NCBI GenBank assembly: GCA_034440615.1
Contig: JAOTOM010004044.1
Coordinates: 107,001-171,000 of the forward strand
DNA from: Ashinkailepas kermadecensis
Taxonomy: Eukaryota > Arthropoda > Thecostraca > Neolepadidae
Length of the DNA: 64,000 nucleotides
Direction of reading: 5' to 3'
A program made the translations under genes and the position numbers. This document shows, one piece after another, positions 1 to 64,000 of the stretch. Within the stretch, counting starts at the first letter, position 1, and each line of letters opens with the position of its first letter. The notes below the pieces were generated by a model that was not told where the DNA came from, did no database searches, and saw nothing but the letters and a program-made list of their open reading frames with translations.

Positions 1-310
1 AGTGGTGTAAGCCTGTGCAGGATGCTCGCTGAGGCATACCATGCGCCATGCACAAGGTGCGACATTGACGTATTTAAGCATCACGCTCGCCGTCAATGCA
101 ACACAGACGCCGGTAAATATTGCGTTACTTTAAACAAAATATTTTTGAATAAAAAGGCGTGTGTTAATAACTAGCATCACAGAAGTGGTGTAAGCCTGTG
201 CAGGATGCTCGCTGAGGCACACCATGCGCCATGTAGAAGGTGCGACATCGACGTATTTAAGCATCACGCTCGCCGTCAATACAACACAGACGCCGGTAAA
301 TATTGCGTTT
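1..310. repeat. 183-bp tandem duplication
   Basis: The first ~127 bases recur nearly unchanged from position 184 (the run starting agtggtgtaagcctgtgcag at 1 and again at 184). The first unit is 183 bp and the second is cut off near 310 where the sequence diverges. No coding content was recognised. The array may continue to the left of the window. Confidence 0.9.
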
Positions 311-2160
311 TAAGCGTAAAGCCTGGGTTTTCGAGTAGCGTGTCACCCTGCGCGGCGCGTGCTCGGACCGCGGCCGCTACGGGGTCAAAGGTCGGCCGTT
401 TCAGTCGGAGGGTTGGCCCCGGGGCATGGTCGGCGTCTCGACCAGTTGTGGTCAGTACAGCGTGGACTGTGTTGCGCGCGAGGTGGCTGTCGAGCGCCGG
501 CGCGGTATATCCTCCGCCAGCCACTCCACTCTTTGTATTCTATTTGCTGATCTACTTTCGCTGGATGCATATTGGTTGACTAGTCGTAAATCAGTCATTG
601 AACGATTAGTTATGCGATCGTAACGAAATCAGCTTTTGATCATTTGTCGGAACGTTTGGTCGTTCGTGTATCCATGGTGTGTGATAGCTACCGATCGCGA
701 GTGCGCCGTCGAGGCGAAAGACGCAGGCTGCGAGCCGATTTCGTGGCGGATAAGTGCCGGCCAGAACAGCTTCGTGGCCGCGCTGCGGGGTGGCTGCCAT
801 GCGAGTGACATGGGATCCTGCGACTTGGCAGGCGGCGTTGTCCGCCGCCGAGGTGGCGTCATCCGTGCTGCCTCACTACCTGATCGTGTAAGGGTGGCAC
901 TGGTGGATTATTAAACGATGGACTACGGTGTTTCTGCATGTGCATGCAGATATGTCTAATTCTGAGTTGCAACCCGTAGTCTCATGTTAAGCTATGGTAT
1001 GCCTGTAAAAATAACGTTTTTTAAACACATGTTTTGCAACTTGTGGATGCGCAAGCATTCTAAGAAATTCGCAAATTATCCACTCGTGGAGGCTGGGTTG
1101 TGCGGCGCTGTAGGTCTTTTTTTAAATAGTAGGACGGAGGGTCTTGTGGGTTGCGTTAAATGCAAGGCGTTGAAAAGTTGTGTCTGGGTGGGCTAGCATT
1201 TTGAAATAAGGCTTTATCAGATTACAATGGTACGAGATTGGATCCATAAACATCTCGAACGTCCAAAACCTCTTATGATGCGGATCGACCACGTCGGCGG
1301 ACCACGTCAGCGTGTTCGTGGTATGACCATATTTACTTAATGAAGTGGTCCCACATTTCGTCAGAAAGTAGCTCTTCGTTTTTATATCAGTGCTTTACGG
1401 ACGGGGACTTTCTGTTTCACCCATAACATCTACCTGAATTCACTAGTGCAGCGGTGTGAGGCATGGGGATAGTTCACCTAAGTGTAATTCACCGCCAAAA
1501 TTCTGGGAACCAGTACAACATTCTCAGTCAACGACTTCATGAATGTTGGTTGTGTAATGTGCTGCTTGTCTTATCCTCTGTAGCTGTGTATCACCGCCGG
1601 TTTGTCGATGCTTCTGATGCTCGGTTGCTGCAGTTACAGCCGCTGTGACACTGTACGCACCATTTAATTGACATCTCGTTATATGTACTGCTTGTGAACT
1701 GTTCTACTTATGCTGGTAGTGTTGCTTATGTTGTACCATGAAACTTTGGTGGTTCAGGGTCATGTGCAGGGGTGACAAATAGTCTGTTCGTGGACTTTTA
1801 TATCTGGAACATTATCCTTTCCATAAAATTGTCATCTCATTTATATCATTTTGACGTTGAGAGTGGTGCTGCTTGAGAATGAACTGATCGGTTACAAAGT
1901 ACCCAAGATTCTCTGGAAAGTGGAAAGTGAGATTCTGATATCACAGGTTAGAAGAAAAGTATTATCTCCATATTCAACTACCCACACGTTTTCCTCCACA
2001 TCCAAGATTACAAAGCACAACTATAACCCTGGTCATGAGTGCGATATTGAACATTTCTATCATGGACTTCGGTATAACACTATTTTTGCTCATTATGTGC
2101 TATGTATTATGTGTTATGTATCACATTGTTATGCAGCATAATAGCAGTGAACAGTGGTGA
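311..2160. other. no gene recognised
   Basis: Non-repetitive sequence with only short chance reading frames. A GC-rich stretch at 330-530 contains no exon with convincing splice sites. Nothing could be assigned here. Confidence 0.5.
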
Positions 2161-2162
2161 AG

Positions 2163-2690
2163 TACCGGTACAGGTGGACCGCCTCCTCCCGACAGTCAGT
2201 GCCACTGTAACCGCCTCCCCCGACCCCAGCAGTCAGTATCGCGGAAACCGCCTCCTCCCAGCAGTCAGTACCACTGTGACCGCCTCCCCCGGCAGTCGGT
2301 ACCACGGTGACCGCCCCCTCCCCCTCCCCAGGCAGTCAGTACCACGGTAACCGCCTCCTCCCGGCAGTCGGTACCACGGTAACCGCCTCCTCCCAGCAGT
2401 CAGTACCACGGTGACCGCCTCCCCCGGCAGTCAGTACCACGGTGACCGCCTCCCCCCCTCCCCCCCCCCGGCAGTCAGTACCACGGTAACCGCCTCCTCC
2501 CGGCAGTCGGTACCACGGTGACCGCCTCCCCCCCCCCCCGGCAGTCGGTGCCACAGTAACCGCCTCCTCCGGCAGTCAGTGCCACGGTGACCGCCTACCC
2601 CCCCCACGGCAGTCAGTACTACGGTAACCGCCTCCTCCCGGCAGTCAGTGCCGAGGTGACCACCTCCCCCCCCCCCCACCCCCGGTTCTC
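2163..2690. repeat. GC-rich minisatellite with poly-C spacers
   Basis: About 14 units of roughly 31-40 bp built around ggcagtcagtaccacggt and accgcctcc, with variable C-runs (up to about 10) as spacers. On the minus strand the array starts directly after a candidate donor at 2693, so it would lie at the 5' end of an intron of the minus-strand gene. Confidence 0.85.
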
Positions 2691-2692
2691 AC

Positions 2693-2727
2693 CGATCCAT
2701 GCGGGGGCCGTCGGTTCACGTGGCCGT
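2693..2727 (-). CDS. candidate 35-bp exon of the left minus-strand gene
   Basis: On the minus strand a cgtcag acceptor precedes a 35-bp open segment ending at a good donor (GGATCG|gtgaga). Its phase (one base in, one base out) fits the preceding exon at 3382-4394. Its first bases, ACGGCCACGT, are nearly identical to the unit of the adjoining minisatellite, so the exon start looks amplified upstream. The call is tentative because the exon is tiny and inside repeats. Confidence 0.3.
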
Positions 2728-3372
2728 CTGACGTGATGTTTTCACGCGGTGTCATGACGTGACCGTCTGACGCGTGGTCGTGACGTGGCCGTCTGACGTG
2801 GTGTGACGTGACCGTCTGACGTGGTGTCGTGACCTGGCCGTCTGACGTGGTGTCGTGACGTGACCGTCTGACGTGGTGTCGTGACGTGACCGTCTGACGT
2901 GGTGTCGTGACGTGACCGTCTGACGTGGTGTCGTGACGTGACCGTCTGACGTGGTGTCGTGACGTGACCGTCTGACGTGGTGTGACGTGACCGTCTGACG
3001 TGGTGTCGTGACGTGGCCGTCTGACGTGGTGTCGTGACGTGACCGTCTGACGTGGTGTCGTGACGTGACCGTCTGACGTGGTGTCGTGACGTGACCGTCT
3101 GACGTGGTGTGACGTGACCGTCTGACGTGGTGTCGTGACGTGGCCGTCTGACGTGGTGTCGTGACGTGACCGTCTGACGTGGTGTCGTGACGTGACCGTC
3201 TGACGTGGTGTGACGTGACGTGGCCGTCTGACGTGGTGTCGTGACGTGGCCGTCTGACGTGGTGTTGTGACGTGACCGTCTGACGTGGTGTCGTGACGTG
3301 ACCGTCTGACGTGGTGTGACGTGGTGTCGTGACGTGGCCGTCTGACGTGGTGTCGTGACGTGACCGTCTGAC
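2711..3372. repeat. 26-bp minisatellite
   Basis: About 25 copies of a 26-bp unit (gtgacgtgaccgtctgacgt plus ggtgtc), some shortened. The unit length is not a multiple of three, so frames rotate between copies and the long minus-strand reading frames over it are artefacts. On the minus strand every unit contains cgtcagACGG, matching the acceptor of the candidate exon at 2693-2727. Confidence 0.95.
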
Positions 3373-3381
3373 GTAATGTAC

Positions 3382-4394
3382 CGTCGCTCCAGGTCGCGTC
3401 CGACGTCGGCAGCGGCGCGCCGTTCCGGCACCGGCTCCCGCACCAGCACCACCGGCGCCGGCGTGCTCGTCACGGCCAGCGCCGGCTCGGTGGGCCGAGT
3501 CGACGCCAGCGGCTCGGCGGTGTCGCGGGTGGCGTCCGGCGGGTCCGGCCCGGGCCGGACCCCGTCGGCCGGGTCGGCAGGCAGAGTCGCCTCCGGCGAG
3601 TCGGCAGGTCGGGTCCAGTCGTCTGGCTCGGCGGCCAGGGTGGCCTCCGGCGGATCGGCGGCCAGGGTGGCCTCCGGCGGGTCGGTAGCCAGGGTGCCCT
3701 CCGGTGTATCGGCAGCCAGGGTGGCCTCCGGTGGTTCGGCGGCCAGGGTGGCCTCCGGCGGGTCGGTAGCCAGGGTGCCCTCCGGTGTATCGGCAGCCAG
3801 GGTGGCCTCCGGTGGTTCGGCGGCCAGGGTGGCCTCCGACGGGTCGGTAGCCAGGGTGCCATCCGGTGTATCGGCGGCCAGGGTGGCCTCCGGCGGGTCG
3901 GTAGCCAGGGTGCCCTCCGGTGTATCGGCAGCCAGGGTGGCCTCCGGTGGTTCGGCGGCCAGGGTGGCCTCCGGCGGGTCGGCAGCCAGGGTGCCCTCCG
4001 GTGTATCGGCGGCCAGGGTGGCCTCCGGCGGGTCGGCAGCAAGGGTGGCCTCCGGTGTATCGGCGGCCAGGGTGGCCTCCGGCGGGTCGGCAGCCAGGGT
4101 GGCCTCCGGTGTATCGGCGGCCAGGGTGGCCTCCGGCGGGTCGGCGGCCAGGCTGGCCTCCGATGGATCCGTCCCGCCGCGGGTGCCGTCCAGCGGCTCG
4201 GCGGCGAGCCGAGTGGCGAGCGGCAGCGGCTCGGCGGCGCGCGTGACGTCGGCCGGCTCCGGCCGGCTGCGGCAGCGCTCCAGCAGCTCCGGCCTGAAGA
4301 TGACCTCGAGCGGGTCGGGTGCGATGCCAGCCAGCTCCGCCACCACAGGTGAGCCGCGGCTCCTCGTGCGGAGCGGACAGCAGAGCATGAGATG
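3382..4394 (-). CDS. large exon with 9-residue repeats, unidentified minus-strand gene
   Basis: Open on the minus strand for 1,013 bp. The acceptor is gcggtcgccag before 4394 and the weak donor is GACG|gtacat at 3382. The first ~80 residues look like ordinary protein (for example VVAELAGIAPDPLEVIF) with strong G/C bias at third positions. About 19 copies of a 9-residue acidic repeat of the type EATLAADPP follow, then a proline-rich end. The plus strand is open over the same interval because the 27-bp unit preserves frame, and a plus-strand donor-like site exists at 4348. Codon bias and composition favour minus. No family was recognised. The gene is partial and probably continues left of 2.7 kb. 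Confidence 0.5.
3636..4166. repeat. 27-bp minisatellite inside an exon
   Basis: About 19 units of 27 bp alternating between variants (ccagggtggcctccggtggt and similar). Because 27 is divisible by three the array is translated as a regular 9-residue repeat on the minus strand; it also stays open on plus. Confidence 0.9.
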
Positions 4395-4698
4395 CTGGCG
4401 ACCGCATAGTTGGCGGAACTGGCTGAATCGCAACACGCCGAAGGTTCTGCTATAATACTTTTTTGTGACAAACACAAATGAGTGCACTTTATAGAACATA
4501 CGAGTACCGTGGCGAAAGCTGCTAAAAATCAAACGCAAAAGGTCAGGTCAGGTCTAAGCCCCGTCAAAAGGTCAACACATCAGGTCTAATTCCGAGTGAA
4601 GGAATTGGAACTTGAAGCGTTTTAGCAAAACAATTAAGATTTCAAAGGTGTAATGGTCTGGCCGAGCCTGACGGGACGCTGAGGCGAATCGTTTTCGT

Positions 4699-4888
4699 AT
4701 GGACACGGAAGTAGGCTCGCTTGTGCTTCACCCTCACTCCCAACAAACAGTGTTTGAACTGCTCCTCTGTAGCCCCAAAAGCTGGCGTACCAAATTCATT
4801 ATGTGCGAAGTGCCACTCTCCGTGGAGGAAACGCTAATATCGAGTACCACCACCGGTGTCCATCCTCGGGTGACCACGAGGCCGGACT
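4699..4888 (+). CDS. exon 1 of coiled-coil gene
   Basis: Starts with ATG and is open for 63 codons plus one base to the donor GGACT|gtgagt. Phase 1 matches the next acceptor. Codon bias is weaker than in later exons, so the start could instead be a downstream ATG (4801) or an internal acceptor. Confidence 0.5.
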
Positions 4889-7800
4889 GTGAGTGCTGAC
4901 CGTCGATGACGTCAGAGGTTGGCGCAGCGTGACCGCGGCGGTCGAGGCGCCCTGCAGCCCAGCTGACCAACAGACGACGCGGCAGGCGATCCGGAGGCCG
5001 AGCCGTCTGCGCTGCCGAGCAGCGAGTCTGGCCCGGCGGTGCGAGCGTCTCGCAGCGGTGGTTCGGGCGGCGCCGGCGCGGCCGGCAGCAGCGGCTCGGG
5101 CGCCGTGCGGCGCGGCTCCAGCCACGTCGGCTTCAAGGCGGCTCGCTCCGGCTCTGCGCAGCAGTGTGAGTGGTGTGCAGTCTGGAGGTTTTGATGTGGG
5201 GACGAGTGGTCTAGAGGTAAGATGCTCGTCTCACAATCGAAAGATTGTGGGTTCGAATCTCACCTGTCGCTACTCTTCGCCCGCGACCAATCGGCGTGAG
5301 AGATTGGCGACGCTATATGACTCAACGGTCGACGTGTCGTAAAACCAATAACCAACCAACCAGGAGGTTTTGATATATAGAAAACATTTGTGCCCACACG
5401 GTTTCATACGCTAAGTCACTTAAAACGGCTATAGTGGGTGCAGAGCGCCGGCTCGGAGAAAGCTTGCTCATCCTCGTTGTTTCCAACCCTGGTAGCCACA
5501 TGCGGTGTCTTTCTCTTGCGCCTGAATGTCGTGAAATGTCCTGTCGTGAATGTCGTGAATGTCGTGAAATCTCTTGCGCCGGAATGTTGTCATGCTCACC
5601 AAATCCTCTTGGGCAAAATGCATGTCCTCTCACTACGCACCTCCTGCGTTCTCACCAGAAGTGGAAGAAAATCATATGCCCGACTGATTCTATCCGGAAC
5701 TGTATCATTTCTGAAAAAGATCCTTCCTCTTGCTGCTGGCTTCTGCTGGTAGATTAAATGATGTTCTTTGAAGTTATATGAAATACATGCTCATGCCTTG
5801 CGATGTTTAACCCACTGTTTTTCGAAGTTTTGACACAGTTTTGAAAGAAAACGACGCATATGTTTCACCTTCGAATTATTTTGCTTCTGCTGTCATTCGT
5901 AGTCTGATCACTCCTAAACCACGGGCCAAAGTTAGGTACCTGCAGAAGATCCGTAGGTACAAAAATGGATGTGCTGTAAAAGAGTTGTTCTCTCAGAACA
6001 TGGTCACCTGATAGCTATCTGCTTCCAATGCAGAGTGTTAAAATACAACTGGAGCGTTTAGCGTGACGGCGGGTTGTGCGGCAGTGGCCGAGTCCTCCGA
6101 GGACGCCACGCCGTCGCCGCTTGCGGCGCCCGCCGGGCCCGGCGGCGAATTCGACGCGCTGGGCCGCGCCTCCGCCTCGCGGCCCAGTCAGCTGGCGGCG
6201 CGGGCCAGCGGCGGCGGAGTGCAGGTGTCGGGCAGCATCGACCACCACCACTACCACCACTACGAGGACGACGGCGAGGCGTCGGAGGTGAGGTCCGCTC
6301 TGCCGACGGCACTGGCTGGGCAGATCGTCATGCTGATCGTAACATGGCGTAACATCGTAGCTAATGTCGATCGTAGCATCGTACTAATGTCGATCGCACC
6401 TGATGTCGATTGTAACATCGTAACTAGTGACGACAGTAGTATCGTAACTGATGTCGATTGTAACATCGTAACCAGTATAGATCGTAGCATCGTGGCTTAT
6501 ACATATCGATCGTAGCATCGGGGCTGATAGTCGTAATGTAAATATCGATCGTAGCATCGCAGCTCATATCGATGGCAACAACGTAGCTAATGTCGATCGT
6601 AACGTCGTAACTAATGTCGATCAAACGTAGCTGATGTCGATCAGCCAGCAGTAGAATCTGATACAAATAATTGCCTGGAGGAGTTGAACAAGGTTTCTGA
6701 GAGGGTCGGAAAGCAAGCACGTAGCCAGTTTCGAGAACTCGTGGTCTTTTAATCGGAGCTCGGTCACGTGACAATCGAGCGGGTTGTCCGCTGTGTGTGC
6801 GGATCTGAACTGATGCTCCGCGTCAGATGACTGACGACCCGTCGGCCGAACACGACGAGCTGTCAGCCGACTACGAGGAGGGACCGTCCGCCGAGTACGA
6901 CGAGGAACCGTCCGCCGACGACGACGAGGAGCCGTCCGCCGAGTACGACGAGGGATCGTCCGCCGACGACGACGAGGGACCGTCCGCAGAGTACGACGAG
7001 GCCGAGGAGTCTGGTCCGGACGACTTCCAAGTCCAGCCGACCAGCGACCTGACCTCTCAGCTGGAGGTCGGTCCCTGGCGGCACGGTGCGAAACAGAAGT
7101 GGTTTACAGCGTCGCAAGGTTATACACCTTGGATCACAATGCACCTGGTTTGCGACTGTCAACGGCAATTGAGTAATTGCTGTGATCTTTATGAAAGAAT
7201 GGAGATTGATCTACTTAACCTCAACACAGACGTCAAACTTGCTGAAAAATTAAACATTGAGGTGTATATTTCAGCGATTTTTGCACTAATGTTATAGTTC
7301 GGCCTCGACATCAGGGATCTGAAAATGGGCGCAAAATGACCAATGCAGTCGACGCGCCCCAAAGCACAAATCCACCACCACAGGGATCTGAAAATTCGAG
7401 CGTGGTGGTAAGTGGCCATCAACCCAATGCAGTGCAAGATTAGTAGTCCACATACAGGTGTCTGACGTAAATGAACGCTGGACGTGTCGGAGTTGATTTT
7501 GGATTAAACAAAAAAAATTAAGTAAGCCAATGGCACCAATCTCTCCATCAGAAGAAATGGCTTTGCCTGTAGGCTGATGACTGAATGTGCACAATCATTT
7601 CAAACACTTCAAACACTAATATAGTGTAGGCTGTATCTATGATGTGTAGCTGTGCTGTACTGCCGTCCTGTGGGGCAGGTGGTACTGTGCGGTTATGGGC
7701 TATGGCTATACTTCAGAGCTGTTCTGCAGTTTAAGCTGCAGATATGCTGTAGATGTACTGTAGCTTTATTGTCTGGGCAGCGGTGGCTGAGTCGGTAGGA

Positions 7801-10578
7801 TGTTGGACTCTCGATCGCAAGATTATGGGCTCGAATCCCGCAACTGGCTGCATTACCGAGTCCACCCTCGACCAATCGGCGTGGGAGGTTGGCGACGCTG
7901 TATAACCTAGCAGTCGAATGTGTCGTAAAAGAACCCAAGGTTCTTCTTGTAGCTTTACTGTTATGTAGGCTGTAGCTGTGCTATAACTGTAGACTAGTGC
8001 AGGCTGTAGCTGTACTGTAGCTATACTGCAGCAGTCCTTTGACGGTCTACAGACGATGCAGAGTCTGACGCCCGAGGAGTACGAGGAGGCGGGCGCGACC
8101 ACCAGTCGGTGCGATTCGGACGAGGACGCCGAGGCCGAGGACGAGGACGAGGACGAGGACGAGGCTGTGGTGGACATCAGCCGTCAGCTGAGCGAGGAGC
8201 TGCAGACTGTGCGGCAGTCGGCCGGTGTGGTGGCGCCGGTCGGGTCACACGGCGCCAGCGCAAGGGGCCAGCACGTGGGACAGGTAGGTCTGGAGCTGCT
8301 CCCGTCACTGGTGCTCCTCGGTCTCCGCTGCTGCCCAGCCTCCGCTGCTGCCCAGCCTCTGTTGCCCAGGTGGGTCTGGAGCTGCTGCCCAGCCTCCGCT
8401 GCTGCCTAGCCTCTGTTGCCCAGGTGGGTCTGGAGCTGTTGCCCAGCCTCCGCTGCTGCCCAGCGTCTGCTGCCCAGGTGGGTCTGGAGCTGCTTCCCAG
8501 CCTCCGCTGCTGCCCAGCGTCTGCTGCCCAGGTGGGTCTGGGGTTGTGCCTGGCTCCCGACGCCGCTGGAAATCTTGAGTGCTACCTAGGTGGGCCGCCA
8601 GGCTGAACTCAACCGGCCTGCAGACGCCAGGATTTCTGGTTTTCACGCTTGGTTGTCCGGCAACGTCTGGGTCGGACTCGGTCCGGCCGAGTTTCGCTGG
8701 CGCTCGCTGGCGGGGTCAAGCCTGGTCGGCTGGGGACCTGAGCCGCTCGGGCCAGCTCGACCGGCGCGCCGATGTGGTTCGGCGCCCGGTCCAGTCCAGA
8801 CCCAGTCCTCCATTGCCATAGCCGGGAGGACGATAATGCACACGAAAGCGCTGACTAAGAACGGCCAACGGCGTACGCGAGCGTCGTGCGGTGACCGCAG
8901 CGACTGAAATTGTGCGACCGAAAATGGCTGCCTGGGTGGATGGAATGCATTCGCTGCTTCAGCCACACCGATGGCCAGTGGTGAGAGAGCCGGTCGGAAC
9001 GATCATCGGCCCGGCACGGCCGGTCTCAACCTTGTCTGGGTCATTTTCATCCCCTCGCCTGCACCGTGTCCCTCCTTGATTCTATGTTGTTGAAAAGTGC
9101 CTCTCTGCCTCACAAAACGTGGCATGCGGCACTCATTCGACCAAGGTATTTCTCATTGCCCTCCGAATCCATTTCATTGCCGGAAGTCACAACATTCGCA
9201 AGGAGTAATTCACCTTAGCTGAGAACACTTATTTTGAAGATTGATTTCAGCTGTAAATGAAATCAATCTGCTATTTTTGACCCAGTACTGACCAGTCCTG
9301 TTGACAATCTCGATGGAAAACTAAGAATGTATCGTGCTACACCTCCGCATGATGGAATTGGTTCTTTCTGGACGTTGTTTTTCCCAATGTCGTTGTGTTC
9401 TGCTGCCTTTGGAAGATTATAATGTCCATGCCAGCCTTTCTCCAATCTATGCAAACTTACTTGGAAGATCCTTAGCATTCTTGGCACGTACGCTGGTCTG
9501 TTTTCTGTGAAATGTCACCGACTCCTGCTTACCCATTAAACTTTCCATCTACCCGCAGTTTGCACATTTTCATTGTATTAGTAGGCGGACGTTTAGTAGC
9601 GCAGCTGTGGTTTAGAAGCTCTTGCGGGACCATGTTGTTAGGCTGTCTTGTTTTAGAGTAACGCTTTTGTAGCTGTGACTGTGCATCGGGTCGACGCAAA
9701 CGGAATCTTGTGCTCCTCGAGGTTCTCCAAATAGATGTTGTTAAATCTGATCGGACTGCGCGACCCTTGTAAGTCATGCAGCCAGCGTTTCCATTGCTGC
9801 GCCAATAGCGTGACAACAGACGACTGAGCCCGTCCTGGGCATGCAGTTTAGAATATAGCTACTTTGTGGATAGGTTGCCCGTGACTGCATCACTAATTTG
9901 TATTTGGTTTGCTGTGATGTCGTACAGCGCGGCAGATTCATTGCAACCAGTGTGTAGCATCTTCCTTCATCGAAGACATTGGGTAGCTGCGTCACGTGTT
10001 TTCAGCTGATTACCATTTGTCCTTTGACATGTGTGGGCCTGTGTTAGTCAGTTTGTGTTCACCTGTGTTTTGCTAGCAATACTTGGTTTCCTTTCTCGAT
10101 AAATTGAGAAGAAATTAATTATGTTACGGTGTACTTTTGTTCAGAAATCCATTGTGTTTCGGTGTTACTTTTCTTCCTGAATTCTATGTTGTTGAAAAAA
10201 AGATAATTTATCCATGCTATATATTTTGGAAGTTGAAGACATCTGGTCAAAGTTGTATTATAAAATTCAAGCATCTTTCTTGGTACTTTCCCATTTTGCC
10301 TGAAGGATATCGTGGTTAGTAATTTAATGTTATAAGTCATGTGTCTTGCTACAGTACTGTCAAATAGTCAGCGTATTCATTTATCACTCTTATTATATGT
10401 GCTGTAGCCTCCTTCACTGGATGCCTGCGAATCATTTTCTTTCTTTAGGTAAACCACACCAGTGTCACGAAAAATAATTGAACAATCTAGTCGGTTTGAA
10501 GTTACGGTATGTAGCTTTTGCCTCCAGTGATATTGTTGGCTCCTTGTTTCCTTGTATTTACTGTGGAAATTGAGATGC

Positions 10579-10651
<73 letters not shown>

Positions 10652-13600
10652 AGATGTATACTGTATACCCTTTTTGCTTCCCCATGCTCTCCTGAAGCAT
10701 TAAATCATCAGCACTAGGTAGTTAATGCTAAAATCAAGAGCCCATTATAATATGTTACTGCTTCTTACAGCATTGAGCCGAATATATCGCTGCGTGAGGC
10801 CACCTGGTCGGGACGGTACAACTGGCAGAACATGCCCACTGTGGCCCTCAATGGGCAGCCACTGATAAGCTATGGCTTCTACAGGATGTGTACAAAAGGA
10901 ATTTGTTGAAAGGCAGGACTGCAAGGACTTGGCGTGGATCTCCGTTCCCCTCTAGCATAGGAAAGAGTGTTGTGTATATAGCGAAGGTCTGGTTTATGAA
11001 GCAAATATATTGACAAAATGCCGATTGATATTTGCGTAGTTACACATCGCGTAATAATATATTTATAATTTCAAACGCGCTAATTATTAACTTTTGTAAC
11101 CGGTATGCAGTAAGCATTCATGTTCCCTGACACTGATGATAACCTGTTGACTGTTCAAAATTTTGACCACGCCCGATGGCACTTTGAGACTGATGTGCCG
11201 CAGTCTACACTGAGAAATCGAACACCAAGTGGCCGGAAACGGATTTTGTACCACGTGGTCAAAGTGCAAGCATTGTTTCTTAGAAAGTAGTATAAGAGGA
11301 ATGTAGGTTTTGTTTCAAGCGTGATAGTAAAAAGCAAGTCCATAATTTCACCCCATTTCCTCAGTGACTCGGTTAGTTCACCAAGCACGAACACTTCAAA
11401 GCTGCATACACTTATGTCAGGAGTTAGACTAACTCCTGACATAAGTGTATGCAGTTAGTAAGGAGTTAGTATGAAAGGTGACAATACTTTACTTTTGAAC
11501 CCTACTATAGGGCAGAGGGGGTTAATGGGAAAATATGGGTGAACCCGGTTCAGAAGAGTGGAAGATGATTTCCTGCTGGGTGTTAATTCGCACCCAAATC
11601 CGGATATTTTGGGACGCTGTCCGCACACTGCGTCCACATCGCAGTGTCCACCCTCTGACCTTGTGCACCCGTGCCGCAGCCACCACGCCCTGGGGACTCT
11701 GGCCCGATGGAGCGGCACGGACGGCGTGAGGACGACGACGACTGCCGGCGGCGCGGTCGTCCGGCGCAGTACGGCACCGAGCCGCGCCGCGACCCCGGTG
11801 TGCCGGCACACCGACCGGCACGGCGGCGGTACAGCTCCGGCAGCTCCACCAGCGATCCGGACAGCGGTCACGGCCGGCGCTACCACCCGCAGTCGCGCAA
11901 CGTCGAGACCATAGCCGAGGTGAGTGGTGGTGGTGGTGGCTCCCGGTAATAGCCGAGGTAGGTGGTGATGGCTCCCGGTAATAGCCGAGATGAGTGTGGT
12001 GGTGGCTCCCGGCATTAGCCGATGTGGGTGGTGGTGGCTCCCGGCAATAGCCGAGGTGAGTGTGGTGGTGGCTCCCGGCATTAGCCGAGGTGAGTGTGGT
12101 GGTGGCTCCCGGCATTAGCCGAGGTGAGTGTGGTGGTGGCTCCCGGCAATAGCCGAGGTGAGTGAGGTGGTGGCTCCCGGCACTGTCTGCACGGCGGCTG
12201 CGGCCTGTAGAGGTCGGGATCACTGCCGTCTGCGGAGGTGGGCACTCACCTGCACCACCGGTGCCGGGGCCATCCGAGGTTCGTGTCCGGCGTGTGCTAC
12301 CTTCCAGACCAGTGCGCCGCGTCGGCTCAGCGTGTTGCGTGCCTCCGTGTGCCATTAGATCCGTGAGACTGCTGGCGAGCGGGCCGTCACCCAGACCACT
12401 CGAGAGCAGGCCGGTGACCAGCTGCAGAAGGAGACTGTGACTCGCGAGGTGCGCCGCAATGTATCCAGCGCGCCGCACCCCGGTCAAAGTGAGCGGCCCG
12501 TACCTACAGTGTGTCAAGTAGAGTATTCCGTGTGTCAGGTAGTATCTGTTGTCTGTCTCAGATTAGCCCACCTCAGGTGGTGAGTGAGTGCGTAGGCAGA
12601 GTGGGCGCCCCGTGCTTGTGACAGGCTGGGTGTCCTGTACCTGTGGCAGGCTTGGCGCCCAATACCTGTGGCAGAGTGGGTGTCCTGTACCTGAGGCAGG
12701 CTGGGTGCCCCATACCTGTGTCAGGCTGGGTGCCCCATACCTGTGGCAGACTGGGTGCCCCATACCTGTGGCAGGGTGGGTGTCCTGTACCTATGGCAGG
12801 GTGGGTATCCTGTACCTGTGGCAGGCTGGGCGCCCCATACCTGTGACAGGGTGGGTGCCCCGCACCTGCGACAGGCTGAGTGCCCCATATGATGCCCGTA
12901 TGCTTGTGTTGACTGCATGCTGACGTGTCCGTGAAGCTAGTCTATGTGCCCTGTTGGTATCGTGCAGCATGTTATTGCTTCTCCTCGGGACGACTAGTAT
13001 GTGTACCACGTTATGCTGTATCGACTGTATGTATTGCCCCCCCCCCCCCGTATACCTGGTCGTGTGCCATGTCGGCGTTGTATCGACTGTATGTGGTGCC
13101 CACAGTATGCCTGGTCGTGTGCCATGTCGGCGTTGTATCGACTGTATGTGGTGCCCACAGTATGCCTGGTCGTGTGCCATGTCGGCGTTGTATCGACTGT
13201 ATGTGGTGCCCACAGTATGCCTGGTTGTGTTCCACGTTGGCGTTGTATCGACTGTATGTGGTGCCCACAGTATGCCTGGTCGTGTGCCATGTCGGCGTTG
13301 TATCGACTGTATGTGGTGCCCACAGTATGCCTGGTTCTGTGTCATGTCGGCGTTGTATCGACTGTATGTGGTGCCCACAGTATGCCTGGTCGTGTGCCAT
13401 GTCGGCGTTGTATCGACTGTATGTGGTGCCCACAGTATGCCTGGTTCTGTGCCATGTCAGCGTTGTATCGACTGTATGTGGTGCCCCCAGTATGCCTGGT
13501 TGTGTTCCACGTTGGCGTTGTATCGACTGTATGTGGTGCCCACAGTATGCCTGGTCGTGTGCCATGTCGGCGTTGTATCGACTGTATGTGGTGCCCACAG

Positions 13601-16600
13601 TATGCCTGGTTCTGTGCCATGTCAGCGTTGTATCGACTGTATGTGGTGCCCACAGTATGCCTGGTTCTGTGTCATGTCGGCGTTGTATCGACTGTATGTG
13701 GTGCCCCCAGTATGCCTGGTTGTGTTCCACGTTGGCGTTGTGTCGACTGTATGTGGTGCCCACAGTATGCCTGGTTCTGTGTCATGTCGGCGTTGTATCG
13801 ACTGTATGTGGTGCCCCCAGTATGCCTGGTTGTGTTCCACGTTGGCGTTGTATCAACCGTATTCACTCGTCTCCTGTGTAATTGGTGATTACTTCCGTAC
13901 CATCCTCAGTGAGTTGCAATTTCTGATTACCTCTGTACCATCATTTGGCTACAATTTTGTATTACCTCTGTGCCATCCTCAGTAGGCTACAATTGATGAT
14001 TGTCTCTGTGCCATCCTCAGTGGGCTACAATTGGTGATTGTATCTGTGCCATCCTCAGTGGGCTACAATTGGTGATTGTCTCTGTGCCATCCTCAGTGGG
14101 CTACAATTGGTGATCGTCTGTGCCATCCTCAGTAGGCTACAATTGATGATTGTCTCTGTGCCATCCTCAGTGGGCTACAATTGGTGATTGTATCTGTGCC
14201 ATCCTCAGTGGGCTACAATTGGTGATCGTCTGTGCCATCCTCAGTGGGCTACAATTGGTGATTATATATGTGCCATCCTCAGTGGGCTACATTTGGTGAT
14301 TGTCTGTGCCATCCTCAGTGGGCTACAATTGGTGATTATATATGTGCCATCCTCAGTGGGCTACATTTGGTGATTACATCTGTGCCATCCTCAGTTGGCT
14401 ACAATTGGTGATTATATATGTGCCATCCTCAGTGGGATGCAATTGGCGATTGTCTCTGTACCATCCTCAGTGGGCTACAATTAGTGATGGTATCTGTACC
14501 TTCCTCAGTGAGCTACAATTAGTGATGGTATCTGTACCATCCTCAGTGGGCTACAATTGGTGATAGTCTCTGTGCCATCCTCAGTGGGCTACACCAAGCA
14601 GGTGTCGCGTCGCTCCATCCACAGCGACGGCATTACCGACTGCCTGGAGTCGCAGGCTGACGACACCTACCTCAAGGTCGAGGACAAAGGTCAGCCGCCA
14701 GACAACATGGAACTCCAAGGACGCCACGATTGGAACTTCAAGTTTCCGAATTTGGGAGAGCGTTGTGGTGAAGCTATTGAAACTACATATTATCATTTTG
14801 CGAGTTTTTTTTTCTTCAGACTAACTTCAGAATGTTGCGGGGTAAGTTGTAGTTGGTGCAGTTGTATCACAGAACCATATATTAACGTATTATTACTGCA
14901 AGGAAAACTGGTGATTCTTGCCCACATGCGATGGGGAGTTCATAAAAGGATAATGAACTATGGTTGGCGAATTATACTTATGTCTATTATGTAATATAAT
15001 TATAATTGAAACATCCCGAGCGTTCTCTCCGAATTATATCTTCTTCCTGTTGCGGGTGGCATAGCGATGCTGTATCCCGTTTCGGGACCTTGTTCCATAT
15101 CCTGTGTTACTTGGCTGATGTGATCGGGTCACGATCTTTTTAGTCGGTACACCTGAATGTAAAAGTCAATCATCAATCATCAATCATCTGCGGACTGAAA
15201 GTGGGATGTAGTGTGTCGTCAGGACGTTTGCTATTTATTGACGTGATCCCCAACTGACGATTGCTATTTATTGACGTGATCCCCAACTGACGATTGCTAT
15301 TTATTGACGTGATCCCCAACTGACGAGCGAACCGGTCCTCTCACGTGGTACAGGGTAAACTGGCTGCAAGCGGGATGGAACGGCTGTTAATTCACGATTC
15401 ATCATCGTCATTCCATTCCAGAAGACTGACGTGGTACCGGATCTTCAGCACAGACTTGGTGCCCAGTCTTCAGAACGGACGTGACGGGCAGTTTTTTTTG
15501 CACAGACGTGGTGCCCTATATTCAATGCAGATGCATTGCTCAATCCTCAGCACAGACGTGTTGTGCAATGTCCAGTGCAGACATGCTGCCCAATTTCCAT
15601 CGGAGACGTGCAGTCTAACTCAGTCAGTGTTACCGGACTGAGTCAGGCTGAACTTCCCAAAATTAATCCCTTTTTAGCGTCACATTACTCATGGTCCCAA
15701 AATTGCACTAAAATTGTATTAACCGTCATTGAAGCCGTACCTTCACACACTAGAATGTGTAGGGGAATTCAAGATGAGTTGTCCAAGTTGTACTTGAAGA
15801 GGGCCTTGGGCTCCTGTAGTGACACCCTGTGTCATCCAGAGGCTGACGAGCAGAGCCTCTGACTCACAGAGCCCCTCTCGCTGTGTCCCTCAGAGGCTGA
15901 CGAGCACTGACTCACAGAGCCCCTCTCCCTGTGTCCCTCAGGGGCTGACGAGCACTGACTCACAGAGCCCCTCTCCCTGTGTCCCTCAGGGGCTGACGAG
16001 CGGATCCTCTGACTCAGAGCCCCTCTCCCTGTGTCCCTCAGAGGCTGACGTGTTCGAGTACCTGCGGCGCGAGTTTCCGTACGTGCACGTGTCTGGCGAG
16101 ACCAAGCGGCGCCTCCTGGGACAGTATCGTCAGCAGATGAAGTACATCATGAGTCTGGTCGAGCCGGTCGAATCGAGGAAGATCAAAATACGGGTAGGTA
16201 CTAGGTACTGACCGTCGACGTCTGAACCACGCCGCGTTTCTGTCGACTGGCCCAGTCGAATGCCTTCCTGTGATGCTGGCGTACCCGCCTCCTGAATTAC
16301 CTGTGTGGATGGGAGGGGGTATTTACGGTGCTGGCGTGAAAGGACCGTAGCTGAGATGCTCTCACAAATCCACTGAAATATCCGTGAGTGATAATTATCC
16401 AGACATCTACGCGAGTGATTCCAGGTAGTCGCCGTGCTTTAGGCTTGGCCTGCCAGTGCCGTTGAAGTCTTCCGGGCAGTGTTGTCGAACCAGGCAAAAC
16501 GCTGAGACAGCTCGGAGTACGACAGGAATGCGTGTTGGTGTCCACGACAACATTCGTCGTTCAGCAGAAGCGCGGCTGTTTGCGTCGCGATGCCGCCGAC

Positions 16601-19600
16601 TTTTCACCCCGGGAGCAGCGCTCGTGCGCCGTCGTGGAGAAGTTTGCGTTGGGGTGTTGCGGCCGACACCGTCGTGGCCACTGTGTGACTGTGCCACGGT
16701 GACGGCCGTGCTCGTGTCGGCAGCGGCGGGACGTGCTTCAGCGACAGTCGCTGCTGACGGACATCATGCGCCAGCAGAAGGTGCACGACCAGCGGTTTCG
16801 CGAGCTCTCAGACTGCAAACGCCGCCAGATCAAGATCCGGTGAGTGGGCGCCGTGTGCCGGATCAAACAGCGGCGGGGCGTCACGGGGTGGACGGGGGTG
16901 AGGGTAGGGTGGCGGGCTGCAGTGATGGTCCCGCCGGTGGTGCTGAGCTGTGGCGAGGCGTCACGGGGTGGGGATAAGGTGGCCGGCTGCAGTGATGGTC
17001 CCTCCATCGATGCACGTGTACAAGCGTCGTCTGGAGTGTAGCACGCGGAGCTCTTCGATGGGCTCCGATTGCAGTAGCTGTGCGGATGTCGGCTCCGCTG
17101 TCATCATGTGGCGTGAGAGGCTGGCAACTCCGAGTGGTTTCAATGATATTCGGGCTATATCTTCTTCTTTTTTTTTAAATTAATCAAAGTTCTTGCTGAG
17201 GTGGCTTTATGAACCAGGGTTCTATTGCTAAGCAGAGCTGGTTGCGTGAACCCTGGCCCCACCACCCGATCCATGAATTCCAGTTCTACGGCATAATTTT
17301 GACCGAAAGTTTAACGTAGCGTCAATGCACCGACACGGCCGCCCGGTAGCTCGTCTCCGGCCTTATTGGGCCAGCTGCCAACTGACTCTACCACCCGGGG
17401 GCTAAATGCGAGCGCGCGAAGCGACTCGAACCCTGTGTTGCCAGGACAGGGAGACCAGAGCAGGCCAGCGCTCTAACCAACTGAGTGACCGGGGCGGTAT
17501 CTTCGTCAAGTGTGTTAGATGAAACATGACGTTGCGGTCAGTTCCTCGTCCAGCCGCCGTCGGACGTTCGAATCCCAAACGGCTTCGATGCGTACGGCTC
17601 GGTGGACGTGTTTGGCCAATCCGCACCCCTCTAGGGCCAGTGCACCTTGCGACGATCGGGGAGGCAATTGGTCGAGATGTCGTCCGTGTAGCACATTTCA
17701 CTAAGATAGCAGTCCGAATGGTGCACTCACAACTCGTCACGACCATTTAGACGAGCTATCGCCGAGTGGTGAACCCTAGTGATCTTTAAAAGTCTGGTAA
17801 AACATTAGACCTCGGCGTCTCAAAAGAGTCCAGGGAGTGTTTCACGGACCGTGTAGTTGTAGCCTATCCCGAGCGGTGCCGAAATGGCATGTTGGATGTG
17901 AAGCAGTCGTGTCAGCTACTCACTGTACCGTGCTGTGGAATGCTGATATGTGGGTCCAGCACGCGTGGCGATGGCTCTGATGGAGGAAAGATACACGGCG
18001 AACCGTTTTGACTGTCTGAGCGCTGCAGTCCTCTAGCGGTGGAGCGTCGCGATTGGTAGATGTCAGGAACCGGTAGGGGTCAGAGGTTGCATGCTGCGCA
18101 TTGTGTGGTAATGTGCTCGTGTATCTTCAGTCGCTTTGTGTATCGTTTCATTTCTTTATTCTCTTTATCTGCCTTCTCTCGCTCTCTCGTACGCCCTGCT
18201 ACCTCTCCTGTATCTTTCATTTATCTTTGTATATCTCGTTCCTTTCCTCCTCGGCTGTTTTGTTCTTTTCCTCTTCCTTCTATTCACCTATTGTTTGTGT
18301 TTTCTGCTATCTTACCTTGTTCAGCCTTTCTGCTCACCGGTTCCTGCTCCCCCACTCTGTTCGTCTGTGTTACGATATCGCGGTCGGCGACGAGATTGTG
18401 GTGTGGATGCGACAGAAACATGCCGAGAGACAGCAAGATCTCGTGTCTGCGGGCCCAGCGGTACGTCAGCTCGTTCCAGCAGCAGTTCGAGTCGCGCTCC
18501 GCCCTCAACAAGAGCAAGGAGGAACTGGTGAGTGGTGCCGCGGTCCGTCTGGTCAAGAGATGCCGCTTCTCGATCAGGAAGCCGGTCGGAAGCTTTGAGA
18601 AGTGTTTGGTGTTGCATATGCTTTGATTGTTCTTTGGAAAGCTGTCGCGTGCTTCATGATGCCGTCATCCCTGGTTGTGACGTCGACCTTCATGGTCCCT
18701 CCCTCTCCCTGAGTTTCACCTGTCTATCTGTGACAAGCGCCTAATCTCGACGATCGTAGCCGTGCCCAATGTCTAAGCCTGCAGCTTTGACGTTTCGTGA
18801 ATGTCGACCTCTACCAATGACCTCAGCCTCCATCGTGCACATCAACCTTTTAGCACCGTGACATCAACTCCTGTTGTCGTTGATTTCAGCGTGATAACCG
18901 GTCACTATTTCAATGACCTCGACCTCTTCGGACTCCAACCGCGCTCCTCATGACGTTAGCAATACCCCCAAATCAACATCGGCCTGTCCTGGTGACCTTG
19001 ACCGCTCCCCCACCACGTGCTGACCGACCGGCCGCGCCGCCAGCTGCTGCGCGCCGTGTTCGAGGAGATGCTGGAGATCCAGCGGAGTCGGCTGCGCGCC
19101 GTGCGCCGGCTCGAGAAGGAGTCGATCCGCGAGTTCTACGACGCGGACGGCTACACTGCCGACCTGAACCGCGTGCACCAGTACTACCAGGCCAACTTCC
19201 GCGACCTGGCGCAGCTGCTGGCGCGCGAGCGCAGCGACCTGACGCAGGCCGAGCGGCAGCAGCGGCGGCTGGCCGACCGCATCCGACGCGAGTTCAAGGA
19301 CTACATGGAGGCGGACGTGCGCAGTCTCAACGACAAGATCGTCAACAGCTGGCAGCCGCAGTACAGGTGGGTGGGGAGGCCCTGGGTACAGGTGGGTTGG
19401 GAGGCCCTGGGTACAGGTGGGTTGGTGGGTGGAGTGTCTGGTACAGGTGGGTGGGGAGGCCCTGGGTACAGGTGGGTTGGTGGGTGGAGTGTCTGGTACA
19501 GGTGGGTGGGGAGGCCCTGGGTACAGGTGGGTTGGTGGGTGGACAGGTGGGTAGGGAGGCCCCGGGTACAGGTGGGTTGGTGGGTGGAGTGTCTGGTGCA

Positions 19601-20248
19601 GGTGGGTTGGTTGGTTATTGGTTTTTACGACACGTCGACCGTTGAGTCATATAGCGTCGTCAATTTCTCACGCCGATTGGTCGCGGGCGAAGAGTAGTGA
19701 CAGGTGAGACTCGAACCCACAATCTTGCGATTGTGAGACGAGCATCTTACCCCTAGACCACTGGTGCAGGTGGGTGGGGAGGCCCTGGGTACAGGTGGGT
19801 TGGTGGGTGGGGAGGCCCCGGATACTGGTGGGTTGGTGGGTGGGCGGGGAGGCCATGGAACAGCTGGTAGGTGGAGTGTCTGGTGCAGGTCGGTTGGCAG
19901 CTGGAGGGTCTGGTATAGGTGAGCGGGAGACAACTACAACAGGTGAAGTCTCCGATACAAGTGAATTCCCTGGTACAGTTGACCATGATCGCATAAATGT
20001 TAACATTGTTAACCCGACCACATTATTGTCGACGCACTGTCATAGATCACAGCACTCCAACGTACTGCATGTTGTGAACTAGGGAGGATACGCAAGAACA
20101 CTGGGTTGTAGCATTCACGAGCATCCCAGAACAATATTAATTCGATATTTCATGTGCTTATTTGATATGTTGACGTTGCAGGGAGCTGGACGCGGATCGC
20201 GTGCGCAACGACCTGTACCGAGCCAACTGGAAGTTCTGCGTCACGTAG
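4699..20248 (+). CDS. unidentified 766-aa coiled-coil protein (gene span, 13 exons)
   Basis: Joined exons: 4699-4888, 4974-5165, 6085-6287, 6827-7066, 8053-8283, 11680-11919, 12359-12488, 14585-14689, 16042-16193, 16724-16839, 18416-18527, 19044-19366, 20182-20248. All junction phases agree and the total is 2,301 bp including TAG. The first half is low-complexity and acidic: Ser/Gly-rich, a His-rich patch, D/E repeats (SAEYDEE-type), then a long DE run. The second half (exons 9-13) is charged and helical, typical of coiled coil (for example QLLRAVFEEMLEIQRSRL), ending NDLYRANWKFCVT. No catalytic motif, signal peptide or membrane segment was seen. A scaffold or cytoskeletal role is only a guess from the coiled coil. 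The ATG at 4699 is the first in frame, but an upstream exon cannot be excluded. Several introns carry minisatellites that copy the exon edge. Confidence 0.7.
4974..5165 (+). CDS. exon 2 of coiled-coil gene
   Basis: Acceptor gctgaccaacag, donor CAGCAGT|gtgagt. Encodes an acidic then Gly/Ser-rich stretch ending with a basic Arg/Ser segment (RRGSSHVGFKAARSGS), a plausible kinase-target type sequence. A stop just upstream in the same frame fixes the exon start downstream of it. Confidence 0.7.
5184..5374 (+). mobile_element. tRNA-derived SINE (family A) with 12-bp target duplication
   Basis: A tRNA-like head (agtggtctagaggtaagatg, with a B-box ggttcgaatctc) is followed by a tRNA-unrelated body (accaatcggcgtgagagatt) and an (accaacc) tail. 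It is flanked on both sides by ggaggttttgat (5184-5195 and 5363-5374), a perfect target-site duplication. Other copies lie at 7759-7961, 19593-19775 (minus), 27253-27287 (tail only) and 54108-54250. Confidence 0.9.
5375..6084. other. intron 2, no further feature
   Basis: Intronic sequence without recognised repeats, except a short run of tcgtgaatg-type direct repeats at 5525-5570. Confidence 0.5.
6085..6287 (+). CDS. exon 3 of coiled-coil gene
   Basis: Acceptor ggttgtgcggcag, donor GTCGGAG|gtgagg. Encodes a Ser/Ala/Pro-rich acidic segment and a compact His/Tyr cluster (DHHHYHHYEDDGE). The phase joins exon 2 via a split Leu codon. Confidence 0.7.
6313..6640. repeat. degenerate minisatellite in intron 3
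   Basis: About 15 imperfect copies of a roughly 20-bp unit (atgtcgatcgtaacatcgta). It begins about 25 bp after the donor of exon 3 but does not copy exon sequence. Confidence 0.8.
6827..7066 (+). CDS. exon 4 of coiled-coil gene, acidic repeats
   Basis: Acceptor ctccgcgtcag; encodes about seven repeats of the type PSAEYDEE/PSADDDEG, then QVQPTSDLTSQLE. The likely donor is GGAG|gtcggt, weaker than elsewhere. The repeat unit is in codon register, so it is an internal coding minisatellite. Confidence 0.65.
7312..7395 (+). mobile_element. 5'-truncated SINE tail with 15-bp target duplication
   Basis: A 54-bp insertion (ggcgcaaaatgaccaatgca ... ccaccacca) lies between perfect copies of cagggatctgaaaat (7312-7326 and 7381-7395). 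The body equals the 3' part of the SINE at 22290-22441, so this is a strongly truncated retrotransposed copy in intron 4. Confidence 0.85.
7759..7961 (+). mobile_element. tRNA-derived SINE (family A)
   Basis: Head gcagcggtggctgagtcggt with B-box-like gggctcgaatcccg, and a body sharing gaccaatcggcgtgggaggt with the other family A copies. It is flanked by tgtagctttattgt / tgtagctttactgt (13 of 14 identical), an aged target duplication. Confidence 0.85.
8053..8283 (+). CDS. exon 5 of coiled-coil gene
   Basis: Acceptor gacggtctacag, donor GGGACAG|gtaggt. Encodes SLTPEEYEEAG, then a run of alternating Asp/Glu and SRQLSEELQTVRQSAG, a short helical segment. Phase 0 on both sides. Confidence 0.75.
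8284..8545. repeat. 54-bp minisatellite starting at a splice donor
   Basis: Units begin with CAG|gtgggtctggagctg at 8371, 8425, 8479 and 8533 (54-bp spacing), a near copy of the true donor context CAG|gtaggtctggagctg at 8283/8284. Each unit therefore carries a donor-like site. Confidence 0.85.
10580..10646. repeat. (AT)n microsatellite
   Basis: About 33 uninterrupted AT dinucleotides; the Tyr/Ile-repeat reading frame over it is an artefact. Confidence 0.98.
11402..11454. repeat. 53-bp perfect palindrome
   Basis: Arms of 26 bp (ctgcatacacttatgtcagg...gttag and its exact reverse complement) around a single central A at 11428. It lies in intron 5 of the coiled-coil gene. Confidence 0.95.
11680..11919 (+). 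CDS. exon 6 of coiled-coil gene
   Basis: Acceptor cttgtgcacccgtgccgcag, donor GCCGAG|gtgagt. Encodes a highly basic Arg-rich stretch with Asp cluster, a Ser-rich patch (RRRYSSGSSTSDPDSG) and RNVETIAE. 80 codons, phase 0 both ends. Confidence 0.7.
11906..12176. repeat. minisatellite copying exon 6 end and its donor
   Basis: About eight units of 31-37 bp, each with (a)tagccgag|gtgagt-like sequence followed by ggtggtggctcccgg. The exon 6 end ATAGCCGAG and its donor are the first unit. Later units carry gtgagt, gtaggt, atgagt or gtgggt at the donor position. Confidence 0.9.
12359..12488 (+). CDS. exon 7 of coiled-coil gene
   Basis: Acceptor cgtgtgccattag, donor GGTCAAA|gtgagc. Encodes a charged helical segment (IRETAGERAVTQTTREQAGD and onward). 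Ends in phase 1, joining exon 8 through an ATG codon. Confidence 0.75.
12590..12880. repeat. 25-bp minisatellite in intron 7
   Basis: About 12 units of 25 bp (gtgccccatacctgtggcag gctgg). No exon sequence is included. Confidence 0.9.
13050..13860. repeat. 55-bp minisatellite open in all forward frames
   Basis: About 14.5 units of 55 bp (ttgtatcgactgtatgtggt ... cctggtcgtgtgccatgtcg). The unit has no stop in any forward frame and 55 is not a multiple of three, so three overlapping ~300-codon frames arise. These are not genes; the array lies in intron 7. Confidence 0.95.
13900..14590. repeat. 38-bp minisatellite leading into exon 8 acceptor
   Basis: About 18 units of ~38 bp, each containing tctgtgccatcctcag|TGGGCTACA. 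The true acceptor and first nine bases of exon 8 (14585 onward) are the last unit, so every upstream unit is a full decoy acceptor with pyrimidine tract. Confidence 0.92.
14585..14689 (+). CDS. exon 8 of coiled-coil gene
   Basis: Acceptor gtgccatcctcag, donor ACAAAG|gtcagc. Encodes GYTKQVSRRSIHSDGITDCL then an acidic segment. The phases fit both neighbours. Confidence 0.75.
15228..15330. repeat. 33-bp triplicate in intron 8
   Basis: Three exact tandem copies with 33-bp spacing of ctatttattgacgtgatccc plus caactgacgattg. Confidence 0.95.
15835..16052. repeat. 48-bp minisatellite leading into exon 9 acceptor
   Basis: Units at 48-54 bp spacing each end in tgtgtccctcag|(A/G)GGCTGACG. The last one is the real acceptor (16041/16042) and start of exon 9; at least three upstream units reproduce it. 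Confidence 0.9.
16042..16193 (+). CDS. exon 9 of coiled-coil gene
   Basis: Acceptor ccctgtgtccctcag, donor ATACGG|gtaggt. Encodes ADVFEYLRREFPYVHVSG, then a basic helical segment ending RKIKIR. Strong G/C third positions. Confidence 0.8.
16724..16839 (+). CDS. exon 10 of coiled-coil gene
   Basis: Acceptor gtgctcgtgtcggcag, donor GATCCG|gtgagt. Encodes RRDVLQRQSLLTDIMRQQKV, a coiled-coil-like segment ending RRQIKIR, similar to the end of exon 9 (RKIKIR). This suggests an old internal duplication. Confidence 0.75.
16850..17010. repeat. imperfect duplication after exon 10
   Basis: Two imperfect copies of a segment with ggcgtcacggggtggg and ggctgcagtgatggtccc lie just downstream of the donor, a short version of the exon-edge pattern seen elsewhere. 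Confidence 0.6.
17298..17497 (-). mobile_element. tRNA-derived SINE (family B)
   Basis: On the minus strand the head reads gccccggtcactcagttggt with a B-box-like gggttcgagtc, followed by a body containing tcagttggcagctggccca and a tail rich in gtcaaaat. A second copy of the same family is at 42600-42799 (minus). Confidence 0.85.
18416..18527 (+). CDS. exon 11 of coiled-coil gene
   Basis: Donor GAACTG|gtgagt. Two acceptors in the same phase are possible: tggatgcgacag (start 18416) or ccgagagacag (start 18434). Encodes a helical segment with RYVSSFQQQFESRSALNK. Confidence 0.7.
19044..19366 (+). CDS. exon 12 of coiled-coil gene, main coiled coil
   Basis: Acceptor ccgcgccgccag, donor GTACAG|gtgggt. 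107 codons of uninterrupted charged helix-forming sequence with heptad-like leucines (LLRAVFEEMLEIQRSRLR..., DLAQLLARERSDLTQAE...). Very strong G/C third-position bias. Confidence 0.85.
19357..19605. repeat. minisatellite copying exon 12 end and its donor
   Basis: Units of 24-58 bp, each with gtacag|gtgggt followed by ggggaggccctgg or tggtgggtggagtg. The first unit is the real exon 12 end and donor. The array resumes at 19761-19870 after an inserted SINE. Confidence 0.9.
19593..19775 (-). mobile_element. tRNA-derived SINE (family A) inside a minisatellite
   Basis: Minus-strand copy with cacaatcttgcgattgtgag in the tRNA head region and tail ggtttttacgacacgtcgac (plus sense). It is flanked by ctggtgcaggtgggt on both sides; since this is also the minisatellite unit, it may be either target duplication or array sequence. 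Confidence 0.85.
20182..20248 (+). CDS. terminal exon 13 of coiled-coil gene
   Basis: Acceptor atgttgacgttgcag; encodes ELDADRVRNDLYRANWKFCV and Thr before TAG. The first base completes the Arg codon split by intron 12. Confidence 0.8.
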
Positions 20249-20592
20249 TCGCGACACCACAGACCCGCCGTCCCTCGAACGCCGACCGACCGACCGACCG
20301 ACCGACCGCCGCCGCCGCACACGGCAACTCCCCCTGCCCCCGCGTCGGGAAACGTCAGCCAGACGGGCGGGCGAAAATGTCCGCCGTGTCGCTGCGTATC
20401 GGGTCACCTGTTGTATGCCGAAGTGGCTGGGATCGACCCTGTGTATGGGGTCGTCCGTTGCATGCCAGAGTAGCTCGGATCGACCCTGCGTACGGGGTCA
20501 TCCGTTTTATGCCGGAGTAGCTCGGAGCGGTCCACAGACTCGACTGTCACTGTGAGGTGCGTTTCCAGATGTCCCATTATCAGTTGTATTAT

Positions 20593-20618
20593 TTTATTGT
20601 TTTGTTACGGGCAATAAA
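20593..20618. terminator. back-to-back polyadenylation signals
   Basis: AATAAA on the plus strand at 20613-20618 lies 365 bp after the stop of the coiled-coil gene. AATAAA on the minus strand (TTTATT at 20593-20598) could serve the convergent EEF2KMT gene whose stop is at 21473. The assignment is inferred from position only. Confidence 0.55.
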
Positions 20619-21472
20619 TTGTTACCGATGCGGCAAACACGCGAAGTGAGGCAGCGGAAGGTGCACCAGTCGCCGTTGACATTCTTTGTGTGAGGACTAC
20701 GCGATGCCAATTGCCAGTAAGTTATCCGTATTCCAATGGCTGTCCGTGCGTTTTAACTTTCCGCTCCGTTTCACTGTGGGCGTGTCCGATATTCGCTGCA
20801 CGGTACCGTTCAGTGCCGATCGAAACTTGCCACGCCCGGGAAAGTCATAGTTGTCTGACCTCGCAACCTTTCCAAATCGGTTGTGAAAACATGTCTGCCC
20901 TCTTTGGCTACACTAGTCTGGCTTCTGCAGCATGACATGACTGTAACCGTGCGGTAACCTCATCAGTCAACCTCTGTCCTGCGGCGAACAACCAAGCGAA
21001 ATCAACTCAAGTTCCACTTCTGTATTGTCCAAGCAGGAAGTCATGCGTATAGGGTGCAAAACATCATCTCAAACTTCCCACAGTTCGGTCCTCTGAGCAC
21101 ACAGCAGGACACAGCGTCGTCATGTGCTGCCGGATCTGCGCCTCGTCACATGTACTGACGCCGTCAGCTGAGCTTGGGGAGGCCAGAAGCCGGCCGTCAA
21201 ACACTCCAAGGGATTGCACGGTGAACGGCGCCAATAACTGGCAGCACGCCGGTTGTTCACCACATAGCCACGCGGCGACGTTCGCTCGCCAGGCCTCCGA
21301 CTGAGCATTGTCTACGGGCGCGGTGGTGTCGGTGTTGGTGTCGAACAGCGCGTTGAGGGCGTCCGCTGAGGTTCAACATGCAGCCCATCCGTCACGCCAG
21401 TACGTCACGTCACGTCACGACACAGGGCCGTCGCAGACAGGAGTGTGGCCGTCACGGCACAGGGCAGCTCCG
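20619..21472. other. convergent intergenic / probable 3' UTR of EEF2KMT
   Basis: No exon recognised. If the minus-strand AATAAA near 20.6 kb is used, this is the 3' untranslated region of the methyltransferase gene. Confidence 0.4.
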
Positions 21473-21636
21473 TCACGCGGCCATCTGGTGCGGAGCCCGT
21501 TCGATGTGGAACACCTTGACCTTGGAGACCTCGTCCATGAGGAAGGAGGACTGGTTGTTGGCCGGAGTTGCCAGCAGCTTCTGCCGGAGCCCCTGGTCGG
21601 CTGCCGACGAGACACTCCTGGTCACACACCGACACC
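21473..21636 (-). CDS. EEF2KMT: EEF2KMT terminal exon
   Basis: Minus-strand acceptor ttggacaggccag, then an open frame with SSFLMDEVSKVKVFHIERAP and stop TGA. The phase (two bases first) fits the preceding exon if that exon ends at its ancestral donor. The acceptor tract is poor, so the exact start is uncertain; an alternative AG lies 17 bp further in. Confidence 0.55.
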
Positions 21637-24600
21637 CTGGCCTGTCCAAATTGACTTGCAGTTGGCTGCCCCATGTAATTTTACGCTTTCCCCATCGGAT
21701 TTAAATTAAAAGTTCACGGGCACAAGCTTATTGTATTTATTTAACTTCACACGCCGAACCGGTAACTTATGCAATTAATGTTCGCTCCATTGTATTGCCC
21801 GATATCTGTAAGTCTCATCCAGTTAAATCTGCGAATATTTTGGTAAGAAGTGAGCTATCAGACTCGGACTGTTAGTTATTTGGGCTTCAGGGCGCATAGA
21901 CTGCATTGGTCATGTAGCAGACTCGGACTGTAAATATTGTCTTGTTACGTGCTGTTTTCCACCTAAACGTCCTGATTTTGCCGTCAATACGAGTGATAAC
22001 ATGCGGGTAATAACATATGTGGCAGCGGATATGGACGTTGGCGAGTGTCTAATACTGTATCACCTACTAAACAAAACGCATAGCTTGCCGATACTGGGGG
22101 CCAAATCGAATTATAATTTCGACTGGGGGGTGGAAAGGGGAGGAGTTAGTTAGTTATTGTAGTTTAGGGGCGCGTCGGCTGCAAGGGTCATATAGCATCC
22201 ATGGGGGAGGGTGGACTTAAGAACACGTGTGTGCGACTTTTCGACGCACAAGGCAGCTGAGGCCAGATGGCGTCGCCCGCCTCTCACCCTGGTGGTGGTG
22301 GTGGTGGATTTGTGCTTTAGGGCGCGTCGACTGCATTGGTCATTTTGCGCCCATCTCCGGGAGGGCGGGCACTGCGGGGATTCGAACCCTGTACCTCCGA
22401 TTTCCCAGACGCCCAGCTTAACCACTGAGCCACCGACGCCCTGGACCCTGGAACACGTGGACGTCGAAGTCACACAGCTCCTCCGGAAGTCGAGTGTTCA
22501 GGACACTCTCCTACATGAGGTTCCGGGGTACCTGCTCCGCCCGAGTCGATGACGGCTCACTTGCAGCGGGCCCACCCACCAGGAAGCCCGCTCCTGGCAC
22601 GAGCTGGTTCACTTCCCATTGACCAAAGCTTACTCGACTTGTCTAAAATATGAACTGTTGTATCTCTAGCCTCCCGCTGAGCAATTCAAGAAATAGTGAA
22701 ATGACTCTACTCAATGTCGCTCCGACCGGTTCATCAATGGCCGCCTTTAATGAGCTCAATAACAAATCCAGCAAAAATAGCCTCTAAAGGGGCTCAGACA
22801 TTAGTTGTGCAGCGGTGGCCTCTTACCGAGATGAGTCGGAGGGGAGGGGTGGTAGCTTCTTACCGAGCTGATGGTGAGTAGGTCAGATTCGCCTCTTACC
22901 GAGCTCAGACATGACTCGGTGGTGATATCCTACCAAGTTTCGACATTAGCCTCTTGCCGACCAACTTCGACATGAACCGGTCGGTGGCAGCCCCTTACCG
23001 AGCTCCGACGTGAGCCGGGCGGTGGTGGCCTCTTACCGAGCAACGACATGAGCCGGGCGGTTGTGGCCTCTTACCGAGCTCCGACATGAGCCGGGCGGTT
23101 GTGGCCTCTTCCCCGACCTCCGACATGAGCCGGGCGGTGACAGCCTCTTACCGAGCTCCGACATGAGCCGGCCGGTTGCAGCCTCTTACCGAGTTCCAAC
23201 ATGAGCCGGGCGGTGGTGGCCTCTTACCGAACTCCGACATGAGCCGGGCGGTGGTGGCCCCTTACCGAGCTCTGACATGAGCCGGGCGGTGGCAGCCTCC
23301 TACCGAGCTCCGACATGAGCCGGGAGGTGGTGGCCTCTTACCGAGCTCCGACATGAGCCGGGCGGTGGTGACCTCGTTGCGGTCAGTGAGCGCCAGCAGC
23401 ACCTCGGGTGCCGGAGTCACGTGGTCCAGCAGGAGGCGGAGCGTGCGCACCAGCGGCGCGTGCAACTCCGGGTTGTAGGTCACGTCTGCCGGCGTCGGCA
23501 GGGTTGTGGGTCACGGGTCGGGGACGGCCGCTGCATGTGGCGTGTGCATGGATATCAATGAAACCAAAACACAGACACAGGGATACACAAGTGACACAGG
23601 GAAGGGAAATTCGATACACAAGTGGCTGTGATATAGCGAGGAAGCTGAAGAGCAGAGATGACATTAACGGCAAGCAATGATTCACACGACTAGTCCCTGT
23701 CACAATGGTGATGCGGCCCATATAATAGCATGCCCAAGAAAATGGCCAGAACTGCCTCAGCATGACTGATCAGACACGATTACATTTGAGAGACAGGGAC
23801 AGATATTTAAACAGGTTGAAACAGGGACAAGGGATGGATGCAAGAGATAGATAGGTACAGAAAGAAAAAGAAAGAGACAGAAGGACAGAGAGACAGAGAG
23901 AGATGCTTCACCGGATAGGAGGCAGGCAGCACAGCGGTCGTCACACATGGAAAACCGCACCACCTGCCACCCCTCGGCCTCCGCCCGCCCAGACAGCGCC
24001 TCACCTGCGGCTAGCACGAGGTCCACGTCCAGCCGGCCGGCGTCCTCGCCGCAGAAGCTGAACCAGTCCAGCGTGCCGGCCGTCAGTCGCGTGCCGCACA
24101 GCGTGGCGCTCAGGTCGCCGTCAGGGGCGCCACCGTCGGCCGGACCGCGGCACGGCGCCGGCAGCCGCGCGCCGTCCGCCGCGTCCGAGACGAACGCGGC
24201 GCACGCGGCGGCGTCCGCGACACGCAGGCCGGCGTCCGCCAGGTCCAGGTTAATCCGCACGTTATGCTTCAGCATCTGCAAAGGCCGAGAGCACGCCCGT
24301 CACGGACGCAGCAAAATATGAACTGCATGCTCTCAACGGGACCGGCGGGGCGGGGATGGCCGAGTGGTTAAGGTGCTCAACTCTGGATATCAAGATCCCG
24401 GGTTAAACACACGCACCACTCGGGACATTTGCCGATCCCGCGGCCCACCAGCGAAACAGTCTGGGCGGCGCCATTAGCGGTGATCGTGCATAAAGTGCGT
24501 CGTGAACCACCCAATACGCAAACAATCAACGGGGCCGGTAGACACTCAGTGTTATCGCGCAGTAGAAGGGGGCGATTCAACGCCATAAGATACCGCCAAC

Positions 24601-27600
24601 TAGAAGGGTTTGCGACATTAACTGTTCATGACAGGTGGGAGCATGAAATGGAGAGTAAGTAAGTGTGGGTCGTCATCTCCACCACTGACAGTGCCGGACC
24701 ACTAAATGCTCACCCCACCCTCCCATGCTTTCATAATGTAACGTGGCACCCGGTGGGTAGGCCCGCTCAATTATTTTCCTCCTGGTCCAATCCAAGGCTT
24801 GGCCTGCGCCTATCCCCAGTCGTTTTCATCACTTGACACGCCAGCAGCGGAAGTTCGCAGAGTCACGGAGCAGGCCGTTGGAGACAGGACTCACCTCCAC
24901 GACCATGGGGTGTCCGTCGGTGATGTGGTACGATTCTGGTTCACACAGCCTGCACAGCGCCAGACCTGCAGAGCACACCCCACAGGTCATCGCTGGACCT
25001 GCTGTCCGAGTCAGAGCTGTGCAGTAAGCATCAAACCGGGGCGAACGGTTGGATTTGCGCCTCCGAATACTGGATTTGGAAAGGAAAACTTCGTGGCAAT
25101 CAAATTTTTGTGGAAAATTTTATTTCGGATGACATCAGAAAATATTATTTGCATTTCCCAGCGAGTTTCTGTCATCTTTACGGCAGAGCATCAGCATATA
25201 GTCATTTCAAACATCACTCAGTCTTATGGCAAGAAAAATGAAAGGATAGTCCATTGGCAGGGATGATGTACTACATGACAAAAATGCAGCAAATGCGTTT
25301 TTTTTTCAACACCGCCTGTGGTAGAGGTTGTCGGGTCGCCCTGCCATCGAACTGTCAAGCATGGGGCAACAGCATTAAATATTGGTTCTTCGTTAGGTGT
25401 GAGATGTCGAAACGAGTCCAGTAAGATGTCCAACTTGGCCGTGGAAACGATGTCGTTTAGCATGTCGTTCAAGTTCTTCAAACTCAATTTTTAGCCCATA
25501 ACGTGCATATATGTGCATCTTTTTCGTTTATTTTGGGAGACACCTAATATGAGGATACTTATGTTAATGACACCGATAAGAATGCATAGGTAATCTCATA
25601 AGATAAGAATCATAGGTAATCTCTTTACCTGAAATAGCATCAGGTACGAGATGTTTATGTATCACAATCTGTAATGGTGAGCATAAGCATGATAATTGCT
25701 CACAAGACACCGTTAAGAACGAGGCATGGAGACTTCATAAACACACATCAAGAAGCACGATGTCGATGCTTCTTTGGGAAGGATGTCCTTCCGGTGTTCA
25801 CAAGGTGGTATATTCCACCCTGTTTCACGAATAATTTATCACTGGGGCAAACTTTATGGGGTCATGATAAGACCCGTGGAGCAATGCCATGGGGATTAGT
25901 GCTGGAGAACACACCATCAAAACATTACTATTCGACCCCTCCAGAACACTGCAAAACTCACAAGGTGACATTAGACCGGTAATCAATCAGTCAATAAAGC
26001 CATAATATTGCAGTGTTCTCAGATTCATTTTGAGCTTGGATGTCAAAACTGAAATTAGTATTGAAAATGCAGTTGACGAGTGGAAAATTCAAGACGGAAG
26101 TGGAAAATTGGATAGGACTTTAGAGCAACTTGCTGGTATGTGGGCAGGGTCTGGTGTTACTTAAAATGAGGGTGGTGAGAGATATTGTCAACATGCCATT
26201 CATGATGAATCGATGCTTCAAGTTTGACTACTATCTTGGGTGCAAGAGCTGGAAAGGAGGGAAGAGGAACATTATCAGATCAGTGGTATTGAAAGGCAGG
26301 AGTGACAAATTATCCACAGATGGGCACAAATTCCCACTCCAACCTGGAAATCTGTGTCACTGTAATAGCACACCTCACAGCAAGTGATGGCACCAGGCAC
26401 GGGGTCAGCCCCGAGAACAGTACACTCCAGGTGACTGACGTCTGACAACACTTCACTCAATGGTGGCAATCCATGTCTGACACCTCACGTCACATCGCGA
26501 CACCTCACGTCGCGAAACACCAGCAGTGGCCCAGTGTCCGCCGCTATAACTACGTCCGCACATTGTGCTGTTGTGTTTCTACACCCATTGGCGTGTCGTT
26601 GTTGGTGTTATTGGGGTTTCAGGAGGCGCATTAACTGCATTGGCGTGTCGTGGCGTCACTGTGCCCACGGGGCGGGGGCGTCGTGGTGTCACTGGGCGAA
26701 TACATAGATGCTGTGTTGTGTTCTTGTACCCACGAGTGTGCCGTGACACTGCTGTACCGCATGTATGCTGCTAAATGAGCAATTGCGTTTTTGTTTTTGT
26801 GTGGCCGAGTCTGATGTGGCTTGGCTGCGCTAGTAAGCATTGCTGTCTTGAAGAGCCCGTGCAGACTGTGCTGTGCTGTATGGCCAACGCAGTCGATGCG
26901 CCCGTAAGCCCAAATAACCAACTAACTAACCAGACTATGCTGTTGCTGCTACACCAGCCATGGTGTGTGCTGTTTCTGCTCCTATCTGCGTGCACGTTGG
27001 CACAATCTGCTGTATCTGCTGTGCTGTATCGATGCATCGCTGCTGCTGTATCGGTATATCGCTACTTCTGTATCGGTACATCGCTACTGCTGTATCGGTA
27101 TATCGCTACTTCTGTATCGGTACATCGCTACTGCTGTATCGGTATATCGCTGCTGCTGTATCGGTTCATGTTGTTGTGCGCACTGTGGCTGTGTTGTGTT
27201 GTGCGTGTCTCTCCACTGTGTTGTGTTGTGCGTGTATCTCCACTGTGTTGTGTGGTCGACGTGTCGTAAAACCAATAACCAACCACTGTGTTGTGTTGTG
27301 TGTGTTTCTCCACTGTGTGTTGCGTCGGCCACGTGCGTGGCGGTGCGTCGTCGGCGGTCGCTCGCGGCCACGTGCGTGGCGGTGCGTCGTCGGCGGTCGC
27401 TCGCGGCCACGTGCGTGGCGGTGCGTCGTCGGCGGTCGCTCGCGGCCACGTGCGTGGCGGTGTGTCGTCGGCGGTCGCTCGCGCTCACCAGCCAGTCCCA
27501 GTCCGGCGCCCAGCTCCAACACCCGTCTGCCCCGGATGCCCTCCGGCCGCAGCAGGTACCAGTCCAGCAGCGCCTTGCCCGCCTGTCAACACGAACGGTG

Positions 27601-30600
27601 TCCGATCCTGGGGTGACCGGTTCGATCCTCACGGCTGTCTGACGTTTTCACGCGCAGTCGGTCGTCTGCTTGCGAGCATGTGAGTACATCCTGCACAATA
27701 TACACAATATAGCATCCTGTACAAATGTACAGGACGTTCACGCACCTATCTTGGATCGCACGCGACTGGTGTGGATGAGGTTCGATCGACAAACGCGCGT
27801 CCACAACTGCAGGGGTGATGTCGCATGTCGGCGTCTCTACATCACCGCGACGGTGATGTAGAGCGATCACGACACCGGTGCACCGGTGTCGTGATCCACA
27901 GCGACGTGGGCACCACTACAACTGGAGGCAGTGGTGGCGCCTGCTGGTGCCTCTGCATCACCAGTATTGTGATCCACAGTCACGTGGGCACCACTCGCCA
28001 CAAACACAGCCCGGAGGCTCACGAAGGCCCGGAGCCAGCTGGCGGACAAACTGCACCACCGTCACCCCGACGATTATGGGAACTGGGATCCCGGCATGGT
28101 CCGCGGCACAACAACGGTGATGATCCCTGGTGTGGCATCGTGACACTGCGGCACCAGCGCTGGTGCTGCCGCGGACATTTTCCCGCCGTGGAATGGCAGA
28201 CCCAAGCTGGCGTCTGTCTGCATCTGTGTACCTGCCCAGTGGGCTAAGCGAATCAACTGTGTTCTTGCATACTTTACGCATTTAGATATTCCCGGATGCC
28301 CAACGGAATGGCGTCCACTGACGGGTGAAGTCGGAGGACGAAACATTGCAAGGTGCTGGTTGGTGATTATAGGAAGTCATACACAGAAACATAGTTATAA
28401 AGATGATAAAAACGCATACACGAAAAGGGAAAATAGAGTGTAAAGCATGCGGTGAAGCTCACAGCTTCCCACACCTGTGCACACATCCCCCACATCCGCA
28501 TCCCCTCCCCCACATCCGCGCACACATCCACATACCCTCCACCCCCTATCTGCGCACACATCCACATCCACTCTCACGTCTGCGCGTGATCGCGTCTTGG
28601 ACATTAGGCCACACTCGAAGTTAGATAAGTGGCAAGTCGTGCTGACTGCTGTACACGTACCAGATACGTCTAAAAGCTAAGACATGGCAGCACGCTACAT
28701 TGGGGCGCATCTAGTGCCGTCCGAACAACATACAAACTGATACCCGGGTGTTGCATGAGGTCAGCGAGTCAGCACACAACAGGTCCGGCTGTGGTGTTCT
28801 CTCTAAAAACAAATATCCAGTCGAGAAGTCTGCAAAACAGTACCGACTGCACCGTATTTGCAAGCCTCCTCGGTGTCGCACGTACATTGTGTGTCAGGAT
28901 CGATCGCTGCAGTGCAAACAGGGAGATGGGCAGGAAAGAAGGTGATGAGAGTCAGCTTGGAATTGTATTACATTCCTAATAAAAGGGACACCGAACTGTA
29001 CTCGTCTTGGGGCGATGGAATTATGAAGTGCTTCGGCAGTTCGCCATATTGAATCAAGGGCGCTAAGCTGAAAGATGTATCATATATTACGAAACGCATG
29101 TTGCATAAAGAAAATACATCTATGGGAAGGAATCCATGGGAAATATAAACTTACAAAAGTTATGTTGTACACGATCGATCCGCATCGTGTGGAGTGGCTG
29201 CGCCAGTCCAAACGACAGCGGCATATTCGAATAACCAACATTTGTCAAATATGCTGCAGTCAATGCAGTTAGATTGAATTGTAAATTGAGACATCCTGTT
29301 TGGAAAGGTCTCATGAACAAACCGAAAGCCCTATTTACTCTGTCAACTGCATTGCAGACGTAGGACGACAAAATATAGCTTCGGTTCTAATAATACACTG
29401 AGATGTCGTATTTCTGCCACTGCCCAATTCAGTCTGGCTGATTTTATACTTTATATGGACGTGGACAAGCTTGGCGGCCATCGTTAGTTAGTTAGTTAGA
29501 TATTGGGGCATAAGGGCGCATCGACTTCATTGGTCATGAAGCGCCCATAACAGTAAGTTATTTACGCTTCGATATATTGCATATGCTAGTTAAACTTCGC
29601 AGGATACTGCTATTCCGTGATCATAGTAACAAACTGAACGAAAACGTCATGAGGTAACAAATAACAATAGTCACAATAGTCTAACAAACGTTAAACCTTT
29701 TCAGCGTGGTGCGTATATTACAGAAAATGATACTTCGGCGAGGTAAGCAAAAAGCTTCCCCGATTGGACAATACTCGAGTCGTCGCCTAAAACTTCACTC
29801 AGTGACAGTGACTGAACGCGTCCAAAGTGGCGTCAACGCTCCTCCTCATAACCGGGGCAGGAGAGCAGCACATGACGCACAGATAGGCGTGCGTGACATT
29901 TCGGGCAGCGCGGTAATTCATTACCAGTTGGCAAGTACGACGAATGAGTGGCACATGTGTGCCAAATTGTTAAGCGGCACAACGCTACTTCGTGTCGCCT
30001 ATGGACGGCCACCGTGAACGCCTTCCATTTGCTAGGCTTGAGCGACAGTGGCCAGTGGACGGGCCAGGCCGCCAGACGAGCCTCCTGCCGCAGCGGCGGC
30101 TCGTCGGCCGGGGAGCCAGGCCGCCAGACGAGCCTCCTGCCGCAGCGGCGGCTCGTCGGCCGGGGAGAATTTGTTCCGTTCGGAACAATTTGGCGTGGTC
30201 AGTTTAAAGCACGCAGCCGGAATGTATAGATTTTGACAGGTTATTGATATCAATAGAAAATTGGAGGAGCCGGAAGGGATGCTTCTGGAGCACCGGAACA
30301 AACCGACTTGCGATCTGACGTTGTTATTGGTTTGTATTGGTTCGACTTGTTTTGAGTTTCAGTTTGTTTGTCAACCTTCACTTTGCTGTATAATATTGTT
30401 TTCAGTGCGGCCAACTTCATGGATTGATTTTAGCTGCTTGTCGTGAGCACGTTTTGAATATCTAATTATGCTCTTTAACGAAAATAAGCCAGCTCACTTT
30501 AATGGAAACCGGGCACGGCAGATGAAGAAGTCGCATCCAGGGGAGTGTGACAATGACATTAGATAACAATTTCTCACAAAATGTATTATCTAGGAATACT

Positions 30601-33298
30601 AGAGCATCGGCCGCACCTGCCAGGGACGAGCCGGTTTGTGTCCCAGCGTCCGACTGCAAGCGAAAATCTAACAGCACCGAACGCTTCTCACGGCGGGGTC
30701 TTGCTGACGTCGCACAGACGCTTCAGGCGTTTTACTCTGCTATAGCAAATTAAACGACCCCTTGGTCTTCCTTCATAGCACACCAGAGTTTTATGACGAC
30801 CCAGAACCTTCCCACCTAGCACACACACACCACACACACCACACACACACACACACACAGAGACCCGCACAGACGAAATCGCCAATCTACGTGCGGGAGA
30901 CGCCATTTGGACGCGCCTCACGGCGGACAGTGACATTGCCAGCCGTCACGCAAGACACGGCAACGTTCCCCGCCTGGCGCACGCGGGGCACACGCATGGC
31001 GGTGACATTCCACGGCGGTGCCATTCCACGGCGGTGACATTCCACGGCGGTGCCATTCCACGGCGGTGACATTCCATGGCGGTGCCATTCCCACCTGCCA
31101 GGTGCGCAGGCCGGTGGTGTCGGCCGCCAGCAGGCAGCGGTTCTCCCACAGCACCACCGAGGCGGTGGCCGTCAGCTGATAGACCACGTAGCCGTCCGTG
31201 TCGGCGGCGTCCGGGGCGCCGCTCAGCTGGCCGTGCATACGGTAGGCCAGCTCCGGCACCTCGCGGCCTCCGCCCTCCAGCTGGGGAACAACACCCCCGG
31301 TCCAGGATACGGTAGGCCAGCTCCGGCACCTCGCGGCCTCCGCCCTCCAGCTGGGGAACAACACCCCCGGTCCAGGATACGGTAGGCCAGCTCCGGCACC
31401 TCCCGGCCTCCGCCCTCCAGCTGGGGAACAACACCCCCGGTCCAGGATACCGCATGCCAGCTCCGGCCGCCGCCCCCCCCCACATCCAGCTGGGGAACAA
31501 CACCCCAGCCGTGGGCACGGCAGGCCAGCCCCGGCACCCCGCTGACCACATGTCAGTTGATGGCTGCACCACTGCACCACTCTGAAAATTAGAGTTACGA
31601 AACCACTGTGTCCAACTTGGGAAAGGTGGGTGGGTAACGTTGCACAACGTGAAAATATTTGTTAGTTATTTAGTTATTTGCGCTTTAGGGCACTTAACGT
31701 GAAAATATTTACACCTGAAGCTGAATATGTTGCTCTTCATTTGAATCTTGGCTGCCCGATCGCTGGTGTATCCCAGAGATTGATGGTGTGCAAAATCCAG
31801 CTAGCATACTCTTCAGTTCCAAGTCTGCATTCAAGTGCCGGACTGAATCCTGAACAAACCGATAGCTGAATATTACGATGGCATACAATTGCGACGCTTT
31901 GCAAAGAATGCAAAACATCGCATCTATTTATTCAATTTATATTAATATGTGTATCATTCACGGCAAAAATCTGACACCTCACTGACATCAGACAACTGGC
32001 TGAAGATGAATTTGGACACAGTGGTGGGAGGTTGATGAACATGCGAGCAGTGCCCTGGAATTCATCTTTGGTAGCGAAGGGTAGTAGGCGAAGACGTCAA
32101 AACACCTGATGACGTTGAAACAATTTGGCGACATGATAGGACAAAGTGTGAGCAGATATTGGCAGAGGAACACCTTACGCCCTACCAAATTTTGATGGCA
32201 CTGACACCATGCATCGACTACAGTGAAGAAAGTAACAGCTACTACAGTTGCATGTTGTGAAGTTCCTTTGAAATCATTCGTGAATCCCTCTCAGAACAGG
32301 CATCTTACAGCATCCAGAAACGCTTACCAGCACCAAATCAAACTGACTTCAGTCCGGAACAGGAATGGAGATGCTGAGCTTACCGGGTGCACACTGCATA
32401 GCACACATGCACCCGGGTAATCCCTTCTTGCACGCCACCACATGACCAGCCTGCTCAGCGCTCACCCACACGACCAGGGAGGCACAAGGCGACCGTGAAC
32501 ATGTTCATCTTTGCCGCAATGCGCAAGAAGGGCCTATGCGGTCATTTGTGCTCTCTGGAGCTCAAATTCAGAAGGGTCAGGTATTTTGAGTCCTGAAAAG
32601 CCATGCATGCACGGACACCCCATACAGAATTAGGGACTTACAGTGTGGGCAACTTGCCACATTCTGTCCCTGGATTCTGCGGACTCTCACGTCATATGTC
32701 GTACCTCGTCATTCCTCACGAAATCTGTGCGTAGGCTTGGTGGATTCCGCGAGGAACGCGCGGACTGCAGCAAGCTGTCCATGCTCTGTCCTGTATAGTT
32801 TCGTCAACGATGGCGACGCTCATGAGACATGGTTAGATGAACCACGATAGATATGGAAAGTGTATATGTAACTTTGTGAAGATAATACGATTGGGCTAAG
32901 CTGCACACAAATGGTTCTATGGGTGATTATGCCACAAACAATGAGGCTTTCTCAAGTTAAGTTCGCATATTCATGAATAGCGATGCAAATGGCTCACGTA
33001 GTTCACATACAGCTCGAAACTTGCCAGAACGCTTTGTGGTTGGAGCCAGCAGAATATGCAACATCACACACAATAGAATCCGCAGAATAATTGTGACAAA
33101 GAGCGCACCCAGCATTAGAGTACACCAACAGTATACATGCCAACTCACGTTTTTGATGACGTCACTGATAACGCGGAGTCGGTAGCTGGCAGGCGGTGGG
33201 TAGCGCATCGCGAATGGCGAGAGAAACATGTAGAACAGCAGGCCGAGGACGCCACCTCGGAAGTCATCGTCCTGCAGGCCATCCAGCTGCTCCACCAC
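21473..33298 (-). CDS. EEF2KMT: EEF2KMT (FAM86) family lysine methyltransferase, 5'-partial gene span
   Basis: Exons in order on the minus strand: 33149-33298, 31095-31280, 27489-27582, 24895-24965, 24005-24275, 23342-23485, 22580-22593, 22447-22510, 21473-21636; all phases agree (385 codons plus stop). The family methylates a lysine of elongation factor 2 in the cytoplasm. Recognised landmarks: the N-terminal FAM86-type region (MRYPPPASYRLRVISDVIKN), TTGLRTWQAG before SAM motif I (VLELGAGLGLAG), an acidic TD after the next strand, LDW and AADVTYNPE, and LTDRN...LMSELG. These follow the FAM86 order. The first coding exon (about 50 residues) was not found; the protein is longer than the usual ~330 aa partly because exon 24005-24275 has an Ala/Gly-rich insert. 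A SINE interrupts the donor of the penultimate exon. METTL22 is a less likely alternative. Confidence 0.82.
22290..22441 (-). mobile_element. tRNA-derived SINE (family C) inserted at a splice donor
   Basis: On the minus strand: head gggcgtcggtggctcagtgg, B-box gggttcgaatcccc, body gatgggcgcaaaatgaccaa, and an (acc)n tail. A ccagggt duplication flanks it (22445-22451 and 22286-22292). The tail is shared with many short copies across the window. Confidence 0.9.
22447..22510 (-). CDS. EEF2KMT: EEF2KMT penultimate exon, donor hit by SINE
   Basis: Minus-strand acceptor cctcatgtag; encodes ESVLNTRLPEELCDFDVHVF and Q. The exon now ends CAGG|gtccag because a SINE follows 3 bases after the GT. The other side of the SINE reads CAGG|gtgaga, the apparent original donor. 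Read-through would add about nine residues and stop inside the SINE. Confidence 0.6.
22580..22593 (-). CDS. EEF2KMT: EEF2KMT candidate 14-nt microexon
   Basis: Minus strand cgtgccag|GAGCGGGCTTCCTG|gtgggt. With 14 bases it is the only segment that links exon 23342-23485 (ends phase 1) to exon 22447-22510 (starts phase 0). The joined reading SELGAGFLES matches the spacing of the FAM86 family's ELGxAG motif. Confidence 0.5.
22830..23370. repeat. 38-bp minisatellite copying exon end and donor
   Basis: About 13 units, each in minus-strand sense carrying ccgcccggctcatgtcggag then ctcg|gtaagaggcc. This is the last ~28 bases of exon 23342-23485 plus its donor; the real junction at 23342 is the first unit. 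Confidence 0.93.
23342..23485 (-). CDS. EEF2KMT: EEF2KMT exon with post-motif strand and helix
   Basis: Acceptor gccgacgccggcag, donor GCTCG|gtaaga (minus). Encodes VTYNPELHAPLVRTLRLLLD through EVLLALTDRNEVTTARLMSEL, matching the FAM86 segment after the AAD motif. Confidence 0.85.
23880..24004. other. purine-rich intron segment
   Basis: The plus strand is rich in gagacag/aaagaaag runs (23840-23910), i.e. pyrimidine-rich on the coding strand. It contains no exon. Confidence 0.4.
24005..24275 (-). CDS. EEF2KMT: EEF2KMT exon with LDW motif
   Basis: Acceptor ctcggcctttgcag, donor GCCGCAG|gtgagg (minus). Starts MLKHNVRINLDLADAG, has an Ala/Gly/Pro-rich variable insert, then TLDWFSFCGEDAGRLDVDLV ending LAA. 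The LDW and DxVLAAD strand are characteristic of this methyltransferase class. The insert makes the domain longer than usual. Confidence 0.85.
24351..24610 (+). mobile_element. tRNA-derived SINE (family D)
   Basis: Head ggggatggccgagtggttaa is tRNA-Ser/Leu-like (A-box), followed by a degenerate B-box (gatcccgggttaaa) and a body with gtgcgtcgtgaaccacccaa. It lies in an EEF2KMT intron in antisense to that gene. Confidence 0.75.
24895..24965 (-). CDS. EEF2KMT: EEF2KMT exon, motif I to acidic loop
   Basis: Acceptor ggtgtgctctgcag, donor GTGGAG|gtgagt (minus). Encodes LALCRLCEPESYHITDGHPM then VVE, completing the SAM-binding motif started in the previous exon and supplying the conserved D after the second strand. 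Confidence 0.85.
25370..25860 (+). repeat. dispersed repeat, copy 1
   Basis: Shares collinear blocks with 40120-40585: gttaggtgtgagatgtcgaa, taatggtgagcataagcatg, gatgtcgatgcttctttggg, tggtatattccaccct. Both copies have the same orientation. The class is unknown; this copy lies in an intron of EEF2KMT. Confidence 0.85.
26885..26938 (+). mobile_element. truncated SINE tail
   Basis: ccaacgcagtcgatgcgccc then gtaagcccaaataaccaact: a tail-only copy of the widespread SINE 3' end. Confidence 0.7.
26990..27180. repeat. degenerate tandem repeat
   Basis: Six copies of a roughly 19-bp unit (ctgctgtatcggtatatcg / cttctgtatcggtacatcg). Confidence 0.85.
27253..27287 (+). mobile_element. SINE family A tail fragment
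   Basis: gtcgacgtgtcgtaaaacca ataaccaacca, identical to the 3' end of family A copies, inserted among tgtgttgtgttgtg repeats. Confidence 0.75.
27327..27488. repeat. 39-bp minisatellite adjoining a donor
   Basis: Four units (starts at 27327, 27366, 27405, 27444) of ggccacgtgcgtggcggtgc gtcgtcggcggtcgctcgc. In minus sense the array begins at the donor of exon 27489-27582: intron start gtgagcgcgagcgaccgcc resembles the unit's gtggccgcgagcgaccgcc. Confidence 0.9.
27489..27582 (-). CDS. EEF2KMT: EEF2KMT exon with SAM motif I
   Basis: Acceptor cgtgttgacag, donor GGCTG|gtgagc (minus). Encodes AGKALLDWYLLRPEGIRG then RRVLELGAGLGLA, the class I methyltransferase glycine-rich SAM-binding loop. Confidence 0.9.
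27835..27896. repeat. two adjacent perfect palindromes
   Basis: 27835-27863: 13-bp arms (ctctacatcaccg) around cga. 27865-27896: 32-bp gapless palindrome (gatcacgacaccggtg and its reverse complement). A direct repeat, gtgatccacag.gacgtgggca, follows at 27890 and 27970. Confidence 0.9.
27900..28260. other. GC-rich intron segment, possible decayed element
   Basis: Reading frames are open in several phases on the minus strand but no family or splice sites were recognised. It may be a relic of a mobile element carrying the palindromes at its edge. Confidence 0.3.
29489..29552 (-). mobile_element. truncated SINE tail
   Basis: Plus strand ttagttagttagatattggg then gcgcatcgacttcattggtc: a reversed copy of the SINE 3' end, in an EEF2KMT intron. 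Confidence 0.65.
30058..30172. repeat. 52-bp tandem duplication
   Basis: ggccgccagacgagcctcct gccgcagcggcggctcgtcg gccggg occurs twice in tandem, in an intron. Confidence 0.9.
30818..30860. repeat. (CA)n microsatellite
   Basis: Interrupted acacacaccacacac run; reading frames over it are artefacts. Confidence 0.95.
31005..31094. repeat. 17-bp repeat at a donor
   Basis: In minus sense the intron begins gtgggaatggcaccgcc and continues with gtggaatgtcaccgcc / gtggaatggcaccgcc copies, so the donor hexamer region is part of the tandem unit. Confidence 0.85.
31095..31280 (-). CDS. EEF2KMT: EEF2KMT exon before SAM motif
   Basis: Acceptor gtgttgttccccag, donor CTGGCAG|gtggga (minus). Encodes LEGGGREVPELAYRMHGQ through a beta-rich segment to LLAADTTGLRTWQ. 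TTGLxTW is the family signature just upstream of motif I. Confidence 0.85.
31241..31510. repeat. 70-bp minisatellite copying exon start and acceptor
   Basis: Units of 70 bp. In minus sense each holds gttgttccccag|CTGGAGGGCGGAGG... through about 45 bases of the exon; three copies lie upstream of the real acceptor at 31280/31281. One copy has a degraded start. Confidence 0.93.
33149..33298 (-). CDS. EEF2KMT: EEF2KMT N-terminal exon (not the first)
   Basis: Acceptor agcactggttccacag, donor AAAAAC|gtgagt (minus). 50 codons, phase 0. GVLGLLFYMFLSPFAMRYPP then ASYRLRVISDVIKN aligns in position with the FAM86 N-terminal helix region preceding the catalytic domain. Confidence 0.8.
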
Positions 33299-35467
33299 CT
33301 GTGGAACCAGTGCTGATCCATTGCATTCATCACTAATTACAGAGCAGTCACAGCAACCTGGGCAACAGTCATTAGCACAAATCACCAAGAACACCAAACC
33401 AGCCATTTCATTTCTCACGATGAAGATACAGGTATGTTTCTGGGATTCACCAGAGATAGGGTAAGATTTTAGATGTCGCCAGAATCCTGGGGTTCATATT
33501 GAGATCTTGGTGAGACCCTTGTCATCATACCATCTCATACTTTATCCTCATTTTGAACTGTGTTTCTAGAATGTAGGGGGAAATAATCCAGTGTGAGGCA
33601 TTGACCATAAACCACCTTCAAGCAGGAGGGAGACAACCCTACAGCTCCAAACATACAAAACATTGGGTACCTGGTATTGGGTGGATGTTTCTAGATCTTA
33701 TAATGGTGGTGGTTGGCACTTTATGGTGCACCAGCTACTGGGTCGTTTGCACCCATCTGGAGGTTATGGAAATGCCACTGGGGGATACTGCATGATTTTT
33801 ATGGTGATAGATGTTGTTGGATGAAGCAGATTTCTGAGGCTAGTAAATGTTGCTGGCAGATGGTCTGACATACTGCTGGAGTGTCATAAGATATGCCACA
33901 TAAGTGTAAGGGGCAATGCTCACAGGAAGGTTAGAGAAGATGCTGCAATCATGCAATGGGCATGCTATCAGCATCATGAATATATGTTGGGCACCAAACA
34001 TCCCAAAATCAATCTTAGGCAAAGTCGCTTGAATACAAATAAATCGTTCTGAAAAAGTAAATGATAGTACATAATCCACTTCTCTTTTTCCTCAGAAAAT
34101 GGTTGTTCTCCAAGGACAACAGTTTGATATGGTTATACCCAGCTTGGGGCCTGGCATCTTTGTCCCTTCCTTCATGAATTTCTGAATCTGTGCCTGGAGT
34201 GAATGCACATGACCTTGACCTCCACTGAATAGCTATGTCACAGGAGTATTACTTTTTCACAGCTGGCAGAATCAATTCTTCCAACATTTCATAATCAGAA
34301 CATTCATCACGTTACCCATACACTGAACACATGCTTTACATTCATCTGATATCTTTTATTTCTAGGAAAACATGCTATTTTTTAACCAACATGTGGATCA
34401 AGGACAAGAAGGAGGAGAAGAAGAACAAGGACAAGAAGAAGTTGAAAGAATATCAAGGATGCCAACTTGAAACTGAATTGTAGCCACCAGAGCATTTAAT
34501 TCTGAAAATTAATGAGGTGCACAATACAGGAAGGCAATGGGCAGATCAAAATGGATTGGAGGCATGCTCCATAAGGCTCCATGTTAAAAGTTGATATTAT
34601 TGGGGGGGGGGGGGTGCAAAACTAACAATGAGGGTGCACTTGCCCCGTCTCAGAAGCATATAAAACAACACCCACAATGGCTATCAAGACATGGCAATCA
34701 ACAGTATTCACCTGTCCGACAACATCCTGTCTGGGATAGTTTTCAAAGAAGAGTGATACTGCGTCTTTCTTAGAGTGCAGGGAATGCATGTTCTGTGCAA
34801 AAGTGGTAATGAGTTACAGTTTTTACACTCAAGTGACCCAATATACAGATTCAAAATATTGCTAGACATAATCCAACTTATGGCAAATTGATCAGGAGGG
34901 TTCTCTGCATGAAGATCAGTAACCTAGAACCCTATACCAGGGTAAGAAGAATAGGTTGCTCCTGGATTTCTTACATCCAGAACATTATCCTCTCCAGAAA
35001 ATTATCTTCAAATTGTGATGTTTGACAATAAACTACAGTATTATTATGCTTGAAGGTGTTTGCAAGACAAGCTTACACATATTTTACCTCCATAAAGGAA
35101 AGAAATTGGTTAGGTTTGGTGATAAATTTTCAGTTCAAGGTCATTTGTGAATTCTTGCATTTTTTTTCCAAATGCAATGTTTATGAATGTAGTTGGCATG
35201 ATGCAATCACTCATTTCCTCTCCAAATGCATACTGTTCAGTAATACAAATTATTATTTAATGGCAAATTATAAATAAAAAAAAAATCCTCAAAAATGTTA
35301 ACATAAAAACCAACATAACTTAACCCCTTTACTTGCTTCATGGAGGTGAAATGTGTGTAAAATTTGTATCATGGATACCTTAAACTGCAACAACACCACC
35401 AAAACCAGCCTTACTTATTTTCGTAAAATTGCAGTTTAGAATAAAAGTGATGTTCAAATCAAGAAAA

Positions 35468-36238
35468 ATTATGGGTAAATTTTTGCTAAAAGGTGTTTTG
35501 GGAATTTTGGGAATACTTTTTCAGAATATGACATTCATGAACATGACTAAGAAGATGCGACCACTCATTTTTGGTGCTGATGCTTACCTTTCAATTTGGA
35601 CAATGACATCACATTGGTATGGTGTAATGATGTCATAGGTATGGCACTGAGGCTTTGACTGGCTAATGCTACAAGTGGTTCACATACCTTAATGAGATGG
35701 TCAAAGTAGCTTAACCTAAACTAACCTAACCCAACCTTGCCTAGCCTAGCCTAGTCTGACCTGACCTGACCTGACCTGACCTGACCTACCCCTAACCTAA
35801 CCTGCTTACCTCTTGGTTTATCATAGCTATAATTTATATAATATGCCATGAGGTTAGGTTGACTGGCTAATGCTATAAACGGTTCACATACCTGAATAAG
35901 ATGGTCGAAGTAGCTCAACCTAACCTAACCTGCTTACCTCTCAGTTTATCATAGCTATAATTTATATAATGCACCATGAGGTTAGGTTAGGTTAAGCTAC
36001 TTCGACCATCTCATTAAGGTATGTGAACCATTTGTAGCATTAGCCAGTCGAAGCCTCGGTGCCATACCTATGACATCATCACACCATACCGATATGATGC
36101 CATAGTTCAAATTGAAAAGTAAGCATCAGCACCAAAAATGAGTGGTTGCATCTTCTTAGTCACATTCATAAACATCATATTCTGAAAAACAATTCCCAAA
36201 AATCCCAAAACACCTTTTATCAAAAATTTACCAAATTA
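35468..36238. mobile_element. foldback element with ~265-bp inverted arms
   Basis: Left arm ~35468-35735 and right arm ~35975-36238 are reverse complements at roughly 90% by eye (for example tcatttttggtgctgatgct versus agcatcagcaccaaaaatga). The centre holds CCTAA/CCTGA pentamers and two direct copies of gtttatcatagctataattt. No transposase frame was seen, so it is a non-autonomous foldback or MITE-like element. Confidence 0.85.
35705..35815. repeat. degenerate (CCTAA/CCTGA)n pentamer array
   Basis: Runs such as cctgacctgacctgacctga and ctaacctaacct. They resemble degenerate interstitial TTAGG telomere repeat typical of arthropods. Confidence 0.7.
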
Positions 36239-36779
36239 TGCAACATAACATAACATAACCTAACCTAGCCTAACCTTCCATGCAAGAAAACAAACTATTT
36301 TTGCAAAATGGAAAACTTCCAGGCAATTTTTGTGTCAAAGATTTTCAAATGAAAAAAAAAAACTAGCCTAACCTAATCTGACATAAGCCATCCTGGACTG
36401 TTTTTGAAGAAAGCTCAATTTATTTTTGAAAAAAAAAATGCCCCCCCAAAAAAAAAATGTTTTCTAACTTACAACAAAAACCTAACCTAACTTCACCAAA
36501 CACAACCTATTTGTATGCTTCAGGGAGGCAAAATGTGCTTAAAACTTGTATTGTGGTCACCTTAAACTGCAATAATACACTTATTTTTCAATTTGAAATT
36601 CAAAACTCAATAACAAAACCCACCCTTACGAAGGCTAACTTATTTGGTTACCTACCTACTTCATGGAGGTAAAATGTGTGTAAAACTTGTCCCATGAACC
36701 CTTAAAGCAAAACAATACCAACTGTTGCCCTCCGCATCCAGGGCTACAAAAGAACAAACCCAACCCTGTTCTATTAGGT

Positions 36780-37409
36780 ACCGAAGTAGGTAGGTGGGTA
36801 GGGGTAGTCTTCAAGTATCCAAATTATTTCTCAGTACTACAGTAACAGCATGTATTCCCAACCCGGCGTATTTTTTGGTGGGTCTAAAAACCATTTCATG
36901 GCAGCGATGTCAGAAATCTGGTAGCCTATTCGTGTTCGATAGCCGCTACCGCAGCGACTGCCGCTGCTATCAGCTGCAGTCATGTATGTTTTCCATGTCC
37001 GTTAGCTTGGCGCTCATATTCATGCAATGCATACCTATACATCAGTCCCTGCCATTGTTGTTTCTCCGTTCACATAAACAACAGGCGCGGCCATGACACC
37101 TTGACCTTTGAAGTTGTTCTACCTTCAACCGTGTCAGCGATCGGGCAACACTGGCTTCACTGCATTGGCCAGGTTGAAACCACGCTAAGCCAATCAGCAC
37201 CTTCCCTACAGTCAGCAAGAGTTGACGTCAACGCCGCGAGCGCCACTTGATCATCCTGTAGGAAAGTCACTAAAAAAGAACTATCGCCGCTGACGCGCAG
37301 CGTAGAGCGCCAACTCCTCCAATCGATACTGACAATTTTTTCACCAAAATTGTATTGGGGTCAGAGTTCATTTAAAATACCGCTTGCTTCTTCAGTTGCC
37401 TCTTCCGCG
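36780..37409 (+). promoter_or_regulatory. CpG-rich upstream region of the ABHD gene
   Basis: The only CpG-dense stretch in the 33.4-39.8 kb block (for example agccgctaccgcagcgactg), ending at the ABHD start codon. No TATA box was evident. It may be a bidirectional promoter if EEF2KMT starts nearby on the minus strand; that is inference. Confidence 0.5.
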
Positions 37410-37505
37410 ATGCTCGATTTTTTGGGTGTGCCGGGTAGCACCTCAACTTGGATTGTTTTGTCCATTGCTGGATTTATTACCTACTATTTTTCGAAATGTG
37501 TCCAG
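37410..37505 (+). CDS. ABHD3: ABHD exon 1, membrane anchor
   Basis: ATG at 37410, donor GTCCAG|gtaaat. Encodes MLDFLGVPGSTSTW and a hydrophobic segment of about 18 residues ending YYFSKCVQ: a signal anchor, as in the family. Confidence 0.85.
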
Positions 37506-40500
37506 GTAAATTTCGTGTCATGTTGCTTCAATTCAATTTCAGTATGCATGTGTAGGATCAATATAAAAACTGTTTAGGCTATCATATATAGGCTACTTGT
37601 TTGGTCAATGTTTTTATCCAGGATGGATCCAGGAATTGTCATCAGGGGCACTTGTCCAGATAGGCACCTTTTTGGAGGAGTGCCACTGAGGAAATACCTG
37701 GAGGGGTGCCTCTGGCTGAAAAATTTGTGGGGGGCACTTGAGTCTCTCTGGTGGAAGCATTTCCTTCCAAGGGGACACCTTTTACTCTCAGAAAGGTGCC
37801 TTTGCCTGCAAAAAAATAGTTGAGGGGCTGCACTCAAGCCTTGGAGGGTTGCCTTCTCCAGGCCAGAGGGGCACTACCATTTATGGGGGTGGCTGCCATA
37901 TCCTCCAGGTTTCCCCCTGGATCTGCCAGTGGTGTGTCCTTAATCCTGTTCATGTGCTGTTTCCTTAAAACCTAGTCTTGCATCTCATTCCTGTTTCAAT
38001 TTGTGTGGTATAAAGGTCACTCCATCAGATGTACTTGATTGTATAAAAGACAATTTGTATCAGGTGAAGCAACTTTGTAGAGTTGTCCTCTAGTAAATAC
38101 AGAATTTTGACAAAAGAGTTTAAATGTCATATGTATTAATGTGATTAAAACAATATGACTACTAATTTATCTCACAAATGCTAACTTTTCAGTTGGTCAC
38201 CAACTACTGCATCATCCCTTGCTGATGCCTAACCACCTGTTGACAGCACTCCTGCCAATGTGTATAGTTCAGTGCATGCAGGCCCTATGACACTGAACAA
38301 ATCACTTCAATTGGAATGACACTGTTGCCAAACAAAAACTCATACCATGAGGATTCCTCTGAAAGGAAAGTTCAATAATTGTGAGGCATAAAAAAGTAGA
38401 ATTTAAAAAAGTAAAGCTAAAGAAAAAAAGTTTTTTTTTTCAAGAAGAAAAGTAGAACTAAAGCCAAGACTGTACAGTATGGAAGATGGCTTTATGAGGT
38501 GCAGCAGGTGGTGAGAAAAGTGGTGTACTGACTTGTGAAGGAAAAGTTTCATCCAGTGGACCTATCTTTGGAAGAAAAAGTGCATGGAGTGCAGTGCAAA
38601 AATAACAAAAATAGAATTAGAAATACTGACCCAGTTCTAGTATAAATTAATAAAGTGCTAAAGCTTAATAAGAGCCACAGGGGCCATCTGGGTTAGGCCT
38701 GTAAGGGGCAGACACTATAAGACTAGAAAAATAAGACCCTAATCAATAGGGTTTCCCTTTGTGTATGCTAAGGGGGTCACTGCACCCTCCCCATAATTGA
38801 TCTGACTCCCTTAATCATTGCTTTTGCCCATCAATTAGGCTGAAGCTTAACTAATTGGACCATATATGGTAAACACTAGATATTAGGCCTATTGGGTATA
38901 TACAATAGGTACAAATGGTGTCCAGGGTAGCTTTGACCAATAGGGTCATTTCCTCTCCACCAGCCAACTTCATAAAATGACACCGATGGTAATCAATACT
39001 ATATCACATGTTTTAAGTAAACCATCTGCCCCATGAAAGGCTAGTTAGTATGTACCACTTTGTGCTTCAGTGTGCACTAGCACACACTTTTCCATACCAT
39101 TATCCTCCAATTAGATCAAATTGAGATTAGTGATTGTTAGGTCCTGAGGCCATGCTAACAATGGCATCATATTAGGTCTAGGTTCCATTGAGTATTGTAT
39201 TTTACAGACCAGTCTCTTTGTAATAATAGCCAAGGATGTACATGTTCTGTGAGGGAAAGATGTGCATGTGCTATGTATCCACCCTGACTCCCATTTGTCC
39301 CACCTGCTGAGTTCCTTCTCTCTCTTATGACTCAATTGACTCACTCTGGCTGCTCTATGTAGGTGGTTTGTTTAAATGTTGTGACATGTGGCTAGTAAAA
39401 GACATGTCCATAATATTCAGTCTGCTGTCCTAATGTGTGTGTCAGATGAAACCCAATATTCACACCAGCTGCTTCTCCAGACATTGTTCCACAATCTTCT
39501 ACCAAAAATGTTGTGCTCTATATCACATGTGTGACAAGGATGTATAACATGTTTATATGTTTACATATCAACATGTTATACATTCATGTTTACAACATGA
39601 AAATTGGCAGAGCTTAGTGTACAGTTTGGAGTATGTGCTTATCATTCAGCCAATCAGTAACCACAATCAGCAATTTGCAGGTTGCAGCACAAAAACTAGT
39701 CAGCTGCTTGTTGAGTAGTAAAACTTTAGTTTGTTGAGCATCACAAAAAGGTGTCTTCTTGTTTAACTCTAGCCTCCCATACTCGACCCATGGCTGCTAC
39801 CTCATCCATGCCACCTGACCGACCCAACTGACCTCCCCCTCCCCTCCCTCCCCTCGGAGTTGCGGTGACCCTGGCTGACCCGCCCCCGGCGTCGACAGAA
39901 GCCGGTGATGGCCGTCAAGGCGGGCAGCAAGTTCGCCCGCTTCCTGGAGTCGCACCTGCCGCTGCTGCAGGAGCGCTACTGGCCGACGCCGTGGTGCCTG
40001 GAGGCGCGCCTGCAGACCATCCTGGGCAGCGTGTTTCGCAGCCAGCTGCCGGCCATCGACTACCAGAGGTGACGCCGGCCGCGCCGACGGACCGCCTCTC
40101 TGGCGCCGTGTTAAAATAATGATTTCTCGTTAGGTGTGAGATGTCGAAAAGAGTACAGTGGGATGTCGAAATCGCCATGGTATTTAAATGCTGTTTAAAA
40201 TACTGTGATCCCTAAAACCCAGTTTTGAGACAATGGCGTACAACTACTCGTTTTGCGTGTTTTAAGAGGTACCCAATTTGGGGATCCCGTTTCAACGATA
40301 ACGATACAAATATCTATGCTGTAAACTGGTATTGTATAACATAGCACATCATAGGTAATCCCTTTACCTGGAATTGCACTACAGAATGTTCGTTATCACG
40401 GTCCCGGATCCGTTATGGTGAGCATAAGCATGATACTTATTTACGGGATACTGTTAGAAACGAGGAATGAAGACCTCACAAGAACGCACCGAGAAGCACA

Positions 40501-43500
40501 ATGTCGATACATCTTTGGGAAGGACGTCGGTTCAGTGTTCAGTAAGTGGTATATTCCACCCTAGTTCACTATTATCTGGGCAGTTGGTATCTACTCCACG
40601 TGTCGAGTAGTGTCAGGCTTTTTCCACGTATCGAGTAGTGTCCGGCTTTCTCCACGTATCGGGTAGTGTCCGACTTTTTCCACGTATCGGGTAGTGTCTG
40701 GCTTTCTCCACGCATCGGGTAGTGTCCGGCTTTCCGATGCGATGGCTGCATTACTTCGAACAGCTTGCTCCATTGGGCCCTGCTCCTTCTCCCGCCTGCG
40801 TGTCCCATCACCTCGAACAGGTCATGTTGTCCCGTTCCCTCACCTGACTTTTATCGGCAGTCCTGTGTCGTTCCCTCGCGCGGGCCGCACGTGCCTTCCC
40901 GCCGTGCCGGATCGGGAAGTGATACATTCGACTGCAAGACGAGCCCGTTGCACGCCGCGCATGCTTCAGGTCGTCTGTACGGTCGTCTGCTGTCGTCTTT
41001 GCGGTCGTCTGACGTCTTTCCAGTTGTCTGACGTACTTACGGTCGTCTTTACGGTCGTCTGACGTCTTCACGGTTGTCTGACGTCTTTGCGGTCGTCTGA
41101 CGTATTTGCGGTCGTCTGACGTATTTACGGTCGTCTGACGTATGTATGGTCGTCTGACGTCTTTGCGGTCGTCTGACGTCTTTCCAGTTGTCTGACGTAC
41201 TTACGGTCGTCTTTACGGTCGTCTGACGTCTTCACGGTTGTCTGACGTCTTTGCGGTCGTCTGACGTATTTGCGGTCGTCTGACGTATTTACGGTCGTCT
41301 GACGTATGTATGGTCGTCTGACGTCTTTGCGGTCGTCTGACGTCTTTACGGTCGTCTGACGTCATCTTTGCGGTCGTCTGACGTGTTTACGGTCGTCTGA
41401 CGTCCTTCTGAAACGGAACTGAAAAGTCGACAAGCGCGGGCGCTCGGTCCCAGCTGGGTCCTGACGGACGTCGGTCGTGCCCGTGTGGCGCAGGTGGGTC
41501 GTATTGCGCCCATTGGAGCCGGTTTGTAAGTCGAGATAATCCCACTTCCGGCCGTACTTCAAGCGGACTTAAATTGCCGCTTCGGAGTCGCAGTTGCGCG
41601 CCGCACCCGTCCAAATCGGATGCCCGCAGGCGATGTAGGCGGATAGCAGATGGTCGTAAAGCCTGGAACGTGCGCGATGTACGACGAGCTATGCTGCTGG
41701 GGGATTAGTGAAGCTACCGTTGCCATACAGATGGGGAGAGGTAGCTGTAACGTTTGACACATGGTCGAATGGCCTGGAGTCGCAAGCCAGTCGCCCGGTT
41801 TGATTATTGTATTGTTTTTTGTTTTGTTTTTTTGCAGCTCACTGCGACTGCATGCTCAAAGGGAGTGAGTGTGTTTTTGTTTTGTTTTTTGTTTTAGTTG
41901 TGAAAATGGATTATATTGAGGCCATCAGCTTAAAAAGGTGCTCGAAAAACGGAGTTGGGATATTCCGGGATAATACGAAAATGCTTGTCTATCTCTTGAT
42001 GTACATGGTGTTGAGTTTCCGTGCCATGCGTCTTTACGCGTCTGTAATACGCAGTTAGGCAGATGCTGCACAGTTGTTGCATAACTTTCCAACATGACTG
42101 GAATCTCCCTGCAAATACATTCTCTCCCCACGAACGCATTAGTGATTTTCCTGAATGCGCGGATGCGGTTTCGGTGCAATATTGGTTGTGGTGCAGTATT
42201 TATAGATGCGATGAACGAAAACATCATTTAGAATTGGGCGCCGCTTTATTAGAAATTACGGTGGAACCAGTGCATAATATTACTTCACCTTCCGTGCTCC
42301 TCTTTTGGGCGTGAATCAACCGCAAATGTTGTCAAAATTATAGACAACGGGAAACGCATCGGTCGCTGACAAGAAGACGTCTGATTTGTCTGCCATGGAA
42401 TAGCAATTAAGAAGACCTATGTAGAACACGCCTTGCCCCGTATAAAGATGTTCGGTAGATGCTTGTTTTTTCTCTCTCTTTTTATTTAGTTCGAGTTGTT
42501 GGAGAGGCTTCACAGAATCAGAGTCCGCACTGAGCGAAAGCTTGTTGCATCGACACCGAACGCACCTTCGGATTGGAAAATACCACTTCTCTAGCACAGT
42601 TTTTGACCGAGAGTTTATCGCACGCACAAAGTCTGCCACGGCCGCCTAGTGCCTGCACCCCCGACCTTGCTTGGCCAGTTGCCAACTGGCCATCCCAGCC
42701 GGGGGCGTTGTACAGCGAGCGCGTGAACTCGAACCGGTTGTGCCGAGACGGGGAAAGCTTTGCGGGCCAGCGCTTTATGCACTGAGCTAACTAGGGGGCG
42801 AAGCCCCAGAACCAGGTGTTCTTAAGATATGCTATGCCTTAGGTTAGCCAGATTGCTTCTGCGGGAATGTTGTCATCGTGTGATTTCACATGATCTGGAT
42901 AACACATTGTATGTTTTGGGTAAGCCTTTTTCAGCAAATAGAATGCTGTTCATTCCATTCAAATTACCAACAGAACTGTAACACGGTTTTGTGTGTTGTT
43001 CGTGAGTCTTCACTGGCGTGCATCTCGTTTTTGTACTTTTGGATTTACTGTGGGCTCGGTCACTACCAATGGATCAGGGGTAACCACTTACCCTGTGCCG
43101 TACCCCAAGTTCAAGTGTTGGCCGGTTGGCAGGGAGTTGGTGGATCTGCCGGACGGCGGCGTTGTGGGGCTGGACTGGCATCGACAGTCGTTCAGAGCCG
43201 GCCAGGCCCGTGACGACCCGCACCCCATCGTCCTGCTGGTGCCCGGACTGACGGGTGAGGTGCTCTACAGCAGCCACCCATAACGCCCCAGTCGCCATGT
43301 TAGGTCCCAACACTGTGACGACCCGCACCCCATCGTCCTGTTGGTGCCCGGACTGACGGGTGAGGTGCTCTACAGCAGCCACCCATAACGACCCGGTCGC
43401 CGTGTTAGGTCCAAACACTGAGTCACCGACCGACCCGCACCTCATCGTCCTGCTGGTGCCTGGAGTGACGGGTGAGATGCTTTACAGCAGCTGCCCATAA

Positions 43501-46500
43501 CTCCCCAGTCGCCGTGTTAGGTCCCAACACTGTGACGACCCGAGCCCCATCGTCCTGCTGGTGCCTGGAGTGACGGGTGAGGTGCTCTACAGCAGCCGCC
43601 CATAACTCCCCAGTCGCCGTGTTAGGTCCCATCGTGTTGTGTTCTTACATACCCCCTTCCCTTGCCAACAAGCTACGAAGCAATGAAGCAAGTGGGGATG
43701 TGTCATTTAGTTGTATTTTGGTCAGCTCCTAATCCCATGGTCTGGTTCAGATTCACTAGCTTTGAATCAGTTTCGACTGCTCTGATCCAGGTGTGACTGG
43801 TCTGGTGTGGTGTCGCCCGACAGGCAGCAGCCAGTCGGACTACATCCGCAGCCTGATCCAGGTGTCTGAGCGGATCGGGGCCAACTGCGTGGTGCTGAAC
43901 CAGCGGGGCCGCGGCGGAGTGCAGCTCAAGGTAACTGGCGCTACACCGCCGTCGCATTAGCGCGGGAGAATACTCACTGACCGCTGTATAACCCATGCAG
44001 TTGATGCGCCCCCTACCTTCCCCCCCCCCTCCCCCTCCCCACAATGATCGGTGACGATCGGCGGTCTATGTGATTAATACCGCTGATATTGACGTAAGTC
44101 CGTCTTGTTGACATCAATATTTTGTGTACCCATTAAGACTGCACCAGGTTATTCCAGCATAATTATGACACTCACATTGAACATCAACATGGCATATTAC
44201 GATAATAAATCACGCTGAAATATTCCAATACAATGCTGGAAAATATGTTTGCATGGAATGTGAAGAAAGTAGAATTCACTTTGTTACCAAAATGTTTTTA
44301 TTCCTGATGCACATGTTTGCTAGCCAATTATGCTGCAGTTGTTGGAATGTCAACTGAGGCTGACAACTTCCACATTGTTTCTCCATACGGCCTCAGTAAA
44401 AATAGCCTTTGATTATCGCGTAAAAGGGCCCCACTAAGTTAAAGCTATTGAATTGGAGAGTGTGGGCTCGGCAGAGTATACTGTGCGTGCCACGTCTTAT
44501 TTCCATACAACGGCCGTGTGTGTAATATGAATTGTCAACAATTGTCCGCCTCATGGATCCCATCCGCTCCTTCCCTCCCTGCTCCCTGTCCCCGTGGCGA
44601 AGCTCATTCCAGGAAGTATGATGTACATAAGTGTTCGGGTGCGCGTCGTCGTTACTAAGCAGCGTGGCAAACAGTATCAAGTGATGGAGCTGGACTACGC
44701 AGTCAGTTGATAGCTAGGACCACGCAAGTGCATTTTGGGATGGTTATGAATGGAAGCCAAGATCACAGCATCGAACACAGTGGCATGCTCTGGCTGCATC
44801 GAGTGCGTGGTTCTCATGTGTGGTCACTGTTCTATATCAGGCCCCACACCCCCCAGCCTGGAATTTTTAAAACCATACATTTTAAATTCCCCGAATTTCA
44901 CATTTCTGACGGTTTCCAAACCCGTGAAATGGCGATAGTTGAGCGTATTGAGAGCTACCGTGTTGAAATGCACAACGTTTCGGAACTTCCAATTTCGAAC
45001 GCGCCAGTGCTTAAAAAAACCCTATGTTTATAACCTCCGATTTCGTCTAAACTCCAAATGCTTCAAGTGCCCACAACTTCACAAACCTGAATTATTTTTT
45101 AAACCTGAAAATGCAGGCAGTAAGGCAAATAACGCTGCGTCGTATCGTAATTCAGACTGAGCCTCGACAGCTCCGTGGAAAAAGAATATAAATGATTGCT
45201 TTTCCAAACGGCCGCGCTGGCTGGAGTACGGACTTCAATCACGAGCTTCTGAAAGTTAGCCACCTGGGAAATGGAAAGGGTGAGAGCATGACTCCATAGC
45301 TCTGCAACGCCTGCATTGCCAAAACAACACACACAGATGACTGCTGAGAAGCAGACAGGGCTATCAGTTTCCTAAGTCTGAGATATCATATCAGACAGGG
45401 GTATCAGTTTCCCAAGTCTGAGATGCCCAGTTGGTTATGCCTCGCTTGCATGGTGTTCTGAAAGCGTTCAGGCGCATTTTACAGTGTACTGCCGTCCAAA
45501 TTTGTTTGCTTTACCACTATCGTTATCTCGTCTTATCGTCTGATTTCGGACCCCACGTACCTACTGTGCCGTGGGCATGTGACCGTGACCGTGACCGTGA
45601 CCGTGACCTGGCTGCTGTGTGTTCGCCAGACCCCACGGACCTACTGTGCCGTGGGCATGTGACCGTGACTGTTACCGTGACCTGGCTGCTGTGTTCGCCA
45701 GACCCCACGGACCTGCCGTACCGTGGGCATGTGACCGTGACCGTGACCGTGACCTGGCTGCTGTGTTCGCCAGACCCCACGGACCTACTGTACCGTGGGC
45801 ATGTGACCGTGACTGTTACCGTGACCTGGCTGCTGTGTTCCCCAGACCACACGGACCCACTGTACCGTGGGCATGTGACAGTGACCGTGACCTGGCTGCT
45901 GTGTGTTCGCCAGACCCCACGGACCTACTGTACCGTGGGCATGTGACCATGACCGTGACCGTGACCGTGACCTGGCTGCTGTGTGTTCGCCAGACCCCAC
46001 GGACCTACCGTACCGTGGGCATGTGACCATGACCGTGACCTGACTGCTGTGTGTTCGCCAGACCTCACGGACCTGCCGTACCGTGGGCATGTGACCATGA
46101 CCGTGACCGTGACCGTGACCGTGACCGTGACCTGGCTGCTGTGTTCGCCAGACCCCACGGACCTGCCGTACCGTGGGCATGTGACCATGACCGTGACCGT
46201 GACCTGGCTGCTGTGTGTTCGCCAGACCCCACGGACCTATTGTACCGTGGGCATGTGACCATGACGGTGACCGTGACCTGGCTGCTGTGTTCGCCAGACC
46301 CCACGGACCTATCGTACCGTGGGCATGTGACCGTGACCGTGACCGTGACCGTGACCTGGCTGCTGTGTTCGCCAGACCCCACGGACCTACTGTACCGTGG
46401 GCATGTGACCGTGACCGTGACCTGGCTGCTGTGTGTTCGCCAGACCCCACGGACCTACCGTACCGTGGGCATGTGACCGTGACCGTGACCTGGCTGCTGT

Positions 46501-49500
46501 GTGTTCGCCAGACCCCACGGACCTACTGTACCGTGGGCATGTGACCGTGACCGTGACCTGGCTGCTGTGTGTTCGCCAGACCCCGCGGACCTACTGTACC
46601 GTGGGCATGTGACCGTGACTGTTACCGTGACCTGGCTGCTGTGTGTTCGCCAGACCCCACGGACCTACTGTACCGTGGGCATGTGACCGTGACTGTGACC
46701 GTGACCTGGCTGCTGTGTGTTCGCCAGACCCCGCGGACCTACTGTGCCGTGGGCATGGGACCGTGACCATGACCGTGACCTGACTGCTGTGTGTTCGCCA
46801 GACCCCACGGACCTACTGTGCCGCCAACAGTGACGATCTGGGCTACGTCATCGACCATATACACGCGTCCTTCCCGCGGGCCCGCATCGTCCTCACCGGT
46901 GTCTCGCTGGGAGGGTGAGTGCGTGCCACTGGCCTGGTCCACTGGTGGAGTTTACCAGAGTCGTTCGAGAATTTCAGGTAGTGCTTTTGCACACATCCCC
47001 ACAGGCACTAGTGTTGAATTTCTGAAAGCTAGGTCGTGCTCGGCCATCATTAGCTGGTGCTCAAGCACCGCCTGTTAGCGCTAAGACTCCCCCCATGACC
47101 TAGTCTGAAGGTAGGTCTTGTCATCACCGCCGGAAAAGTCGTTTGTTAAGACGCACATCTTGCTGCGTTTATTCAAGTTGCCTTCATGTTCTGCATGCAT
47201 GCGCAGCCACACAGGATGCGTCAGGCTTTGGTGCAAGGCACACAAACATAAATACCAGGGCAGTCAGAGGCCAGCAGGAACTTAGGACCACGAGCCAGAG
47301 CTAGGCATGCATTGACATGCAGTGTGGGTGTGGTTTCTGCAACGAACCGAATCCAATAACAGGTTACACAGATAGCATCCAAAGCCATGCGCGAAGCAAA
47401 TCGGGTTGGTTTACGTGGTGGACATTGCACAGGTGCATTCGCGGTAAGCACTTCGACAGGCCATTACTTTATACAAACTCAGCAATGAAATCAAGGTGAG
47501 CAAGCCAGCAATGAATAGCCTATAATCAGCATCCAGCGAACATGATTCCATCTGTCAACCACACCAATCACCTGTGCAGACATAAACGTACCAAAAGTGT
47601 TCCAACTCCGCCGGTGATGAATGTTAAGAGGCAATGTGCAGCACACTATACACGCCACCAAATTACTGACTCTCACGCACCTTTAAATCATGCATTATTC
47701 TTTAACTGAAATAGATAATCACATATAGGACTTGCAACAGGTCTGTTCACTGGTGTCTCACCGATAGCGCAGAACGGATAGGGTCACCAGTACCTTATGT
47801 GGAGGGTAAGTGTTCACGTCTAGCCCTGAGGGTGGGTATGTTTGCCTGTGTCTCACCTGTATGGTGAGTGCTCTTCATTGTCTCCGAGATGGTGAGCCTG
47901 GTGAACGGTATCTCGGCGGAGCATGCTCGGCCACATAGTGGTATTTCACCATGACATTACTGATGTCATACACTGATTCAGTATTACTGTGTTGAGAGGA
48001 GAGCTCATGCTGACAATGATTAATAGATCATAAAAATGGGGTTTGGTTGGATATAAATCACAGTCATGTGTTTCCGAGATGGTACGTCTGATCTGGAGGG
48101 CTCAAAGGCAAAACGTTTGAAGCTAATCGTTGCATAACGTGGCGCCTGGTACATCTCCTTTGTTTCGTTTCACGTGTTCTTCGGTTTAGTTTGTTGACGA
48201 TTCTCGGACTTCACTGGATTATAAAGATAGCTGCATGACCTATGCAGGCGATGCGCCCCTAAACCGCAATTATAAAGATAGATGTTTCATAAGGTCTGTA
48301 CTTCGGCTTGTCTCGGCAAGCCTTCAACGAACCAATATTTGGAATACAACATAAGGGATCGAGTTGCAAGTTTCACATAATTGAAGGACATAGACATCAT
48401 TTAAATTATCGCACGCACTAATTCATTCGGGTCACTTTTCAACAAACGACTACACTGATACAAAAAGAGCAGGGACATAATAGCCTAACATGACACATGC
48501 AGACACATAGGGGATAGCGCACACATTTCACTTCGGACATCACTGGATGACATTTAAATTCGGGTCGCTCACCTCACTTCGAGTCTCACATTTGAAGCCA
48601 CACAATTATTTCGCTTTGGAGTATGCAAGCTCATTTGCACCGGTAAACTGCAGCATACAGTCACATGACTATGCTGCACTGAATTACTTTTCATGAATGA
48701 CCTAAGAACTACATATCTGGGATCAAAAATGGCATCAAAGATGTCATCAAAAATGTCGGGATAGCAGCGGCTATTTTCCGCACTGAGAATTGGCAATGTT
48801 CACACCGGCAAAAAAAAACAACTCAGCTGGTTGCCTGGGACCCGATTTACTCCCAGCCATGCATACTGGCGAGCGATAACGTCACCACGTTCAGTTTCTG
48901 GGCGGCGTCCAACCCCAGGGGTGTGGGGAGGGGCAGGAACGATTTTCGTGGCAGAGGGCAAACTCTTGACTGTCATCTCTCTGCCTTCCGTCTCTCTCAC
49001 GGAAGAAACTCGGATTTCGGCAACTTCGATTCTGGTGCACCAAAATTATTTGTCTGGCTGACTTTGGCTAGCAATTTCATTACATGCATTCGAATTAGAG
49101 TGCCTTCGAACATCTGTAGGGATATTTTCCCAGTCAGAGGGGCACATGTCTCCAGTGAGAGGGTGGGGTGGGGGGGGAGGGAAGACTAGTCCATAGTCCA
49201 TCACTAACTATGCCCATGGCCATTGCTGGCTATTGTTATAGCGCAAGCATTCTGTTGAGCAGCTAGCAACCAAGCAATAATACAGATGGTTGTCCCAGCA
49301 CTGACACCAAGGAAGGAAAAGTAATGTGTACTGTTTTGTAGCACACACTGATATGCACATACCTACCTACCTAGGTGTAGGTTAATGGGAGGGCACCATA
49401 CATGAAGGCAATGGGCGGGTCGAAATAGACTGTGGTGGGCATATCACATAGGTCTCATGTTCAAAGTTAAGGTTATGTTGGGCAAATCCAACACGGGGGA

Positions 49501-50457
49501 GTGTCCTCCCAGCTGTGTATAACCTATGCAGTTGATGCGCCCCTACCCCCCCCCCCGCCTCCCGGAGTGTCCTCCCAAAGGCATACAAAGCTACACCCCT
49601 GGATATGCACGAGCTAACCCCTCCAAAGGGTCAAGACATCTTCGACAGGTAGGCCTACTCGTCGAGCACGCTGCGACCCATGGTGGCATTGGCCGCGACT
49701 GAGGCCCGCCTGTCGAATCTGTGGCTGGACCGTCGGGCAGGTCCATCCACCCGGTGCAGATTAGGACACTGCACGTGGCCGGGCCCGGGTCGGTCCGCAG
49801 GCGTTGATGAACTATAGAGATTCGAGCAACGGGGCTCGTCACCTCCCGCATGGTCTAGTGGTTAGGATACACGGCTCTCACCCGTGAGGCCCGGGTTCGA
49901 TTCCCGGTGCGGGAAATGCTTTTCCTACACCACCATACATTGCGGAGCGTTTCCCACGCGTTCAGAAATGCTGGCGGAGTCGAATTCTTCTTCTGTCGCA
50001 GTTATGCCGGCATGTCGTATGCCTCAACATTGCATTGCATAAATAGAGTTGCACTTCAAAAGGATGAAGCCAGAGTCATTTTGTTGATAATTAGGTGATC
50101 CAGTCCATTAGGGCACATGCTTTACTGGGGAAGAAGTGCCCTATTTGGCTGGGCATCGGTTTTATTCATACGAGAGCCGGAGATTAAATTCACAGTCTAA
50201 TGCCAGAATTGGGCAAGAACAGCTGTTTCATTCCCATAGATATGGATCAGTGTATTGACACTAGGTGTTCAATCAATTTAAATTACTTCAAGATGATTTT
50301 CTGTCCCCAATTAAGAGACAGTCCCTGTGCTTCTACCCAGCATGTGGCATAATGAATAAGCCTCTTCACCCAGGTGTAAGGTGTTTGCCATTGAGAAAGA
50401 GTTACCCCTACTGGAATAATGGTATGTTTCAGAGAATGGATGCCCACTCTCACACAT

Positions 50458-50548
<91 letters not shown>

Positions 50549-53500
50549 TATGCTCTGGAATGTTGTGCCCCCACTATGATAGGTGATGCCCATCATTGGA
50601 ACGAATGCACTTTAACACACGCAATGAAGAGCCTCACATAATGCAAACTGGAGGCGAAAGTGGAGAATTCCGCCCCCCCTGTGGTGCGCATGTTGATGTA
50701 ATTAATTGTGTCTCATTATGAAAGCATCCCCTATCACTGTTAATAATATTCCATATTGAAAACACTATCCCGGCCCACATTTTATGACAACCCTTCCCCA
50801 TGCCCTGCAGCATAATCGTGGGTAACCACCTGCAGCAGCAGTCCGCGGCCTGATGACAACCCCCCCCCGTGATGCAGGATGATCGTGGGTAACTACCTGC
50901 AGCAGCAGTCTGCGGCCTGATGACACCCCCCCCCGTGATGCAGGATGATCGTGGGTAACTACCTGCAGCAGCAGTCTGCGGTCTGATGACACCCCCGCCC
51001 CGTGCTGCAGGATGATCGTGGGTAACTACGTGCAGCAGCAGTCCGCAGCCTGATGACACCCCCGCCCCGTGCTGCAGGATGATCGTGGGTAACTACCTGC
51101 AGCAGCAGTCTGCGGCCTGATGACACCCCCGCCCCGTGCTGCAGGATGATCGTGGGTAACTACCTACAGCAGCAGTCTGCGGCCGCTGTCGACAAGGTGC
51201 TCGCCGCCATGATCATCTCGGTGCCGTGGAACGTGTTCATCGGCTCCGACAGCCTGGAGAGGCCGCTCGTCAACCTGATGCTCAACAAACACCTGGCCGT
51301 GTGTCTGGTGGACTCGATCAAGCTGTGAGTGTTGCGCTCGGCTCGGGTGCTGGGCAGGGTTTGCAAAAGCCGGCTGAAGTTTGTTTTGGCTGTCAGTGGC
51401 CAAAACTGGTTTCGGTCGGTTCACGTGTGTACATGATATAGCCGACTTGGGTTGGCCAGAGATGTCCATGACCCTGCAGTGCCAATTACAGTGCAATAGT
51501 TCCTTGAGTCGTAATCAGACTTGTTGCATGTAAGATGAGTGCTATTATATGGCATTTGACGATACAGGAATGTTTAACCCAATCGTTTCACCCACAGCTA
51601 CCATTTTAGTTTCTGAAGAAAGAAGTCTGACAATGCCATGTAGTTTCTCTGGGGCGGTGGTTAATGCATTAGGCTATAACCACCTCCTTGATTTGGAAAT
51701 TTGGTGTTAGTTTTATGTTGTTGGCCATAAGCATGATGCCCAATTCCCCCCCCAAGCCGCTCAACACATAAATCGTGCATTATTTGTGTACATCAGGAAA
51801 GTGATGGACTGGTAAACGGTGAGTAATTATCAGTATTTTGGGGACGGAACTACAACAATTAGCGAGACATGCCAGGTTGTTCCTGCAATATTATTTCATG
51901 TACGTGTGTTATGTGACAATATATGTCACAAAATTGTCACTTGAGCGGTTTGTAGAAGTTTGCCCTTGTGTAGAGCTTGATATAAACTTGTGTTACTCTG
52001 CATCTATGTTACTGCTTTGTGTGGCATGTCCGTGCCTGATGAATTCCTGTTTTGCCATGTTGCAGTCATGAAGACGTGATCAACATCAAGGACGTACCAT
52101 GGGATTTCCAAGAGGTGCTCAAGGTAGGTGAAAGATGTTCTGCTTGCCAGCAGCATCAGTCTTTTCTGAATCCGAAAAATAATGGTATGCAAGTTTGTCG
52201 AGAACTGTTCAGAGGGGCATGCTGGGCATCAGGTATTTGTGAAGCTAACTAAGGCAAAGTTATGTGAATTTCGTGAACATCGTTGGTGAAGAGAGGGAGA
52301 AAACAGAAAACCTCTCCTCTTTTCTTTTTTTTTGTTTTTCTCTATGTCTTCTCTTCAGAAAACATCGTTGAGTGCATGCACATTGCACAGCGGCTCGTGC
52401 ATTGCATCGACTGCCGAGGCAGCTTGATGTAGTCCGTCCAACATGTGCTTCCTCCACGTCATGTGGGAAGGTATTTCACGTCTGGGTGCGCTGATGCTTC
52501 ACTTGCCGTTCACGATTCAGCAATAACATGCTCTCGTCAAATACCCGGGCAGCATCAGCTGACAGCAATAACATTCCGCCTTAGTTCAGCAATAGCATGC
52601 TCTCATCGCCTGCCAAGGTCGCATCAGCCGACGCCATTAGCCGTGGTTACATTGCTACATCTGCATGGTTGCATGGTCACCTGATGATTACATGGTTGGA
52701 TCTGCATGGTTGCATGACAACTTGATTGTTACATGGTTACATTTGCATGGGTACATGGTTGTATATTCCTGGTTGCATGATCGCTTGATGGTTACATGTG
52801 CATGGTCGCATTGTCAATTGATGGTTACATGGTTGCATCTGTATGTCTACATGGTCACTTGATGGTTACATGGTTGCATCTGCATGGTTGCATCTGCATG
52901 GCTACATGATCACCTGGTAGTTACATGAGCACGTGCTGGTTACATTTGCATGGTTGCATGGTTACACTTGTGTGATTACATGATCACTTGATGATGCACT
53001 GGTGTTTAGGTGCTTGTCGGCAATGGGGTTTCATTGTCGACAATCGACAATCATTTAGCGCTCGTATGTTTGCAAGTAGGAAATTATGCTCCTATATATA
53101 AATGTTGGTTGAAGTTTGATATTGGTTGTGAGGAAGGGTGGTGCATCACATCGATGTTTCCTTGTTGAAAGAATGTGAATATGCTGCCGGACGCTGACCG
53201 ATCTCTTGTTGGATGATGGTGGGGTTTCCCCGCCGTTGTAAGGGATCTTCTCACTGGCTCATCTTCTACTGCTTCGATGGCAAATTCGGCGTCAGCTAGG
53301 GTGTCAAACCTAGCATAGTCCTGGCGTGACCCGACTGCCTAACCGAAGTTAGGCGAGGTCAGGTCACGTCAGTTTCGGTTAGACCAAGGTTAGTTCAGGG
53401 CGGCTTGGGTTAGCTCAGGTTGCCTGTGCGGCCAACTGAATGTCGCCCGCGGTCAGGTTGGGGCCCCTTGTGCTGCCAGCTGTGGTGTTGCTCAGCCAGC

Positions 53501-55058
53501 TGAGTGCCACCTCTGTGGTCAGGCGGGCTCGGAGCGTGGTTAGTTGCGCGCCGCGCCGCTGGTCAGTGGCGTTCCGTCTGTGACGCCGCCGGTGGCGTTC
53601 CGTCTGTGACCCCGCCGGTGGCGTTCCGTCTGTGACCCCGCCGGTGGCGTTCCGTCTGTGACCCCGCCGGTGGCGTTCCGTCTGTGACCCCGCCGGTGGC
53701 GTTCCGTCTGTGACGCCGCCGGTGGCGTTCCGTCTGTGACCCCGCCGGTGGCGTTCCGTCTGTGACGCCGCCGGTGGCGTTCCGTCTGTGACCCCGCCGG
53801 TGGCGTTCCGTCTGTGACGCCGCCGGTGGCGTTCCGTCTGTGACGCCGCCAGTGGCGTTCCGTCTGTGACGCCGCCGGTGGCGTTCCGCCTGTGACCCCG
53901 CCGCTGGCGTTCCGTCTGTGACGCCGCCAGTCGCGCACAATCCGCGAGTTCGACGCGGCGTTCGTGGTGAAGCAGTTCGGCTTCCGCGACGTGAACGAGT
54001 ACTACGCGGCCGCCTCGCTCACCGACAAGCTGGACCGCATCAAGGTGCCGCTGCTCGGCCTGAACGCCGCCGACGACCCGTTCATACCGCTGTCGGGTGA
54101 GTCGGCGGCGACCAGTGGTCTGGGCGTGAGTTGGACGTCTCGCAGTCGAAAGGTTGCGGGCTCGAGTCACCTGACGCCACTCTTCGGCGTGAGAGATTGG
54201 CGACGCTGCGTGACTCAGCGGTCGATGTGTCGTGAAACCAATAACCGGCCAGGTGAGTTGGCCGACGAGCCAGGCCCTGTCGCCGTCTGAGGTCGGCGGA
54301 ACACTTGAGGTCGGGGTCAGAGCGCCGGTGACTTGATTGGATCGGTTGGCGGCGTGTTCCCCTTCTCAGCTCAGTTGACAGGGCGTGTGTCCCCTTCTCG
54401 GGCCATTAGCTGGACACCGATGGCATTGCTAGTTCAGTAGCGGAGCACCCGTTCCCTGCTCAGGTCAGCAGCAGCAGGGCACTCTGTCCCTCTCATTTCG
54501 GTGGCGCAACCTTTAGCCCATCTCAAATCAGTTGGTGGGAGGTATTCGTATGATCAGGCGAGTCGACTGGACTCAGCTGGACTTGCCTCATTCCCGCCGC
54601 CTGCAGTGCCCCTGACGAATATCTCCGCCGCCAGAAGTGCCCCTGACGAATATCTCCGCCGCCAGATGTGCCCCTGACGGATATCTCCGCCGCCAGGAGT
54701 GCCCCTGACGAATATCTCCGCCGCCAGAAGTGCCCCTGACGGATATCTCCGCCGCCAGAAGTGCCCCTGACGGATATCTCCGCCGCCAGGAGTGCCCCTG
54801 ACGAATATCTCCGCCGCCAGAAGTGCTCCTGACGGATATCTCCGCCGCCAGGAGTGGCCCTGACGGATATCTCCGCCGCCAGGAGTGCCCATGGACGCCG
54901 TCCGCCAGACGTCGCACGTGGCGATCGTGATGACGTCGCACGGCGGCCATATTGGCTTCATGGAGGGTCTGCTGCCGTTCGGCAAGAACTACATCGACCG
55001 TCTGTTCGCCGAGTACTGCCGCGCTGCGCTGCAGAACCCCGAGCTCATCCAGAAATGA
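37410..55058 (+). CDS. ABHD3: ABHD1/ABHD3-type alpha/beta hydrolase (gene span, 9 exons)
   Basis: Joined exons 37410-37505, 39899-40068, 43133-43254, 43824-43930, 46802-46914, 51145-51324, 52066-52123, 53931-54096, 54883-55058: 1,188 bp, 395 aa, all phases consistent. An N-terminal membrane anchor (WIVLSIAGFITYYF) is followed by the family block ERYWPTPWCLEARLQTIL, then LDW, VLLVPGLTG (oxyanion region), LNQRGRGG, the nucleophile elbow GVSLGG (Ser), LNAADDPF (Asp) and SHGGHIGF (His). So the full Ser-Asp-His triad is present. Family members (ABHD1/2/3, yeast EMB8-like) are membrane-anchored lipases or phospholipases; ABHD3 acts on phosphatidylcholines with unusual acyl chains. The choice between ABHD1 and ABHD3 cannot be made here. 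Five of nine exons carry exon-edge minisatellites. Confidence 0.93.
37525..39780. other. ABHD intron 1, nearly CpG-free
   Basis: No repeat class or exon was identified; by eye only about one CpG in 2.25 kb. A block at 37620-37930 is rich in ggggcact/ggtgcc motifs. Confidence 0.5.
39899..40068 (+). CDS. ABHD3: ABHD exon 2
   Basis: Acceptor cccggcgtcgacag, donor CCAGAG|gtgacg. Encodes KPVMAVKAGSKFARFLES, then YWPTPWCLEARLQTILGS, the strongly conserved lid-proximal block of the EMB8/ABHD1-3 family. Confidence 0.93.
40120..40585 (+). repeat. dispersed repeat, copy 2
   Basis: Same-orientation relative of 25370-25860, starting about 50 bp after the exon 2 donor. Confidence 0.85.
40600..40740. repeat. 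28-bp minisatellite
   Basis: Five units of tccacgtatcgggtagtgtc cggctttc in ABHD intron 2. Confidence 0.92.
40970..41410. repeat. 17-bp minisatellite with higher-order duplication
   Basis: Basic unit ggtcgtctgacgtcttt / gtatttac variants. A ~165-bp block beginning tttccagttgtctgacgtac is repeated as a whole (41015 and about 41180), a higher-order repeat. Confidence 0.9.
42600..42799 (-). mobile_element. tRNA-derived SINE (family B)
   Basis: Minus-sense head ccctagttagctcagtgcat with a B-box-like ggttcgagttc, and the same body as 17298-17497 (tggccagttgccaactggcc in plus sense). Confidence 0.8.
43133..43254 (+). CDS. ABHD3: ABHD exon 3, oxyanion strand
   Basis: Acceptor ttggccggttggcag, donor TGACGG|gtgagg. 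Encodes ELVDLPDGGVVGLDWHRQSF to HPIVLLVPGLTG. Confidence 0.93.
43210..43635. repeat. ~115-bp minisatellite copying exon 3 end and donor
   Basis: Four units; each holds caccccatcgtcctgctggt gcccggactgacgg|gtgagg (about 45 exon bases and the donor), then tgctctacagcagcc and gtgttaggtcccaacac. The first unit is the real exon end. Confidence 0.95.
43824..43930 (+). CDS. ABHD3: ABHD exon 4
   Basis: Acceptor tgtcgcccgacag, donor CTCAAG|gtaact. Encodes SSQSDYIRSLIQVSERIGAN then VLNQRGRGG, the conserved strand and RG.G loop before the cap. Confidence 0.93.
43985..44022 (+). mobile_element. truncated SINE tail
   Basis: gtataacccatgcagttgat gcgcccc, followed by a C/T-rich run; a tail-only copy of the common SINE end. 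Confidence 0.65.
45570..46820. repeat. ~65-bp minisatellite leading into exon 5 acceptor
   Basis: About 18 units. Each has ctgctgtgtgttcgccag|ACCCCACGGACCTACTGT followed by accgtgggcatgtgaccgtg and variable (accgtg)n. The last unit provides the true acceptor (46801/46802) and first 18 exon bases. Decoy units run into TGA after four further codons. Confidence 0.95.
46802..46914 (+). CDS. ABHD3: ABHD exon 5, nucleophile elbow
   Basis: Acceptor gtgtgttcgccag, donor GGGAGG|gtgagt. Encodes TPRTYCAANSDDLGYVIDHI then RIVLTGVSLGG; the Ser of GVSLG is the predicted catalytic nucleophile. Confidence 0.93.
48228..48275 (+). mobile_element. truncated SINE tail
   Basis: atgacctatgcaggcgatgc gcccctaaaccgcaattataaag: a tail-only copy; ttataaagatag flanks it on both sides (about 48219 and 48269), a likely target duplication. 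Confidence 0.75.
49505..49560 (+). mobile_element. truncated SINE tail
   Basis: gtgtataacctatgcagttg atgcgcccc then poly-C; flanked by gagtgtcctccca on both sides (49499 and 49566), a target duplication. Confidence 0.75.
49844..49915 (+). tRNA. tRNA-Glu (CTC)
   Basis: 72-nt cloverleaf: acceptor stem tcccgca / tgcggga with discriminator A, A-box tggtctagtggttaggat, anticodon stem cacgg/ccgtg around loop ctctcac (anticodon CTC at 49877-49879), B-box ggttcgattcc. A TTTT terminator follows at 49920-49923. No disruption is seen, so it is probably functional. It lies in sense orientation inside ABHD intron 5. Confidence 0.97.
50456..50545. repeat. (AC)n microsatellite
   Basis: About 44 uninterrupted CA/AC dinucleotides; His/Thr or Val/Cys reading frames over it are artefacts. 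Confidence 0.99.
50811..51178. repeat. 67-bp minisatellite leading into exon 6 acceptor
   Basis: Units start at 50811, 50878, 50944, 51011 and 51078, then the real exon at 51145. Each has gccccgtgctgcag|GATGATCGTGGGTAACTACC (acceptor plus about 36 exon bases). Decoys then diverge to cctgatgacacccc, giving an in-frame TGA; the real exon continues ccgctgtcgac. Confidence 0.97.
51145..51324 (+). CDS. ABHD3: ABHD exon 6
   Basis: Acceptor gccccgtgctgcag, donor AAGCT|gtgagt. Encodes MIVGNYLQQQSAAAVDKVLA then ISVPWNVFIGSDSLERP, the cap-forming segment after the nucleophile elbow. Confidence 0.93.
52066..52123 (+). CDS. ABHD3: ABHD exon 7
   Basis: Acceptor ttttgccatgttgcag, donor CTCAAG|gtaggt. 58 bp encoding HEDVINIKDVPWDFQEVLK. 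Confidence 0.88.
52640..52990. repeat. degenerate minisatellite in intron 7
   Basis: Irregular repeats of tacatggttgcatctgcatg and gtcacttgatggttacatgg. Confidence 0.85.
53557..53930. repeat. 26-bp minisatellite running into exon 8 acceptor
   Basis: About 14 units of gtggcgttccgtctgtgacg ccgccg. The final unit ends gtgacgccgccag|TCGCGC, the true acceptor. Two upstream units also have the ccgccagt variant. Confidence 0.93.
53931..54096 (+). CDS. ABHD3: ABHD exon 8, catalytic Asp
   Basis: Acceptor tctgtgacgccgccag, donor TGTCGG|gtgagt. Encodes SRTIREFDAAFVVKQFGFRD then YYAAASLTDKLDRIKVPLLG and LNAADDPFIPLS; the Asp in the AADDPF block is the predicted triad acid. Confidence 0.93.
54108..54250 (+). 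mobile_element. tRNA-derived SINE (family A)
   Basis: Contains caccagtggtct-like head, ggttgcgggctcgagtcacc B-box region, and tail gtgtcgtgaaaccaataacc; begins about 12 bp after the exon 8 donor. Confidence 0.8.
54590..54890. repeat. 31-bp minisatellite leading into exon 9 acceptor
   Basis: About nine units of tgacggatatctccgccgcc ag(g/a)agtgcccc. The last contains the true acceptor ccgccgccag|GAGTGCCC at 54882/54883. Confidence 0.95.
54883..55058 (+). CDS. ABHD3: ABHD terminal exon 9, catalytic His
   Basis: Encodes VPMDAVRQTSHVAIVMTSHG and GHIGFMEGLLPFGKNYIDRL, stop TGA at 55056-55058. The His in SHGGHIGF completes the triad. Confidence 0.93.
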
Positions 55059-55614
55059 CGAGCAGCTGCCGACTCGTACGCCTAGGCTATGTCTTGACAC
55101 GTGTTGGCGGCTTTCCCCGAGCCGCCTATGTCCTGTTGAGCAATAGGTTTTACCACCTGCCAAAGCGTTAGACAATGCACTTTTCTCCGGCCAAGTGGAG
55201 ATTCAGGAAGAGCTGCTAGTCCACACGTGGCCCAGTAATACTCACTGATGGACCTATTATACATTAGTCATATCGAGTAGTTGGCTTGTGATTCCGTAGT
55301 GGTACGTGCTAGACGATCCATGATCCAGTAGAACTATAATATGTTTATCCGTCATACACTAGTGATAAGGCTGGTAGATTTAGTTCAGTATCGCCACCTG
55401 CTTGTTCGTCCATGGTCCAGTGTCCTTTTCACTGTTGCCCTTTTCATCTTACATCTTTTGATCCGTGACTCTGTCGGTGGTATTCATTCGATTCGGTATC
55501 CACCGATCACCGGGCACCCACTTGGAGCGGCTGTCCACCCACGGGCTTGCGGATGTATTTGCACAGGACGAACAGAGGTTTGACCGTTGTGACCCAGCAC
55601 CCCGGTGCGCGCTG
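55059..55614. other. probable 3' UTR and flank of the ABHD gene
   Basis: No AATAAA was seen in the first ~500 bp after the stop. No exon recognised. Confidence 0.4.
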
Positions 55615-55617
55615 GCG

Positions 55618-55715
55618 TCAGGCCTGGTGTCAGCTGTATTGCCACAGAGCTACACCATGCGTCTGCGCACCGGTGTCAGCTGTATTGCCACAGAGCTACA
55701 CCATGCGTCTGCGCA
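55618..55715. repeat. 49-bp tandem duplication
   Basis: gtcagctgtattgccacaga gctacaccatgcgtctgcgc accgg... occurs twice in direct tandem. Confidence 0.95.
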
Positions 55716-55767
55716 CCGGTGTCTTCATTCTCCAGATTGTCCACTGGTTTTAAAATTCCTGCTGACC

Positions 55768-55965
55768 CTGTCATCCCCTCGCTAAAACTCAGACCTATTC
55801 AGTGTTGCACATCCGCCCTGAAGCGCCAAAGAGCTGGTTGGTCGGTGAAAGAGCCGCCACCTCGTGAATTCGTGCCATCATTGCCAGTCACTTCGGGTTT
55901 GCGTGGTTCGGTTGTACAATACGCAGCCGTAAGCTGTGCGTATTGTTGATTATCCTCCAGTCAGT
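55768..55965 (+). repeat. ~190-bp dispersed repeat, copy 1
   Basis: Matches 56306-56500 along its length at about 85% by eye (ccatcccctcgctaaa, gttggtcggtgaaagagccg, tgcgtattgttgattatcct). Confidence 0.9.
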
Positions 55966-56305
55966 ATGCTAGTCTGAAGGGCGCTCAAAGGCCATACCAT
56001 GGTGATTCGGGTATCGTTCCAATTTTGTTGCGTATCAGTTTTCAATGTTTAAATCGTATGTCTATCCTGAAAGGTACTAACTCGTTTGTATGCGGCAATT
56101 CTCGACGCAGTCAGATTAGCATCCGGGAAGCTTATTTTCAGCGAGCGTTTGTGTCGTAACATTCTGTACGTCCAAATGGTAATTCCCGGTTGCAGTTTTG
56201 CGATGTAGTCCAGTTCAGATGAGATTGGCGTATAACACGGTTGAGATTATTTGCTGCTGCAGGCGCATGGGATGGTGGATTTTCGTTGCGGATTGAAAGT
56301 TCCGG

Positions 56306-56500
56306 CCGACCCTGCCATCCCCTCGCTAAAGCTAAGATATATTCAGTGTTGTACATCCGCTCTGAAACACCAAAGAGCTGATTGGTCGGTGAAAGAGCCG
56401 CCGCCTCGTGGATTTGTGTTATCATTCCCAGTCACTTCGGTGTTGCGTGTTTCAGTTAGGCTGGCAGCTGTAACCTGTGCGTATTGTTGATTATCCTCCG
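56306..56500 (+). repeat. ~190-bp dispersed repeat, copy 2
   Basis: Direct-orientation partner of 55768-55965. Reading frames are similar but not conserved, so it is probably non-coding. Confidence 0.9.
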
Positions 56501-57647
56501 ATGTTGGTGGATCCGCGAGACGGTGGACTTTCGTTGATGGTTGTTCGCTGTTCGCTGTCCGTTGATGGTTGGTGGCGTCTGGCGGGGCTGTCCTGCGCGT
56601 GACACAGTCGAGACGGGCACAGACGTGGCAGGTGCGGTGTTGAGGCGGCTCCCTCGCCAGGGGGGGGGTGCGGTGCGACTGATGCACGTTTCGGACGGGT
56701 GCCGTTATCGAACCGTTGGAAAGTGTTTGACGTGGCTATGGCTATCCGACGTGAAATCTGGAGTAGTGTACAGTTTGGTTGTCTGGACAAATAGTGACAT
56801 GTCTCATGTTTGGAAATAGAGAACAGGCACGACGTAGTATGATCAGCGTTCTGCCTTCACCATGCATGCGTTAACTGTCGTCTGTAGGTGGTTCGAAATT
56901 AAAAGCTCATCCTATTTTTGGTCTGCTTACGGTTTCGAAGCATTCAACTGACAAGCTACTGAGCACTACGGTCTAATTTGATTCCAAATTTTTCGTTCAA
57001 AGGCAGGGGACGTAAGTCTGTCTTTCAAAGGCAAAGGGACGTATTTCTGATTTTGAACATGGTGAGGAGAGTTGTTCTTGTGTTTGTGCCATTTTCTCAG
57101 ATAGTATTTGGACAACAAACAAGTATCGATGGTATTCGAACCAATGTCGACCAAATCCGTTCATGGTTTTAGTACAATATCGACATTGCTATTCTTTAGA
57201 TATATTTCAAAAAATCGTTCTGCCTGTGCTTTTTGCAGTGAAAGCTAGTGGAAATCATCAGACAAAGAGATCCATCAGTGAGAACTCAGGCTGAAACACG
57301 TATTACCGACTGAAATGTTTTTTTTTGCTGGAGGAAACGTATGAGCAGCTTCGTCGCATAAAAGACATAGGTTATGTCTCTCGGGTTTGGATGCATTTAG
57401 TGATGTTTTTGATTGCTTTATAAAATAATCATAAATGGTACGGGTCTGAAGTATCGCGTGCCGAACACAACTTAAGTCTTGGTCCCTTGCATTTGAATCC
57501 AACTCAAGTCATATCTGAAGCAGCTGTTTCTATCTATTGGTGTCGATTTGTATGCCTTCGTCGTGGTCCAGGCCCTGCAATGTTAGTCCCATATTTTTAA
57601 CATGGGAGCCAGTGCCCCTAACGATTTAGCTCCAGGTCCTAATCAAT

Positions 57648-57712
57648 GCCCCCCCCCCCCCCCCCCGCTGTATGACTGACGCGGTCGATGCGCCACTAAG
57701 CCAAAAATAATC
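57648..57712 (+). mobile_element. poly-C run and truncated SINE tail
   Basis: About 18 C residues followed by gctgtatgactgacgcggtc gatgcgcc..aagccaaa; aatcaatgcccccc occurs on both sides (57643 and 57710), a likely target duplication. Confidence 0.75.
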
Positions 57713-58279
57713 AATGCCCCCCTCCCCAAGGATTTTCATAAGCTGACGCCCCTTGTGCTCAGCCCTTCCCTGGCATTTCCTATTTCTGATGCGAGGCACG
57801 TCGCCATTCCCCCACCATACCAATAATGCACGAGATGTATATGAGTAGCTTCGTATTTGGACGCCCTCAGGCAAATTTCCTTAGGAGAACTCTTCGAAAA
57901 CCTGAGAAAGCCTTTGCCGGCTTGGAACCTCCACCTTCGACACACCAATGATGCATGCATCACAAGTAGGCAGTATTCAATGTAATGCAGTTGTATATCT
58001 TGTATTACGCACACGATGATATATGAATAGCAATGCACATTTATGACGATTGGGAAACACTGCCAGTTGCACGCTGCCTATCATACAGCCGGTACCACCA
58101 TCTTGGAAGTAACGCATTTTCACGTCCCTGAATGGCAGCCAGTCACACGGGTCAGGGCAGTTCAGTGTCCAACATCACAAGACTCAGCTCAGCAGTATGA
58201 GCCTCACAAGGTTGCTAAGTCCTTAACACTCGGCTGAGCATTAGCCCCTATTCGGGGGCATGTCGGCCTCTTGTAGGCA

Positions 58280-60400
58280 GGCATCAGTGACAGCAGGTTG
58301 GAGGCCAACTTGGCAAGCTTGTCTTGTTTGTGCCTGGGAGTTCGCGCCTCGGCTCTGGCAGTTTCTCTTGTGTTGTACGTCTTTCTAGATGTGTGCTCCT
58401 TATGTGTTGTGGTGAAAGTTGGTCTTCGTGAACAACCTGTTCGCACCTCTTCGGACTTGCACAATCTTCGGTCTTCAGAGGTACGGGCGTTTGAGTTGGT
58501 CTTGCAGCTTCTTCACTTTCAGCTGTCAGAGAACCTGTCCGTCAGAAGAAGTCCAGAGAACCTTGAGCTGTCAGAGAACTTCGATGGGGTTTCGTCGGAT
58601 CTTGCAGCACGCTAAAGATTTAATTGAACGCAACAAGTGTGGCGCTGATAAAGCAAGTCTCGTGGTGCATGATTGGGATCGTGGTGGCCTTCATATCACA
58701 TCACATCATATCACAGCTTGCCATTGTCTCGCCGTCCTCCCAGCTGCGCGCAGCGTCTCTCCGGCACTCCCGGCAAGCCAAGGCAGCTGCTGCCACATGG
58801 TGTTCGTCTTGTTGGCACTGTCCGTACGTTCTGTTGTAGGGCACGCGCTGGTGATGCTTGTCCTTGACGGGGTACACCTGAGGCTTGCACTGCTCGCGTT
58901 TTCCGTATGATAGCGTTGTGAATCCGACGTTAAGCTGTTCTATTAGCCGCCTGTGTGTTTCTTTGTTGTACGTTTCGGTCACTTTGTCGGCGTGGTCCTG
59001 GCGTGTGGCTGTTGCAGTTGAGTCACTGGGCAGATGCCGTCTGTGACGCGCGTACAGGTGCCGACAATGTGGTGCGGATGGAGAGAATGGATTGACGTGC
59101 TTGCGGATGCGTGTTGGTCTCGTCGCTGGGCTCCTGCTTGCCGCGCTCGTCCTCCCGCACTACCGTCCCGTCTTATCCAGACCGTAGCGCACTTGTGCCG
59201 CTTGACCACTTCCACGCCGCCCGTTCAGTGTTGTCTTCACGAAGCACACCGTGTACACCTGAATTGTGTTCCGCGGATGGTGACGGCAGATACCACACCA
59301 GCGTCCGCTGTTCCCCAGACTGTTCCTGGCCGCTACGAGGCTTTTTATCTACAAATGAGCGGTGCCACTGACGTCTGGACTCTGTTTGCGGCTGACTCGA
59401 GGCTCGTTTGATGCTGCTTCGGTTTGTTTCGCTGGTCTGAGAACAGCAGCCTCCGTGGCCTGTCCTCACTCGCGTCTGACAGTCTCCGTGGCGTGTGCCC
59501 GTCTCGCGTGCGTCGAGCACGGAAAGCACCGGGTGGCGTTCTGCGTTCTTTTCTTTTCTTTGGAGGTCTGAGGAATTTCGGCAGCAGCTGCGTCGTGGCC
59601 GGACGTGGCTGACCTTGGAGTTCAGTTGGGTGGTTCAGCTGAGCATGCAGAAGCTCCTGAAGGAATTGGCCGATTTCGAGAAGCTGACATCCATCCTATG
59701 CTTCCATGTTTGTCAGTTGTCTGTGAAATGCTTCAGCTCCATCGGCAATGGCAGCTGCTGCTCTGGGTGTCTCAAATCCGCTCAGCGTGTTCGGCGTATC
59801 TCCACAGTGATTGTCCCGAACTGGAGTGCCGATTATCGTCCTCAGTGGTGCTTCTTCGCATGGCCTGTCCCAGTTGTCACGGCCCGCATGAGTGTCACCT
59901 CCATTTCCAAACGGAACCATCGTGCTGATCTCCGATGGAACTGAAGAGCCCGTGCAGGCCCGTTCTGCAGTTTTTCCTTGGATGAATCCGGTGGATCGTT
60001 TAGCACACTACATTCGACGGTGCCACGGGCAGCGGCGACTTTAGAAGGGCCGTCGCCATCTCGGGCAGCGTTGGCGGCAGCTGTTTCAGAAGAGCCGCGG
60101 TCGTCTCGGACGGCAGCAGCTACCTCAGAAGAGCCGCCGTCATCTCGGATGACGGTGGTGGCAGCTACTTCAGAAGAGCCGCCACCATCTCGGGCAGCGT
60201 TGGCGGCAGCTGTTTTAGAAGAGCCCCCGCCATCTCCGGAGGTGGCGGCGGCGGCTGTTCCAGAAGAGCCGCGGTCGTCTCGGACGGCAGCAGCTAACTC
60301 AGGAGAGCCGCCGTTATCTCGGATGACGGTGACGGCAGCTACTTCAGAAGAGCCGACGCCGTCTGGGGCGGCGGCGATTGTTTCGACCATCAGACACTGA
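58280..60400 (-). pseudogene. broken coding-like region, unidentified
   Basis: Several minus-strand frames with amino acid composition unlike chance follow one another but are interrupted by stops and frame changes (for example NKETHRRLIEQLNVGFTTLS at about 58.95 kb, and an Ala/Ser/Gly/Asp repeat domain at 59.98-60.40 kb). This could be a decayed retroelement or gene. No diagnostic motif was found. Confidence 0.3.
60030..60375. repeat. degenerate in-frame repeat region
   Basis: Imperfect blocks of tcagaagagccgccgtcatc tcggatgacggtggcagcta kept in codon register, open on both strands. Confidence 0.75.
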
Positions 60401-61212
60401 ACTTGCATTCCAGGTTGCCAGCAGTCTGGTCAAGGAGATGTCATCTTCCGATCGATCTGAAACAATGATAAATGTTTCGGCCATTGCAATTTAGCTATTG
60501 TATATAATATATATCAAGTCATAACTGGTAAAGTCATGGGAATTCGCGTTCATGTGGTTACATAAATAAGATCAGATTTATCGGTCCTTAAACAGTGTAA
60601 GACCGGTATTCTTAAAGTAGTGCTTCGATATCCCCAGGTGTATCGAAATGAGTTGTTGGGGGTATCCGGAAAGGCGTCCTGAAAACGAACAATTTCGTGC
60701 GTGATTACTACATGTTGCACATTGAAAGACCCGGAGAATGTTACGACAGACATTCGGAGTTAGACATGGTACACCAGCTTTAGTAGCATATAATTTAGCT
60801 GTTTTGTTCATAGCTGTTCTCCTTTCTCTTTTCACTGGAAATTGAAAGTGAAATGAGATTAGAGAAGGATATCAGTTTGCCACTGGAGTTGAACGTGGCG
60901 GTATCGGGGCCGAAACGTTTGAGAACCATTGGTTTAAAAGGTTCCATAATTAGCAATTAAAGACATATACGAAATGTGCCACCGGAGAGATGTCTCCTTG
61001 TGATAGCATAGGCTATCTCACCCCACACGAACTTTTTTTTCAACAAAGGATGCGCAAAGAATTGCCAAACCTAGGAGAGAACCCAGCTTCGTTTTTGTGT
61101 TATTTCCACAGACCCTCGAGAGTGGGCCGGATGTAGGGTCAGGCAGGGCCAGGAGCCATGGCTCTCCACTAGTATGCGATCTTAACCGTTAACCGTATGG
61201 CGTTTGTGTGTC

Positions 61213-61268
61213 ATGTGACCTATATCTTACGTCAATGCGCCCTTAAGCCCAAATAACTAACTAACCCC
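61213..61268 (+). mobile_element. truncated SINE tail
   Basis: tgacctatatcttacgtcaa tgcgcccttaagcccaaata actaactaac: a tail-only copy with the family's characteristic end. Confidence 0.7.
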
Positions 61269-62917
61269 GTGACGTTGCGTAGTAGGAAACGACCGAGCAG
61301 GCAACCTTGACCTGCTCGATCCTGCGTATATGTGCAGGAATATTTTCGATGTTCCTGCACATATGGGTGTGATTACTCATATGATCCCTCTGCCTTTAAA
61401 GTTTCTTGGAAAAGATGACCCAAAAAGACCTCTAGGTGCCATCTGTACACATCCTGATGCCTTTAAAAATAATACAAATGGCATCATAGCTTCGCAACCG
61501 GTGGCAGCTAGGTACGCTTTGAATTTTAGCGATTTATAATTTTTGGCTTCAAAGTTTTGGAAGCCCGAACGGCGGCGGTAGAGATATCCCCGCCCCACCC
61601 TCATCGGTCGCAGATTAAACGCACACATTATATAGGTACTTGGAATGTCTTAATTAGTACAGAAGCTTACCTTCGACCAGAGTATCAGTAGTTTGTTTTC
61701 TGTGATGGTGCGACGAATCCCTTCCTTCCAAGTTATGCCACACCCCTTAGCGTACCGTGACTGGGTCCGGCAGAAAATTGACTGTTGCCTGGAGCACACG
61801 TCATGGTCGCGTAATACCGTTCTCCTTTACTTTATTTCCACCCTGTTTATCCTCATACAAAGAGTTCCTTTTGCTTTTTTCGAATCCATTGATGCCGACC
61901 TAGCACGTTACGTCACATCATAGAGGAGAATGGGAGGAGATAGCAACATGATAGAGTAGCATGCTATTCGAAATTTATGCACAAATATCGTGCGGCAACA
62001 AACCTCAGCTGTTGTTGAAGACTGAACTCGTATGAAGATGTGATGTATCGGCATAAATTATAATACTAATGGTGACGTTCCCGCCTGTACCAATTTGGGT
62101 ACTGGTGCGATGGAATTCCAAATAATTTCGGTCCGAATTGTAGAATGACTAAGACCACAGGAGGTATGCAGTTTTGCACACACAAGTCATTTCTCCTGAG
62201 CAAGTGAAGTCAATGTTTTTGTAGATCTGTTCTGAAAAACTAATACGCCAATGGCTCGCTAACAAAAATATTCGTTTAAAGGCCACATCCCAGGAGAATA
62301 CTAGACATATTCAAGACGGTGCAACATTAAACATTCCAAAAAAAATGGCACCTACGACCTCTTGCCTTCTGGGAAGCAGAAATGCGATATGGTTGGTGTT
62401 ATTCAACAAACGTATGCTGCTTGTATATGCCTCGACCCAATCCATCTATGAAATGATGTTACGTGGCAACTGCTTGTGACATGTTACTGGCATGGGACGT
62501 AGTGCGCGCAGCTGGAGGTACAGGGCCGGGTTTGGAATGGGCCACGCAGTGTTACGTCCCGCTATGGTCCTACATGGTGCCGGTGTTCCCGTGTGATTCG
62601 GGGCAGCCCCCTAGTTTTCGCCGTAATTTTGGCGCCATTAACTACAGCCGGACACTTCTAGCAGCCGGAGGTGAGCGTTTCATCTCGTATTGCGTGCTAC
62701 TCATTGTGACAAAAGGTCACTTCGTCCACGCGGGAGACGCGCCTGGTGTGTGCGTCTGCTCCGCGGCGAACCTCGTTCCTGCACGAACAACCTCCACCGA
62801 GTGTACGCGTTCTCAACGGCCATCGAGAACCGTGTGCCGCGTCGTTCCGCCGGCGGTTTGCCGCCTCGTGACGGTGTGACGGTGGCCGGAAGCGGGTCGG
62901 TGACGCTGGGCTCGTTG
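61269..62917. other. no gene recognised
   Basis: Contains a short inverted repeat at 61330-61365 (tgcaggaatattttcgatgttcctgca region). The frame from 62463 with a donor-like site at 62671 (GCCGGAG|gtgagc) was not supported by an acceptor or family match. Confidence 0.4.
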
Positions 62918-62962
62918 TCGCACCGATCGCCACGGCGCCGTCGGCGGTGGCGATCGGTGCGA
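62918..62962. repeat. 16-bp-arm stem-loop
   Basis: tcgcaccgatcgccac (62918-62933) and its exact reverse complement (62947-62962) around a 13-nt loop, immediately before the 54-bp array. Confidence 0.92.
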
Positions 62963-63600
62963 TTGTACGGGTCGTTGCGGTCTGGCCAGCAGCAGGTCCG
63001 ATCCTGCCGGCGGTTGTTTGACGGGTCGTTGCGGTCTGGCCAGCAGCAGGTCCGGTCTTGCCGGCGGTTGTTTGACGGGTCGTTGCGGTCTGGCCAGCAG
63101 CAGGTCCGGTCCTGTCGGCGGTTGTTTGACGGGTCGTTGCGGTCTGGCCAGCAGCAGGTCCGGTCCTGCCGGCGGTTGTTTGACGGGTCGTTGCGGTCTG
63201 GCCAGAGAGGTCTGGTCTGTGGCGGTTGTTTGACGGGTCGTTGGGTGGCGGGCAGGCGGTGTGGGTTGTTTTTGTTTGACGGGTCGTTGCGGTCTGGCCA
63301 GCAGCAGGTCCGGTCCTGCCGGCGGTTGCCTGAACGGGTCGTTGCGTCTGGACAGCAGGTCCTTCCTGTCGGCGGTTGTTTGACGGGTCGTTGCGGTCTG
63401 GCCAGCAGCAGGTCCGGTCCTGTCGGCGGTTGTTTGACGGGTCGTTGCGGTCTGGCCAGCAGCAGGTCCGGTCCTGTCGGCGGTTGTTTGACGGGTCGTT
63501 GCGGTCTGGCCAGCAGCAGGTCGTTTGGCGGTTGTTTGACGGGTGGTTGGGTCTGGCCAGGGGAAGGTCTGGTCTCTGGGGGGGTTTGTTTGGGGGGTTT
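62963..63600. repeat. 54-bp minisatellite
   Basis: About 11 units (starts 63016, 63070, 63124 ...) of gtttgacgggtcgttgcggt ctggccagcagcaggtccgg tcctgtcggcggtt. In codon register, so a 328-codon frame persists through it; judged non-coding. Confidence 0.93.
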
Positions 63601-64000
63601 TTGGGGTGGGTCGCGGGTGCCCCAGCGCCTACCGCTGACCGGGCTCGTGGCCGGCAGTGAGCGTGGCTGGCAGTGAGCGTGGCTGGGTTGCCGACCGAGG
63701 TTGGAGAAGGGTCTGGGAACGACCGCTCAATGAAGCTGGGCAGACGACGGGGCTGGGGACCACTGGGGAGAGTCCCAACCGCCTGTGAACCGATTCAGGC
63801 ATGGTTCACCATGTATGAAATCCTCATCGGAAATGTTGCACTCAACTGCCATATTTGTATTTTTAGTTGAATAAGATCTACGGCGATTTTGCTTCCAGGG
63901 AGACGTAACATCGTGCACTTGTTGGGCACGTTGTTGACTATTGTTTTCATGCTTTTGTCGTTGTGGTAATTGCGGGGTAAAGTGTTCGGATTATTGCGCT
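63601..64000. other. no gene recognised
   Basis: Only short chance frames to the window end. Confidence 0.4.

Follow-up and report, generated by a model that had tools for sequence, protein, structure and literature searches.

Probable mirage-type minisatellites at exon-intron junctions of three neighboring genes in Ashinkailepas kermadecensis

The window analyzed here is a stretch of 64,000 bp from the genome of Ashinkailepas kermadecensis, in which gene models were built from reading frame and homology. Three genes were obtained, with 43 modeled exon-intron junctions in total: gene A on the forward strand, gene B on the reverse strand and gene C on the forward strand, which include 20, 11 and 12 junctions, respectively. 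Gene A (6042-20250) consists of 11 exons, and its frame remains open across 10 of 10 introns when the exon-proximal sites are used; the junctions of this gene rest on frame continuity, acceptor 11680 being set from frame alone. The corrected protein matches no Pfam family at E-values up to 1 and is without a recognized homolog, while by eye it has a coiled-coil-rich appearance. Gene B, incomplete at both ends, encodes an EEF2KMT-like methyltransferase that matches the EEF2KMT protein of PDB entry 8fzb (E = 1.5e-32); five exon joins of the query are aligned without gaps, and the exon edge at 23342 falls outside the aligned part. Gene C (43060-55058), the 5' end of which is missing from the model, encodes an ABHD/YheT-like hydrolase with profile matches to Abhydrolase_1 (E = 2.6e-14) and to NCBIfam PRK10985 (E = 2.2e-41, under that model's own cutoff), and its frame is open across 6 of 6 GT-AG introns with exon-proximal sites. 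Protein relatives were compared in Pfam, NCBIfam and PDB only. A strong tRNA match (49844-49915, Rfam 65.7 bits) is located within the large intron 46915-51144 of gene C.

Tandem arrays are abundant in the window. TRF reported 36 merged arrays (period of at least 10, score of at least 80) that occupy 11,406 of 64,000 bp, or about 18%. The original prediction had placed arrays at 14 junctions, and all 14 of these coordinates are indeed GT-AG sites at the exact exon base. The arrays were located by TRF, and each junction was then aligned to its own array to determine the unit content, with the following results:

8284-8541, forward strand: gene A donor 8283; 54-bp unit, copies reading CAG followed by GTGGGTCT, with 3 exon bases only; GT kept in 3/3 copies; TRF start at 8323
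11911-12182, forward strand: gene A donor 11919; 34-bp unit with 9 exon bases; GT kept in 6/7
13880-14593, forward strand: gene A acceptor 14585; 38-bp unit with up to 9 exon bases; AG kept in 17/17
15859-16050, forward strand: gene A acceptor 16042; 48-bp unit with 9 exon bases; AG kept in 4/4
19361-19607, forward strand: gene A donor 19366; 25/55-bp unit with up to 6 exon bases; GT kept in 8/8, of which 3 are in frame and open
22968-23375, reverse strand: EEF2KMT-like donor 23342; 38-bp unit with up to 34 exon bases; GT kept in 10/12; distal end degenerate
27326-27483, reverse strand: EEF2KMT-like donor 27489; 39-bp array starting 5.5 bp into the intron; no donor copies
30998-31091, reverse strand: EEF2KMT-like donor 31095; 16/32-bp array starting 3.5 bp into the intron; no donor copies
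31237-31542, reverse strand: EEF2KMT-like acceptor 31280; 70-bp unit with 44 exon bases; AG kept in 3/3
43210-43631, forward strand: ABHD/YheT-like donor 43254; 105-bp unit with up to 45 exon bases; GT kept in 3/3
45549-46823, forward strand: ABHD/YheT-like acceptor 46802; unit of about 68-74 bp with 22 exon bases; AG kept in 16/17
50805-51184, forward strand: ABHD/YheT-like acceptor 51145; 67-bp unit with up to 40 exon bases; AG kept in 5/5
53566-53935, forward strand: ABHD/YheT-like acceptor 53931; 26-bp unit with 1-5 exon bases; AG kept in 1/14, most copies having CGG
54594-54890, forward strand: ABHD/YheT-like acceptor 54883; 31-bp unit with up to 11 exon bases; AG kept in 8/9

The claim that the repeat unit holds the terminal exon bases together with the splice site is borne out at 12 of the 14 junctions by the junction-to-array alignments; it fails at 27489 and 31095, where the arrays cover the start of the intron and contain no copy of the donor. 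In the longer arrays, junction-bearing copies are still present distally (e.g. -1253 at 46802 and -691 at 14585), which indicates that the founding unit spanned the junction. Donors and acceptors are equally represented (seven each, or five and seven if the two arrays without donor copies are dropped), and unit lengths range from 16 to 105 bp according to TRF. The arrays were also said to extend never into the exon, and a search with the junction 24-mer found no copy on the exon side of any of the 43 junctions. The units had been described as wholly different and their formation as a positional process rather than the spread of a repeat family. Both statements hold, since no pairwise BLAST match was detected among the 14 arrays at E = 1e-3, and a single repeat family was rejected as the source of the arrays. 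Donors and acceptors are affected alike. A search of 230 kb elsewhere in the genome with the array sequences returned 24-bp matches of one array only.

Periods divisible by three occur in 4 of the 14 junction arrays, as expected without coding constraint. Three further arrays of the window (3570-4162, 6852-7001 and 60025-60374) have periods of 27, 24, and 45 or 129 bp, and all three are found in long open frames. Only that at 6852-7001 belongs to a modeled exon, in gene A, where it encodes an acidic repeat.

Most copies of the junctions retain the splice dinucleotide. GT or AG is kept in 83 of 88 junction copies from 11 arrays, with 53931, 27489 and 31095 outside this count, and the rows of decoy sites and longer introns of the original prediction are present. 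When joined to the neighboring exons, 3 of the 83 copies that keep GT or AG would give a local product that is in frame and open (at 23342 this comparison was made without the downstream exon); the copies at 31280, which add 70, 140 and 209 bases, are all out of frame. Protein variation through the use of decoys was rejected on account of these low numbers. Sites were also scored with a small weight matrix derived from 15 donors and 14 acceptors; of the 112 matches with GT or AG in a looser search, 70 scored no lower than the true site. Since almost all decoys would break the local frame and many score like the true site, selection of the exon-adjacent site would have to depend on position, and such a choice suggests exon definition. 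Variants common to the copies and absent from the exon were seen in all copies at 51145 and 54883 and in two of three at 43254, in a comparison of three arrays. This sharing indicates that copies exchange sequence among themselves while the exon copy stays apart. Among the 21 introns with both ends modeled, 13 have an array at one end only and none has arrays at both ends (P = 0.065). The latter result is suggestive only; two decoy rows in a single intron are perhaps not tolerated.

Whether the excess of arrays at junctions is larger than chance depends on the null that is used. With respect to coverage, 11 junctions lie within arrays, compared to 7.65 on average after rotation (p = 0.15, not significant), and copies of the junction 24-mer are present at 8 of 43 junctions versus 21% of 2000 random intron positions, which is no enrichment. 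These two tests are results against an excess at junctions. In contrast, when junctions were rotated within genes, 13 arrays were found to stop at a junction so that the exon is left outside, versus 1.88 expected, and as many as 13 were seen in none of 5000 rotations (27489 and 31095 are counted here, 8283 is not). Under a more permissive rule, in which an array touches any junction, the corresponding numbers are 13 versus 7.05 (p = 0.005).

Arrays gain copies between fixed flanks, and the position of the founding unit is therefore a better question than coverage. We chose a founding-unit null because, in the longer arrays, junction copies had been found as far as the distal part; this null was taken up after the 24-mer result was known. 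One unit per array was placed at random, with positions wholly inside exons barred. On this basis 12 of 26 arrays span a junction, compared to 1.65 expected (P = 1.1e-8), in a window that was picked because the pattern had been noticed there. The result persists when at least 6 exon bases are demanded (10/26, P = 1.6e-6) and when unit lengths are doubled (P = 2.0e-5). By gene, the counts are 5/12 in A (P = 8.5e-4), 2/8 in B (P = 0.049) and 5/6 in C (P = 9e-6), while genes B and C pooled give 7/14 versus 0.82 expected (P = 3.9e-6). Array density equals 5.04 per kb at -50 to +10 bp of junctions and is 0.68, 0.76 and 0.52 per kb further out, so that junctions exceed the remaining intron roughly seven- to tenfold in arrays per kb. 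The GC content of junction windows (0.637) is above that of flanks (0.516) and deeper sequence (0.476). The composition of exon flanks was rejected as the cause, as the GC-matched expectation is 1.97 versus 12 found (P of about 1e-6), and a general nearness to exons is disfavored by the flat zone from 10 to 200 bp.

These comparisons make it unlikely that arrays arise at one rate throughout array-rich introns, with some of them meeting junctions by chance and a selection filter acting on the result. Arrays are plentiful both in the window and in a further 230 kb, of which they account for 13%, and the coverage and 24-mer tests agree with such an explanation. Because arrays grow from within, their flanks should mark the founding segment, and it is the number of founders spanning junctions, together with the lack of any excess at 10-200 bp beside them, that argues against it.

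The further sample consists of 230 kb from 14 contigs, in which 82 arrays (period of at least 10, score of at least 60) were detected. According to a crude test of coding potential, 12 of 145 array ends adjoin coding-like segments, compared to 1.7% of randomly chosen places (P = 7e-6 with a threshold of 18); the other two thresholds gave 13/145 and 11/145. The 12 ends include two that belong to one and the same array and two from 18-bp arrays in cuticle-like coding segments. Outside the window, three junction arrays could be read base by base, all of them in loci picked by contig number; only junctions in recognized genes or near arrays were inspected, and the number is not a rate. They are as follows:

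L008, 6386: acceptor of an FGGY-kinase gene; 3 copies with 12-23 exon bases
L013, 7920: acceptor of an ankyrin-bearing gene; 25 copies with AG in 20, and an open-frame join to the exon ending at 9390
L003, 3701: donor of an SLC4 bicarbonate-transporter gene; one clear copy, with Pfam positions 359-417 and 419-490 meeting across the junction

The ankyrin label is based on an Ank_5 exon on the same contig strand, the exon at 7920 itself having no Pfam match. Two other arrays are misfits: at C2000:9600-10033 the copies of what is presumably the exon start lack AG at the equivalent place, and the array 30713-32258 ends about 125 bp before the likely acceptor. The frame of the FGGY-like gene breaks about 320 bp beyond the acceptor (at about 6700 of L008), and that of the SLC4-like gene changes at L003:4319-4330; either change may reflect a pseudogene or a sequence error. 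Upstream of the SLC4 exons, L003:5013-8668 is a 3.6-kb array with a 12-bp unit.

Several additional features of these contigs were recorded. Contig C1900 (L019-L023) contains seven cuticle-protein-like segments that resemble one another, and in some of them 18-bp repeats form part of the coding sequence. The two segments that were profiled both match Chitin_bind_4 (E = 1e-8), a family that marks arthropods. A barnacle host would be in line with the GC content, and also with the nucleotide diversity (PMC8270832). A tRNA-derived SINE-like element is found in the window at 5198-5360 and 19606-19765, where both copies overlap weak Rfam tRNA matches, and on other contigs at 93-96% identity. Weaker copies (about 75-87% match) are located at 54107-54246 and 7865-7930 of the window.

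A function of the decoy rows, e.g. in slowing or tuning splicing or in sending transcripts to nonsense-mediated decay, appears very unlikely. It would fit the high retention of GT and AG in copies that nearly all would yield a frameshift or a stop. Intronic minisatellites of Caenorhabditis elegans have also been linked to splicing choices, as stated in part of one report (PMC4039745). In seven arrays pooled, the exon-derived part of the copies diverges less from the true copy than the intron-derived part (9.1% versus 12.6%), though not in every array. However, the exon-derived part thus changes too, AG is lost in 13 of the 14 copies at 53931, and intact sites are equally predicted by recent duplication.

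We also regard an assembly artefact, in which collapsed or expanded repeats were misplaced at exon edges, as highly improbable. Perfect or almost perfect identity is seen between some units (69/69 and 68/69 bases at 31280, 99% matches in 27326-27483), as such an error would predict; against it, many units have diverged through small indels and point changes, and arrays of this kind are also present on three further contigs.

The least probable reading is that the arrays are remains of an intron-making event, either tandem duplication according to the Rogers model or introner insertion. The copies do carry AG or GT, and intron gain by such duplication is described in the published text available to us. 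However, a resemblance of donor and acceptor windows in 13 array-bearing introns (lowest p = 0.023, followed by 0.047 and 0.073) is not beyond what 13 comparisons allow, none of the 21 introns has arrays at both ends, and introners would share sequence, which no two arrays do. The role in making new introns suggested by the original prediction is accordingly not upheld. Gap-free alignments to EEF2KMT of PDB 8fzb were obtained for the exons at the array-bearing joins 31280, 31095 and 27489, and for this reason exon and junction appear to predate the array.

Taken together, the arrays are probably minisatellites of the type known as mirages, produced by local tandem duplication at existing junctions and tolerated since the exon-adjacent copy is the one spliced. 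According to this scheme, a segment of some 25-105 bp across the splice site would duplicate in tandem at an existing exon-intron junction and then expand through ordinary minisatellite turnover. The extra copies would become part of the intron and would be harmless as long as the copy adjoining the exon is spliced. That this site is chosen in RNA may be expected from frame and homology, and the choice would be made by exon definition. Duplications that go deeper into exons would presumably be removed by selection. Tolerance alone predicts the rate of the deep intron, a rate lower by a factor of seven to ten, and something must therefore raise birth or survival at junctions; duplication may either start or survive more often there. 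The non-significant coverage and 24-mer tests speak against the mirage account, as do the two of 14 arrays that copy no donor, the one that has lost nearly all AGs and the borderline value for gene B alone.

We tentatively propose, as a possibility of fairly low probability, that junctions are true hot spots of minisatellite birth through repair at the edge of haplotype homology. In a hyperdiverse genome, haplotypes would pair well in the exon, and homology would end at the exon edge. Repair synthesis leaving the exon might then meet a mismatched intron and fall off, and re-invasion a few dozen bases back would duplicate a segment across the junction. If this is true, hot spots should occur at donors and acceptors alike and independently of sequence, mirages should be tied to nucleotide diversity, and splicing must handle rows of equal sites, which would favor exon definition. 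For lancelet, a SNP polymorphism of 4.39% is given in the portion of the report available (PMC4284660).

The arrays are natural tests of splice-site choice, with as many as 17-20 intact sites following one another and a frame that demands the exon-adjacent one. They make introns longer, probably contribute polymorphism, and are a potential source of error in gene prediction and short-read assembly. Should junctions truly be hot spots of minisatellite birth in two distant phyla, exon edges and local duplication would be connected in a general and measurable way.

The closest known systems are the mirages of lancelets, described in the accessible parts of two reports as minisatellite-like tandem duplications of the exon-intron boundary in Adh3, the globin genes BflGb6 and BflGb9, TnC and PGBD5 (PMC3087553, PMC3902484). 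According to the same passages, they occur at 5' and 3' boundaries with gene-specific unit length and AG or GT in many though not all copies (PMC3087553, PMC3902484). Lancelet mirages are also reported to leave splicing normal and to undergo somatic changes in length. In BflGb6, copies homogenize mutually and the boundary copy is left out (PMC3087553, in the part available). The arrays described here are similar in all four structural respects: the unit spans the boundary (12 of 14 arrays), both boundary types are affected with varying unit length, AG or GT is present in many but not all copies (nearly all in the 11 counted arrays, a single one at 53931), and copies are homogenized with the boundary copy apart (three arrays inspected). 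However, the host is not a cephalochordate but an arthropod, the arrays affect 12-14 of the 43 junctions of three neighboring genes whereas the lancelet reports, as far as their accessible text extends, concern single genes, copy number reaches 25 compared to 6 in the available description of BflGb6, and the positional peak was measured against nulls.

Other systems are less alike. Intron gain according to the Rogers model shares a duplicated segment bearing AG and GT; here, in contrast, the intron ends are not alike beyond chance and the EEF2KMT exons are conserved across the joins. Introners likewise provide many splice-site copies, which are dispersed copies of one element according to the excerpt available (PMC9860276), whereas the present arrays are local and have no family sequence. 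In exon-edge tandem repeats of human segmental duplications, internal tandem repeats alter gene structure; the part of that report available (PMC2812944) concerns differences between paralogs, as opposed to intronic arrays beside open-frame exons. No arthropod report of such arrays was present among the matches listed from the open-licence literature. The structure itself is thus known from lancelets, and what is new is apparently its occurrence in another phylum, its density in three genes and the measured positional peak.
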